Notes under the pieces: generated by a model
Seen by the model: only the letters and a program-made list of their open reading frames with translations
Database searches by the model: none
What the model was told of the DNA's origin: nothing
DNA from: Amaurobius ferox
Taxonomy: Eukaryota; Arthropoda; Arachnida; Araneae; Amaurobiidae
Direction: 5' to 3'
Length of the DNA stretch: 64,000 bases
Assembly (NCBI GenBank): GCA_951213105.1
Contig: OX578139.1
Span: forward strand, 69,502,754 to 69,566,753
Translations under genes and position numbers: made by a program
Shown here: positions 1-64,000 of the stretch, piece after piece
Layout of the letters: the number at the start of each line of letters is the position of its first letter
Numbering within the stretch: position 1 is the stretch's first letter

Positions 1-800
1 ATCAAAATCTCGAAATTGAAAATCATCATAAAAACAATACTTTATATTCTATATGAGAAAATAAAATTCGTCAAAACATGTTCAGAAGTCAGGTCTAAAA
101 GATCTATTAGCGTCAAAATCTCGAAATTGACAAACTTTCGTGAAAACAATACTTTCTATATGAGAAAATAAAAGTAGTCAAAACATGTTCAAGAGTCAGG
201 CCTAAAACATCTATTGACGTCAAAATCTCAAAATTGAAAATTTTCGTGAAAACAATACTTTCTATATGAGAAAATAAAAGTAGTCAAAACATGTTCAGGA
301 GTCAGGCCTAAAACATCTATTGGCGTCAAAATCTTAAAATAGAAAATTTTCGTGAAAACAATACTTTCTATATGAGAAAATAAAATAGTCAAAACATGTT
401 CAGGAGTCAAGCCTAAAACATCTATTCGTGTCAAAATCTCAAAATTGAAATTTTTCGTGAAAACAATACTTTCTATATGAGAAAATAAAATAGTCAAAAC
501 ATGTTCAGGAGTCAAGCCTAAAACATCTATTCGTGTCAAAATCTCAAAATTGAAATTTTTCGTGAAAACAATACTTTCTATATGAGAAAATAAAATAGTC
601 AAAACATGTTCAGGAGTCAAGCCTAAAACATCTATTGGTGTCAAATTCTCAAAATTGAAAATTTTCGTGAAAACAATACTTTCTATATGAGAAAATAAAA
701 ATAGTCAAAACACGTTCAGGAGTCAGACCTAAAACATTTATTGGCATCAAAATCTCGAAATCGAAAATTTTCGTGAAAACAATATTCTCTCCATGCTATA
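1..800. repeat. 105-bp minisatellite array, cut by the window edge
   Basis: About seven and a half copies of a unit of about 105 bp run from the window start to about 800. The landmark AACATGTTCAGGAGTC recurs at about 75, 182, 288, 394, 499, 604 and 709, and the central copies are spaced exactly 105 bp apart. The first and last copies are the most diverged, as expected of an array homogenised from its middle. Because 105 is a multiple of three, the minus strand stays open for 138 codons as a repeated 35-residue peptide, but nothing suggests that it is translated. The array continues beyond the window to the left. Confidence 0.93.
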
Positions 801-925
801 TAAGTAAAACTTATTTTATATTGGCTGAAAAAGTTAAGTTTGCAGCTAGCTATAGCTTTGAGTTTATATTTAAAGTTAAATTTAAACCTCAAGGTAAAAA
901 TTTAACTGAAAATCAGTAAAAAAAT

Positions 926-2657
926 CTGATGTCGACAGCACATGACTTTCCTTATATAATGCAATGAAATTGCTCCTTCTACAATCAAAAAATAATGTAC
1001 ATATAATCTACGGTAATGTGTTTTTAATGTTATATTGTACATTTGGCGATTTTCCGGACGACAACATATAATAATATTTCAAAGTACCCAATTAACTTAT
1101 ATTTCACACAGCTCTAAATTAATAATTATTAATATTGATAGCATCCTCAATAAGCGATATAGTCCATATATTAAAATATTTTAATTATTATTATTTTAGT
1201 TATTATTTTATTTTTATTATTTTTAATTATTTTATTATAATTATTATTAATTTATTAATTAGGTATCATTTTCATTAATTTAAGGTCATTTTTCCAATTT
1301 TAACGATATTTTCGTCAATTTTGGACGAAATATCGCCAAGTTGGCGATACTTTCCTGGATTATTCGGCAAGTTCGCCAAATACATTACCAAGTGTTATAG
1401 ACAAACGGAGAGCAGAGCAATTCTTAAAGGTATGACCGTTATATGACGGAAATCAGAATTTGCGAAAAATTACTTTAAATTTGGCTTCATTTTTATCAAA
1501 TTGGCAACGTTTTTATCACTTTGGCAACATTTAAAATAGTCGTCAAGTTAACGACGTCCCGCTAAATTTCTCGCCAAGCGTTACGAATGGATAGACAGAA
1601 AAATGGGTTATTATTATAGTCTACTCTTATGTTCTTTACAAGATATTGAACTTTCATCAATTAGTAGCCTTTTCATTGACTTAGTGTCGTTTTCATTAAT
1701 TTGGTGAATTTTTATCAATTGGGTGATATTTTCGTCAATTCAGCAACAATTAAAAAGTCAGCAAGTTGGAGATATTCCGATAAATTCATCACCAAAATTT
1801 TGACAAACGTTATGGACGGAAAAATAGGTTATTCTTATTAGATTCTTATATTCTTTCCAAGATATTGAATTTTAGTCAATTAGTCGTCAGTTTTATTTTA
1901 TTTAACGTTATTTTTATCAATTTAGCGACATTTTCGTTAATTTAACAACATTTAAAAAGTCGTCAAATTGGCGGCATTTCGCCAAATTCATCGCCAAAAT
2001 CTCGCCAAGCATTACACAAGAGGAGACAAGTTATTCTTTTAGCAGATAAATTATATATCGAAATATATAAAAATAATATTTCGAGTATTAGCGTCCAAAT
2101 ACAAAATTATTGCCTAAAGTATATTTTCTCATGAATAGAACGAGCTAGATCCACGAGAACAATGTCACCATATTTATCGCATGATATTACATGTGAAAAG
2201 CGAACATATTTTACAGTAGTTAATTCTTTTTTATGGGATTTTTTGATAAATTTATTTGAAAAATGTGCAATATCTCATGAACGGTTCATGCTAGCGTTCT
2301 AAAATTTATGTCCATCGCTTTCTATTAAAAAATTCCATAAGAAATGACTACTTGCGTAACTTTATTAAAGGTTTTGATTTTTTGATGATTTTTTTCAAAA
2401 TTTCACTCGCAAATTTAGGGGGTTCTGAACATTCGATTGTGTTTGAAAATAATAGGCTTCCAATATTCACGGATTGTAATTTTTGATCCAAATTTTGTTC
2501 GAATCGCTCCATTCGTTCGTGAGATATCGTCTTCTTAGACAAGCACACAAGGATGCTTGAAACGTGCTTTCCCGACTAAAACTCGCATTCGAATTATCGA
2601 CCCAGTTACAATACTTTCCTTATACTCTTTCCTTATACTATGTAGTATATAAGGAAA
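926..2657 (+). mobile_element. Helentron-like non-autonomous element, family A, long form
   Basis: The element starts with CTGATGTCGACAGCACATGA followed by ACTTTCCTTATATAATG. It ends near 2657 in a stem-loop whose arms repeat CTTTCCTTATA and TATAAGGAAA. Between them lie blocks shared with all family A copies: the CGCCAAGTTGGCGA block, GAACGGTTCATG, and the AGGCTTCCA block. This copy is longer (1.7 kb) than the usual ~1 kb. It carries an extra 5' block (TTGTACATTTGGCGATTTTCCG) shared with the copies at 36.7-38.1 kb and 43.6-44.5 kb, and repeated CGCCAAG modules at about 1330, 1540, 1760 and 1960. The usual (CA)n tract is reduced to almost nothing. No long open frame exists. Confidence 0.75.
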
Positions 2658-3230
2658 ATAAAAATATTCAGAACAGGCAAATTAAATTTACACGATTAAT
2701 CGTTTAATGTAATTAAACATTCAAAATCTTTCCAAACTGCAGTGCACCTGGCTATCCGAATTCCATTTATGAAATTACTTCCATTCCGACATAACAAATA
2801 GGCAGCCATTAACGGATAGTTAAGCTATATCTAAAAATCATCAACTGCAAGTTTGCAGTCTCTAAACTATCATTCGAATGAGAAATCGTTCATTATACAA
2901 AACTCGTATTCAGCTGGCGCTTCCTTAAGACCTACCTCGTCGCCTGCTTATCTCATTGGCACAGTTATGATGTTCGTTCTGAATTTGTGAAGCAAACGAT
3001 TCTTGGTCATTCAGGTATTAGTAAACAACTAGCATTTTCACGATCAGTTTTAGTTAAAGAATTTCGCGTTTCTCGAAAACGGGTGGAATTGAGAGACAGA
3101 ATTGTTTGTACGATGGCGACTTTACTGTTTGTAAAACTTTTGAAATATTTCGAAGTTTAAAACAATCCGGGAAGTCAAGGCGAGAGAGAAAACATTCAAG
3201 ATTTCGAAAATTAACAGATTATGTAATTAT
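2658..3230. other. Unassigned AT-rich stretch
   Basis: I see no recognisable gene or repeat end here. The stretch separates two family A elements in opposite orientation. It contains short runs such as CATTCGAATGAG but no open frame of note. Confidence 0.5.
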
Positions 3231-3231
3231 T

Positions 3232-3359
3232 TTTACTTTCCTTATATACATAATGTATAAGGAAAGTATTGTGGCGGGGTCGAAAATTCCAATTCGAGTT
3301 TTCGACGGGAGAGCACGTTTCAAGCATCCCTGATCACGAATCAAACATTTTTGAGGTGA

Positions 3360-3391
<32 letters not shown>

Positions 3392-4272
3392 AAAGTGTGT
3401 GTGTGTGTGTGAAAGTGTGTGTGTGTGTGTGTGTGTGTGAAAGTATGTGTGTGTGTGTGAAAGTATGTGTGTGTGTGTGAAAGTATGTGTGTGTGTGTGT
3501 GTCAGTGAGTCTGTGAGGACGATAACTGACGAAGGAATGGACCGATTCGAACGAAATTTGGTACAAAATTCACAATCCATAAACACTGGAAGCCTATTGT
3601 TTTTATACGCAATCGAATGTTCAGAACTCCCGTAAATTTTCAAGTGAAATTTTGAAAAAATCGTCAAAAAATCGAAACTACTAATAAAGTTACGCAAATA
3701 GACATTTCTTATGTAATTTTTTGTTTGAAAACGATTGACATAAATTTTAGATGCTAACATGAACCGTTCTCGAGATATTGCACATTTTTGAAAAAAATTA
3801 TCAAAAAGTCATATAAAATAAAAAAAATACTTCCTATTGAGAAACATGTTCACTTTGCATATGTAATACCATGCGATAAATTGGGTGACATTATTCTCGT
3901 GGATCTAGCTCGTTCCATTCATGAAAAAAGGTACTTTGAGTAATACTTTTGTATTTGATTTCCAATAATCATTTATCTGCTGTAAGAATAACTTATTTCT
4001 TCGTCCATAACGCTTGGCGAGATTTTGGCGACGATTTTGGCGGAATGTCGCCAACTTGGCGACTTTTTGAAATGTTGCCAAATTAAGGAAACACTCGCCA
4101 AATGGATAAAAAGGACGCTAAATCAATGAAAATGACACTAATTGTCGAAAATTCATTATCTTGGAAGGAATATAAGTATCTACTAAGAAAAACCTATTTT
4201 TTTTACTGTAAAAGTAGTAAATCCATTACATTATATAAGCAAAGTCATGTGTTGCCCACATCAGATTTTTAT
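3232..4272 (-). mobile_element. Helentron-like element, family A, full length
   Basis: Read on the minus strand, this copy begins at about 4272 with ATCTGATGTGGGCAACACAT, then gives the ACTTTGCTTATATAATG motif and the CGCCAAGTTGGCGAC block. It ends at 3235-3268 in a stem-loop with 12-bp arms, ACTTTCCTTATA and TATAAGGAAAGT. The 3361-3510 tract is an interrupted (TG)n/(CT)n microsatellite about 90 bp inside the hairpin. The reading frames over that tract are low-complexity shadows. The layout (small 5' hairpin, microsatellite, 3' hairpin whose arm recurs near the 5' end) is that described for DINE-1/HINE elements. The autonomous partner is not in the window. Confidence 0.8.
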
Positions 4273-4970
4273 ATTTTGCTTAAACGAATAGCCCTAAATA
4301 ACAGCTCGATACTTAAATAATACAGATATAGACAACACCAATCAATTTCGAAATCGGCTGTGTTGAACTAAAATAATTTTCGCGCTCCGTTTTTCCATGC
4401 GCAATCATTCCAAGTATATAATGCGAGCGTAACACACCCTAAGTAAGCTCTCGATCACCGATTATTGGCAGAACGACGCAATGAAAACTCCTAAAGTCTC
4501 AAAAAAGAAAAGTTATTTTACCCCGAAGTAAAATTCAAAACATCTTTTCTATCTCAGCGATTTTTCATCCAATGTGCGTTAAATTTTAGTGCAATGCTCA
4601 TAACAATAAAACAATACCAAATTTTAAAAAAAAAATTAAGATGACATCTTTGAAATTCGGAAAGTTAGAAAACCAATAAATTATATGCACTTAGTCAGCT
4701 GTTCTTTTCCTGCAGACGAAATGTCTGCGAATTAGTCAAATCACCTGCTCTCGAATTATTGTCTACCGTTTGTGGCGGCAAAGAATAAATTTGTTTTGAC
4801 ACAAGTTCAAAAAAATGTTCTTTTAGACTTTAAAATTTAAACTAATTAAAAAAAGAACAAGACGACTTAATTTTAAAAAAAGAACTCAACGATGTATGTC
4901 GAACCGGTAGTTCAACTAACCGAGTTCCGAATTTGCAAGCTATCCGATGCTTAGATTTACAGACGACACC
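4273..4970. other. Unassigned AT-rich stretch
   Basis: No gene, repeat end or tRNA-like sequence was recognised. The stretch lies between family A and a (CA)n/(CAC)n simple repeat. Confidence 0.5.
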
Positions 4971-5052
4971 CCTCCACACACACCACCACCACCATCACCA
5001 CACACATACCACCACCACACACACATACCACCACCACCACACACACACAAAC
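4968..5052. repeat. CA/CAC simple repeat
   Basis: An 85-bp tract mixes (CACA)n with (CCA)n triplets, for example CCACCACCACCATCACCAC. It gives a spurious glycine/valine-rich reading frame on the minus strand. Confidence 0.9.
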
Positions 5053-6639
5053 ATATTTTATTATAGAAAACTATATACAATACCCGAATCCACACAGAAC
5101 CATTGATGGCTGTTGGACTATTTGGATAAAATAGAAAAGAAATTTTCATACTCTTAGTTCCATTAAAATAAAGCAAATCTTTAATAACGTGTGACAAAAA
5201 ATATGACGATTAAAAGGTTTTCAGTAACAAAACTTCAACATGTCGTAGAACCTAATCCACAATGAATAATTTAGAAGAATATTTTAATGGTCACATTTGC
5301 ATAGCTTCGTGTAATAAGAATTGTCATAAATAATAAATTTATTTCTATTCTCGTGACATTTAAAAGAACAAATCAATCGTAAAACTTTATAGTTATATTA
5401 ATTTTCTGTGAATAGAAAGTTATTCAACTTTTTCTATATTTGCATAACTCAAAACTCACCTTTAAATACGATACAGATTGTATTTGTTTCAATTACAGAT
5501 GTGAAATTAATACAGATCCCGTTACGTGAAATAATGTACTTGAATTATGCAAATAAGTATAAAAGTAACAACATCGTAACAGTTTTTTAACTGAATACAC
5601 AACATATAGCAGTTTAGGATCATGATTCGATTACATGGAACGGTTTACTGCTTTTAATGCTTCTTCATCATCAAACAACCGATACCTGCAATGATAGCAA
5701 TGAAACTTGAAATGTGCCATAATTTTGCGAACCACTATCAGGATTGCGAAGCTCACAAAATCAGGATTCCAACTTCTTATCAGCTTTAAACTTCCCAAGA
5801 CTGCTACGATCAAGTCCATACCAACAGAGCCCTCTTATAGGCGGCGTTCCCAAAGTTAATATTGTGCCTCTATTGCATATAAGAGAATCCATAAACCTTT
5901 TCACTTTTTATGTGCTCGTCAATATAGAATAGCAAGGCTATTACAGCTCAGTTCAGCCTAAATTCAATATTTATAAAATTATATGCCGTCTGCATGATAG
6001 ATCTCAATTTGATTCATTTTGGATTTCATAGAAGTTCATAAAATTGTGGCATTTTCATACGCTTTCTTTCTGACATTGAAGGTATTGGTGACGAGCTCAT
6101 AATAACTACGAAACCGGTTTATGGATTCCGTTATCTGTAATGGGGCACGATCCTTTCTTTAGGAAGCTTACCATAGCAAATTGTAGTTCATTTTCACATC
6201 ACTCTTGTAATTCATTTGTATTTTTCCACTTACATCCAGTGGTGGATAAACAATTCTGAAGGCTCAACGCTGAACCTTATTTGCAATAGCATAGTTCAGA
6301 GACACATCATAAGATTGACACTAAACGAGTTTTATTTTTATTTTGAAAACGACAGAATTATGTTGAAATTGAAAATCCTATGTCTGCAAGGATCCCTGTG
6401 AGGTTTTATTCTAGGCACCTTCATGTGCGTCCTGTTATTGAAACCTTCCAAGTCCATCCGCGATCTGAGATTTAGGAGAAGGAGACCACTTTTTGACTTC
6501 AGATTATCTGATTATGATCCTCATTGACTCCGCAATATTTCATACCAGAGGAGTTCTTTACACTTCTACCTTCTCCTTAGTTTAACCGTATCCACTGTAT
6601 TTACGATAGTTACGATGGTTTTATAAATTATAAAAGTTA
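5053..6639. other. Unassigned region with short segments repeated elsewhere
   Basis: There is no complete gene. Two stretches are worth noting. On the minus strand, about 5670-5900 contains AAAATTATGGCACATTTCAA and, further upstream, GGCACAATATTAACTTTGGG. On the plus strand, 6037-6175 contains AAAATTGTGGCATTTTCATA and GGGGCACGATCCTTTCTTTA. The first segment of each pair resembles GAAATTGTGGCACATGTAAG on the minus strand near 63,885. The translations are hydrophobic but broken by stops. This may be a decayed multicopy gene or an unrecognised repeat. No function can be assigned. Confidence 0.3.
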
Positions 6640-6653
6640 AATATATATATATA

Positions 6654-6700
<47 letters not shown>
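6640..6700. repeat. (TA)n simple repeat
   Basis: An AT dinucleotide tract interrupted by GTGTGTG. It lies about 95 bp left of the Penelope-like palindrome, and a second (TA)n tract abuts the palindrome on the right. Confidence 0.95.
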
Positions 6701-6706
<6 letters not shown>

Positions 6707-6794
6707 GTAAACTTAAAAAATTAAAATTATTTCCACAGTTATCCAATTATTCTCCAGAAGTTGGCGCAAAGCAGCACACTCTCCTAAAGTAACA

Positions 6795-7320
6795 TACAAG
6801 ATTCATATGAAAAAATGAGGGAAATGACCAAATGCAAGGCATAAAATGGTAGAGGGGGATGGCGACCCCTCTTTCCCGTTTAAAAGACTGCTTTTATGCC
6901 CGGGCAACACTCACGGTACCAATGCCATGCAGAAGTCATACTTCCGTATATGTGTCAAATCAAAAACACTCGAAAAAGTGCAGAGTAAACAAATAGGAAT
7001 CAACCAGGATTGCAAGGGAAGGAAAAGAATGGAAATGCAGCAAATGCCAGCGTGCCTTATATATAAAAGCAGTTTACGCATGCGTAATACGTTATTTTTA
7101 CTTTCATCGTTCTATACCTCTGCCATATCCCTTAAATAAGCATTTTCTCCCTTTTTTGTATTAAATAGGGAATTATAATAACATGTCAGAAAGCCAACTG
7201 GATAATTCCGTTTTATTGCCTCCTTCATAATATTCCTATTATGTATGATGCAATCTGACTTGAAAGTATTAATGCGTTGATTTCTTTTGAGGTGACCTAT
7301 GACGACATTTCTGAAGATGT
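6795..7320. repeat. Left arm of 526-bp inverted repeat
   Basis: Starts at TACAAGATTCATATG and ends at CATTTCTGAAGATGT. On the minus strand it holds the end of the reverse transcriptase frame (stop at 7112) and about 320 bp of 3' region. Differences from the right arm are near 7018, 7050 and 7182. Confidence 0.95.
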
Positions 7321-7903
7321 TTTTGGTCAAATTGGAACTCCAATCTATAATATGATTGATTTCCATATTGAAATTATTTCTCTTGTCATATAAGACGGTA
7401 TAAGTACCATATCTACTGTCATGTTTTAGTTTGATATCTAGAAAATCAACACTATCATCCTCCTTACTTTTATTCTCAATCAATTCCAGTTCTTTTGGAT
7501 AAAAAGTAAAATCAAATTGGGGTGTATTCTTATATTGCCCAACAAGGACATCGTCAACATAACGAAAGTATGGCATTTCGTGTAGTATATGAGTGCCATT
7601 TTCAAATTTATTCAAGTATAGATCGGCGAGCAGGGATGAACAACCCCCTCCCATGGGAATACCCTTCACCTGTTGAAAATAGCTGGTGCCATCAAATAAG
7701 ATATTTTCAAATAACACAATGCGAATCAGGTCCTTGTATTTTCTGAAGGTAATATGTTCTTTTAAGTCATATATTTCATGTAGTTCCTTCAAAATTTCAT
7801 ATAGATTTTCCAGATTGATGTTGTTGAATAAATCACGGAAATCGTAAGACGGAAGTCGGACATCTTCAGAAATGTCGTCATAGGTCACCTCAAAAGAAAT
7901 CAA
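7112..7903 (-). pseudogene. Penelope-like reverse transcriptase, N-terminally truncated
   Basis: A 263-codon frame encodes a reverse transcriptase core. Motif A is at about residues 19-30 (YDFRDLFNNINL). The following palm motif is KGIPMGGGCSSLLADLYL. The catalytic motif C is FRYVDDVL with the two aspartates intact. After it comes FDFTFYPKELELIE, then FLDIKL and YDKRNNFN, a tail typical of Penelope-like and related reverse transcriptases. The first 15 or so residues come from the inverted right arm and are not native, so the true N-terminus and the fingers region are missing. No GIY-YIG endonuclease domain is visible downstream. It would synthesise cDNA in the parent element, but this copy is probably inactive. 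Clade within the Penelope-like group is not resolved. Confidence 0.72.
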
Positions 7904-8385
7904 CGCATTAATACTTTCAAGTCAGATTGCATCATACATAATAGGAATATTATGAAGGAGGCAATAAAACGGAATTATCCAGTTGGCTTTCTGACTTGTT
8001 ATTATAATTCCCTATTTAATACAAAAAAGGGAGAAAATGCTTATTTAAGGGATATGGCAGAGGTATAGAACGATGAAAGTAAAAATAACGTATTACGCAT
8101 GCGTAAACTGCTTTTATATATAAGGCACTCTGGCATTTGCTGCATTTCCATTCTTTTCCTTCGCTTGCAATCCTGGTTGATTCCTATTTGTTTACTCTGC
8201 ACTTTTTCGAGTGTTTTTGATTTGACACATATACGGAAGTATGACTTCTGCATGGCATTGGTACCGTGAGTGTTGCCCGGGCATAAAAGCAGTCTTTTAA
8301 ACGGGAAAGAGGGGTCGCCATCCCCCTCTACCATTTTATGCCTTGCATTTGGTCATTTCCCTCATTTTTTCATATGAATCTTGTA
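7860..8385. repeat. Right arm of 526-bp inverted repeat
   Basis: Reverse complement of 6795-7320, ending in CATATGAATCTTGTA directly against a (TA)n tract. It contains the reverse transcriptase C-terminal coding segment in plus orientation. Confidence 0.95.
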
Positions 8386-8420
<35 letters not shown>

Positions 8421-8735
8421 TGAAATCTGAACATCCCATGGAATCAAATTCGAAGTCAAATTCAATTTCGAAATTAAAATTACGATGATTATTGTTAACT
8501 ATAAAAGTTAAACATATATATTGAAATCCGAATATCACATGAGAGCAAATTCAAATTCGAATTCAGTTTAAAAAATTAGAATAAACTGAGTACAAATGAA
8601 TACTAAAAACTAAATACTAATTCGAACGTCTGTGTATATGTACGAGTACATAACAAAAACAAATGGTACGTAATAAAATTCTAAAAAAGGATCTCTTGTG
8701 CCCCTTCTTCGGCCTAAAACTTAAGCTGCACACAC
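8386..8735. other. (TA)n tract and unassigned flank
   Basis: The first 35 bp are (TA)n. After it, two related segments begin TATTGAAATCTGAACATC (8419) and TATTGAAATCCGAATATC (8519). The sequence ATAAAAGTTAAACATATATA near 8501 also resembles ATAAAAGTTAAATATATATA near 6629 on the far side of the palindrome. Confidence 0.4.
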
Positions 8736-8737
8736 AC

Positions 8738-8862
8738 ACGGTCCTTATGGGTGCCGCTCCCACTGGGTTCCAGTCTAAATTGGGTGGCACTTCCCGGCCG
8801 TCCAAGCAGTTACCTTACACCTTTCAGGTAGGTCGGACGGTCTGGGTCTCAACAACAACACC
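8738..8862 (+). mobile_element. SINE I, 3' fragment
   Basis: Only the body and tail are present: CACTGGGTTCCAGTCTAAAT, then TTACCTTACACCTTTCAGGT, then GTCGGACGGTCTGGGTCTCA with an AACAACAAC end. The tRNA-like head is missing, as usual for 5'-truncated copies. The tail is the short type also seen at 34.3 kb. Confidence 0.85.
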
Positions 8863-8863
8863 A

Positions 8864-8962
8864 CACACGCACGCACGCTAAAATACAGATACTCATAAAC
8901 GCGCGCTAAAATGCAGATACTCATAAACGCGCGCGAAAATACAGATACACACACACGTGGAC
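8864..8962. repeat. Short minisatellite with CA repeats
   Basis: Three units of about 28-30 bp share GCTAAAATGCAGATACTCAT and grade into (CA)n. They directly follow the SINE tail. Confidence 0.75.
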
Positions 8963-9818
8963 ACATGCAGATATACACGCACTCACTTATGACAAGAAAT
9001 TTTAGAGATATTTTGGAAATAGAAACTGTTTTCGTGTGTGTGTGTGTGTGCAGTCAGAGCTTACTTATTTCTTTCATTTTTATCATGAAGGAGAGAATAT
9101 TAAAATTTCCCCAAGAAATAACATGCATACAGTCCAGAAAAGCCGGAAATGTGACATTTCACAAAATTTAAATTTACGAAATATATTTTTATGAAAAATT
9201 ATTCGAAAATTCCTCTTTTCCTTTACATAAACACCAGATCCTCTCAAAAAAATTATTTTCACCAGAAAATACATTTTTTTTTCTAAATTTTTCACTAAAT
9301 GTTGATTTTAATTTCAAGTGTGGGGGGTTTTTAAGTAAAATAAATACACTCCTTTTTGTGCCTCTTTTTAAAATGAAAAAATAAACGTTTATATACACTG
9401 TAAAATATGAATAACAGTTCTTTTTATAATTCTGAAAAGAAAACAAGTACGAAAAGAAGTGCTTCATAAGAAAATAAATTTTCTTCGCCATAAGTAAACT
9501 TTTGAATTTTTTTTCTGTCTAAAATCGCCCAAGTTGACATTTTGATACAATAAAGAAATATACAGTTCTCGGAGATTTAAAAAGATATTTATATCTAAAT
9601 AAGGCTCTAAAATTTGCTGAAGCGGTTTGCGAAGAAAGGCAAACTGTTGAATTATTGTTGACACGTATTTTTCAAAATAGCAAAAATTCTAAAGGGCTGT
9701 TGTTTTGGGATGCTTTCATAAAATATCTAGAGTATCAGTGTCCACTCGACTTTCTCACGCATTCCTTTTCCATGGTGTTAAGTTCTAATTTTATCACAAT
9801 CATCATTAGAATAAAATA
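8963..9818. other. Unassigned AT-rich stretch
   Basis: A short (GT)n tract lies at about 9035-9051. I see no gene or repeat boundary. Lysine/phenylalanine-rich short frames on the minus strand look like chance. Confidence 0.45.
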
Positions 9819-9821
9819 AAA

Positions 9822-10562
9822 AATCTGATGTGGGCAGCACATAACTTTCCCTGCAGACTTATATTCACGTTCTCATTATTTTAATTAAATTTAATTCACT
9901 TTTAATTCAATTTTCGTTTTCATTTGATAACTGGACTTATTTTCAAAGATGGCGTAGAAAAAATACGAAAAAACTGAAATATTTCGAGAACAGCTAGTCC
10001 TAGTGTAATGGGATTGGTCTTATTCTTTTCTTCGTTAAAAATTACGTATTAAAACGAGCATTTAATGGATATATTTGAGCATACGTAGTTCTTTATTTTA
10101 AATTTTGGCGATTTTTGCGGGCCATTTTGCAAAAAAAGGCAGGTTATTTTTTCCGAATCGTACCAAAATCTAATCAGCACCAACGTGACCCACAAACGAC
10201 TTATCTACCAAATTTTGTTAAATTCGATCCATTACATTTTCAGCTAGAGTGAATACAATCCTTTGCGGGCCATTTCGCAAAAAAAGGCGGGTTCCTTTAT
10301 CCCGAATCGTACCCAAAACTAATCAGCACCAGATTTGCCCACACGTGACTTACCAACCAAATTTTATGAAATTCGGTCAATTAGTTTTTTAATTAGAGTG
10401 GATACAAAATCTGCACAGACACACACACAGACGTCACGCTAAAAATAGTTTTTTCGTATTCTAGAGGTATCGAAACGTGTAGATCCGTCGAAAACTCGAG
10501 TTGCGGTTTTAGGCATGATTCCAATACTTTCCCTATACATTACCATGTATTGCAGGGAAAGT
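9822..10562 (+). mobile_element. Helentron-like element, family B, full length
   Basis: Starts with ATCTGATGTGGGCAGCACAT and ACTTTCCCTGCAG. It ends in the hairpin ACTTTCCCTATACATTACC paired with GTATTGCAGGGAAAGT. Inside are two tandem modules of about 130 bp, each opening with TGCGGGCCATTT and carrying CCGAATCGTACC and AATCAGCACC. A short (CA)n lies at about 10421. The terminal sequences are nearly those of family A while the interior differs, so A and B probably share one transposition machinery. Confidence 0.8.
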
Positions 10563-11539
10563 AAAAATATATTTCTTTCCAGATTTCGTTCCCAAATTAT
10601 TCTTTTGTAATATTACCTAAAAATTCTTCAAAAGTTTGTTTCTTTTTAAGTTGGCAAAAATTTACTTAAGCTTGTGAATTCGATGTATTTGTCTTATATG
10701 GGTTAATCTAAACAAATTTGAAACCATTAACAACCGCGTATGTCGAAATATTGATTTACTCCATGTACTATATACTCTTAATTGTTTCGGGAATTATCAG
10801 TGTTTTCCATAGGAAATAATTCAATAAAATTTCTCAAATTCGATAAATTTGAGTCCTAATTATGCAAATTATTATATAATTTTATCCAATTCTAGTTTTT
10901 CACAAAATGTATCCACACAAAATTTCATAACAACATTCATTCTTAAATTATCGTGTCCTAGCCTCACAAACATATGAGCACACATACACACACGCATGAT
11001 AAAATTAAAGAATAATAAACATTCGAAACAATAAAATAAAATAACACATTCGAAAAAATAAATGCGTTTGAAAAGTGTTCTTTACAAAACTTTTAGAAAT
11101 GGGTTGAGGAGGTCTTAAACATGCTTATTCAACAAAATCGTAAATGCGAAAAATTTCATTAAAGCAATACTTTAAACAATCGCAATAGAAATTAAAATTG
11201 AGATGAATGATGAGAAAATATAGATAGAAGGAGGAGGGATCCTGACTGGAACTCCGGTAGATCACCAACTCTCTTTCCACAGCATTGTCTAACCCTCCAG
11301 TTAGTTATAATTTCATGACTAGAGCTGTGGGATGGTGAGACACGCCATTATTGTGTTTGATGATCAAATTAAATAATTTTGTGAACGCGATCATATAGAA
11401 GATTTTTCTAGAACGTTATGATTTCATTAAGTAATTGGAATGCAGGAAATCATTGATAAAATATGCTTTCAAATATATTTTTAAATTTGTCTCTCGTCTG
11501 TAAAGAGTATATCAGTCTAATGGAGTTCTGCCCTACTTT
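10563..11539. other. Unassigned stretch
   Basis: No gene found. A segment of more even base composition at 11225-11355 (GGAGGAGGGATCCTGACTGG onward) could be an old element but matches nothing else here. Confidence 0.4.
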
Positions 11540-11540
11540 T

Positions 11541-11585
11541 TAACACTTTACAACAAAGTTGAAAAGTGTTTATGACTTTGTTCAT

Positions 11586-11627
<42 letters not shown>

Positions 11628-12850
11628 CGTTAGCACGATAACTGCCGTAAAAATGACTTAATCAAAATGAAATTTTAGTATGTTGTTCAGACGGTCTATA
11701 GGACCTATGGGAATATAAATGAATAATATCACCCAATTAGTTTTGGATTGAACCCGGGTTGAAAAAATGGAATACATTGAGCCCTATGGGACCTAATTTT
11801 TCAAGCATTTTTTAAGCGGATTTAAAATTCACAAATTGCTTCGAAAATTTTAGGCAATATTCAAATTGTTCCATAAAATATATAAAAAAAAATTCAGCGA
11901 AATATATTCAGTTGTTTTTAAATAAAAATTAAAATAATAATAACACCTCTTATATTAAGCGATCACGTGTCCATGATATGAAACGATCACATGACCCACT
12001 TCAAAATGATATATGGCATCCATCTTGTGTCAAAATCGTGATTTTTAAAGTTCTTTTTAATTCATATTGAGTGTTGTATCCGTCCTAAAATTACTTTATT
12101 TTTGCCTAAATTCTGTGCATCTACATACTGAAACAACGCAATGACAATATATTTCAGTTTAAATGCTCTTCCAAATTTGATTATTTCTACTATTAAGCCT
12201 ATTTTTCACCTATGTAAAATGTAAACAGCAAAATATGTAGAATGAGTTGTATTAGAATCGCTGTAATTCTTTAACACAAAATCATTTAGTCCATGGAGTC
12301 TGCTTAGCTGATATGAATTCATTGATTTTAGAAAGAGAAGGACGATATTTTTCGATGAAGTTTTACGCATAGAGCTTACTTACTTCCAGCTCAATGGTCT
12401 TAATTTTTAAATAAAATAAATTATTATAGTATTGTGATGAATGACATGAATGGGGGAATTATTTATGAATGAAATATTGCTTTTATAGAGAGAGCCAGGC
12501 GTGTTATTTTTTTATGACGTCATTTGAATGGATTTCAGTTGTTTTCGATGAAGTTTTCAAATATAATAAATTATCGTAGTATTATGATAATTCTAAAATT
12601 ATTACCGAGGAATGTATAACATTTAAGAGATGTTTAAACCAGGCAATTTATACTTTAATGCCGTCATTTGAATGAAGTTAATTTTTTTCGATGAAGGTTT
12701 AAGGTTTCAAATATAATAAATTAATGTAGTATTGTGATAAGTTTTAAAATATTACCGAGGAATGTATTGCATTTTAGACATGTTTAAATAAAATTGCATT
12801 GAAGTTGGAAAGTGTTTCATAATCAATGCTTTAAGCATGATTGATCTTTC
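11541..12850 (-). mobile_element. Helentron-like element, family D
   Basis: At its left edge lies the hairpin AACACTTTACAACAAAGTTG paired with AAAAGTGTT, followed by a (CTGT)n microsatellite at 11586-11626. On the opposite edge GAAAGTGTTTCATAATCAAT repeats the hairpin arm. Read on the minus strand this is the family plan: a 5' motif repeated in a 3' hairpin, with a (CAGA)n tract just inside. A second copy at 49.13-50.40 kb is colinear over nearly its whole length (GATAACTGCCGTAAAAATGA, ATCACCCAATTAGTTTTGGA, ATTGATCTTTCTTG), which fixes the approximate ends. No coding capacity. The Helentron assignment rests on structure only. Confidence 0.65.
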
Positions 12851-12889
12851 TTGTATGGATATATCTTTGGAGAAAGTTATGCAGGACAG

Positions 12890-13715
12890 GAACCTGTCGC
12901 AGCCCTTACTTGTGAAAGCCCCCACTTGTAAAAGCCCCTACTTACCACAGTTTTACAACAAGGGATGTCTGCGTACTTTAGTGTCATTAACGCCGACTCA
13001 TAAGCTGAGCTGCCATGGTACGTCAATCACGTTTTGTTGTTATAAGCAAAACCATATCTTCAAGATTCGTGGTAGAGCAGATTCCGTCTCCTAGAAAAAA
13101 TCTGAAATGCTTTCCTTACTTGTAAAAGCCCCTGCTTACCACAGTTTTACCACAGGGGATATCTGCGTACTTTAGCGTCATTGACTCATAAGCTGACCAG
13201 CAGTGGTACGTCAATTACTTTCTGTTGTTATAAGAAAAACCATATCTTCAAGCTTCGTGGTAGAGCAAATTCCGTCTCCTAGAAAGAATCTGAAATGCTT
13301 TTCTTCTTACTTGTAAAAGCCCCCACTCGTAAAGCCCCTGCTTACCACAGTTTTACCACATGGAATATCTGCGTACTTTAGCGTCATTGACTCATAAGCT
13401 GACCTGCCGTGGTACGTCAATTACGTTTTGTTTTTAAAACCAAAACCATGTCTTTAAGCTTCGTGGTAGGGCAAATTCCGTCTCCTAAAAAGAATCTGAA
13501 ATGCTTTTCTTCTTACTTGTAAAAGCCCCCACTCGTAAAGCCCCTGCTTACCACAGTTTTACCACAGGGGATATCTGCGTACTTTAGCGTCATTGACTCA
13601 TAAGCTGACCTGCCGTGGTACGTCAATTACGTTTTGTTTTTAAAACCAAAACCGTATCTTCAGGCTTCTTGGTAGAGCAAATTCCGTCTCCTAGAAAGAA
13701 TATGAAATGCTTTTC
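12890..13715. repeat. Tandem array of a ~205-bp unit, four copies
   Basis: The marker TTCCGTCTCCTA recurs at about 13080, 13267, 13472 and 13682. Each unit contains ACTTGTAAAAGCCCC, ATCTGCGTACTTTAG, CTCATAAGCTGA and GTGGTACGTCAATTACG. Copies 3 and 4 are the most alike. The array abuts the family D element, whose companion copy at 49-50 kb is followed by a different tandem array. Confidence 0.9.
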
Positions 13716-14082
13716 TTCATTTGTCTTTTCTTCATTACAGTTCTTCATTCCTTCAAACAATTCGTCTCTGTGTGGATTCATTTAGATGTTGACTAGATGT
13801 AAAATATTTACCTTCGCGAAAAGAGCTTCCTTCAAACGCCATTCGCTTGGAGCAGCCTTTTACTCTTTTAAGTACTGTAACGCAGTAACACAAAGCGTAG
13901 CATAAAATATTATTTTATTAATTTGCCGGACGGCATACAACTAAAACATACATTCTTTGATGAGAATTAGAAGATTCTGATGAATCTATAACTTGGTGTC
14001 GGCACATAAAATACGAACTCGAAATACATTTTACCATCTTTTCTCTGCTATCTAACTCCAAAAACTTCTAAACAATTTAAAA
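13716..14082. other. Unassigned stretch
   Basis: Nothing recognised between the tandem array and the start of a nested family A element. Confidence 0.45.
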
Positions 14083-14083
14083 A

Positions 14084-15401
14084 ATCTGATGTGGGCAACA
14101 CATGGCTATCCTTATATAATGCAATGAATTTACTACTTTTCCAGTTAAAATAAATGTTATTCTTATAGTAGATACTTATATTCTTTCCAAGATATTGAAT
14201 TTTTTTCAATTAGTCGTCATTTTCATTGGTTTAGAATCATTTTTTTTTCCATTTGGCGAGATATTTGTTAATTTGGCAACAATTAAAAATGTCGCCAAGT
14301 TTGCGACATTCTGCCAAATTCGTCGCCAAAATCTCGCCAAGCGTTAGGGACGAAGAAATAAGTTCTTCTTACAGCAGATAAATGACTATTGGCGTTCAAA
14401 TACAATAGTATTACTCAAAGTATCTTTTTTCATGAATGGAATGAGTTCAAGAGAATAATGTCACCAAATTTATCGCATGGTATTATATATTAAAAGTGAA
14501 AATGTTTCTCAATAGGAAATATATTTTTTTTACTTTATATAACTGTTTGATAATTTTTTTGAAAAATGTGCAATATCTCGAGAACGGTTCATGTTAGCGT
14601 TCCAAAATTTATATCAATCGTTTTCTAATAAAAAAAAATCAGATGTGGGCAACACATGACTTTCCTTATATAATGTAATGAATTTACTACTTTTACAGTA
14701 AAAAAATAGGTTTTTCTTATAGTAGATACTAATATTCTTTCCAAGGTATTGAATTTTCGACAATTAGTCGTCATTTTCATTGATTTAGCATCATTTTTAT
14801 CCATTTGGCGAGATTTTCGTTAATTTGGCAACATTTCAAAAAGTCGCCAAGTTGGCGACATTCCGCCAATTTTGTCGCCAAAATCTCGCCAAGCGTTATG
14901 GACGAAGAAATAAGTTATTCTTACAGCAGATAAATGATTATTGGCGTTCAAATACAAAAGTATTACTCAAAGTATCTTTTTTCACGAATGGAACAAGCTA
15001 GATCTACGAGAATGATGTCACCCAATTTATCGCATGGTATTACATATGAAAAGTGAACATGTTTCTCAACAAGATTGTTTTTCAATTTTATATGACTTTT
15101 TGATATTTTTTTTGAAAAATGTGCAATATCTCGAGAACGGTTCATGTTAGCGTTCTAAAATTTATGTCAATCGTTTTCTAATGAAAAATTACATAAGAAA
15201 TGTCTATTTGCGCAACTTTATTAGTGGTTTTGATTTTTTGACGATTTTTTCAAATTTTCATTCGAAAATTTAGGGAGGTTCTGAACATTCGATTGCGTAT
15301 AAAAACAATAGGCTTCCAGTGTTTACGGATTGTGAATTTTGTACCAAATTTGGTTCGAATCGGTCCATTCGTTCGTCAGTTATCGTCTCCACAGACCCAC
15401 T

Positions 15402-15446
<45 letters not shown>

Positions 15447-15455
15447 ACACACATA

Positions 15456-15491
<36 letters not shown>

Positions 15492-15850
15492 TCACTTCAA
15501 AAATGTTTGATTCGTGATCAGGGATGCTTGAAACGTGCTCTCCCGTCGAAAACTCGAATTCGAATTTTCGACCCCGTCACAATACTTTCCTTATACATTA
15601 TGTATATAAGGAAAGTAATTACATAAAAAATGTCTATTTGCGTAACTTTATTAGCGGTTTTGATTTTTTGACGATTTTTTCAAAATTTCACTAAAAAATT
15701 TAGGGGTTTCTGAACATTCGATTGCGTATAAAAGCAATAGGCTTCCAGTGTTTACGGATTGTGATTTTTGAACCAAATTTCGTTCGAATCGGTCCATTCG
15801 TTCGTCAGTTATCGTCTCCACAGACTCACTGACACACACACATACACAAC

Positions 15851-15882
<32 letters not shown>

Positions 15883-16012
15883 GGCATCACTTCAAAAATG
15901 TTTGATTTGTGATCAGGAATGCTTGAAACGTGCTCTCCCGTCAAAAACTCGAATTCGAATTTTCGACCCCGTCACAATACTTTCCTTATACATTATGTAT
16001 ATAAGGAAAGTA
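14084..16012 (+). mobile_element. Family A element interrupted by a second family A copy
   Basis: The outer copy starts at ATCTGATGTGGGCAACACAT (about 14087). It runs to TCAATCGTTTTCTAATA at about 14627, is broken by a complete A copy, and resumes at ATTACATAAAAAATGTCTAT (about 15620). It ends in its own hairpin at 15979-16012. Joining the two parts restores the order seen in uninterrupted copies, where TCAATCGTTTTCTAATGAA leads into ATTACATAAGAAATG. The break falls in an A-run followed by T. The outer (CA)n is at 15833-15882. Confidence 0.85.
14638..15619 (+). mobile_element. Inner family A element, full length (self-insertion)
   Basis: A complete copy of about 980 bp starts at ATCAGATGTGGGCAACACAT and ends in the hairpin at 15586-15619. 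It has (CA)n at about 15400-15486 and all internal family blocks. Same orientation as the host copy. No target-site duplication is evident, as expected for rolling-circle elements. Confidence 0.85.
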
Positions 16013-16014
16013 AA

Positions 16015-16465
16015 AGAAGCATTGCGATATATAGGGAAACATTACAAGAAATATTTATACTTTTCCCATAAGCAATCACATGTCAGACATGTCGATTGAA
16101 ACTGTATAAATGTAAAAATCAATTGACAAAAGTCATGGAATGAAATATACTCAATTTTTATACAAAATTTAAATAGTTTATTTGAAATCTTGAAAAGACA
16201 TTCTAGCATTAGATTTCATGGGTAATTTAAATGTCAACTCCAATTATTCGTGCATACCAAACAAAACGAAACCTTACGATATACGAAAACATTACAAGAA
16301 ATCTTTAAACTTTTCCCATAAGCAATCACATATCAGACATTTCGATTGAAACTGTGCAAATGTAAAAGCACATAAATTGCCATAAGTCATGGAATGAAAT
16401 ATACTCAATTTTTATGCAAAACTTAAATACTTTATTTGAAATTTTGAAAAGACATTCTAAAAGTA
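16015..16465. repeat. Direct duplication, ~252-bp period
   Basis: The segment beginning GCGATATATAGGGAAACATT (about 16024) recurs as ACGATATACGAAAACATT at about 16276. Both continue with ACATTACAAGAAAT, TTTTCCCATAAGCAATCACA and GTCATGGAATGAAATATACT. The copies differ at scattered positions, so the duplication is old. It begins directly after the outer family A hairpin. Confidence 0.85.
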
Positions 16466-16748
16466 ATCCCAAGTAATACAAAATACAACTAGAGGAGATA
16501 AAATGAAACTCATTTTAATCTTTTTGAATATAAAGGAAGTTGTGATGGAAGGAAATCAAAGACTCTGAAAGACTCATCTGCATATGATTCCTGGAAAATT
16601 GTCCGAAAAATATCCCTTCTTGCTACATTAAATAATGAAAATGAAAGACGGTCATTTATAATATTTGAAATTGTCACAGACCATTTTTATGGAAGATATG
16701 ACATCATATTAAAAATGTATCTATTATTTCAGGTTTCTTCAATCTATT
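16466..16748. other. Unassigned stretch
   Basis: No feature recognised. Confidence 0.45.
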
Positions 16749-17417
16749 TTAACTTTCCCTACAATACATGATAATGTGTAGGAAATGAGTTCGAAAATTG
16801 AAAGTTATGCAAAGGATTTGCATGTTCTTATAGATGTAAAACACTAGAAAATTATTTTTGCATGACTATGTATGTCTGTGTGTCTTGCAAAATGTATATA
16901 TCCGCTTTATCTCCATATGCAAAGAATTTTAAACTATGCATTATTCCGGTGCTGATTAAATTTTAGTGTGATGGGAAAAAAAAAACTGTTTTTTTTTTCT
17001 TTTCTTTTTTCAAAAATGTTGCGAAAAAAATCATCAAAATTTAAAAGAAAGATTAAAAATTCTTAAATGCGGTAATTAAGTTTTGGGATAGACCTTTTTA
17101 TAGATATTTCAGTTTTGAAAAGATTTTGGTGAGTTGGCACTCTTAAAAATGCGCTAAGTCGCCAATTGAAAAAAAAATGCTTTAAAACTACAAAAAGGAT
17201 ATAGTTTCAAATAAACATCCATTCCATGTTTTGCTTTGTTTGACAACATTTTCATGCATTACGGAATACATGAAGGAAAGAAGAATATGTATAAAAAATA
17301 AGAATTAGAAAAATAAGTAAATAAATTATAAATAGAAATAAGTAATTAAATAATAAATAAATTAAAACAAGAAGAATCTGTAGAAAAGTCATGTGCTGCC
17401 CACATTACATGTTTATT
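16749..17417 (-). mobile_element. Diverged family B-like Helentron element
   Basis: The left edge has ACTTTCCCTACAATACATGA with a partial return arm (GTGTAGGAAAT), followed by TGTATGTCTGTGTGTC. The right edge near 17393-17417 gives, on the minus strand, TGTGGGCAGCACATGACTTT. GGTGCTGATTAAATTTTAGT near 16950 matches the family B module. The interior is heavily diverged, which marks an old copy. Confidence 0.6.
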
Positions 17418-17618
17418 TTTTCTATCATATAGACTATAGAGTATATGTATAAACAAAATCTCGAAATTTTTAAATTGATTTTTTGAAGGAATTACACATT
17501 TCAAGCCTCCTTTGACACGTATCAACTATTCTTTGATTCGTATGTGTGTGTATGTACAATATAGTAACCTACAAAAAACGAAACATCTTCAATACCTAAC
17601 ATTCTAATCAACTAACTG
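17418..17618. other. Unassigned stretch
   Basis: Nothing recognised. Confidence 0.4.
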
Positions 17619-18000
17619 TTCTACTTATAGACCATATAACTACTTATAGACCATAGAGAAGTAGACCATACAACATATAGACTATTAACCACCATTCAAC
17701 TGATGAACAACTAGACACCATTTTACTTATGCATTACTAGCACAATTCATCTTTTATGCACTAATAAGTATTTTTCAAGTTAGACACAATTTGGTATCAT
17801 TCAATTTATACACAACTAGGCATCATTTAAGTTACAGACATCTATACACCATTCAACTTATAGACAACTAGACATCATTCCACATATATCATTCCACATA
17901 TATCATTCCACATGTGGCATTCCACATTCCACATATAGCTCTACACCATTAAACATAAGTACAACTAGGCACCATCCAACTTATAGATAATTTGGGAATA
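17619..18000. repeat. Degenerate ~30-bp minisatellite
   Basis: Units built around ACTTATAGACAACTAGACA and CACCATTCAA recur irregularly across about 380 bp. An inner run of ATATATCATTCCAC occurs three times near 17880-17920. Spacing is uneven, so the array is old. Confidence 0.7.
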
Positions 18001-18097
18001 TTCCATTTATATTCCTTTAGCTTAAAGGTATCTACTACATATTTCAGCTATAGTTCATTCGTTCAGTCTGTCCCATTGCAATTTTAGAATCTTCTTA

Positions 18098-18690
18098 AAT
18101 AATAAAAGGCAATGTCTGTCTGTCTGTGTGTCTTATACACTATCGTCTCAACAACCGCACGTCGTAGAGCTACGAAATTTGGCAATCGGAGACCGGGGGG
18201 ACGGAAGTGACACGTAAAAACCGATTTTTAAAATTTGAATTATTTTTTTTTCGTTATTTAATGTTTCATGCGATTTAGACCGTTTTTCCCCTTTTTCTCC
18301 ACCATCCAAACGTCGTAGAAGAAAACAAATCACACGACAGGAAAGAGCAGTCAATTGCGAGTAAAAGTATATAAATTTCAAATCTCAGGGACAAATTTTA
18401 ATATCTTTTAAAAACTAAAGTCACTTTCGGCTCAAAAGAACGAACTTTCGTTTCTAAATCCTCACATCCGAAAAAGTATCGAGATTTTCGACTAATAATT
18501 TACAATTTTAGAAAGCTCAAAGATCAGGCATTCTTACAAGCCTAATCTGATCAATAAATAATTATAAATAGCCGCAGGATCCCGATTTTAATGAACTAAT
18601 GTTCTCGACGACTTCACGCCGAAAAGTTCCCACTTACCCTGCGCGCGCAGCCGGTGTCGTCACTCCATTTCCATAGAGATCATGCATCGG
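18098..18690 (+). mobile_element. Family E repeat, copy 1
   Basis: Begins AATAATAAAAGGCAATGTCTG with a short CTGT tract and TCTTATACAC. Then come GAGCTACGAAATTTGGCAAT, TTATTTAATGTTTCATGCGA, CACTTTCGGCTCAAA and CATCAGGCATTCTTACAAGC. It ends near ATTTCCATAGAGATCATGCA. The phrase 'gtctgtctg ... gagctacgaaatttggca' is of the type found in arthropod Helitron/Helentron-derived repeats, but I see no terminal hairpin, so class is inferred. Orientation is arbitrary. Confidence 0.7.
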
Positions 18691-19084
18691 GTTACGGGAA
18701 AAAGGAGAATATTTTTGAGTTTTGTTTTTGTTTAATGCTTTTGTGATGCGCGTCGCTATTTTGGATGTTTGATGTATAGAATGGGACTTATTTCATGGAA
18801 ATTTCGGGAAATAGTAAATTGGTCGAGAAAAGGCGTTTATTTTTTTGTTTGAAATTTTTTGCTAACGATCGTGCATCGGGTTAGAAAATTAAGTGATATT
18901 TTAAATGATAGAATTAAGAGCTTAGCATATGGTCATTATAAAATTTAAATGATTGAATTATAGTGGATTGATGGATTTTTTAAATGGATATTTTAACTTA
19001 TGGATATTTAAAATGATGGAGCGATGGAACGATGGAATGGGGATGATGGAATTAAGAGCTTAACATATGGTCATTATAAAATTT
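18691..19084. repeat. AT-rich spacer with GATGGAATTAAGAGCTTAGC motifs
   Basis: Contains GTGCATCGGGTTAG and repeated GATGGAATTAAGAGCTTAGC / ATATGGTCATTATAAAATTT segments near 18900 and 19045. The same motifs follow family E copy 3 at about 20600 and 20825, so this is likely part of a longer composite unit. Confidence 0.65.
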
Positions 19085-19412
19085 AAATTAGCGCGCGGGA
19101 AGTTAGCTTGTTGAATTGCACTCGGTAAGCCCGGGTTCGATTTCCCGCTAATGCCAGAACGGCCGCAGTGTTCACGCGGAGTACGATCACGTTAAACATG
19201 TGGGTCCGTAAGTCCTTCCGAGAGGTTAGTGGTAGAGGAATGAGGGTACGGTCCTTGTGGATACCTCCCCCACTGGGTTCCGGTCAAAATTGGGTGGCAC
19301 TTCCTGGTCGTCCAAATTGTTACCATACACCTTTCTGGTAGGTCGAGTCAGCGAGTATGCCACGGTCAAAATTTTCAAGGGTAGCGGACAGGCTGGTCGC
19401 CGAAGGCGGCTA
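19085..19412 (+). mobile_element. SINE I, long-tail type
   Basis: The tRNA-like head is damaged: box A is mostly missing and starts at TAGCGCGCGGGAAGTTAGC. Box B is clear (GGGTTCGATTTCCCGC). The body has GGGTCCGTAAGTCCTTCC and CCACTGGGTTCCGGTC. The tail continues past GGTAGGTCGAGTCAGCGAGT to GGTCGCCGAAGGCGGCTAGT. It abuts family E copy 2. SINEs carry an internal RNA polymerase III promoter and rely on a LINE for retroposition. Confidence 0.88.
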
Positions 19413-19990
19413 GTAAATAATAAAGGCAAAGTCTGTGTGTGTGTGTGTCTTATACACTACAAGCTCAGCGACCGCACGTAGCAGAGCTACGAAATTTGGC
19501 ATTCGGAAGCCCGGGGGGTGAGAAGGTGACACGTGAAAACCGATGTTTTATGCGATTTCGTCCGTTTTTTCCCCTTTTTTCTAAATCATCCAGACGTCGT
19601 AGGAAAAAACAAATCACACGACCAGACAGAGCAGACAATTGCGAGTAAAAATATACCAATTTCTAACCTCAGAAACAAATTCTAATATTTTTTAAAGCTT
19701 ATAAAACAAAAGTCACTTTCGACTCAAAAAAACGAACATTCGTTTTTAAATTCTAGCATCGTAAAAAGTTCCGACAATTTCGACTAATAATTTACATTTT
19801 TAGAGAGCTCAAACATCAGGCATTCCTACAAGCCCAATCTGGTCAAGAAATAATTATAAAGAGTAGCCCGATCCTAGTTTTAAAGAAATAATGATTTTAA
19901 ATTTCTCGTCGAATTCTCGAGGAAGTTCCGATTTTTCACCGACATGCACAAGCAGAAATGGAGGGGACTTCACGGTGTTTCCATGGAGAT
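19413..19990 (+). mobile_element. Family E repeat, copy 2
   Basis: Same order of blocks as copy 1, from AATAATAAAGGCAAAGTCTG to GTGTTTCCATGGAGATGA. A block present in copies 1 and 3 (TTATTTAATGTTTTATGCGA with preceding T-run) is shortened here. Joined head to tail with copy 3. Confidence 0.75.
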
Positions 19991-20590
19991 GAAAATAAAT
20001 AAAAAGGAAGTCTGTGTATCTGTCTTATACACGCGCGTCGCAGAGCTACAAAATTTGGCAATCGGAGGCCCAGGGGAGTGGGAAGGTGACACGTGAAAAC
20101 TAAAATTTGAATTTATTTTTTTGTTATTTAATGTTTTATGCGATTTCGAACGTTTTTTCCCTTTCTCCCCTTTTTTCTCCACCATCCGGACGTCATAGAA
20201 AAAAACAAATCACACGACCGGAAAGAGCAGACAATTGCCAGTAAAAAATATCAATTCCAAATCACAGGGATAAATTCTAATATTTTTTAACGATTTTAAA
20301 ACAAAAGTCACTTTCGGCTCAAAAAAACGAACTTTCGCTTTTAAATCCTCGCATCGGAAAAAGTACCGATAACTTCGACTAATAATTTACATTTTTAAAA
20401 AGCTCAAACATCAGGCATTCTTACAAGCCCAATCTGGTCTAGAAATATGAAAAAGTAGCTGCAGAATCCCGATTTTAAGAATTTCCGAATTTTAATTTCT
20501 CGGCGGCAAGCCGGCAAAATTTTTCTCCTATGCCCGCGCAGGCGCACTGCGCGCGGCATTTCCATGAAGATTGTGCATCGGGTTAGAAAA
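19991..20590 (+). mobile_element. Family E repeat, copy 3
   Basis: Starts AAAATAAATAAAAAGGAAGTC and follows copies 1 and 2 through ATTTCCATGAAGATTGTGCA and TCGGGTTAG. Copies 2 and 3 form a tandem pair with about 580-600 bp period. Confidence 0.75.
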
Positions 20591-21146
20591 TAATGTGATA
20601 TCTTAAATGATGGAATTAAGAGCTTAGCATATGGTCATTAGAAAATTTAAATGTATACAGAGTGAAATTATTATATTTATATTTTAAATGATGGAACAAT
20701 ATGGATTTTTTAAACGGATATTTTAATTTATGGATATTTAAAATGGAAATTTTAATTTTATAGATATTTTAAATGAAGGAACGATGGAATGAGGATATTT
20801 TAAATGATATTACGTTATATTTTAAATGATGGAATTAAGAGCTTAGCATATGGTCATTATAAAATTTAAATGATTGAATTATGGTTTGTACGATTTTTGG
20901 CCTAGGGACAATTAAAAACCGAATTAGTGTTTGCTTTTTATAAGGTTTTTGGCTCATTATGCTGGATTGAATTGTGGCGATGTATTGTTTGCATCGGGTG
21001 GTGGTGGGGACAACAATGAAAAACCTTAAACACTGAAGAAATAAAAAAATAAATATAAAGAAAGTTATGGAGATTGTCGCAGTGCCTTAAAATTTCATTA
21101 TTAGTTTTAACGTCATTAAACTAAACAAACTTTGTTAACTCCACGG
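20591..21146. other. AT-rich spacer after family E copy 3
   Basis: Contains two GATGGAATTAAGAGCTTAGC motifs (about 20608 and 20830) and ATGGATATTTTAAA-type repeats matching 18.9-19.1 kb. No gene. Confidence 0.55.
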
Positions 21147-21147
21147 G

Positions 21148-21472
21148 GTTGAGGGCGCGGTAGCCCAGTGGTTAGCGCGCGGGAATTGCACTCGGTAGGC
21201 CAGAGTTCGATTCCCGCCACTGCCAAAACTGCCACCGTGTTCATGCGAAGTACGATCAGTAAGTCCTTCCGAAAGGTTGGTGGTAGGGGAAGAAGGGTAC
21301 GGTCCGTGTGGACACCTTCCCCTCTGGGTTCCGGTCTAAATTGCGTGGCACTTCCTGGCCGTCCAAATAGTTACCTTACATTTTTCTGGTAGGTCGCGCC
21401 AGCGAGTTTGCCACGGTCAGAATTTTCAAGGGTAGCAAACAGGCTGATCGCCGAAGACGGCTAGTCAACAAT
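21148..21472 (+). mobile_element. SINE I, full length, long-tail type
   Basis: A complete tRNA-derived SINE. Box A is in GTAGCCCAGTGGTTAGCGCG and box B is in GAGTTCGATTCCCGC. The body carries AGTAAGTCCTTCCGAAAGG and CTCTGGGTTCCGGTCTAAAT. The long tail ends GCCGAAGACGGCTAGTCAAC and AATAAAA. It is probably transcribed by RNA polymerase III when active. The parent tRNA was not determined. Confidence 0.92.
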
Positions 21473-21489
21473 AAAACTTGCCCTGATTA

Positions 21490-21565
21490 TCTATATAAAT
21501 AAAATTGGTAATCTGTCTGTATGTGTGTCTGTCTGCCTGCTTATTTATCCCATCTGGAAAACGGC
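21490..21565 (+). mobile_element. Helentron-type 5' scrap
   Basis: CTATATAAATAAAATTGGTA, then a CTGT-rich tract, then ATCTGGAAAACGGCTGAATG. This phrase is common at one end of arthropod Helitron/Helentron-derived repeats. It stops where hAT coding sequence begins. Confidence 0.5.
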
Positions 21566-21568
21566 TGA

Positions 21569-21901
21569 ATGTTCCATTTGAAGCATACTTGCTTCAAAAG
21601 GAACAAAAATGGGTTGTTTCTCCTTCATTGTGATGTGCGTTGGCTTTCAAATGGAAAGACTCCTTGTAGATTTGAGAACTTACAAAATAATGTTTCACGG
21701 GAGAATGGTGGAGAGAATGGTGAAGTAATTTTGGAAGAGAATGGTGAACTCCCAAGTGAGTACTCACTTTTCAAAGATGAAGACTGGCTGAAAGATCTTA
21801 CACTTCTTGCAGATTTAAATGAGCATCTAATTAGTTTAAATTTACGTTTACAAGGGAAAAAACAGATATCTTCAATAATCTCTTTTTATAATCTTTCATG
21901 A
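21569..21901 (+). pseudogene. hAT transposase fragment (ZBED5/GTF2IRD2-like), middle part
   Basis: A 110-residue frame contains LLHCDVRWLSNGKTPCRFENL at about residues 18-38 and FKDEDWLKDLTLLADLNEHL followed by LNLRLQGKKQ at about 68-97. The arrangement 'HxDVRWLSxGK...RFxxL...DxxWLxDLxxLxDxxxHLxxLNLxLQGK' is characteristic of the hAT transposases from which ZBED5/GTF2IRD2/SCAND3-type genes derive. The catalytic segment upstream is missing. The segment between the two motifs has GENGE-type repeats that look locally expanded. The ATG at 21569 is internal to the original protein and not a true start. Confidence 0.8.
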
Positions 21902-22639
21902 CTAAATTTTGTTTTTTATAATGATTTCTCAAAACAAATTGCTATTGCACTTTGCCTCTTCGGCAACCTTTGCTCCATTTTATAACGGCACACTACTGAA
22001 TCTCGTCTGAACACATCATCACTGCGTGCGCGTAACTTCATGAATATTTCAATGAGAGTCTTAGCTGTTTCACCATTTTTATGCATCTCTCATATCTTGA
22101 TTCAATTCTCAACTCTTACTCATTGCTCTGTTCTCATCATTGTAGTTCTTCTTACTGTGGTAGCCTGTTACTGATACTCATCTCTCTCCTACTCTAACTG
22201 TTTTTTTACATCTCTGAAGTTATGTAGTGCCTTTTACCGCTTGCCACCTCTTTTTGCCTGAGATCTGATACGCTTCTTCGGCAACCATTGGTTGACCTCA
22301 GGGCGACGCGGTAACATTTACTTATTGGTTAGCCTTTTAACCAATCCCATGGTTTTTCCTTTAGTCTTCAGTAACTGCTCTGGTTCGACCCAACCTATAC
22401 TTAAAGCCCCTTATTTATGGCATTTACTGACCTGCAATACATTGGCGTCTTGCAATCTGGTGCCATTGCCTGGCCTACTAGATATCATAAATCCACATAT
22501 AAAACTGTCTATGTGAATCCTGGTCACACAAAATTATCTCAATTCACTCGAATGCAAGAACAAACAAAAATGTCTAAAAATGCCCCCAAAATTAGGAGGG
22601 GTACAAAACTTTAATATCTATTTTACATGATTCCTTTGC
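21902..22639. other. Unrecognised insert inside the hAT transposase
   Basis: Sequence separates two colinear parts of the hAT transposase. It contains CTTCGGCAACC twice (about 21959 and 22275) and a low-stop stretch at 22290-22614, but I recognise no family. It may be another mobile element. Confidence 0.35.
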
Positions 22640-23050
22640 AAAAAGAATTTAAAACTTTGAGAAAGAAAATTATTGAACTTCTTAAATCCCTTTTTGATAG
22701 ATGTTGCAGATCTAAATATTTATCCAGCAGAAGTGTAGATAGAAATTATTGACCTTAAGCATAATACTTTTTACTTAAATACAAATATAATGGAATTATT
22801 TCCATTTCTGCCAGTCCAAATTATAATAAATCTTTAGAAATTTTTTCCAGTTCTTGATTTTCTGACTATACATGAATTATCGCTGAGGTACTGTTGTAGG
22901 TTTGGCTCAATCTGCGTTTGTGAAAAATCGTTTCCAGTACTGAATGCGATTAGAACTAAATATCGTTCCAAACTAACTCACCTGAATTATCACCAAATCC
23001 AATTGATTCCTAAAATCCTCACCTGAACTATATCAAATCCAATTTTGATT
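22640..23050 (+). pseudogene. hAT transposase C-terminal pieces
   Basis: Around 22685-22790 a frame reads as NPFLIDVADLNIYPAEV, a stop, then IEIIDLKHNTFYLNTNIM, the usual 'NPF.vd......qlEliDLq.n' block of these hAT transposases. Around 22905-23010 another frame gives FGSICVCEKSFPVLNAIRTK followed by YRSKLTHLN, the hAT C-terminal dimerisation motif (family form: FGSTYxCEQxFSxM...KYRSRLT). Stops and frame changes show decay. Confidence 0.72.
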
Positions 23051-23469
23051 TGTTGTTCAAAATCAAACCCAAACATACAAGAAATCGTAAAAAAACAGAC
23101 GAATTCAAAAGTTGCAGTAAAATTTTATAGATTATTGTTTCATTATGAGTTACAAACATGTGTTCATTGTAATATGTTCTAAAAACGCTATAAGGAAAGT
23201 AAGCCTTTGTGAGATCTATATAACCCTTAGTTATAATTTCTTTCAGTTTAACGTTTTAAATATTTGAGTCATTTTGCCCTAACAAAACTTTTTATTGGTT
23301 CCGGTTAAGTAGACCAATCAGAAAACCGGCCAATCAAGTTTCTGCGATCCTGCTGGTAAGGCAGGATAAAACATTCAGATCGGTTGTAGAAAGGTGGGGG
23401 AGGGGGCATCAACAATTCATGGATCGGATTATGACCAGAAGAAGGTCAATGAGCAGCAAATCCTAGTCT

Positions 23470-23605
23470 CTATAATTATATAATTATATATTTATATATT
23501 TATATAATTATATAATTATATAAATATATAATATAATTATATATTTATATAATTATATTATATATTTATATAATTATATAATTATATAAATATATAATTA
23601 TATGT
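23470..23605. repeat. AT-only palindromic tract
   Basis: About 135 bp made of TATAATTATATA and ATATTTATATA units on both strands, able to fold or extrude as cruciforms. It lies in the 3' part of the hAT relic. Confidence 0.9.
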
Positions 23606-23837
23606 GTTCTTTCCTTGGCCATTAGAGACATAATTGATGAGTTCTAGCAAGTATTGAGTTGTGTTACTTTTAGTTTCAAAACATGGTAAAACACAAAACT
23701 TTTTACAACTTATATAGCTAAAGATAATTGTGTTTTTATTTAAACATGATATAGGCCTAATTAATTGGGAGAAAGGATCGTTTGAGTGGCACCCCCAAGA
23801 TACAATAGCCTAAAGGTGGCACATACTACAAAAAGGT

Positions 23838-23852
23838 TGGCCGCCACTGACT
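23838..23852 (+). repeat. hAT terminal inverted repeat, right end
   Basis: GGTTGGCCGCCACTG reads CAGTGGCGGCCAACC on the minus strand, typical for hAT ends. The adjacent 8 bp (ACTTAAAA) would be the target duplication, but the left partner was not found. Confidence 0.6.
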
Positions 23853-25290
23853 TAAAAAATCTAACTCAAAAAGGATCCATGGAGCTATCCATCTGAAATG
23901 TGACTGATAGATGATTTATGAGTTGCATTGATCCTGATTAGATTTTGATTCATATCGTGAAAATAGAAAGGACTTCTTTTTTCGAATTTGAATCAAAAAA
24001 TGTAAATAAGAGAGAAAATACACTTAACTCTTTTTTTTATTATTATTATTAACGTTCACTTTTAGATATCTGACAAAATATTTGATGGATTGTCGTCGTT
24101 CGAAACACCAATGTGAAAAACGTCATTCTAAAAGCAATATTTTGCGATCAGAATTCTGCCAATCATGAAACCATAATAAAATCTTTTAACATATAGGAAA
24201 AGCCCTGAAATTCATTTTTTATGTTTTATATTTGCGTACGTCGTAAAACATATATAACGAGGCATGGTTCTTTCGGCGTCATTTGTTACAGAATAGACTC
24301 TTATATATCTGAAACATAACAACTTTTAAAAAATACCTCATATAAAGACCCTGTGACTTTCACAAGTATCGTATACACTTTGGAAACTTTACTGTCACTC
24401 GAAGGATTTGCATTCAATTTATTTGTTAACTAGAAATTGTACTCGCCGTTGTCCGGGATATAAAATAAAAAAATTTCTGATTACAATTATACCGGAACCC
24501 ATAACGAATTCGGGAGAATTAAAAAACGCTTTAACAATAAGGTTGCTTGTAACATAAAAAAAGTCGGCAGCGTGAGCGTATTTTTTAAAAGCTCTTAGCT
24601 GCGCAATAGCTTTCTTGTAGTAACTCTCAATCACGAAGGAAATGTAAACGCCATTGTTCGGAATTTAAAGCAAGGATACATTGAATTCATTCATTCAATT
24701 TTTCTAAACTCGTAGTTGACAGTTGCGCAAACACACGCCCCGCCCACTACGCGGGTGTAATAGGTCTCAAATAAGCGCCTAAATAAGCTTTAACTCTCTG
24801 CTCGGGTGCGTGATTCGCCTGGGGACGGCGCAGCGTTGCGATCATCAACCGCTAAACTCTTATGCAACTGCTTATTGCGTTCTAAATATGCCTTGGGCCC
24901 GACATTGGGTACATCGACCACTACGCCCTAAATACGCCTTTCGCCCTCTGAGGGGGCGCAATACGCTCTGAGATCTTTTCATGCGCCCCTAAATAAGATC
25001 CTTTAATACACCCTAAAAAAACGTACGGTTCATATTTATATGTAGGTAATCATATTTACTGTAATCATAAATATATTCATACTAGTATTTAATCCTGTCA
25101 AAGACATGAAAACTCATACTCTAAAAAAATAAACATTTACAACTTTTTTTTAGTAAGTTTTATTTTGTTTAAAAATGCATGACGCTTAGTGTTTAATATA
25201 GTTATCTTAATAGAAAATTGGCTCGATTAGATTCTGTACCGTGGTCGATATCATAAGTATGCAAAATTTCAGACTTTTAGGTTACCTTCG
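23853..25290. other. Unassigned, with a GC-richer block at 24720-25020
   Basis: Mostly AT-rich. From about 24720 to 25020 the base composition shifts to GC-rich. Within it CTAAATA followed by AGC, TGCC or CGCC recurs at about 24778, 24891, 24932 and 24990. CGCCGTTGTCCGGGATATAAA (about 24444) resembles CGCCATTGTTCGGAATTTAAA (about 24650). No gene identified. Confidence 0.35.
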
Positions 25291-25562
25291 GGAGTGTTTT
25301 CTTCACCCCAGACCGTCCGACCTATCCGAAGATGTTTGGAGAACCGGAAAATGCCCTTCAATTTTGAGCGGAACCCAGTGGGGGACATCCACAGGGACCA
25401 TACTCTCCTTCCCCTACTACCAACCACTCGGAAGGACTTACGGATCCACATATATAACGTACCCATACTCCGCGTGAGCACAGGGACGGTTTGGATAGAG
25501 CCGGAGATCGAACTCAGATTGTCCGAGTGCAATCCCCGCGAACTAACCACTGGACTGCCCCA
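25291..25562 (-). mobile_element. SINE I, diverged full-length copy
   Basis: On the minus strand the head reads GGCAGTCCAGTGGTTAG, box B GAGTTCGATCTCCGG, body AGTCCTTCCGAGTGGTTGG and CACTGGGTTCCGCTC, tail GGTCGGACGGTCTGGGGTG (short type). Substitutions across the copy indicate age. Confidence 0.88.
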
Positions 25563-25771
25563 CCCTTCGGGAGGGTCTTGAAAGATCTTCGACCCCTCTC
25601 TTTTGTCCGCTCTTTAGGGAGAAATCGAAAATCTCGTTTCATTGTGTTCTGCAACCCATGGTCGATATTATAACTGCTCAAATATCCAGCTTCTGTTAGG
25701 TTCTATAAAGACTCAAACACCTTATGCAATTATTATATAGATGCAATCATGGTAACATTTGCCATAGTCAT
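25563..25771. other. Short unassigned spacer
   Basis: No feature recognised between the SINE and the LTR-like repeat. Confidence 0.4.
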
Positions 25772-26460
25772 TGTGAGACCAGAAATAGATCTCACACGAA
25801 GTGCTGTGTTTGTGTTGAGACACTTTTATGTATAAATTTATGGTGTCTAAAACGACAACAGTACGTCCAGTCAAAAAGACGCCAGGGTTTACAGCATATA
25901 AACCTAAAGGTCAACTGAAACCATAAATTAGGGGACTCAAGCCAGAAGGGGGTCGAACGAACTCTTAAAATAATGTAAAGAACCACAACTTGTGTCCGAG
26001 GAAGGACACTGATCAACGGCAAGAGCAGTGATGATTTAATACGACTTAAGATATCTTGGAGACGATGACTTGAATTGAAATACAGACTTGTAGAGTGTCC
26101 CGTCGAGGTTCCAAAATAATGGAGATATATTGATGTGTGAGTGCAATCAGAGTACGAGAAGGAGCCACACACCAAGAGTTATGGCGAGTACAAATGACTG
26201 ATGCCAGGATTTTGATATATGATCATAATCCAAGACAGCCTTGAAGGTATGTGTTCCTCAAATAACTTTATGTCTGGAAACGTTTAGGCAAATTCAGTAG
26301 TCTCACGTGTTCCCCCGCTAAAACTAATAATTAATTGTGTAATGAATTAATAAGTGTTGATGTTGTAAATAAATGTTTTATAGTTAAAATTTAAATGGTG
26401 CAGTCAATGAGTATTATAATAATTAATAATTCCTTTACAGGACTCACACGAAAAGTAAAT
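25772..26460 (+). mobile_element. LTR-like repeat, copy 1
   Basis: Shares its exact left edge TGTGAGACCAGAAATAGATC with a copy at 34990. Both run through CACTTTTATGTATAAATTTATGG, AACCTAAAGGTC, TTGAAGGTATGTG, AATAAATGTTTTAT and TGGTGCAGTCAATGAGTATT to GGACTCACACGAAA. A TG start, a polyadenylation-like AATAAA late in the unit, and TGGTGCAGTC as a possible primer-binding site suggest an LTR plus the start of an internal region. If the LTR instead ends CTTTACA, it closes near 26441. No coding sequence follows. Confidence 0.5.
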
Positions 26461-27714
26461 AATTGGAGGGTTATTTCAAAACACAACGCACAATCTTAAT
26501 GAATTTAATATTAAAAGTATAACTTTAAATCTCTTTCCCACTACAATTTAAATAATAAGTCCACTAATACGAGAATTTACGGCCATGTTAAGAGATAAAG
26601 ATAGATATGTTAATGATAAAATAATTGGAGAGTTATTGAAAACAAAACGCACAACGTAATAATGATGTTTAATGATAATTATAATTAATGCCAATAATAA
26701 TTTTAAGTCTAATATTAAAATTCGGTTCCCACAGTCATAATCATAAATAATGAGCTATTCCAAGGAAAAATAAATAAACTCTATTTTGAAAAAAAAAATA
26801 GAAACTGCCTGCACAAAATGACTTTTGTCTATTTTGCATTAACCATTTTATAAATTAGAAAAAAAATCTTGAATTAAAAATTTAAATTAGATAGAAAAAT
26901 GCTTATGCAAAACATTCACATTTATATAATGCGCAATAATTATGTTATTTCAATATGGGAGAAAAAAGTTAAATTCGTTTTAGTTTTGCAGTACAAATAG
27001 CGGACATTTTTTTTCTCTGTCCTCATTTCTATACAATTCGTGAGGAAACTTAAAAAAAAATTATATTTCTCACTGTTATTCCCTTTTCCACTAAGCTACA
27101 ATTTATTTTTTCAACTGATAGGGTTCTTGTTGAATTCCGAGAACAAGGCGCCGAAAAATTAAAACCCTAAAAAATAGTACTTTAGTGAAATTTAAAATGG
27201 ATTGAATTTTCTACTTCGAAAAAAAAAAGAAAAGGAAAAAAAAACAATCTAAACTCCAATACCTTAGTTTCACTTTCTTCCTATTTTTTTATCCGCCAAA
27301 TTGTTTTAAAATGCTATTTATTTAGTCACCCAAGTTTTTATTTCTGCACAAAAATCATTTGCGTAGAAAAGGAAAGAGATTTCTATGCAGAAATTAAGAA
27401 TTTTCAAGAACGAATCTGGAGCAAAAAAATAAATCGTCTTTTTAAAAATCTGGGATTCATATTATACCAAATACGTCTGAATTACTAAAATGGTAAGAAT
27501 TATGGAAACTAAGGGAAGATTATTTCAATTTGCTAAAAAATTATTTAACAGAATAAAATTTCAATTTTACCTACATTTTGTGATAATTAATTGATTTTAA
27601 ACTTATGTGTGTTTCATAAGATGATGAAAGCATCAGATTCTTATTAATTTTCTAACAAAACATGTATATCAGAAGTAAAATTACGGTAAAAGAGTCATCC
27701 AACTCTTGGATTTT
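26461..27714. other. Unassigned AT-rich stretch with a weak internal duplication
   Basis: AATTGGAGGGTTATTTCAAA (26462) recurs as AATTGGAGAGTTATTGAAAA (26622), both followed by ACGCACAA. The rest has no recognisable feature. Confidence 0.45.
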
Positions 27715-27848
27715 TACTTTCCTTATATACATAGTATAATGTATAAAGAAAGTATTGTGACGGAGTCGAAAATTCGAATTCGAGTTTTCGACGGGAGAGC
27801 ACGCTTCAAGCATCCCTAATCACGAATCGAACATTTTGGAAGTGATGT

Positions 27849-27899
<51 letters not shown>

Positions 27900-28601
27900 A
27901 GTGAGTCTGTGGAGACGATATCTCACAAACGAATGGAGCGATTCCAATGAAATTTAGTACAAAAATTACAATCCAAGAATACTGGAAGTCTATTGCTTTT
28001 AAGCACAATCGAATGTTCAGAACCTCCCTAAATTTTCGAGTGAAATTTTGAAAAAATCATCAAAACATCGAAACCTTTAACCCCACCGCAAATAGACATT
28101 TCTTATGTAATTTTTCCTTAGAAAACGATTAACATAAACTTTAGATGGCTAGCACGAACCGTTCTCGAGATATGGTACATTTTTCAAATAAATTTATCAA
28201 AAAATCCCATAAATTAAAAAAAATATATTAACTGTTGAGAAACATGTTCACTTTTCATATGTAATATCATGCGATAAATTTGGTGACATCAATCTCGGGG
28301 ATCTAGCTCGTTGCATTCATGAGAAAATATACTTTGAATAATACGTTTGCATTTGAACGCAAATAGTCATTTATCTGCTATAAGAATAACTTATTTCTCC
28401 GTCCATAACGCTTGGTGAAATTTTGGCGATGAATTTGGCGGAATGTCGCCAATTTGGCGATTTTTTAAAATGTTGCCAAATTAACGAAAACCTCGCCAAA
28501 TGGATAAAAGTGACACTAAATCAATGAAATTAACGACTAATTGACGAAAATTCAATATCTTGGAAAGAATATAATTATCCACTATAAGAATAACCTATTT
28601 T

Positions 28602-29411
28602 TACTTTCCCTGCAATACATAGTAATGTATAGTGAAAGTATTGGAATCATGTCGAAAATCGCAACTTGAGTTTGAAAGACCTCTAGAATACGAAAAAACC
28701 ATTTTCAGCGTGACGTCTGTATGTGTGTGCCTGTGTGTCTGTATGTCTGTGTGTCTGTCTGTCTGTGTATCTGTTTGTCTGTCTGTCTTTGTGTCTGTGT
28801 GTCTGTCTGTCTGTCTGTGCAGATTTTGTATCCACTCTAACTAAAAAACTAATGAACCGAATTTCACAAAATTTGGTAGGTAAGTCACTTGTGAGGGAGT
28901 CTGGTGCTGATTAGTTTTGGGTACGATTCGGGATAAAAGAACCCGCCTTTTTTTGCGAAATGGCCCGCAAAAGCTTGTATCCACTCTAACTGAAATACTA
29001 ATGGACCGAATTTCACAAAATTCGGAAGATGAGTCACTTGTGGGTTACCCTGGTGCTGATTAGATTTTGGTACGATTCGAAAAAAAATAACCTGTCTTTT
29101 TTTGCAAAATGGCCTGCAAAAATCGTCAAAATCTAAACTAAAAAACTAGGTATACTCAAATTTATCCATTAAATGCTCGTTTAATACGTAATTTTTAACG
29201 ACGAAAAGAATAAGACCAACCCCATTACACTAAGACTAGCCGTTCTCGAGATATTTTAGTTCTTCGTACTTTCTCTACGCCTCCTTTGAAAATAAGCCCG
29301 GTTACCGAATGAGAACGAAAATTGAATTAAAAGTGAAATACATTTAATTAAAATAAAGAGAACGTTAATATAAGTCTGCAGGGAAAGTCATGTGCTGCCC
29401 ACATCAGATTT
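28602..29411 (-). mobile_element. Family B element, first of a tandem pair
   Basis: The 3' hairpin is at the left (ACTTTCCCTGCAATACATAG with return arm). A (GTCT)n/(GTGT)n tract spans about 28713-28820. Two TTTTTTGCGAAATGGCCCGC-type modules follow, and the 5' end is at about 29407. The same layout as 9822-10562. Confidence 0.85.
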
Positions 29412-30197
29412 TTACTTTCCCTGCAATACATGGTAATGTATAGGGAAAATATTGGAATCATGTCGAAAATAGCAACTCGAGTTTTCGACGGATCTACACG
29501 TTTCAAGACCTCTAGAATACGAAAAAACCATTTTTAGCGTGCCGTCTGTGTGTGTGTCTGTGTGTCTGTCTGTCTGTCTGTTTGTGTGTCTGTCTGTCTG
29601 TGCAGATTTTTGTATCCACTGTAACTAAAAAACTAATGGACTGAATTACACAAAATTTGGTAGGTAAGTCACTTGTGGGCGAGTCTGGTGCTGATTAGTT
29701 TTTGGGTACAATTCGAGATAAAAGAACCAGCCTATTTTTGCGAAATGGCCCGCAAAAGCTTGTATCCACTCTAACTAAAAAACTATTGGACCGAAGTTTG
29801 CAAAATTCGGCAGATGAGTCATTTTTGAGTCACCCTGGTTCTGATTAGATTTTGGTATGATTCGAAAAAAATAACCTGCCTTTTTTTTGCAAAATGGCCA
29901 GCAAAAATCGTCAAAATCTAAACTGAAGAACTACGTATGCTCAAATATATCCATTAAATGCTTGTTTATTACGTAATTTTTATCGAAGAAAAGAATAAGA
30001 CCAACCCCATTACATTAGGACTAGCCGTTCTCGAGATATTTTAGTTTTTCTTATTTTCTCTACGCCACCTTTGAAAATAAGTCCGGTTATCGAATGAGAA
30101 CGAAAATTGAATTAAAAGTGAAATAAATTTAATTAAAATAAAGAGAACGTTGATATAAGTCTTCAGGGAAAGTCATATGCTGCCCACATCAGATTTT
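29412..30197 (-). mobile_element. Family B element, second of a tandem pair
   Basis: Follows the first copy head to tail. The junction on the plus strand reads GCCCACATCAGATTTTTACT. Hairpin 29413-29452, (GTCT)n tract about 29548-29602, two internal modules, 5' end about 30193. It differs from the first copy by substitutions throughout, so the pair is not a recent segmental duplication. Confidence 0.85.
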
Positions 30198-30268
30198 TTT
30201 TACTGTAAGAGTAGTAAATCCATTTCATTATATAAGGAAACTCATGTGCTGCCCACTTCAGATTTTTA

Positions 30269-30396
30269 TAAATATATTCATTCTGGGCACCCCTGAATAT
30301 GAATCAATATTGTTTAATCAGGCCTTTGTGCTTGTTCTCGGGATTGTCGACACGATATCAAGCAAAATGGGCTAGTCAAATAAAATTTAGTACAAT
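30269..30396. other. Short spacer between elements
   Basis: No feature recognised. Confidence 0.4.
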
Positions 30397-30733
30397 TGTT
30401 ACTTTCCATACATACGTAGTATAATAATATAATTTATAAGGATAGTATTGAGGACGGGTCGAAAATTCAAATTCGATTTTTCAACAACACATTTCAAGCA
30501 TCCCTGAATTGTAATCGAACAGTTTAGTGGTGATCTCTGTCTCTCTATCTATCTATCTATCTATATATGTATCTATCTCTATCTCTCTCTATCTATGCTC
30601 CTCTATCTCTCTATCTCTCTCTTTCTCTATTTATATATATCTATCTCTTTCTCTATCTCTATCTCTCTATCTATCTATCTATATATCTCTCTATCTCTAT
30701 CTATATCTATTTCTCTCTATCTATACTTCTCTA

Positions 30734-30804
<71 letters not shown>

Positions 30805-31016
30805 ATCTCTCTATTTCTCTCTCTCTATTTATATCTATCTATCTCTATCTCTATCTCTACCGCTCTATCTATCTATCTATCTCTATCTCTCTATCTATAT
30901 ATCTATCTATCTATATATCTATCTATATCTCCCTCTATCGCTCTATATCTCTCCCTTGCTCTCTCTATCTCTATCTCTCTCTATCTCTATCTCTCTCTAT
31001 CCTCTCTATCTCTATT
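30397..31016 (-). mobile_element. Family A 3' end with greatly expanded TCTA/TCTC microsatellite
   Basis: 30397-30448 is a diverged family A hairpin, followed by the GGTCGAAAATTC and CATTTCAAGCATCCCTGAA blocks. From about 30535 to 31016 the microsatellite position is filled by about 480 bp of (TCTA)n and (TCTC)n. Beyond it the sequence belongs to a family A copy in the opposite orientation. Long serine/tyrosine/leucine frames across the tract are artefacts. Confidence 0.75.
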
Positions 31017-31769
31017 CTGCCAAGTTAATCGTCAAAATTTAGCCAAACGTTACACACAGCGAAATATGTTACTCTTATAGTCGATAAATGACTATTGATG
31101 AATTGTAAGGCATGAAGATACAAAACTATTACCCAAAGTATCTTCTCTCTTGAATAGAATGAACTACATCGAAGAGAATGGTGTTAACAAATGTTTCACC
31201 AAACTTTAGAAATAGAGAGAAGAGCTTTTCTTAAAAAATAACTACTGGCGAATTGTTAGGTGTCAAACTATAAAACTATTGCTCAAATTATCTTCTCTCG
31301 TGGATCGAAATAACTGGATTCACTAGTAGGATGTTAACATATTTATTGCATGATATTACGTATGCAAAATGAACATATTTCACAATAGTCAACACCTATT
31401 TAATTTCATGTGGGGGTTTTTTTGATAAATTTACTTGAAAAATATGCAATATCTCGAAAACAGTTCGTGCTAGAGTGTGCCAATTGTTTTCTAATAGAAA
31501 ATTACGTACGAAATAACAATTTAAGTAACTTTATTGAAGGTTTTAATTTTTCGACGATTTTTTAGAAGTTCATTCAAAAATTTAGGGATCTTCTGAGCAT
31601 TCAATTGCGTTTGAAAGCAATAGGCTTCCAGTATTAACTGATTGTAATTTTGTACTAAATTTCGTCAGAATCGTTTCATTCGTACATAAAATCTCATCTC
31701 TACAGCCTCACGAACACAGACATGCACACACATACTTACACACACATACTTATACACACATACTTAAGC

Positions 31770-34076
31770 CGACCCTTTGGAACATCTATTCTCCGACCCT
31801 TTGGAACATCTATTCTCCGACCCTTTGGAACATCTATTTTAACAATATTCTTTCACTTAACGATGATCTTTTTTACCTTCAAGCCTTCGCGGATGATCTT
31901 GCGGTGGTAACTTTTGGAACAAGTCTACAATCCTTACGAACAAACACTAATAACCTTTTGGAGAACCTTTCCTCTGCACTTGATTCCCTAAAACTTAAAA
32001 TCGTTCCCGCCAAATGCAAATCAATTATTTTTAATAAAAACAGAGCAAAAATTAGACAGAGGCCCTGTTTCAAGATCCAAAATTTCAAGATTCCCACCTC
32101 CCGGCAACTAGTTTACTTGGGTATAACCATTGATGACAATTTGAAATGGAGTTCACATATATTCAATCTTAAAGAGAAATGTTTTAAGTTTGCCAGTACC
32201 TTTGGGCGGGTCACTGGCAGTAACTGGGGTGTGGATAAATCCTTTTTAAAAATTTGGTATCTATCCGTTATTGAAAAAATTTTAACTTTTGGGGCGGGCA
32301 TTTGGGGTGAATATTTGACGGGGGCTCAGATTAAAAAGCTTTCCTCTTTGCAAAGGATTTTCCTATTAAAAATTAGCAATGGTTTTCGGACTACTTCAAA
32401 CATTTCTTTATACTCCATTACTGGTATCCCCCCCAATCCATTTTGTTATTAATGCACTTTTTAAAAAGTTCTCCTTTTGGAAACATCGCAAAAATCTTTT
32501 TTCAAATCCTGCCCTTCCCCCCCCCCTCCCCTTTTTGATTTTAATTCCCCCTTTTCTTCCCTTCATCCGTCCCTCCGTTTTGCAAACCTGATCCCCTGTG
32601 ACCCTGCCTCCTTTTCCGATATAAATTTTTATACTGATGGTTCCCTTATTGATGACAATATTGGTTTTGCTGTTTGCGTCTTTGAACAAGATACACTTAT
32701 CAATACATATTCCTTTAAGCTCTGCTCTGGGAACACAGTTTTCCAAGCAGAAATTGCTGCTATTAATTTCGCTATTGATTGGGCTTCTTCAAATCTTCAA
32801 AAAATTAATATCTTCTCCGACAGCCTTTCGTCCATTTCGGCCTTTAAATCAATCAAAAATAAATCAAATTACTTATCAAAAATTAAAGTCAACGCTAACG
32901 TTAATAAGCACTTGTTTAATCTTCGTTGGGTTAAAGCGCATTCGGACATCTCGGGCAACGAGGTCGCTGACCGTGCAGCCAAATTAGCTGCTGTTTCTGG
33001 CTCCCCCTTTTCTATTCCTTTTCCTTACTCACTTCTGAAAAAACATTACCTTTTAGACATTTTAAACAATTGGCAAAACTATTTAACTTCCTACATTTCT
33101 CCCCGTACTTTAGACCCGGCCAGAATCTCAAATTTTCTCCCCTCTGTTAAAACTTGTCTCCAAATTAAAAACAAATACCTAATATACTTTATTACTGGTC
33201 ATGGACCATTTTTGGACTATCTTCATTTTTTCAAATTTAAAACTACTTCCTGTTGCACCTGCGGTCTCTACGGAGACGCTGACCATTATGTCTTTTCTTG
33301 TCCCCACTCTAAAAATTTTCATCTCTCTAAACCAGCTTCTTCGAACCTTGCGACCTGGTTCTCGAATGTCCGTAAAAATTCCTCCTCTGTCGAGAGAATT
33401 AAAAACTGTGTTCTCATTGCCAGAGAAATCTCAAACAATGTTGCTTGATCGGTCTGTGTGCGGGGGGGTTCTTTCTTTTCCCTCCCCTCTTGGTCTGTGG
33501 TTCGCTTTGTTTTGGGGGTCCCTTTTGCCCTGGTGTTGCCTGTGAGTCTTTGTGCTGTTGCGGTTGTTTCGGGGCCATATTTTGTCGCCTCTGGTTTTTG
33601 TACTTCATTATGTGTAGTGTTAGATATGTGTGTGTTATGTATAGTGTTAGGGTGTGTGTATGTGTAGTGTTAGATATAATGTATGTGTTAGATATACTCA
33701 TTGTTTTAAAAAAAAAAAAAGATCGTTTTTTCAACTATTGTACTCCACCTGAAGATCTATGCCTAAAGTGGTGGTATATTGTTGTTTCAACTTTGTAAAT
33801 TTGTAGGATTCTACTATACTCTCTCCACCTGAAAACTTTTTGCCTTTAAGCGGTGGAACCATGTAAATATCTTCCTTGTAAAATTTTTTAAGATCTTTAA
33901 TAAACTTTGCCCTGTTTTGGCGCCCGCTGCGGGCCGCCCGTGGGGCCCCTATTCTGGATTAGTGTTGGATGGATCGTTGGACGTTGGCCATGTGAGTTAG
34001 CTTCCGCTATCTCCTTTCCCGGCCACACAACTTGTTACCATAAACCCCTGGGTTGGTCGTGTGGTCTGGGCCTTCA
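31770..34076 (+). mobile_element. 5'-truncated LINE with RNase H (I/Jockey-group type)
   Basis: Flanked by ACACATACTTAAGC at 31756-31769 and 34077-34090, a likely 14-bp target duplication, although the surrounding microsatellite makes part of that match easy. It encodes the end of the reverse transcriptase, an RNase H domain and a C-terminal cysteine/histidine motif, followed by about 630 bp of 3' region with an internal A-run (33708-33720) and AATAAA near 33898. The 3' end, TTGTTACCATAAACCCCTGG then GGTTGGTCGTGTGGTCTGGG, resembles the SINE I tail. Most of the 5' portion (endonuclease and early reverse transcriptase) is missing. Confidence 0.82.
31772..33448 (+). pseudogene. LINE ORF2 C-terminal half: RT end, RNase H, CCHC-like motif
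   Basis: The frame opens with PTLWNIYS repeated three times by a 24-bp tandem triplication. Then come the RT catalytic motif QAFADDLAVV (about 31880), the thumb region (YLGITIDDNLKWSSHI) and WGEYLTGAQIKKLSSLQRIF. RNase H follows with all acidic residues: YTDGS at about 32630, FQAE at about 32742, FSDS at about 32815, WVKAHSDISGNEVAD at about 32930-32970. The end has CTCGLYGDADHYVFSCP. Two frameshifts that cancel lie in C-runs at about 32428 and 32519, shifting the frame between TGIPP and ALPPP. It would copy LINE RNA at the target, but this copy is dead. Confidence 0.85.
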
Positions 34077-34087
34077 ACACATACTTA

Positions 34088-34380
34088 AGCAGGGCCCGGT
34101 AGCCCAGTGGTTAGCGCGCGGGAATTGCACTCGGTAGGCCCGGGTTCGATTCCCTCCGCTGCCAAAACTGCAGCCGTGTTCAACAGAAGTACGATCGCGT
34201 TAAACATATGGGTCCGTAAGTCCTTCCGAGAGGTTGGTGGTAGGGAAGGAGGGTACGGTCCCTGTGGATGCCTCCCCCACTGGGTTCCGGTCTAAATTGG
34301 GTGGCTCTTCCCTGCCGTCCAAACCGTTACCTTACACCTTTCTGGTAGGTCGGACGGTCTGGGTCTCAACAACAACAACA
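34088..34380 (+). mobile_element. SINE I, full length, short-tail type
   Basis: Box A in GTAGCCCAGTGGTTAGCGCG, box B in GGGTTCGATTCCCTCC. Body with GGGTCCGTAAGTCCTTCCG and CCACTGGGTTCCGGTCTAAA, tail TTACCTTACACCTTTCTGGT then GGTCGGACGGTCTGGGTCTC and (AAC)n. ACACATACTTA at 34077-34087 and 34381-34391 would be its target duplication, reusing the LINE's right flank. Full length and little diverged from the 19 kb and 21 kb copies in its body. Confidence 0.92.
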
Positions 34381-34704
34381 ACACATACTTACTCATATGC
34401 GCATACTTACACACACACACACATACTTTCACACATATATACTTACACACACATACTTACACACACATACTTACTTACACACACATACTTACACACACAC
34501 ACACACATACTTACACAAACGCACACACATACTTACACAAATACACATATACTTACACACACACGCACCACAGACTACCTCAAAAGCGTTCGATTCGTGT
34601 TCAGGTTCTCCTTGAAACATGCTCTCCCTGGAATTCGAATTTTCGACCCTGTCTCAATACTTTCCTTATATATTATACTATGTTACTATGTATATAAGAA
34701 AAGT

Positions 34705-34989
34705 ACAAATGGGGGGTGGATAATAAAATATATTGTTTCGCACATAGAGTTAATGCAGTAAATGAACTCTCCAAACATCATTTCAACGAATTTCAACAAG
34801 TTCTGGTGGGTCCCTGGGGATTGTGATCCAAATCTAACCCTATAATCAAGGAGACCATTTTAAATTGAACTTGTGAAATCAACTCAGCAACTTTTACTTG
34901 GATTCTGAACGTTGGAACTTTCTTTAGATCGTCTATCATTCTTGCATAAGCATAGGATTTCACAAAGGCAATTTCCGTTTTGATCTTTC
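34705..34989. other. Unassigned spacer
   Basis: No feature recognised. Confidence 0.4.
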
Positions 34990-35870
34990 TGTGAGACCAG
35001 AAATAGATCTCACATTTGATGAGACACTTTTATGTATAAATTTATGGTAGCCAAAACGGCGAACAATACTTGTAGTCTTGCTGGCCCCGAGTTTTGTCTC
35101 CCCGTGAACCTAAAGGTCGGAAGACCATAAATTTAGGGGGCCATGACAGAGGGGCTGAGCTGGGCGTTACGAGATGTGGAATGGTTCCATTGGTTGAAGG
35201 AGTAACCAATAGAAAAAGAAGATTGTTACGTCAAACTCAATGCGGCAAATGGAAGAAAAGGGGGAGTTACCCCCCTCCCCCCCAACGAGGGAACCACAGC
35301 CTGTGACCCGAGAATCAAGAGATTATGAAGATTTGACTTATGATGCAGACTAGAACAGATAGAGACTTAAGTGCAGACTAGAGAAGAAAGGGATACTAAC
35401 ATGACTTGGAACAGATAACTTCGACATTATGACTTGTGCATGTACTACAGCGATGAATTGATATACTAAGAGAATGAAATAAGTGCGGGTGCAGAGTTAC
35501 AGCAGACAATATGTTCAACAAATTTACGTGTAAGAGTTAATTTACGTGTGAGAGTTACACCAAGAGTTAATGCAGTAAATAAACGACATTAAATACAGAT
35601 GCTGACAAAGTCCAAGACAGACTTGAAGGTATGTGCCCATTGAAAATGATATCTGGTCATTATCACTATTTAGGATTTTCCGTTTTGGTCACATATGTCC
35701 CCTCCGCTGAAATAATATAAGTACATAGTGTAATTGAATTTAATTAAGATTTATGTTGTTAATAAATGTTTTATTGTTAAAGTTTAAATGGTGCAGTCAA
35801 TGAGTATTATAATAATTAATAATTCCTTTACAGGACTCACACGAAAGTTAAATAATTGGAGGGTTTTATA
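34990..35870 (+). mobile_element. LTR-like repeat, copy 2
   Basis: Starts TGTGAGACCAGAAATAGATC exactly like copy 1 and shares its later blocks, including AGTTTAAATGGTGCAGTCAA, ATAATAATTAATAATTCCTT and GGACTCACACGAAA. The middle is longer than in copy 1 and has a GGGGGAGTTACCCCCCTCCC stretch near 35260. Identity is highest over the last 150 bp. Nothing encodes a retroviral-type protein nearby. Confidence 0.5.
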
Positions 35871-36742
35871 TAGCAGCACAACTAGCAATGTACGGTTTCA
35901 ATACTAAATCCACTATGTATGAATTAACGGCCATGCCAATCTTAATGAATTTGACATTTAAAAGTTTAACTTTAAGCTTTATTTTTAAATGTGTCCCACA
36001 CTTTCCGTTCGGGACCCAAAATGGATGCCAGCAATACAAGCTCTGAAAAAACATTGTCAAAACGGAACACAATATGAATTAAATAGATTTTAAGTCGTAT
36101 CTCTATGCATAACACATAAATTTGCAGAAGACACAATAAAATAGGGCGTCTGTGGGATAAAAGAATAAAGTAATAGAAATAAATATCGCGAAGAAATAAT
36201 GGAGAAAAATGTCGCCATTATCAAAATTTAAATATGGAGGATAAATGCAAATGCACATTTTTTGCTAGGATTACGGGATCAGCACAAATATATTCCAACA
36301 AAACGCTTCGGAAAAGAGTTGTATTATAACTCCCACTATTTCAAAAGACGTAAGGATTTGAAATCCATTCTATGTTTATTCCAAACCCGTAGTATTTTAC
36401 TGAGCAAATAAAAATGCCTTTATCTGGATAATAAAAACAAATTTTTAAAATTGATATAGTATAAATTGAGCTTTGTTATTTACTACAATCGATGATTCGG
36501 AAATATATTTTCCCTAGAATTTCCGATTTGTTTACAAAAGTTATTCAGAAACAGCTTTGTAAAAGTCCCAAGGTTACTATTGTAGTTTATCTCCGTTTGC
36601 GTCAAACAATTGAATTGCTTTATATCAAATTACTTTTTTCTTTATTTTTTCTTCATAAATTTTACTGTCTGGGTTTGAAATGAAATAGTGAGTAACTCTG
36701 TTACTCGTTATAGATTGATGTGAGTTATCACTCCTCCGCATA
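35871..36742. other. Unassigned AT-rich stretch
   Basis: No gene, tRNA-like head or element end recognised. Confidence 0.45.
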
Positions 36743-36886
36743 TTACTTTCCTTATATACATATTATAATGTATAAGGAAAGTATAGTGACGGGGTCGAGA
36801 ATTCGAATTCGAGTTTTCGCCGTGAGAGCAAGTTTCAAGCATCCATGAGCAGGAATCGAACGTTTTGAGGGGATGTCTATGTGTAT

Positions 36887-36917
<31 letters not shown>

Positions 36918-38095
36918 GAGACGGTATCTCACGAACAAATGAAGCGATTTGAACTAAATGCGGTACAAAAATTACAATCAGCTAGTTCTGAAAGTCTATT
37001 GTTTCTTAATGCAATCGAATGTTCAGAACACCACTCAATTTTCTTATAAAATTTTGAAAAAATCATCAAAAAATAAAAACCTTCAATAAAGTTACGTAAA
37101 TAATTATTTCTGAAGTATATTTTTTATTATAAAACGGTTGACACAAAATTTAGGACGCTAGCACGAACCAATCTCGAGACATTACACATTTTTCACATAA
37201 ATGTATCAAAAAATCACATAATTAACTATTGCAACATATGTTTACTTTTATATGTAATATTATGCAATAAAGTTGTTAACATCCTTCTCGTAAATCTATC
37301 TCATTCCATTCACGAAAGAATATACTTCAGCTAATAGTTTTTTATTTGGACGCCTAGTCACTTACCTACTACAAGAATAACCAATTTCTAGTCCATAACG
37401 CTTCACGAAATTTTGACAACGACTTTAGCGGAATATCGCCAACTTGGCGACTTTGTTAAATGTTACCAAATTGACGAAAATGTCCCAAAATTCATGGAAA
37501 TGAGGCTAAATCAATGAAGATGACGACTAATTTATGAAAATTCAATTTCTTAGAGAGAACATAAGAATCGACTATAAGAATAACCCATTTCTCTGTCCGG
37601 AATGCTGGGCAAAAATTTTGTCGGGATATCGCCAACTTGGCGACTTTTTAAAATGTTGCCAAAGTGACGAAAATATCGCCAAATTGATAAAAATTACACC
37701 AAATGGGAGGTAATGTTTTGCAAATTTTGAATTCCGTCGTATGACGGGCATACCTTCTAATATATAAGAAATGCTCTCCTCTCCATTTGTCTGCAACACT
37801 TGGCGATACATTTGGCCAACTTGGCGAATAATCTAGCGGAATATCGCCATATAAGCAATATTTCGTCCTAGATTGACAAAAATATCTTCAAAATTGCAAA
37901 AAATGACTCCAAGTTATGAACTAATTAGTAAGTTGAATATATTGCTCATTGAGGATGCTATCAATATTAATAACTGTTAATCTAGTCTTACGTGAAATAT
38001 AAGTAAATTGGGTATCATGAAATATTATTAAATGTTGTCATCGGGAAAAGCGCCAAATGTACAATTTAATGTTAGAAACGCTGTACCGTGAATGA
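36743..38095 (-). mobile_element. Helentron-like element, family A, long form
   Basis: 3' hairpin at 36745-36785 (ACTTTCCTTATATACATATT with return arm), (TG)n at 36885-36917. It then proceeds through repeated CGCCAACTTGGCGAC modules near 37436 and 37629 to the long-form block CATTGAGGATGCTATCAATA (37946), which matches CATCCTCAATAAGC at 1143 in the first long copy. The 5' terminal motif is missing, so the right end near 38095 is a truncation. Confidence 0.72.
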
Positions 38096-39417
38096 ACTTA
38101 GGAGAATTAAAACTATACAAAAATAATTTTTAATCCTGCTTAATATTTAAATTTGCTTCACATCTGTGCTCTAGTGTTAGTGTCTCTTATATAATTTTTA
38201 TATAGTTCACTTCTTAACAGCACTCAATTCAATTCTAATAATTAACACTCTTCCCATAATTATGTCTTCCAAATTTCCATAAAACCTCTTCTAACGAAAA
38301 ATTTTTTGATACTCCATTTGTTGTTGTTTTTTAATTTGTCTCTATGTCCCTTTAACCTCCTATAACTGTCTGTAACCCTTTCTCAATAGTTAATTTTAAT
38401 TTTAATGCTATTTTCTCGGGGAATTTTTATCGAAGTTAATTTATATTTAAACAAAGTTTTATTTATTTCTGGTATCTATTTCCATCATCACGTTAAATTT
38501 TTCTATCTTTTTCTCTGAATTTTCTCTTATTGACTTTCTTAATTCTGATCACCTTTTCATGGGTGACTTTACAACTGAAGCATGGACATGGCGATATAAT
38601 TTTGTTGACCAGATAGAATACAGTATTTTGAATTTTGTTTGAATCTAATTAATTATAAGAATTCTTTGGTTTTTTATTTACTTATTTTTCTTCATAAAGT
38701 TCTTTAGATTAGATGTTGTAATTTGTTGGGAGTAGTTTTCTGCTTTTAATTAATTACTTGTCAGAAAAAAATTTTATGCTGCTCTAATTTGTTAGTGTGC
38801 GCTTCTGCTTTTAATTTTATTATGGTCAATAAAAATTTTACGCTGTTCCATTTTTTCATTCAATTTTTCCCTTTACTTTTGATTGTTTTCTTTTCCTATA
38901 TTATGTGTTCTTTCAATTTTATTATTATTATTATCTTTGTTTTTTCTTTTTGAATAAAGTTGATATACGTTCCCGCTAAGCTGGCGCTTAATAACAAAAG
39001 CTATATGGCGAACAAAGCACCATGCAGCGAGCCAAAGATTGGTCAAAAGTTCTTATTTAGGGTTGCTTAGCATTCTTTTATTTACTTGCATTAAAAGACG
39101 ATTGCTAAATATGTTTTAAAAATTAATTGTTAGAAAATGATGATTGCTAAAACGACCGCTAGCTGCGAGCATTGCAGCTATTTATATTTTAAAATTTTTG
39201 CTTAGTAACCAAACAATTTGCATTCTATAATAATGCCGAACCACTTTTTATTTTCATTTCATTATTTATTCCTCTCAAAATAACTAACTCCTTAATAGCT
39301 CAATGGAAGAAATGTAGGCTAAATTTTATAAGAATGTGTTACACAGTTTTATTAGTGTTAAATAAGCTGGTTCTGATCAACTGCCGCGTTCTGATCAACT
39401 AAATGCCCAGAGCTTAC
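38096..39417. other. Unassigned T-rich stretch
   Basis: About 1.3 kb, strongly T-rich on the plus strand between about 38200 and 38960. No recognisable gene or element. Confidence 0.45.
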
Positions 39418-39735
39418 TTCGACAATAAGAGCTTGCAATTTCGTCCCAGTAGTTCAAGGGCAGGGCGCCGGTTGGCCAGTTCGGAGATCCAGGATTCGAT
39501 CCAGGGTTCGATTCCCGGTTGTGGCGGCAAGGCCCTTTACAATGGCGCCCTAATAAATCAACCCTGTAGGTTAGTGCAAAGATGTCGGAGGTCTGAAGAC
39601 CCCAGACCGTGCGACTCACATAGTGGGTTTAGAGTAGCTAGCTGCACAGCCGGGAAAGGATACCTTCTGCACTCAGGAGGCACCCAAGGTCTACCATCCG
39701 GCCAGACGAACTTTTATTTAGGTCTAAAAATATAA
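39418..39735 (+). mobile_element. SINE II (second tRNA-derived SINE family), full length
   Basis: Head: TCCCAGTAGTTCAAGGGCAG followed by GGCGCCGG, with box A-like TAGTTCAAGGGC. Box B appears as GGTTCGATTCCCGG, with an extra GATTCGATCC just before it from a local duplication. Body: AAGATGTCGGAGGTCTGAAG, ACCGTGCGACTCACATAG. Tail: TCCGGCCAGACGAACTTTTA. The body differs from SINE I apart from the general tRNA-like head. Short open frames here are incidental. Confidence 0.85.
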
Positions 39736-40214
39736 CAATTGATGAAAAATATTGTGATTAAACAGGCAGTTTTACATAATATTTGAACTTGAGAAGTACG
39801 TCCATTTTACAAAAATGGGAAAAGATTTATTGCGAATATAGATAAAAAGATCATTGAAAAATAAAATTTAGAGTGAGGCATAATAACATAATGAAAAATA
39901 GATTAAAATTAAAAAAAAATAATAAAATTTTAAAAGTAGAATTTAGAAAATATATAAAAAGAAAATATATTAAAAGGAAAAAAATTAGGCGTATGAAAAA
40001 CAAAAACAGAAATTTAGAATAAAATTCACAAAAGAAAAATAAGAAAAAATACAAATAAAACGGGTCAAAAGAAAAAGAAAGATCCAAGAAAATAAGAACA
40101 GTTAACATAGTTTTTTTTTAATTAAAGAAAAAATGAAGGGAACATAATAAGTTCATATAAGTTATTAAGAATGAAATAAAAGGCTTTATTGATCAAAATT
40201 AATTGAGAGCAGAA

Positions 40215-40247
<33 letters not shown>

Positions 40248-40259
40248 TTACTCATAAGT
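39736..40259. repeat. A-rich stretch ending in (TA)n
   Basis: 39880-40130 is dominated by A-rich runs such as AAAAAGAAAATATATTAAAA. 40215-40246 is (TA)n, just outside the 3' end of the minus-strand LINE. Confidence 0.7.
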
Positions 40260-41560
40260 TTAGGTCACTTTATTAGAAATTTCCATGGCAACAAGAATAC
40301 AATTTTTAATTTTACTACTGAAGAGGGATTTGAATGAACTTTGGAGAACCAAACTGGTTTATTAGAGGGAGAGGGTTTGCAGAGGTGAAAATTTTTAGAA
40401 AAAGGACAATCGAAAATGTAATGGTCAACATCACCGAATTTATTGCAAATACAGTTAGAGGTGGATTTAATTTTGAAAAAGTATAGGTAATCAAGAAAGG
40501 GGCCATGACCAGTAAGAAAGTAAATGAGGTATTTATTAAAAATTTGTAAATTATGATTCACGATAGGGAGGTAAAACAGGATTTTAGCCGGATCACCAGT
40601 CTTGGTGGAAATATAATCATTAAGATAATTTTGCCAAAGATTAAGGATATGAGATTTACAAAATTTTAAGAGAAGCGAGTAAGGAAAGGGAATAGTAAGA
40701 GGGGAACCAGAGATAGCAGCAATTTTGGCATGGTAATCAGCAATTTCATTTCCAGATAAGTTATTGTGAGCTTTTACCCAGAAATATTGACACGGTTTTG
40801 GGCAAGGCGAGCTTTGGATTTAATGGAGTTAAGATAATTAGATTTATTTTTTATTGAGTTAAGAGGTTGAATGGAAGAGAGGCTATCGGAAAAAATATTA
40901 ACAGGGGTATTATTAGAGGAAGCCCAGTCAATAAGAAAAGAAATAGCAGTAAGTTCGGCTTGAAATACTGTATTCCTGTTGTCAAGTTTATAGGAGAGAA
41001 CCTTTTCCAGAACATCATGTTTAAAAATACAGACTGAAAAACCAGTGTTATTATCAATATTTGAACCATCAGTATATATATTATAAATGGCAGAGTTTTT
41101 ATCCATTCTGTTAACTAAATTTACGGACCATTTAGAGGGGTGAAAGTCAGAAAAAGGAACAAGGAAATCAAAATCATTTGGAGGCGGGAGGGAGGGAGAA
41201 GAAAAGGAATCAATTTTTTGTTTCCAAAAATTAAATTTATTATATAGGGTAGAAATTGTAAAATGAATGGGGGTAATACCAGTGAGGGAAAATAAAGAGA
41301 TATTAGATGTTGTACGGTAGCATGGGCAGATTTTTAGAAGGAAGATCTTTTGGAGCGAAAGAAGTTTTTTAATTTGCATTTTTTTTTTTAGTTTTTTACC
41401 CCATATAGCAGAACCGTAAGTAATAACTTTTTCCACAACACATAGATACCAGCATTTTAAGAAACATGTTTTGACACCCCAATTTTTCCCAGAAATTTGG
41501 CCAAAAGTAGTACAAAATTTTAGACATTTTTCTTGGAGATATCGAATATGAAGTGACCCT
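40260..41560 (-). mobile_element. LINE fragment, same family as 31.8-34.1 kb
   Basis: Collinear at protein level with the plus-strand LINE from the reverse transcriptase thumb to the C-terminal cysteine motif. The 3' region is not present beyond about 40260, so the copy is truncated at both ends or ends at a rearrangement beside (TA)n. Homology starts near 41550. The 41560-41640 sequence upstream is unrelated. Confidence 0.82.
40265..41555 (-). pseudogene. LINE ORF2 C-terminal remnant with RNase H
   Basis: Reading on the minus strand: YLQEKCLKFCTTFGQISGKN, WGKKLKKKMQIKKLLSLQKI, then RNase H with YTDGSNIDNNTGFSVCIF, FQAELTAI and FSDSLSSI. A frameshift at about 40790 moves the next motif, YFWVKAHNNLSGNEIAD, to another frame. 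The cysteine tail reads CICNKFGDVDHYIFDCPFSK. All four RNase H acidic positions are kept, so decay is recent or slow. Residue order and spacing match the copy at 31.8 kb, supporting one family active more than once in this genome. Confidence 0.85.
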
Positions 41561-41689
41561 GGCGCGACTAGTACGGATTCAGTGGACTCTTGAAGATTGA
41601 GCGCCGATTTCAAATTGATAGGATAATGACCAAGCAAGATACTAATCTGGGTGAAAATAGCAGTAGCAGGAGGCTAACCTGAAGTAAAA
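41561..41689. other. Short spacer
   Basis: Sequence joined to the LINE 5' break; not recognised. Confidence 0.35.
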
Positions 41690-41691
41690 AA

Positions 41692-42462
41692 AATCTGATG
41701 TGGACAACACATGACTTTCCTTATATAATGCAATGAATTTACTACTTTTACATTTAAAAAAAATGTTATGCTTATAGTAGATACTTATGATCTTTCCAAG
41801 ATATTGAATTTTCTTCAATTAGTCGTCATTTTCATTGATTTAGCGTCATTTTTATCCATTTGGCGAGATTTTTGTTAATTTGGCAACAATTAAAAGTTTC
41901 GCCAAGTTGGCGAAATTCCGCCAAATTCGTCGCCAAAATCTTGCCAAGCGTTATGGACCGAAAAATAAGTTATTCTTACAGCAGATAAATGACTATTGGC
42001 GTTCAGATACAAAAGTATTACTCAAAGTATCTTTTTTCATGAATGGAACGAGCTAGATCCATGAGAATGATGTCACCCAATTTATTGCATGGTATTACAT
42101 ATGAAAAGTGAACATGTTTCTCAATAGGAAATATATTTTTTTTTAATTTTATATAACTTTTTGATAATTTTTTTGAAAAATGTGCAATATCTCGAGAACG
42201 GTTCATGTTAGCGTTCTAAAATGTATGTCAATCGTTTTCTAATGAAAAATTACATAAGAAATGTCTATTTGTGTAACGTTATTAAAGGTTTTAATTTTTT
42301 GACGATTTTTTCAAAATTTCACTCGAAAATTTAGGGAGGTTCTGAACATTCGATTGCGTATAAAAACAATAGGCTTCCAGTGTTTACGGATTGTGATTTT
42401 TGTACCAAATTTCGTTCGAATCGGTTCATTCGTTCGTCAGTTATCGTCTCCACAGACTCACT

Positions 42463-42513
<51 letters not shown>

Positions 42514-42682
42514 CTTCACACACACACACACACACATATCTTCACACACACACACATCACCTCAAAAACGTTTGATTCATGATCGGGGATGCTTGAAACG
42601 TGCTCTCCCGTCGAAAACTCGAATTCGAATTTTCGACCCCGTCACAATACTTTCCTTATACATTATGTATATAAGGAAAGTA
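41692..42682 (+). mobile_element. Helentron-like element, family A, intact copy
   Basis: The best complete example, about 990 bp. The 5' end is ATCTGATGTGGACAACACAT then ACTTTCCTTATATAATGCAA. The CGCCAAGTTGGCGA block follows, then GAACGGTTCATGTTAGCG. The (CA)n tract is at 42464-42557, and the 3' hairpin is ACTTTCCTTATA ... TATAAGGAAAGT at 42649-42682. It can serve as the reference for family boundaries. Confidence 0.85.
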
Positions 42683-42765
42683 ACATCAGGAGGTGGTCAG
42701 TCAGATTGTCAGTTTTCCGCCAATCTGACATTAGAGGATGGAGAATATAGAGTCCACGTCGACAA

Positions 42766-42870
42766 GAAGAGCTTGTAATTTCGTCCCAGTAGCTCAACGG
42801 TAGAGCGCCGGCTGGACAGTTCGGTGATCCAGGATTCAATTACCGTTTAGGGCAGCAAGGCTCTTTACAT
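42766..42870 (+). mobile_element. SINE II, head fragment
   Basis: GCTTGTAATTTCGTCCCAGT, AGCTCAACGGTAGAGCGCCG and GGTGATCCAGGATTCAATTA match the 39.4 kb copy. It stops after AAGGCTCTTTACA. The box A region is better preserved here than in the long copy. Confidence 0.8.
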
Positions 42871-43040
42871 ATGTCTGTAATCTATTATATTATTTGTAAT
42901 TTATTAAATTGGCAATCATCTTCTAACGTACCACCAATAGTAAATGCACCACTGATTGAGAACCGCTAATTTAAATAGTTAAATGCAAAACAAGCGTTAA
43001 ATTAAAAAAGAGTTAACTAGCACAAATAGAATTATGAAAC

Positions 43041-43405
43041 ATACAACTGTTTCGAGGATACGCTGCGTCCCTTTCGTCAGTACTAAACAACCAACAAACC
43101 TGTTGTCAAAACGGCGAAATGGGCAGAAGCAGAAGAAACAGAGAGGTACATATATCATGGATTAAGAGTCCACCTGAGAAAGCGAATCATAATGCAGAAT
43201 GAAAAATAACCCAGTCTATCCGAAGCATAGAACTAACATGCAAGATTGGATACTGAAAAATATCTTAGGTATAAAGGCCGAATCTTGGGTATAATACCCC
43301 ATATGTTTCTTCTATTTGTGCCCATTTCGTCATTTTGAAGTCGAGTTTACTGGTTGTCTAACATTGATGAATGGGATGTAGCGTATCTTCGAAACAGCTG
43401 TGTAC
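43041..43405. mobile_element. Fold-back MITE-like element
   Basis: Arms at about 43041-43135 and 43308-43405 are inverted repeats. The left arm has ACTGTTTCGAGGATACGCTG, CGTCCCTTTCGTCAG, AACAACCA and CGGCGAAATGGGCAGAAG. The right arm gives their complements, CTTCGAAACAGCTGTG, GATGTAGCGTATC, TGGTTGT and GCCCATTTCGTCA. Roughly four bases in five match. The loop of about 170 bp is not recognised. No flanking duplication identified, so the class (fold-back or deleted DNA transposon) is open. Confidence 0.7.
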
Positions 43406-43563
43406 TGCATTGTTATTATATTTGTGTGTTACTTAATTTTCCCTTATCATTCACACAAAATGCATTTTACTTATTAAGCATTTAATTATTCAATAAATTT
43501 ATTCAAGCATATTTAGCGGATAATTTCAGATTTTGTGGATTTTTTCAAACCATTTCGTTAGAA

Positions 43564-44546
43564 TAAATCTGATGTGGGCAGCACATGACTTTCCTTATAC
43601 AATGCAAAGAACTTGCTTCTTTCACTGCGAAAAATTGATGAGCCTTGTTTTTAACATTGAATTGTATATTGGCGATTTTCCGTATGATAACATGTAAATT
43701 ATTTTGAAATACCCATTTAATTTATATTTAATTTTCATCAATTAGTCGTCATTTTTATTGATTTAGTGTCATTTTTATCAAATTGGCGACATTTTCTTCA
43801 ATTTGGCAACATTAAAAAAGGTCGATATGTTGACGATATTCCGCGAAATTAGTGGCCTAAATTTCGCCCAACGTTACGAACAGAGACATAGGTTATTCCA
43901 GTAGATAAATGACTATTGGCAAAATGTTAGGTGTCAAGATACAAAACTATTACCAAAAGTATCTTCTCTTTTGAATGGAACGAACTAGATCCACAAGAAT
44001 GATGTCAACAAATTTATCACATAATATTACATATGATAAATAAACATATTTTACAATTTTTTTTTAATTTTATGTGATTTTTTGATAATTTTATTTTAAA
44101 ATGCCCAATATCTCGAGAATGATTCATACTAACGTTCTAAAGATTGTACCAATCGTTTTCTAATGACAAATTACATAATAAATGATTATTTGCTTAACTT
44201 TGTTGAAGGTTTTGATTTTTTGATGATTTTTTAAATTTTATTCGGAAATTTAGGTGTATTCTGACCATTCGATTACGTTTAAAAACAATAGGCTTCCAGT
44301 ATTCACTGATTGTAATTTTGTACCAAATTTCGTTTGAATCGCCTCGTTCGTTCGTGATCTCCACAGTCTCACGACACAAATAAACATATTCACACACACA
44401 CGCACACATACAAACACACACACCACCTCATAAACGTTTGATTCGTGTTTTGAAACGTGCTCTTCCGTCGAAAACTCGAATTCGAATTTTCGACCCCCGT
44501 CACAATACTTTCCTTGCACATTATATTATGTATATAAGGAAAGTAA
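43564..44546 (+). mobile_element. Helentron-like element, family A, long-form 5' end
   Basis: Starts AATCTGATGTGGGCAGCACA, ACTTTCCTTATACAATGCAA. It includes the long-form ATTGGCGATTTTCCGTATGA block and then standard family A sequence, a short (CA)n region at about 44388-44424, and the hairpin at 44510-44546. About 980 bp, because repeated CGCCAAG modules of other long copies are absent. Confidence 0.8.
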
Positions 44547-44559
44547 ATAACGTTCACTT

Positions 44560-44836
44560 TTTTTTTATCAAATCATACTAAAATCTAATCAGCACAACTA
44601 TAACGCATAAATGACTTAACTCCCCAAATTTCAAGAAATTTTGTCTGATAGTTTTTTATCTAGAATGGATACCAGACACACGAGCGCACACACAGTCAAC
44701 ACTACATACACAAAATAGTGAATTTATGTTCTATAGTATCCAAAACATGTACGTTCGTTGAAAACTCGAATTCCAATTTTCGACACTTCCAGTACTTCCC
44801 CCATATATCACGATCTATTGTAATGGAAAACGATAA
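44560..44836 (+). mobile_element. Family B 3' fragment
   Basis: Has AAATCATACTAAAATCTAAT, CAGCAC, AGAATGGATACCAGACACAC and TCGTTGAAAACTCGAATTCC, ending near a decayed hairpin (about 44807-44830). It directly follows the preceding family A hairpin. Confidence 0.65.
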
Positions 44837-45131
44837 ATAAAATCATTTGCTCTTAATCGTGCGAGTTCTGATTCCTCATTTATCATTCGCTTTTTAAATA
44901 GGTTACGACAATTCGAATAAAAATAAATTCATTCGGTGAATTGAAAGAAAGCAATTCAGAAAAATGCTAGCAGTTCAGGGAAAAATCGAATGTTTGGCGA
45001 AAAGAAGCATTTCCAGAAAACTAGGAAACAGAATCTGTTCATTGAACGGGAAAGAACTGAAAGTAAATTGCCGTTCGACCTTAACTTAGTTCTCAAACTT
45101 CTAATACTGAAATGTTTCATTTATATGCGTT

Positions 45132-45465
45132 ATTACTCTCCTTACATACTTAGTGTAATGTGCAGGGAAAGTAAAAGTAATGTGCAGTAATGTGCAGCAG
45201 GGAAAAAGTAATGTGCAGGGTAAAAATTCTAATTCGCATTTTCGACCGAACAGCACGTTTTAAGCATCCCTAAACTAAAATCGAACGTTTTTGAGGTAAT
45301 GTCTATGTCTGTGTGTGTATTAGTGTATGTGCACGTTAATGTGTGAGTCCGTAAGTCTGTAAATGCGATATTTCACGAACGAATAAAGCTATTCGAAAAT
45401 AATTTGGTACGATCATTACAATCAGTGAATGCTAGAACCCTATTGAATTTAAACGGGAATGTTTG
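45132..45465 (-). mobile_element. Family A 3' fragment with expanded hairpin region
   Basis: Hairpin-like TTACTCTCCTTACATACTTA is followed by three near-repeats of GTAATGTGCAGGGAAA, a local expansion not seen in other copies. The CAGCACGTTTTAAGCATCCC block, a TG-rich tract and TCACGAACGAATAAAG follow. It breaks off near 45465 where SINE sequence begins. Confidence 0.7.
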
Positions 45466-45655
45466 GAAGACCTCTGGAACCCAATGGGGGTAACAACCAC
45501 AGGGATTATACGATTCTTCACCTAACCCTTTACTTCTCGGATGAATTTTCGGATCTATAGATTTAACGTGCCTATACTCCGAGTAGACAGAGAGATAGTT
45601 TTGGGTGACATGGGGGATCGAAACCATGTCTACCTATGTGCAATGCCAACTTTAT
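45466..45655 (-). mobile_element. SINE I, old partial copy (1 of 2)
   Basis: On the minus strand: box B-like GGTTTCGATCCCCCATG, then AGTATAGGCACGTTAAATC and CCATTGGGTTCCAGAGG. Strongly diverged. Confidence 0.7.
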
Positions 45656-45659
45656 ATTT

Positions 45660-45890
45660 CAAGCAAGGCCGGAACAGTGCTACCCAATTTAAACCGAAAC
45701 CTAGTGGCGGGGGCGTCCACATGAACAGTACCCTCCTTCTGCTATCACCAACCTCTCGGAAGGACTTACGGACCCACATATTTAATATATTTAACGTACC
45801 CGTACTCCACGGGGACAGTTTAGAATCGAAATCGGGTCCTCCGAGTTAAATCCTCGTACCTTAATCACTGGGCTGTCCCACCCACTCTTC
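45660..45890 (-). mobile_element. SINE I, old copy (2 of 2)
   Basis: On the minus strand: GGGACAGCCCAGTGATTAAG (head), GTCCGTAAGTCCTTCCGAGA (body), GGTTTCGGTTTAAATTGGG. Adjacent to and same orientation as the previous copy, with a body motif (AACGTACCCGTACTCC on the plus strand) shared with the 25.3 kb copy. Confidence 0.75.
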
Positions 45891-46555
45891 ATGTAATTTA
45901 GAAATTTTTAAAATCCATATCCAAATTTCACTGAACAGGAAGGCGGTCAATTGGCACAGCGAGAAGACCCTACTCCCTGTAGACGCCCACATCTATCATT
46001 TTATGCCTCTGAAAGTTTTGTGTTATTTGATCTAAGCCGCTAATTACATGGCAAACATGAAACAAGGTTTGTTAAGTTTTCCTCTCCTAAATTCTTCATG
46101 AATTTATGCATATTTATGTATCTAATGTATATTCATAAGTTAATAAGTGTAGTGTTGCTTATTGAGATAAAGTTTTGAACATCGGCTAGTAGTGAAAAAG
46201 CAAAAGTAGATCCGTAATTTTAAGTTAACTTCATGCCGAAGTTTTCATGTACTGTTAATGGAGTACTTTCTAATAATGTAATAGAGTTTTAAAAATAAGA
46301 ATGTTTCCTTTAATTTCTTAATTCTTATTTTAAATTTATTGCTTTACCGAATATCATTCCGTTTAAAAGTAAAAATTGAAAAGTTCTACCTAAGTATAAA
46401 TTCTACTTTGTAGCATATATGATTAGAACTTCAAACGTCGTTTTCATTAAAGGTTAAAAGTTTTTTTTTAGATTGAAATTTCACTCTTTAGTTAAATGTG
46501 TAAATAAAAATTTTTATCTTTTTCATGGTCTTAGTCTGTAATAATAAAAGAAGAT
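45891..46555. other. Unassigned AT-rich stretch
   Basis: No feature recognised. Confidence 0.45.
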
Positions 46556-46822
46556 GTATGTTTGTTCGTTTGTTTGCTTGTGTGTTTGTCCGTTTGTTTA
46601 TTCGTATGCTTGTTCGTTGTTTATTCGTCTATTTTTTGTTTGTTTATTCGTCTGTTTGTCCGTTTGTTTATTCGTCTGTTTGGTAGTTTGCTCATTCGTC
46701 TGTTTGTTCGTTTATTTATTTGTCTGTTTGTTCGTTGTTTATTCGTCTGTTTGTTTGTTCGTGTATTTGTTCGCTTTTTTATTTGTCTGTTTGATCGTTC
46801 GCTTTTCCATTTGTTTGTCTGT
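46556..46822. repeat. TTTG/TTCG-rich tetranucleotide-derived tract
   Basis: About 265 bp of GTTTGTTCGTCT-type units preceded by AATAATAAAAGAAGATGTAT, similar to the family E start. Encodes spurious cysteine/valine/leucine-rich frames on both strands. It may be the microsatellite of another Helentron-like element. Confidence 0.85.
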
Positions 46823-47934
46823 TGACGGTGTAGCGGAAAATCTAAACAATCCACGGTTGATAAATTCAATACAGTGTTAATCCAGATCAGGTCCCGAGAC
46901 ATTTCGGAGCCCAAAAAGGACCTTTCTGAACCAGAAAGGAAATCATTTCCAAACAAAAATTAAAAAGATGAAAAGAAAAAACCTAGGAGGCTCAGAACAT
47001 TTTCCCAGTGAATAAGACTGCGAACTGAAGTGACCAATAATAAAATAACTAGGAAATTAACAAGTTTTTGAAGTTTTATAAGTAATAAACTCAATTTCTT
47101 TCAGTTTTATGAATGCGCTAATCAATAAATCAGTTTAATTGGCATACAGAACTAACTTAAGTACTCTATCAAAATTTTGCTTTGTTTTATTTATTCTTGT
47201 GCACATTGGCCGAATTTACGTCTGATGATTAGGTGGTTCCAATAGTAATGGATTCGTCCCTTCTTTAAATAGGTAAAACTCTTAAATGAATTTAATTTTT
47301 AAATAATACCTAATTATAACCCTTGATAAAGTGATTTCTAGATAACTTTCTAATGTAAACTATACAGTATTTAGGTAAATACTGGAAAAACCATGAGAAT
47401 CGAACTCAAGCTCTTTGACTTGACATTTCGTCAAACAATCGTCCACGGAAAAAAGTAGTCACTAGTAATCACTACGGATTGACTCTCCCAAAATAGTGAC
47501 CCACATTGCGAGATTGGTTTCACCAGTATTCAAATGTTTCTCATATACAGTAGTGTCTAGATTATCCGAGCTACCTATGTTTTCACTAACTTATCACTTT
47601 TTCTGATTTAACACCAACTATTGTGGAGCCCTGGAATTTTTTTTCAGCGAAATCGAAAAAGTTGATGATAATGGAGATGAAGATAATCTTTTGCTTATAG
47701 GGCTAGTGAAATTCTTGTTTCAGAACCTATTGCAGCATGGAAAACATCCAAGATTGGATGAGTGATTGAATGAGGATGAATAACAAAAAGATGACTGGTG
47801 ATATAATCATAGATTTAGTGAGTGAAGGAAAACAGAAGAGTTAAGAGGAGGAGGATTCGGGTTCAGGAGAATGTTCAAGAATTTCGCCAACGGAAGAGCT
47901 AAATGCGATTGGCGCTAGCTCACTGCGATACATC
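46823..47934. other. Unassigned, with weak traces of DNA transposon or tRNA-like sequence
   Basis: CAGTAGTGTCTAGATTATCC near 47550 resembles pogo/Tigger-type ends. A plus-strand reading near 47800 gives DIIIDLVSEGKQKS then EEEDSGSGECS, reminiscent of an acidic Tigger C-terminus. Near 47393 the minus strand has a box B-like GAGTTCGATTCTC. None of these is strong enough for a firm call. Confidence 0.25.
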
Positions 47935-48270
47935 GAAGTATGCAACAATATGAGAGTATGCAACAATATGAGATACAAGGTATCGCTCAAAGTATTCAAC
48001 AATATGAGATACAACAATAATATAATATGAGATACAAAGTATCGATCAAAGTATGCAACAATATGAGATACAACAATAGTACAATATGAGGTACAAAGTA
48101 TCGATCAAAGTATGCAACAATACGAGATACAACAATAATACAATATGAGATACAAAGTATCGATCAAAGTATGCAACAATATAAGATGCAACAATAATAC
48201 AATACGAGATACAAAATATCGATCAAAGTATGCAACAATATGAGATACAACAATAATACAATATGAGAAT
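47935..48270. repeat. Tandem array of a ~59-bp unit
   Basis: About five copies of a unit containing GAGATACAAAGTATCGATCA, AAGTATGCAACAATA and GATACAACAATAATA. Later copies are spaced 59-60 bp; the first are shorter and variant. The motif ATACAAAGTAT is partly palindromic. Confidence 0.9.
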
Positions 48271-49130
48271 CCTACGCCCGAAAATGCACAGTATGTACTG
48301 AACAAATAAACTAATAATTACATTTGTATTTATTGAACATATTATATTCCTTAAAGCTCTTTATCTCAAAACTATGCTTTTTCACATTGTGTGCATCATA
48401 CCTTCAAAACTAATGAACATATAATTCTAAAAATTTTCATGCTATTTCATATTGCATATGTGTACATACTATACCTAAATTTTCTTGAAAATTTATTGAA
48501 AAAAAAATCAAAAATTTTGTTTATAATTTTTTTCGAATTTTAAAATTTTTTTATATAAGTGCCTCGAATTTTTATTTTAACTCCATTTCCCATTATAAAT
48601 TGATGTATAGTCTGACACATACCTCTTTCAGAGTTTATATATAAAATATTAAGTATAAGTAAAAAATTGTAACAGTTCTTTTGAAATCCTGCACGCAAGG
48701 TATCCGCATAAAATCTGATTTTTGAAAAACATGAATGTGTTTACTATGTAATTAATTATTTCTGATACTCATTTATTGATAGTGTTTATATTTATAATTT
48801 TATAAAGAGTGTTGGATAAAACATTTAGACACATTTTTCTCACAAATCAATTATTTAAGGTGTAACTGGGGTTTAGATTTTGATCTAATATCAGTGTTTA
48901 ATGTGCTAAACAAGGTGATGTCCCCCCTTAAAGAACATATTTCCTTAATGGTAGGAATGAAGGAGATTTTGGAAGGGGAGATATCTGCAAAATCAGCTCT
49001 AAATTCTACAATGCAGCACACGATATTTTTTCCGTGTTAACCAAGTTTGTTCGCATCCAAGCCATCCTAGATCCACATCTTGAGTAATCGGCGCCATAAT
49101 ATTTTAAAATCTTATATATTGTCACGACCT
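48271..49130. other. Unassigned AT-rich stretch
   Basis: No feature recognised. Confidence 0.45.
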
Positions 49131-49132
49131 TT

Positions 49133-49180
49133 GATTAACACTTTATAACACAGTTGAAAAGTGTTTATGACTTTAGTCAT

Positions 49181-49211
<31 letters not shown>

Positions 49212-50395
49212 TTTCGCATGATAACTGCCGTAAAAATGACTTTATCAAAACGAGAATTTAATATGTTGTTGAGAAAGTCTGTGGGACATATGAGAATGTA
49301 AATGAATAATATCACCCAATTAGTTTTGGATTAAATTCGGGTTGAAATAATGAAATACATTGAACCCTATGGGACCTAATTTTCAAAAAAAATTTTAAGC
49401 TAAGTTTCACAAATTGCTTCGAGAATTTTAGGAAATATTCAAAACATCCCATAAAATATATAAAAGGAATTTCAGCAAAATATGTTCAGTAGTTTTTTAA
49501 AAGAAAATTAAAATAATAATTACACCCATATAATATGCAGAGATCACGTGATCCGCTTCAAAATAATATATGACATCCATCTTTTTTTCAAAAGTAAGCA
49601 TTGTGATTTTTAAAGTACTTTTAAATTTAGATTTAGTGTTGCATTATCCTAAAACCGCTTTAATTTTTTTTTCAGTACATCTATATTCTGCGCCAACGAA
49701 ATTACAATATTTTGGAGTTTAAATGATCATCAAACTTTGATTATTTCTACAACGAAGCCTAATTTTAACATATGCAGAATGTAAACAAATCAAGCTGCAA
49801 GATGAGTTGAATAAGAATTGCTGATTTTTTTAAAGCAACATTATTTAGCTCTGGAGTCTGAAATATAGGTGATATGAATGAAATATTCATTGATGTTGTA
49901 TAGAGAAGCAGACAATTTTATAGCATTAACTATTTCGATGAAGTTTTAAGCATGGAGTTAGAAAGTACTTTTACCTCCATAATTTTAAGTTTCCAAGTAA
50001 AATAAATTATTGTAGTACTGTGCTAATTTATGAGAATATAGACAAGTGATTGTAGGATGATTGTATAAGAATTGATGAATCTTTTTCACGCAAAATTATT
50101 TAACTCTGGAGTCTGGAATAAAAGTGTATGTGAATGACATATTCACTAGTTTTATGTAGTGAGCTAGACAATTTTTATTTCAATCACGTTATTTGAATAA
50201 AATTCATTTTTTTCGATAAAGTTTTAAGTTTTCAAGTAAAATAAATTATTGTATTTTTGTGATAATTAAAAACTATCACCGCTGAATGTATCGCATTTTA
50301 GAGATGCGGATTGCATTTCATTTAGAAAGTGTGCATTTCATTTAGAAAGTGTTTCATAATCAATGCTTTATTCATGATTGATCTTTCTTGTTTAA
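49133..50395 (-). mobile_element. Helentron-like element, family D, second copy
   Basis: Hairpin AACACTTTATAACACAGTTG / AAAAGTGTT at 49137-49165, (CTGT)n at 49181-49210, then GATAACTGCCGTAAAAATGA and the same blocks as 11541-12850. Ends AAAGTGTTTCATAATCAATG, then ATTGATCTTTCTTG. The GAAAGTGTGCATTTCATTTA segment near 50328 is locally duplicated. Colinear with the first copy apart from small indels. Confidence 0.65.
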
Positions 50396-50464
50396 CTTGA
50401 TCTGGTGCTTATCAATCTGATTCAAATCTTCGAGGCCCTATATAATAAATTTCTATTAATCGTA

Positions 50465-51075
50465 GTAGCATGAAATTTGGCAAGTCGTTGTCTTTGTGGT
50501 ACATTTCGATTCTTTTGATTTTGAACGTTATCGGGATAGCCTGTTCTGAGGCCCGCCATTGGAAGGCACTCGTTTTTAGGAATAACTCGAAAACCGAAGT
50601 GGCTATTAAGTCCAAATTCAGTATGTCATTGTCTTTTACAATTTGTTTTAATTCTTCCGATTTTGAAATTCTTATCGGTTCACCCTATCTTGGACCCACC
50701 ATAGAAATGTACTCATTTTTGGAGAATAATTCGAGAACTGGAGCAGCTAAAAAGTCCAAATTTAGTATGTCATTGTCTTTTGTGATATGTATCAATCCTT
50801 TGCATTTTGAACCTTATCGAATCAGCACAGCTTGGGTCCCAAAAAGAGGAATGTACTCGTTTCGGGAAAATAACTCAAGAAACGTAGCAGCTAAAAAGTC
50901 TAATTCGTATGTCGTTTTCTTTCGTAGTATTTTTAATTGTTTTAATTTTGAACCTTATCGGGCTGGCCCGTCTTGCGCCCGCCATAGGAATGCTCGCGTT
51001 TTTGAAGAATAACTTGAGAACCGGAGTAGCTATAAAAAATTCAAATTTGGTATGTCGTTATCTTTCATACAGGTA
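50465..51075. repeat. Tandem array of a ~147-bp unit
   Basis: About four units carrying AAATTTGGTATGTCGTTGTC, TTTTGAACCTTATCGG, CCGCCATAGGAATG and GAATAACTCGAGAACCGGAG. The unit is close to a multiple of three, so the plus strand stays open for 180 codons from 50470 as a ~49-residue repeat. The divergence shows no sign of coding constraint, so I do not call a gene. Confidence 0.85.
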
Positions 51076-51339
51076 AGTTACATACAATTTAATAAATAAG
51101 TTTTTCATACATTTAAGTTACATGCAAAATACTAAAATGAGGGTGCTATTACTTTCTTTTATTTCTAATATTCACAGAAACAACATTACATGTTAATATC
51201 ATTTACAGTCAAGTAAAACTATATTGCTACGAACATGAAAAATGCTCTCAATAGAGTCTCTTTCGAAAACCAGACGGAGAAAACACCCATACAAACATCC
51301 CTTTCTATGGCGGGGAATCAAGGGTTGCTATATACTAAA
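51076..51339. other. Unassigned stretch
   Basis: No feature recognised. Confidence 0.4.
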
Positions 51340-51816
51340 ATTCGGACTTTGCCAGATTTTGCGATTTATCGCTAATTTGGCGAGTTTCTGAAGGTTTGAG
51401 AAAGACCTCAAAATAATGAATATTCTGCGAAATATAAGAGATTTCTAGAATTTTCTATGGAGAGTCTATAAAAGGAGTCATCAGTCAGTTAGAGAGCAGT
51501 TGACGTAATACGAGCGACATTAAACTGTGATATTCGTCAATATTTTGAGAATGGTAGATGCTGTTTTGTGAAATGGAACACATCAATGTTTTGAGAATGC
51601 TATCGGTAGTTTTGTGAAATTAGTGGAGCTGTTATTTGCAATTTTACTGTACCTAACAGTTATTCAGCGATCGTATGAGATAGTTATCGAACTGTTTGCT
51701 GTACATAGTTCCTGTTTACGCTGTACTTATAAATAAACGTGTTAGTTATCCAGAAGATTGGACTCACTCTTGTATCCTGAACGTACACCCACGATTCCAG
51801 AGGATACGGCGTAACA
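51340..51816 (+). mobile_element. Probable solo LTR
   Basis: It has the order expected of an LTR. A TATA box (TATAAAAGG at 51467) is followed by an initiator-like GCAGTTGA about 30 bp on (A at 51498). A polyadenylation signal (AATAAAC near 51734) and a terminal GGCGTAACA at about 51808-51816 come after. The left boundary is not visible and no target duplication was found, so this remains an inference from signal order. Confidence 0.4.
51467..51502 (+). promoter_or_regulatory. TATA box with initiator-like site
   Basis: TATAAAAGG at 51467-51475 and an initiator-like CAGTTGA beginning about 51497, a spacing of about 31 bp that suits RNA polymerase II. It probably drove an LTR element rather than a host gene, as no coding sequence follows. 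Confidence 0.4.
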
Positions 51817-52472
51817 ATATGCTATACTAGAATATGTTTTATATAGAAATACATATCTGATATAATTTTCCGTAATGCATTATTATTCCTTATGGATTAT
51901 TATAAAGATTTGCATAATGCAACGTTTTGAAATAACTTGAATCCCAACCATGTGATATTTTAGATAAAAAGATTGAAAATGTATCAATACTTCCGAGCCA
52001 TCTCACTTATATTGAGTACAAAACTTTGCTTCCAAAAATATATCTTCCGAATCCCGGCTTTAAAAACTCTTCTAATTTCAAACAAAAATATTATTGTAAA
52101 TGCAATTTTCGAATTTTGCCGAAAACGAGATTAAAGAATTCTCAAACACATTTCAAGGAATAATACTTGCTTGTATTTTCGCTCTTTCAATATGTAAAAA
52201 AGAAAAAGAGAAAATGCAAGGGGTAAAATTTGGTTTTAAAGATAATGTATATTTCTTTACGGTTAAGCAATTTCAAACTTCTCAATCAGTGGAAGATTTG
52301 AAAAATAACACATGTCTTAAACTCTAAAACTACTTCAAGCAGGATCTTTAAGTACATTTAACTGGTAAAATTTTGAATTGAAAAGGATTCAAAACTATTT
52401 ATCTTGAAAGGAGGAATGGTGTTTCCGGTACCAATTTAACTACAAACTATCTGCTCAGTAGAGCCAGCAGTT
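51817..52472. other. Unassigned AT-rich stretch
   Basis: No feature recognised. Confidence 0.45.
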
Positions 52473-52967
52473 ATTACTTTCCTTATATACACAATGTATA
52501 AGGAAAGTATTGCGACGTGGTCGAAAATTCGAATTCGAGTTTTCGACGGGAGAGCACGCTTCAAGCATCTCTGATCACAAATCAACCATTTTTGAGGTGA
52601 TGTCTGTGTGTATGTGTGTGTGTGTGTGTCAGTGAGTCTGTGGAGACGATATCTCACGAACGAATGGAGCGATTCGAATGAAATTTGGTACAAAAATCCC
52701 AATCCATGAATACTGGAAGCCTATTGTTTTCAAACGCAATCTAATGTTCAGAATCCCTCCCCCCCACCCTAAAATTTGGAGTGAAATTTTGAAAAAATCA
52801 TCAAAACATCAAAAACATTAATAAAGTTACAAAAATAGACATTTCTTATGTAAATTTTCCTTAGAAAACGATTGACATAAACTTTAGACCGCTAGCATGA
52901 ACCGTTCTCGAGATATTGCACATTTTGCAAATGAATTTATAAAAAAAATCCCATAAATTAAAAAACA

Positions 52968-53884
52968 AAATCTGATATGGGCAGCACATGACTTTCCTTA
53001 TATAATGCAATGAATTTACTAATTTCACAGTAAAAAAAATAGATTATTTTTATAGTAGATATTTCTATTCTTTCCAAGACATCGAATTTTCGTCAATAAG
53101 TCGTCATTTCCATTGATTTAGCGTAATTTTTATTCACTTGACGAGTTTGTCGTTAATTTACCAACATTTAAAAAAGTCGCCAAGTTGGCGACATTCCACC
53201 AAATTCGTCGCCAAAATCTTGCCAAACGTTATGGACGAAGAAATAAGTTATTCCTACAGCAGATAAATAACTATTGGCGTTCAAATACAAAAGTATTATT
53301 CAAAGTGACTTTTTCATGAATGGAACGAGATAGATCCACGAGAATGCTGTCACCAAATTTATCGCATGGTATTACATAAGAAAAGTGAACATAATTCTCA
53401 ATAAGAATTTTTTTTTTTTATTTTATATGACTTTTTGATAATTTTTTTAAAAATGTGCAATATCTCGAGAACAGTACATGTTACCATTCTAAAATTTATG
53501 TCAATCGTTTTCTAATGAAAAATTACATTAGAAATGTCTATTTGCGTAACTTTATTAGCGGTTTTGATTTTTTGACGATTTTTTCAGAATTTCACTCGAA
53601 AATTTAGGGGGGGTTCTGAACATTCGATTGAGTATAAAAACATTAGGCTTCCAGAGTTTATGGATTGTGATTTTTGTACCAAATTTCGTTCGAATCGATC
53701 CATTCGTTCGTCAGTTATCGTCTCCAAAGTCTCAATGACACACACACACACACAAACATCACTTCAAAAATGTTTCATTCGTGATCAGGGATGCTTGAAA
53801 CGTGCTCTCCCGTCGAAAACTCGAATTCGAATTTTCGACCCCGTCACAATACTTTCCTTATACATTATGTATATAAGGAAGTAA
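52968..53884 (+). mobile_element. Inner family A element (opposite orientation)
   Basis: Starts AAATCTGATATGGGCAGCAC and ends in the hairpin near 53850-53882, where the last arm has lost one base (TATAAGGAAGTA). About 915 bp with a short (CA)n at 53739-53757. Confidence 0.85.
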
Positions 53885-54203
53885 AAATGAGAAACATGTT
53901 CGCTTTTCATATGTAATATCATGCGATAAATTGGGTGTCATCATTGTCGTGGATCTAGCTCGTTCCATTCATGAGAAAAGATACTTTGAGTAATACTTTT
54001 GTATTTAAACACCAATAGTCATTTATCTGCTATAAGAATAACTTACTTCTCCGTCCATAACGCTTGGCGAGATTTTGGCGACTTTTTAAAATGTTACCAA
54101 ATCAACGAAAATCTCGCCAAATGGATAAAAATGACGCTAAATCAATGAAAATGACTGCAAATATTCGAAAATTCAATATCTTGGAAAGAATACAAGTATC
54201 TAC

Positions 54204-55322
54204 TGTTCCATAGCAAATATGGAACGTTGTGAATTGTGGAGGGAGTGCAACCTCCAAAGATGGTCCCTGTGCTACTCCTACAATACTTATGCATTTCCCT
54301 TGGTCAACACCTGCAAAAGGGTGAACAAGCAATGTTTCTGCGAAATATGGACAGAAATGGCTCAGTTACAGAGGGGCTCACAGCAGGGCGCTTTTGGGGA
54401 GAGCTGACCCTTGACCGTTTCCGGACGCACGTGCGCCCAGGTTCATGGGAACTTTGGCCCAGCTGTCAAATATTAATGCTGGGGTGCTAACCAACCCTCT
54501 GTCATCACATCACCCAATAGCTGGATATAATCCTGTGGTATCCAATCAAAATACCAGAGGCTTCAGTTGGGGAAGCCAATAAGAGACCTGGGGCTTAATT
54601 GTGTAGGAGGTGACATTTTTCGGATGTTTGAGAGAGAGTGAGATTTTGAGAAAGGAAGCGAAAATTGATTTTGTGATTTTGGAGAGAAGAGTCTCCCAAA
54701 AGATGATTGCAGAGATGACGGTCCACCGATGATTCCTCGCCCGAGGACCCCTCATCCGATGACGGTTCAACAAAATATTGAAGGTATGCAATGCATGTCC
54801 TTTACACTCAGTCTGTTGACGCTATGTTACTCTCCCTCTCTCTCTCTCGACATCGTACTCGCTTTTGCACTTAAGTAATCAGTGTGGAAATTGTTTTTAA
54901 TTGCATTTTGATAGATACTTAAAATTATTACGAGTGTGATTTTAATTATAACCTTAAATGAAGGAGTTTAATTGTATACCCTAAATGTTCATAATTAAGA
55001 GAAGTGTGCATATGGCACGTAACAATTATTGTTACAATGGAAATACACGTGAATATCAATACAAATATTAATGGAGAATAATTATGGTTTAGTGAGAGTG
55101 TCAATTAAATATGTTATTATTACTTTTAATTTCTTTTTTGTTAATAAATATGTTATTGTTTTAAGTTTTGTTCGCTGTCCTCATTTCTAATTAATATCTT
55201 ATTGATTGATTATATGTAATTTTATTCGACACGGCCAATGTCGGAGATTGCTTTAATGGGTAATAATAATAAGGATGATTTTTTGCGTTTTGACCGAACG
55301 TGTGGGGAAAATCCACGCAACA
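54204..55322 (+). repeat. 5' LTR
   Basis: Begins TGTTCCATAGCAAATATGGA, itself a short palindrome, and ends near AAAATCCACGCAACA just before the primer-binding site. Contains a TCTC tract (54833-54848), which is shorter in the 3' LTR. Confidence 0.8.
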
Positions 55323-55327
55323 AAAAA

Positions 55328-55350
55328 TGGTTCCGATGACCAGGATTCGA
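55328..55350 (+). promoter_or_regulatory. Primer-binding site
   Basis: TGGTTCCGATGACCAGGATT begins with TGG, complementary to a tRNA CCA end. The following bases would pair with an acceptor stem and T-arm (the complement reads AATCCTGGTCATCGGAACCA). A tRNA-Glu-like primer is possible but I could not settle identity. Confidence 0.55.
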
Positions 55351-55856
55351 AATAAAAATAATTGATAAAATAACTGAATTTTTTTTGTGAATAAATTAAA
55401 ATTAATGTGCGTGATAGTAAAATTTGAAATAAAATTAACTTAAAATAACATTAACTTGAAATAAATTTAAAATAAAAACTTAAACTTTAAAATTAAATTT
55501 AACGTAAGGAAATGAGGACATTTAAGAAAATAGGTGTTGTCACAAGTGTTATGCCATATGTATATGAGGTGTTTATTTAAGAAATGTTGTGTATATTTAA
55601 GAAAAAGAATTATAGGATTAAATGTATTGAGTTAGGGGAGAAAAATCGGAGAAAATTAATAATGGATGGTAATATTTTTTGGGAACTAAATTTTTGGAAA
55701 TATGATAGGAGTATGATTTTATGTGTAAGATTTTTGAGTATCAATATTTGTATTTTTATGTTGCATGAAAAGTATTGTATTTATGTAAACGGGTAATGTT
55801 CGTAGGGATAGAAATTTTGATTAGAGAATTAAGGGAAAACTTAACAAGTTTTAAAA
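55351..55856. other. Untranslated leader of the LTR element
   Basis: AT-rich sequence between the primer-binding site and the gag start, with no structured feature recognised. Short frames here appear incidental. Confidence 0.5.
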
Positions 55857-56157
55857 ATGACAAAAAGGGGTGATATGACGGTAACGCCTACAGGTAGGAT
55901 CCCTGGGATTATATCCTTGTTAGAAGAACTGAGCGGAAGCGACGAGAACGAGACCTCCATGTTTTTTGAACAGATGGAATCATTAAACGAATTAACAAAT
56001 TGGAATGATTTAGAAAAATTAGCAATTGTGAAATCCCGTCTGCGCGGAAACGCAAAAAAATTCTACATCGGCTCAAAGGACCTGCGTAGCGAAACATCTT
56101 TCGAGGCTTTCAAACAAAGGGGAGCGAAACATCTTTCCTCGAAAGATGTTTCGCTAC
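55857..56157 (+). pseudogene. Gypsy-type gag, N-terminal fragment
   Basis: The ATG at 55857 opens a frame whose first 85 or so residues are gag-like. It contains SLLEELSGSDENETSMFFEQ, then LNELTNWNDLEKLAIVKSRL and RGNAKKFYIGSKDL. The pattern 'FFEQ...l..W....k......LrG.A..fy' is the capsid N-terminal signature of arthropod Gypsy-type gag. Gag forms the particle that packages the RNA. After about residue 85 the frame enters a hairpin and then the 3' LTR, so the remaining gag and all of pol are gone. The reading frame's continuation to 56339 is LTR sequence. Confidence 0.7.
56086..56157. repeat. Palindromic breakpoint hairpin
   Basis: GTAGCGAAACATCTTTCGAGG at 56086-56106 is perfectly repeated in reverse complement at 56137-56157, and the first 13 bases also recur directly at 56124-56136. 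The hairpin lies exactly where gag stops and 3' LTR sequence starts. Confidence 0.9.
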
Positions 56158-57167
56158 ACCTGCAAATGGGTGAACAAGCAATGCTTCTGCGAAATATGGA
56201 CAGAAATGGCTCAGTTACAGAGGGACTCACAGCAGGGCGCCTTTGGGGTGAGCTGACCCTTGACCGTTTCCAGACGCACGTGCGCCCAGGTTCATGGGAA
56301 CTTTGGCCCAGCTTTCAAATATTTATTCTGGGATGCTAACCAACCCTCTGTCATCACAGCACCCAATAGCTGGATATAATTCTGTGATATCCAATCAAAA
56401 TACCAGGGGCTTCAGTTGGGGGGGAGCAATAATAGACCTGGGGCTTAATTGTGTAGGAGGTGATATTTTTCGGATGTTTGAGAGAGAGTGAGATTCTGAA
56501 AAAGGAAGCGAAAATTAATTTTGTGATTTTAGAGAGAAGAGTCTCCTAAAAGATGACTGCAGAGATGACGGTCCACCGATGATTCCTCGCCCGAGGACCC
56601 CGCACCCGATGACGGTTCAACGAAATATTGAAGGTACGCAATGCATGTCCTTTACACTCAGTCTGTTGACGCTATGTTACTCTCTCTCTCGACATCGTAC
56701 TCGCTTTTACACTTAAGTAAAGTAATCAGTGCGGAAATTGTTTTTAATTGTATTTTGATAGATACTTAAAATTATTACGAGTGTGATTTTAATTATAACC
56801 TTACATGAAGGAGTTTAATTGTATACCCTAAATGTTTATAATTAAGAGAAGTGTGCATATGGCACGTAACAATTATTGTTACAATGGAAATACACGTGAA
56901 TGTCAATACAAATATTAATGGGGAATAATTATGGTTTAGTGAGAGTGTCAATTAAATATGTTATTATTGCTTTTAATTTCCTTTTTGCTAATACATATGT
57001 TATTGTTTTAAGTTCTGTTCGCTGTCCTCATTTCTAATTAATATCTTATTGATTGATTATATGTATTTTCTTGACACGGTCAATGTCGGAGATTGCTTTA
57101 ATGGGTAACAATAATAAGGATGATTTTTTGCGTTCTGACCGGACGTGTTTTGAAAATCCACGCAAAA
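56158..57167 (+). repeat. 3' LTR, lacking its first ~105 bp
   Basis: Matches the 5' LTR from CACCTGCAAA (54314) onwards. Ends CCACGCAAA directly before ATCTACT. It has a 4-bp AGTA-type expansion (TAAAGTAATCAG) relative to the 5' LTR. Confidence 0.82.
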
Positions 57168-57262
57168 TCTACTATAAGAAAAACCTATTTTTCTTACTGT
57201 AGAAGTAGGAATTTCATTACATTATATAAGGAAAGTCATGTGTTGCCCACATCAAATTTTTT

Positions 57263-58227
57263 TTATAAGTGTATTTAAAAAGTGGTTGATTAAAAATTTA
57301 CCCCATACATGCCCGGTGCTGTGCTTGGCGCCCAGACATGTGGGCGAGTAGTATCCACAGCGCCAACGAGAGAGGAAGGAAGCTGAGGATGATGGAACAT
57401 ATTAAACTAAAAATAGAAAAATGGTTAGCCCAGGCACCTCGGGCAGTGCCGAATTTACGCATTAGGCCAGAATTTAAATTTGCGATTTAGTCAAAAATGT
57501 TGTGCGAATTTGTTGATCGCAATATTTCGATTAATAAAATAAATATGAACATCGGCAGAGCAGATTAAAAAAAAACTGTGGCAGAATGTTTTCTTGACTC
57601 CAGGACAGTTGTTGCACTGCTGTCATAATTTCACGAAGTAAAATGCTTAAGATAATGTCTCGGATTTCAGCCAAATCAATAAACATGGTCTTAACATGGA
57701 AAATGCAGTGGCTATGTGCCCTGTCATGAGTCCGAATTTATAAGTATAGACTTTTGATAGATTTGTGTATCATTCATTCCTGATGCCTTAGATATACTTA
57801 ATAGCAAAAAGTATGTATGATAAAAAGAGCGGATAAAACTGTCAGTAAATATAAAAAAGTAGTATGAAATGTAGTATCAGTATATATAAAAGTAGTAATT
57901 CATAAAAAATTTAAGAGTAGCCCTCTTTGGCCGACAACCCCAGATGACCACCTAGATTCGCTTACGTTTAAAGCCGGCCCTCTAGCCGCAACAGATTATA
58001 ACAAAGTTTATATAAAATGTCATGGAAATTCAAGGATCAAACAAATAACTCTATAAATATTAGAATTATTGTATATTTTTATTCAGGTGTATAGGAAACT
58101 CAAATGCCACTATATGATGTCAACTTTCGGGGTTTGACCCCCTTTCTTTAGCGGGGTACGGGGAATATCTCGCTTCCTGTTAGACATAGGTTGAAAGTCA
58201 ATTAAGAAATTGTATAGTATTGCATAA
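57263..58227. other. Unassigned stretch
   Basis: About 1 kb without a recognised gene or repeat. A somewhat GC-richer block lies at 57300-57450. Confidence 0.4.
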
Positions 58228-58228
58228 T

Positions 58229-58698
58229 TACACAGTCGAATCACGTTATTGTGACCACCAGCTAATATCCGGAGTAACTGGCGTTTGCAGCGAGGACAGC
58301 AGCTAGACGGTCTGGGAGTGACTCAATGTAGTGCTGGAAGGTGTTTACAGGTATGTGGAGTTATGCTGACTGCAATGCATCTGACAGCTGCTGAAGGACA
58401 CGTGGTGGAGAATCCATAGAAAAAACAACCCGATCGAGGTGGTCCCACAAATGCTCAATAGGGTTTAAATCTGGGAAAATACATTTGACCCTAAACCCGA
58501 TAATCATCCCTTTTTACAAATCTAATAAATCGCTCCTTTTAACCATGACAGCAACGAGTGAAATGTTTTCAGAATGCCTACACCACACCTTATACACCCA
58601 CCAAGTCAGCTTACGACATGTGCCTTCTTTCATTGGCTACACGCTGTTGACTTCAAAAATAGAAGGTGGTCATATTAATGCGACTAGGCCCTGTAGTA
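58229..58698 (-). mobile_element. Internally deleted Tc1-like transposon
   Basis: Ends are imperfect terminal inverted repeats: TACACAGTCGAATCACGTTA with TTGTGACCACC on the left, and on the minus strand at the right TACTACAGGGCCTAGTCGCA with TTAATATGACCACC. TA dinucleotides flank both. The left half encodes the transposase C-terminus on the minus strand; most of the coding region is missing, leaving about 470 bp. Such deleted copies can be mobilised only by a relative's transposase. Confidence 0.78.
58263..58482 (-). pseudogene. Tc1-like transposase, C-terminal fragment
   Basis: Minus strand reads FPDLNPIEHLWDHLDRVVFS, then PPRVLQQLSDALQSA, a stop, and IPVNTFQHYIESLPDRLAAV ending SGY. DLNPIEHLWD carries the final catalytic acidic position region of Tc1 enzymes (DD34E class). 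The in-frame stop replaces the tryptophan expected before IP. The N-terminal helix-turn-helix and first two catalytic aspartates are deleted. Confidence 0.85.
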
Positions 58699-60234
58699 CA
58701 AAGAATTTTGTCCCCCCCCCCCCCCCGCAAAATATGGAAAGGAACCCAAAAAAAATGTATACAATCTAACTCCCTCCCCTCCCCCCGAAAATCGAACATT
58801 TAGGGAATGCAGCAGAATGAAATTGACTTTATTAAACGTAATTTGCAAAAATTTCATCTGCAACAAGGATGCATGCTTGAAAACGCATAATAAAATATCT
58901 TCGAATGTTTTCCGATACCTCTAAGTTTGTACTCTTAAAATCGCCTCTTTTTAAATCGTTATTTAGATTTTGGGAGTTATTTTCCATCTTTTTCAGGAGG
59001 ACAAAGATACGTTGTACTAATTTTGCAATGCTCTATAATTTTATAATTAAATATTTTTCCTATCTTTAGGAAGAGATATAGCTCACCGTACCTCTCTAAA
59101 AAAGGGGGCAGCCCCTCTAAAGTTCTCTCATCGTGTAGTGCCATTGACGTCTGCATTAAAAATGTACGCTTACTCTAATACTTATCGAATCATTTGCCTT
59201 GCCCACGATTTTCCTTGACATCCTGTATATTTTCGTGAAGTTTCTTTCAAAAATAAATCATTGAAGTGGGAAAAAAACCGCAAATGAAAGATGTCAGAAT
59301 TATTCAAATACATCAGATCGAGTATGTAAATTTGTAACAGTTAAAAGGACATGAAAACTTATGAATGAGAAATAAAATGTTTGAAAAAGCATAATTCGTT
59401 CAAAGCATTAGCATAATTTTTACTCAAAAGTCTTTTTAAATCGGAAATATTTTTAGAGACTTGATTTCAAATGTATTTTGAGGAAAATTTCGACATAGAA
59501 CTTTTACTCATAATTTTTTGTCATTGTTGATTTCGGAATTTTTATAATTTTTAGTTAATGAAATTCATGAGCTTTCAAAAGATATTCTACATTTAAAAAA
59601 AAAATTATTGACGTAATTTTTCACAAGTGTTGTCTCCTTCTCCTCACCAGATGACACTCAACAACCTAGTATTGTCCTTGGCCTTCCTTAGAAACTCTTC
59701 CCAGTATGCTCTTTTTTGTGACAGTTTTCAACTCCAGATTCTTGTCTGCTCAGTCAATTGATTTCATTTTAAATCTTCCCCCTGAGATGGGCAAATCTTT
59801 CTGATTGATATGGGCAAGTATATCTTCTTGTTATATCCTGTGGCGTCACCAGGGGGAGGATTTTGGGGGGTCATAACCCCACCCAGGAACCTATTGAAAC
59901 GGTTGGAATCCATTGAAGTTTGGAGAAATGTAAAACAAAATATACTCTATTTCAAAAATGTATATGCATTCATAAAAAAATTGAGCTACATCCGTGAAAC
60001 TCGGTATGCAAATGTCGTTTAAAGAGTTATTCAAATGATCAAACTGTCAGCGCCTCATGCAACGCGCATGAGAAAGAGTCATCGTGCAGCATTTAAAACG
60101 ACCGGTCTTTTTATTCATGAGCAATTGAAACTGGATTTTCTGCAAGTTGTGTACAAAAATGTCTTTGAGACTTACTCAACGGCGCTAAGAACAATTATCG
60201 AATTTAGAGAGAGGTTAAATCATAGACCTTAGGA
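58699..60234. other. Unassigned stretch with C-runs
   Basis: 58712-58729 is a run of C with a second C-rich patch near 58775. GTGGCGTCACCAGGGGGAGG near 59840 resembles material commonly found at element ends but matches nothing else here. No gene recognised. Confidence 0.4.
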
Positions 60235-60236
60235 AA

Positions 60237-60675
60237 GCTAGTTGGTCCAACAAAAATATCAGTCGCCATCTTGGTCGAAGCGATATGGTAGTTGCTCGAT
60301 GTTGGCAACAGTGGATAAGAGAAGACACATCTAACAGCCCCAGAGACTCACGCCCCAAACAGATAACTGCTCAAGAGGATCGTGCAGTCAGGAAAGGAGC
60401 CACGTCCACTCTAATGGCGTCGTTATCAGCCATTCGAAGGCGTGTGCCATTCTCCAAGGATACTATATCAATGGATACTATTCAGAGACGACTGACAAAA
60501 AGTGGGATTAGGTGTCGGCGTCCATTAAAGCGCCAATCACTGGTCCCTCAACATAGACAGAGCCGTCTGGATTGGTGACATGCTCCGTCAGCCTGGATAG
60601 TGTCCTATTGGAGGCATGTTGTATTTAACGACGAAACCGGCTTCTCTCTCAGTGCTGATGATTGTCGCATAGGTT
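60237..60675 (+). pseudogene. Tc1-like transposase, N-terminal half
   Basis: One frame runs RKASWSNKNISRHLGRSDMV then VARCWQQWIRE, the first helix-turn-helix of Tc1 transposases. ITAQEDRAVRKGAT and DTISMDTIQRRLTKSGIRCR (second DNA-binding domain) and RPLKRQSLVPQHRQSRLDW follow. After a stop the sequence continues WRHVVFNDETGFSLSADDCR, the first catalytic aspartate region. It breaks off at about 60672. The remaining catalytic domain is absent. It is not the missing part of the deleted copy at 58.2 kb by position, though it could be the same family. Confidence 0.82.
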
Positions 60676-60900
60676 AATGTCTAACAAATTACTGTTACAC
60701 AAAGCTTACGCCATGTCCATTATGACGTATAATTCCCAAATTTAGGGCACCGCTGCCAATGTTCATCTTCGGAAACTTCAAATCATTCAGAGCCTGGCTC
60801 TTCGTTCTATTCTCAATCCTCCCCGTTATGTCAAACTCGAGGCCGTAAATAATGATCTCAATATTAGGCCCTTTTTTGAAAACTATTAAAAAATCATCAC
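60676..60900 (+). pseudogene. Jockey-like LINE reverse transcriptase, C-terminal scrap
   Basis: Plus strand reads LLHKAYAMSIMTYNSQI, a stop where tryptophan is usual, then GTAANVHLRKLQIIQSLALR, SILNPPRYVKLEAVNNDLNI and RPFFENY. This is the post-catalytic region of Jockey-clade LINEs ('YgapvWG.aa..h..kLQ..Qn..LR.i...p.yv....l..dL.i'). It differs from the RNase H LINE at 31.8 kb. It begins within a few bases of the Tc1 break, so the junction is a rearrangement. Confidence 0.75.
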
Positions 60901-61356
60901 ACAAATTTTTGAGAAATCTTGGGAAAGTCTCAAATGCTACAATCGATAGCCTGGCGATCTACATTCCAAGGTTTCTGAGCTGCTAAAGGCGCTTCTATGT
61001 AGGAGTGCCCCCGAGGGCCCGTAATTACGTATTAAAAGTGAGTTCAGTACCTAAGACTTGTAGCATCTTTGTATTATCCCATATTTTTACTATTATACAA
61101 TTTAAACTACTCTTCGACCTCGAGTTGGATCGTATCCTTAGCATTCGGATATCGCGACGCAACTCGCCTACCCCTAATGATAACCGATCAAGGAATCCCT
61201 ATTCTTCTCCCCTCAATATCTTCGCCGTCCGTTTTAAAATCAAGACAATTTTCAAAATTTTTTACTGGACTCTAATAGGCGCGGCATTAGATTTTTCTAA
61301 TGCAGCGATGAAGAGCACCTATTTCTTCTCTAAACTCTACTTTCAAAAATCTATTT
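60901..61356. other. Unassigned stretch
   Basis: No feature recognised. A 127-codon frame on the plus strand at 61005-61388 has no recognisable motif and is probably chance. Confidence 0.4.
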
Positions 61357-63850
61357 TTCTATCCCCACTTAATTTCAACAAAAGGTAAAAGCTGCAATTT
61401 TTCCCAGCCCAGGAATCCAATAAACTGAATTCCTTGTTCCTTGATACCATCGAGAAGATATTATATGGAGAGAGCATGACGTCACACCTTCCTAGTTCTA
61501 CCGAGAATGTCCGCAAGATCTCTGGTCGACAAACCACGTGACCATTATTTTTCGGAGTCACATCGTCTGCTAGTTAGTGTACATTTGAATAAGAAAAAGA
61601 ATATCGCTGCATTTTAACGAGCGGTTTTCGACGCATTTTCATTGCTGAAAAGTGAAACCTTTGAAATATTTTCAAATCATACTTTGCTCATTTTATACAC
61701 CACAATTAATTTAATAAAAATGGAGGAATAAGCGTTGATTTAACAAATTCAAAGCTGCAACGTACTTTCTTTAGAAATTCTCGCAATTTGACATGCCATT
61801 ATATTCGCGTTTTGATTGCTGCAAAGTGCAATTTTCGAGAATTTCTTTTTAATTATATCCTACACGTTTTGTACACCAACCTCCACCGGACAACAACATC
61901 CATGAACTGATTTCGCTCATTATGCGCGCATTAGCACGGAATCGCCGATATCTGTAATGGTAGCAAGAATACTTAGCCTCAATGGGAACTAACAAATTCT
62001 ATCCTACTACATAGCCAGATTAAAACTTCGTTAGAATTTAACTCAGAATGCACCTCAATGGCATGTCCACAGCCACAGAATCCGCTGTAGGAAAAGTTGC
62101 AAAAGTTAGAAGTTCCAATGGAAACGGGAACTTAACGATAATAACGCCCCCTATAGACATGTTCTATCACTATGAACTTAGACGTTGCAGCGCCGTGCAA
62201 CCTGAACTAAAATTTTTAGAAATTTGAAGACGGCTGCGTGGTTTTGTCAGTTCTCAGAAGTTCGCAAAATTGGGGTATATAGTAAGTTTTCTTGCTGTCA
62301 GTGTAAATATCGGTAAATAACTCCAATAAAATTATCTGAATTAATTGATAGCAATATTTTAATTAAGTAATAATAATTGAAATAACTAATTATCGATAAA
62401 GATTGATTTAAACATTCACACAGCAATAATACAATTAAGTCCCAAAACTTTAAGATATGTACTTAGAAACAAAATTAATTCGGATTACTGAAAATTACCG
62501 AAAGAATCGGAGTGCAGGTAAATAAAGATCGCGCTCCCATTGCTGATAACAGCATTGATGGACCAGTTTTGAGCATAATACACACTCTTCACTTTCTATC
62601 CCCACTTAATTTCAACAAAAGGTAAAAGCTGCAATTTTTCCCAGCCCAGGAATCCAATAAACTGAATTCCTTGTTCCTTGATACCATCGAGAAGATATTA
62701 TATGGAGAGAGCATGACGTCACACCTTCCTAGTTCTACCGAGAATGTCCGCAAGATCTCTGGTCGACAAACCACGTGACCATTATTTTTCGGAGTCACAT
62801 CGTCTGCTAGTTAGTGTACATTTGAATAAGAAAAAGAATATCGCTGCATTTTAACGAGCGGTTTTCGACGCATTTTCATTGCTGAAAAGTGAAACCTTTG
62901 AAATATTTTCAAATCATACTTTGCTCATTTTATACACCACAATTAATTTAATAAAAATGGAGGAATAAGCGTTGATTTAACAAATTCAAAGCTGCAACGT
63001 ACTTTCTTTAGAAATTCTCGCAATTTGACATGCCATTATATTCGCGTTTTGATTGCTGCAAAGTGCAATTTTCGAGAATTTCTTTTTAATTATATCCTAC
63101 ACGTTTTGTACACCAACCTCCACCGGACAACAACATCCATGAACTGATTTCGCTCATTATGCGCGCATTAGCACGGAATCGCCGATATCTGTAATGGTAG
63201 CAAGAATACTTAGCCTCAATGGGAACTAACAAATTCTATCCTACTACATAGCCAGATTAAAACTTCGTTAGAATTTAACTCAGAATGCACCTCAATGGCA
63301 TGTCTACAGCCACAGAATCCGCTGTAGGAAAAGTTGCAAAAGTTAGAAGTTCCAATGGAAACGGGAACTTAACGATAATAACGCCCCCTGTAGACATGTT
63401 CTATCACTATGAACTTAGACGTTGCAGCGCCGTGCAACCTGAACTAAAATTTCTAGAAATTTGAAGACGGCTGCGTGGTTTTGTCAGTTCTCAGAAGTTC
63501 GCAAAATTGGGGTATATAGTAAGTTTTCTTGCTGTCAGTGTAAATATCGGTAAATAACTCCAATAAAATTATCTGAATTGATTGATAGCAATATTTTAAT
63601 TAAGTAATAATAATTGAAATAACTAATTATCGATAAAGATTGATTTAAACATTCACACAGCAATAATACAATTAAGTCCCAAAACTTTAAGATATGTACT
63701 TAGAAACAAAATTAATTCGGATTACTGAAAATTTTGGATTACCGAAAGAATCGTAGTGCAGGTAAATAAAGATCGCGCTCCCATTGCTGATAACAGCATT
63801 GATGGACCAGTTTGGAGCATAATACACACTCTTCAACATGGTATAGCTGA
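61357..63850. repeat. Tandem duplication of a ~1,237-bp block
   Basis: The block from about 61357 (TTTCTATCCCCACTTAATTT) to 62593 is repeated directly from 62594. The copies are nearly identical, with about five substitutions seen by eye and one indel of about 11 bp (ATTTTGGATT near 63733). The second copy continues past the first copy's right end (AATACACACTCTTCA) into AACATGGTATAGCTGATACC. Content is not recognised, though each copy holds a CGGAATCGCCGATATCTGTA segment that partly resembles the sequence near 63,850. Confidence 0.93.
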
Positions 63851-63956
63851 TACCTGAAATGGCAGCAAGAAAACTTACATGTGCCACAATTTCGATACTC
63901 AAGATATAGTGACTTTTAGTAGGACTGAATTTATCGGTTTCCATATGGAATCGCAA
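63687..63956 (-). other. Possible membrane-protein exon, unrecognised
   Basis: An 89-codon minus-strand frame contains the hydrophobic segment IEIVAHVSFLAAISGISYTM followed by YYAPNWSINAVISNGSAIFI and YLHYDSFG, which reads like one or two membrane segments. Related nucleotide segments occur near 5,680-5,720 (minus), 6,037-6,085 (plus) and 61,930-61,970 (minus), all more decayed. The last part is inside the duplicated block. This could be an exon of a multicopy gene truncated by the window or an unrelated repeat. The family is unknown to me. Confidence 0.25.
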
Positions 63957-64000
63957 ATTGTATTCACAATGTTAAAATCAGTAAAAAATTAAAGTTATGT

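Follow-up and report, generated by a model that had tools for sequence, protein, structure and literature searches.

Families of interspersed repeats in the genome of the spider Amaurobius ferox carry similar ends, and many copies are found in one 64,000-nucleotide stretch (contig OX578139.1, hereafter the window). This raises the question of what kind of transposon they are and which proteins move them. An initial annotation, made from the sequence of the window, classed them as Helentron-like and non-autonomous, with DINE-1/HINE elements as the analogue. The layout of the ends and the lack of a target duplication support this class. Our analysis makes it very probable that families A, B and D belong to the Helentron/Helitron2 branch of rolling-circle transposons, as non-autonomous elements of the HINE and DINE-1 kind, with family D linked to the coding element H2 and mobilized as proposed below. 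They are new families of a known kind.

Results and discussion

Copies in the window and in the genome

Our own count of BLAST hits to A and B gave 14 A copies or fragments and three B copies in the window, which also contains two D copies (Table 1). This confirms the earlier count of at least 15 copies in the three families. Allowing up to six substitutions, a longer A/B end motif has 13 matches. The worst match had three, one of which was forced by a literal R in the search pattern. Family E of the initial annotation was not identifiable in the window.

Table 1. Elements of families A, B and D in the window
Feature	Position	Strand	Remarks
Family A, broken copy or copies	918..2666	-	Pieces 918-994 and about 1599-2666, BLAST to A; true 3' end 918-929, end motif at 929
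Family A, full length	3231..4270	+	88.7% to reference A; 5' end TTACTTTCC
Family B, reference copy	9823..10562	-	BLAST
Family D	11541..12854	+	Palindromic subTIR AACACTTT..AAAGTGTT, TCTG microsatellite, 3' subTIR GAAAGTGTT, 3' palindrome
Family A, host copy split by another A	14079..16015	-	Pieces 14079-14635 and 15617-16015
Family A, reference copy, nested in A host 14079..16015	14634..15618	-	Compared with uninterrupted site in other A copies
Isolated A/B-type 3' end	17377..17405	+	End-motif match
Family A, host copy split by two tandem B	27710..30267	+	Pieces 27710-28602 and 30195-30267
Family B, head-to-tail tandem member in A host 27710..30267	28596..29408	+	BLAST
Family B, head-to-tail tandem member in A host 27710..30267	29409..30199	+	BLAST
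Family A, partial	31014..31766	-	BLAST
Family A, partial (hairpin end and microsatellite)	34381..34676	-	BLAST
Family A	36742..37694	+	BLAST
Family A	41689..42683	-	92% to reference A copy
Family A, complete, more diverged	43562..44549	-	76% to reference A over most of length
B-related fragment	44559..44820	-	BLAST
Family A, partial	45205..45455	+	BLAST
Family D, second copy	49136..50391	+	About 72-78% to D at 11541
Family A, host copy split by opposite-orientation A	52470..54204	+	Pieces 52470-52961 and 53889-54204
Family A, nested in A host 52470..54204	52962..53888	-	BLAST
Family A, 3' end	57167..57264	+	Cut at 57165 by long direct repeat

Exact patterns were counted in the whole genome (3.56 Gb). 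The 27-base A/B 3' end occurs 108,608 times and the reversed-pattern control has no match, which excludes chance. Exact B and D 5' ends number 30,016 and 34,327, respectively. An exact match to the A/B end was absent from the viral, bacterial and archaeal contigs searched.

End architecture and orientation

In their true orientation, A and B directly follow a host TT and open with a subterminal repeat that is palindromic (TT|ACTTTCC...GGAAAGT), and a microsatellite lies just inside this 5' end. At the 3' end, the matching inverted subterminal repeat is followed by a short palindrome and then by CAGATTTTT. The B-type 5' end is TTACTTTCCCTGCA...GGAAAGTATTGG. The inverted repeats are 12-14 bp long at the A/B ends, and the 5' hairpin fold is palindromic. 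Family D has the same layout, with repeats of 8-9 bp as judged by eye. The 3' palindrome is ATGTG/CACAT in A and B and TCAATGC/GCATGATTGA in D.

The initial annotation had A and B reversed. The ATGTG/CACAT hairpin is present at the ends to which it was assigned, but these are 3' ends rather than 5' ends. Other parts of that description stand: CTTTCC is seen in both arms of the large hairpin at the opposite end, and the microsatellite lies just inside it. Correcting the orientation of A and B changes how both families are annotated.

The HINE plan (Thomas et al., 2014, PMC4067079) combines a palindromic subterminal inverted repeat (subTIR) at the 5' end, its inverted counterpart with a palindrome at the 3' end, and a microsatellite. 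A, B and D share it. Criteria for Helentrons and HINEs include at least two T's on each side and subTIRs of about 11-15 bp, with a palindromic 5' copy in several families. In mite HINEs, the 3' subTIR is located 38-60 bp from the 3' terminus. In A and B it is only about 25 nt from the end, outside this range, and we regard the distance as free to vary and not as diagnostic. A, B and D also differ from HINE and DINE-1 elements in their end sequences, which we did not meet in the HINE literature, in their very large copy number and in the 17,289 exact head-to-tail junctions described below.

Of 14 end bases, the two ends of a copy share 13.3 in A and 11.9 in B, compared to 9.5 between A and B. 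The published family rule requires at least 11 identical bp of the repeat. Since the repeats of A (ACTTTCCTTATATA) and B (ACTTTCCCTGCA) differ under this rule, they are separate families, and A, B and D constitute at least three. The interiors of A and B had been described as unrelated. This must be revised for about 150 bp adjoining the large hairpin, which align at about 71%.

Target site and absence of duplication

TT precedes all 34 confident 5' ends. T is found at position 1 after 56 of 57 3' ends and at position 2 after all 57, as part of T-runs. No duplication beyond the T's was found in any of 34 complete copies, a sample of A and B only that was chosen for TT at the 5' border. In this sample L020 and L021 have identical flanks and thus count one insertion twice, and one 581-bp copy (L038) was labelled A by the script though its end is B-type. 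Flank similarity across the A/B border is 3.56, compared to 3.26 for mismatched flanks. In two of three nested insertions in the window, removing the insert restores the uninterrupted site apart from added T's. One locus, L001, which repeats the window, was left out of the end, duplication, neighbor-pair and grouping comparisons. The initial annotation named clear target-site duplications at many intact copies as evidence against its class; the 34 copies show none. HINEs likewise insert into a T-rich target with variable border T's and no duplication (PMC4067079).

A coding element related to D and a candidate for B

The initial annotation proposed looking for a Rep/helicase element that shares the ends of these families. 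Such an element, H2, was found for D, with one end in each of two copies; B gave a lead only, and A gave none.

H1 and H2 resemble Helentrons. Both contain a Rep with RGSPHVH/RGSPHEH, a PIF1 helicase and a C-terminal endonuclease match, which is above the Pfam cut-off for one family in H1 and below it in H2. In the H2 copy C22, a single frame of 2,186 codons contains Rep, PIF1 and the weak endonuclease match. In contrast to this resemblance, identity of the C-terminal 1,357 residues of the H2 protein to the nearest dozen among the relatives listed is 41-46%.

The first 1235 and the last 293 bases of the D copy at 11541 match H2. D 1-1235 matches the 5' side of copy C9 at 94.7%, and D 1022-1314 matches sequence beyond the frame of C22 at 98.6%. 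No single H2 copy read carries both ends: C9 lacks a matching 3' end, and the D-like part of C22 is incomplete, starting at D position 346 and preceded by another D. The 3' piece in C22 could therefore in principle be a truncated D beside H2. D resembles a deletion derivative of H2 and is probably moved by it.

H3 is a second Rep-helicase lineage, with a Helentron-branch Rep motif. A B-type 3' end is found beyond the H3 frame in all three copies, and B-like sequence precedes the frame in both copies that reach that far. A non-B-like 5' border, drawn from copy C5, was overturned by C16 and C19, which are both B-like there and 98% alike over 901 bp. The B body of H3 is only about 80% like B in the window. 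Near the helicase end, a frameshift is present in both H3 copies read in that region. Reading alone showed no endonuclease behind the helicase up to the end of the H3 coding sequence. A search for B-type ends around H3 and H1 found one. B may belong to the H3 lineage, a likely but tentative link; the B pieces could also be nested copies, like A in H2.

FoHeli1/2 from Fusarium (PMC5148889) are Helitron2 elements with hairpins at both ends, asymmetric inverted repeats, an ATTTT end and low copy number, with termini reported for 48 of 63. H3 is likewise a Rep-helicase with no endonuclease seen after the helicase. The fungal elements differ from our families in end sequences and in their low copy number.

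No autonomous or other coding partner of A was recognized in the stretches read of H1, H2 and H3. A complete A is located upstream of the H2 frame. Two H2 copies remain homologous beyond either end of this nested A, and H2 was rejected as its partner on that ground. No A/B end lies within the 3.5 kb examined at any of the 30 loci with the strongest Rep hits (L039-L068), and two elements of this kind have none further upstream either. Inverted-repeat matching gave no result for the ends of H1.

These relationships do not support one transposase acting on captured or shuffled interiors, as had been suggested. The partner of D has another subterminal repeat, and the repeats of A and B differ. D looks like an H2 derivative, B-like sequence is found in H3, and no sign of captured interiors was seen in A, B or D. 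Of three anonymous high-copy families, one is now tied well to a coding element and one tentatively.

Alternative classifications

Inverted repeats at both ends are also expected of MITEs, in which they would be terminal repeats bound by the transposase of a cut-and-paste (DDE) element, and DINE-1-like elements were formerly filed as MITEs (PMC4067079). However, only T's and no fixed-length duplication are found in the 34 A/B copies, the extra palindrome is at one end only, and both sides of a Rep-helicase element have counterparts in D. A MITE origin is extremely unlikely. The families could also be canonical Helitrons in the initial orientation, with 5'-TC and insertion between A and T. Most A/B copies read that way begin with TCTG after A, some have T following, and the genome is rich in canonical Helitron Reps. 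They further share with canonical Helitrons the lack of duplication, a 3' palindrome and the rolling-circle protein family. Yet the other A/B end is GTAA rather than CTRR, and the hairpin lies directly at the terminus. The coding frame of H2 runs the opposite way, as does D, and so do the B pieces relative to the H3 frame. In their true orientation the families lack 5'-TC/3'-CTRR, and the target is T-rich rather than A|T, making this assignment very unlikely.

Proposed mechanism and head-to-tail arrays

For the Helentron-type elements, we infer a single-strand intermediate, mobilization in trans and the following mode of array growth. A Rep-helicase supplied in trans would nick and peel one strand between the element ends. 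The peeled strand would then enter a T-rich target (about TTWTT|T), leaving no target duplication. Five T's seem to be supplied by the element itself. This T5 end itself fits as a target, so new copies could repeatedly join existing ones head to tail.

The junctions between copies have a strong orientation bias. Genome-wide, there are 17,289 exact head-to-tail junctions with at least five T's and eight tail-to-tail junctions. The minimum of five is sharp: only 155 junctions have T2-T4, counted with a pattern two bases stricter. Among the first 100 listed junctions with at least five T's, 83 have exactly T5, corresponding to a direct join of the unit ends.

It is possible, though doubtful, that the 17,289 junctions record a transposition intermediate with directly joined ends, a circle or concatemer, and that the T5 end is the element's own preferred target and makes arrays self-propagating. 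If so, these families would constantly be converting a dispersed transposon into short arrays resembling satellites. In a single genome, junctions number in the tens of thousands, and nested empty sites are also numerous. For Helentron arrays, such junctions could decide between joined-end intermediates and repeated insertion into a self-made target.

Alternatively, a single step from read-through concatemers or joined-end circles, or growth by local duplication, may produce the arrays instead of repeated insertion into existing ends; we consider this less likely than not. The scarcity of T2-T4 junctions and the prevalence of exact T5 joins fit it, although T5 is also expected from insertion after TTWTT. 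Comparisons between array members are divided. Two of five neighboring B pairs (90.3 and 91.7%) exceed the 95th percentile for other pairs (90.2%), but the remaining three, at 85-87%, are close to the median of other B pairs (86.5). The two A array pairs are at 83 and 87%, against a median of 86.1 for other A pairs. In three arrays the members are not sisters, whereas four of five copies of another, a B array, group together with a support of 0.81.

Terminal layout of families A, B and D

The non-autonomous families A, B and D are proposed to be Helentron-associated elements (HINE, or DINE-1). BLAST matches revealed 14 copies or fragments of A and three copies of B in the window, which also contains two copies of D. 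The hairpin ATGTG/GGGCA/CACAT is found at the ends of A and B to which the initial annotation had assigned it, and a longer end motif is found at 13 places. In the genome (3.56 Gb searched, 276 contigs), the 27-base A/B end TCTGATGTGGGCARCACATGACTTTCC has 108,608 exact occurrences and its reversed control none. The 5' ends of B (44 bases) and D (48 bases) have 30,016 and 34,327 exact matches, respectively. The best 40 of 1,882 candidate A matches are 98-100% identical to a 670-base stretch of the window, indicating that some copies are young.

On the plus strand, the 5' part of D is composed of a T-rich flank, the palindromic repeat AACACTTT...AAAGTGTT, a TCTG microsatellite and the body. In the 3' part, the body is followed by GAAAGTGTT, the palindrome TCAATGC...GCATGATTGA and the end. 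Once inverted, A and B start with TT, an ACTTTCC...GGAAAGT hairpin and a microsatellite, and their bodies are followed by GGAAAGT, an ATGTG...CACAT palindrome, CAGA and a T-run. Excerpts of Thomas et al. (2014; PMC4067079) describe HINEs whose subterminal repeats, palindromic in a mite, lie 2-4 nt inside the 5' end; these elements also have a palindrome close to the 3' end and prefer T-rich targets. D and the inverted A and B share this plan, although the 3' subterminal inverted repeat (subTIR) is 38-60 nt from the end there and about 25 nt in A and B. The inverted layout of A and B equals both that of D and the published one, and the initial annotation, which placed ATGTG/CACAT at the 5' end, therefore had these families reversed.

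The two ends of a copy are closely matched. With labels assigned by script and one B-type copy counted under A, the 5' and 3' repeats agree at 13.3 of 14 bases in A (27 copies) and 11.9 of 14 in B (seven copies), compared to only 9.5 of 14 between A and B. Between the two families, both ends have changed together. The excerpted family rule, a subTIR with at least 11 identical bp (PMC4067079), makes A, B and D three families. About 150 bp adjoining the 5' hairpin are common to A and B at about 71% (BLAST). Among the matches listed, titles on Helentron, DINE-1, Helitron, HELIANO, tandem arrays and spiders or arachnids do not name these families, which may be undescribed.

Rep-helicase lineages linked to D and possibly to B

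A Pfam search with the Helitron Rep domain produced 151 genome matches. The strong ones are canonical, and weaker ones have frames of up to 2,186 codons. A protein search, in which 56 of 321 candidates were scored, revealed the lineages H1, H2 and H3 of the Helentron branch, all three with long frames, together with decayed relatives.

H2 is the candidate partner of D. In its copy C9, the D 5' end begins the element, and D 1-1235 matches at 94.7% and continues into sequence common to copy C22. In C22, the final 293 bases of D are located beyond the frame (98.6%). This frame of 2,186 codons encodes Rep (RGSPHVH) and PIF1, and its C-terminus matches an endonuclease below Pfam's cut-off. A Rep/helicase element sharing its ends with a family was thus found for D, with the 5' end in C9 and the 3' end in C22, but none of the copies read carries both. 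The C22 element, which is preceded by another complete D, starts at D position 346, and the D sequence at its 3' side could come from a truncated D. C9 has no matching 3' end, and another D is located downstream. D 1022-1235 is present on both sides of the H2 frame, so that D could have arisen through deletion between the two stretches. Upstream of the frame, C22 and C9 each contain a complete nested A, and the 3' part of this A falls within the stretch read in C2. This A appears to be carried along with H2.

H3 provides a lead for B. In C5 and C14, the copies read at the coding end, a frameshift near the end of the helicase is soon followed by a stop, and no endonuclease was seen after the helicase. 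C5 carries, about 3.6 kb further on, a B-type 3' end fused to a B body, and C16 and C19 have this fusion at the corresponding position. Roughly the first 60 bases are missing from the body, which is about 80% similar to the window B; in C16, a full B 3' end closes it, followed by T5 and another B. Upstream of the frame, C16 and C19 share 901 bases at 98%, and both include B-like sequence there whose 3' end is decayed. The H3 frame is therefore flanked by B-type sequence on both sides. Judged from these sequences, either H3 would be the parent of B, or B copies were nested in an H3 ancestor and carried along.

The interiors of A and B, described as unrelated, had been attributed to capture or shuffling. 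D resembles an H2 element from which the middle has been removed, and H3 contains B-like sequence; no observation requires capture. Capture of foreign DNA is possible for the interior of A.

Insertion sites

Borders were sampled in the window, at the first 30 end matches on contig C1 and at seven loci chosen for likeness to a window copy. TT precedes 34 of 34 confident 5' ends, and each of the five positions following the 57 3' ends is T in 96-100%. Target-site duplications had been named as evidence against the proposed class. In 34 complete copies, picked for TT at the border and including one insertion entered twice, the T's are the sole sequence common to both borders. Flanks without the T's are hardly more similar than mismatched flanks (3.56 vs 3.26, no significance test).

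Three nested insertions in the window were compared with uninterrupted A copies. At the first A-in-A insertion, the host is split between GTAATT and TTTC, and nine T's are left after the element. A tandem pair of B copies is inserted within a T7-T8 run of its host. At the second A-in-A insertion, the adjoining host stretch lacks about 10-12 bases relative to other copies, reflecting either a small deletion or host variation. The surplus T's at nested sites agree with an element that contributes T5 of its own, if some slippage is allowed for; the sample copy L026, for example, has two T's fewer than expected. In Culex, 2-5 T's are part of the element and their number varies, according to the excerpts of Thomas et al. 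(PMC4067079).

Head-to-tail arrays

The genome contains 17,289 head-to-tail junctions of the form CAGA-T(5 or more)-ACTTTCC, and 155 with T2-T4 under a pattern two bases stricter. Tail-to-tail pairs are found at eight places (16 matches to a longer, palindromic pattern); long palindromes may also drop out of genomes and assemblies. Among the first 100 head-to-tail junctions listed, 83 have T5, 15 have T6 and two have T7, and 38 have another junction within 2.5 kb, compared to 1.6 expected. Of 21 close gaps, nine measure 737-823 and nine 1,515-1,600, corresponding to one or two B lengths. All 11 abutting pairs in the sample have the same orientation, four of them due to nesting.

Repeated insertion into the target offered by the element's own T5 end is the simpler reading of these arrays. 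At some sites, joined-end intermediates or local expansion may also play a part. Excerpts of Thomas et al. (PMC4067079) refer to arrays of Helitrons and to bypass of a termination signal, and joined-end products are reported in an excerpted Fusarium study (PMC5148889). Two pairs of A array neighbors are 83 and 87% identical, against a median of 86.1 for 955 other pairs. Five B pairs are at 85.0, 85.4, 87.4, 90.3 and 91.7%, against a median of 86.5 and a 95th percentile of 90.2 for 118 other pairs. A tree of 16 B copies groups four of the five copies from one array (support 0.81), whereas those from three other arrays do not come out as sisters.

Other features

Locations of nested copies, coding lineages and additional features (plain numbers, window; G000, genome searched; C, contigs)
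Location	Feature	Details
2-784	Satellite	105-bp unit, about 7 units
6794-8386	Inverted repeat	527 bp, 99%; encloses the reverse-transcriptase frame
7112-7921	Reverse-transcriptase frame	
14634-15618	First A-in-A insertion	
19113, 21152, 25335, 34091, 45676	Dispersed repeat, probably a SINE	tRNA-like stretch GGTTCGATTCC after 34087
52962-53888	Second A-in-A insertion	
54307-55320, 56156-57165	Direct repeats	about 1 kb, 93.6% alike
54307-57165	Direct repeats with the enclosed frame	perhaps an LTR element inserted into the A copy at 57167-57264
55845-56339	Frame between the direct repeats	no Pfam match
57167-57264	A copy	
61356-63835	Tandem duplication	unit about 1,240 bp, 99% identical
about G000:C22:480819-482525	Complete A upstream of the H2 frame	loci L081 plus L070
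G000:C1:11669541-11703085	Large tandem array containing D	five exact D 5' ends, regularly spaced (about 8.37 kb)
C12, C1	H1	Rep, PIF1 and endonuclease
C5, C14, C16, C19	H3	Rep (RGSPHEH) and PIF1, read in C14

Among named sequences, the nearest relatives of a retroelement in the window come from the spider Araneus ventricosus (about 43%). Many canonical Helitron Rep matches, at loci L050-L068, have nearly equal scores, suggesting that a different Helitron family was recently active.
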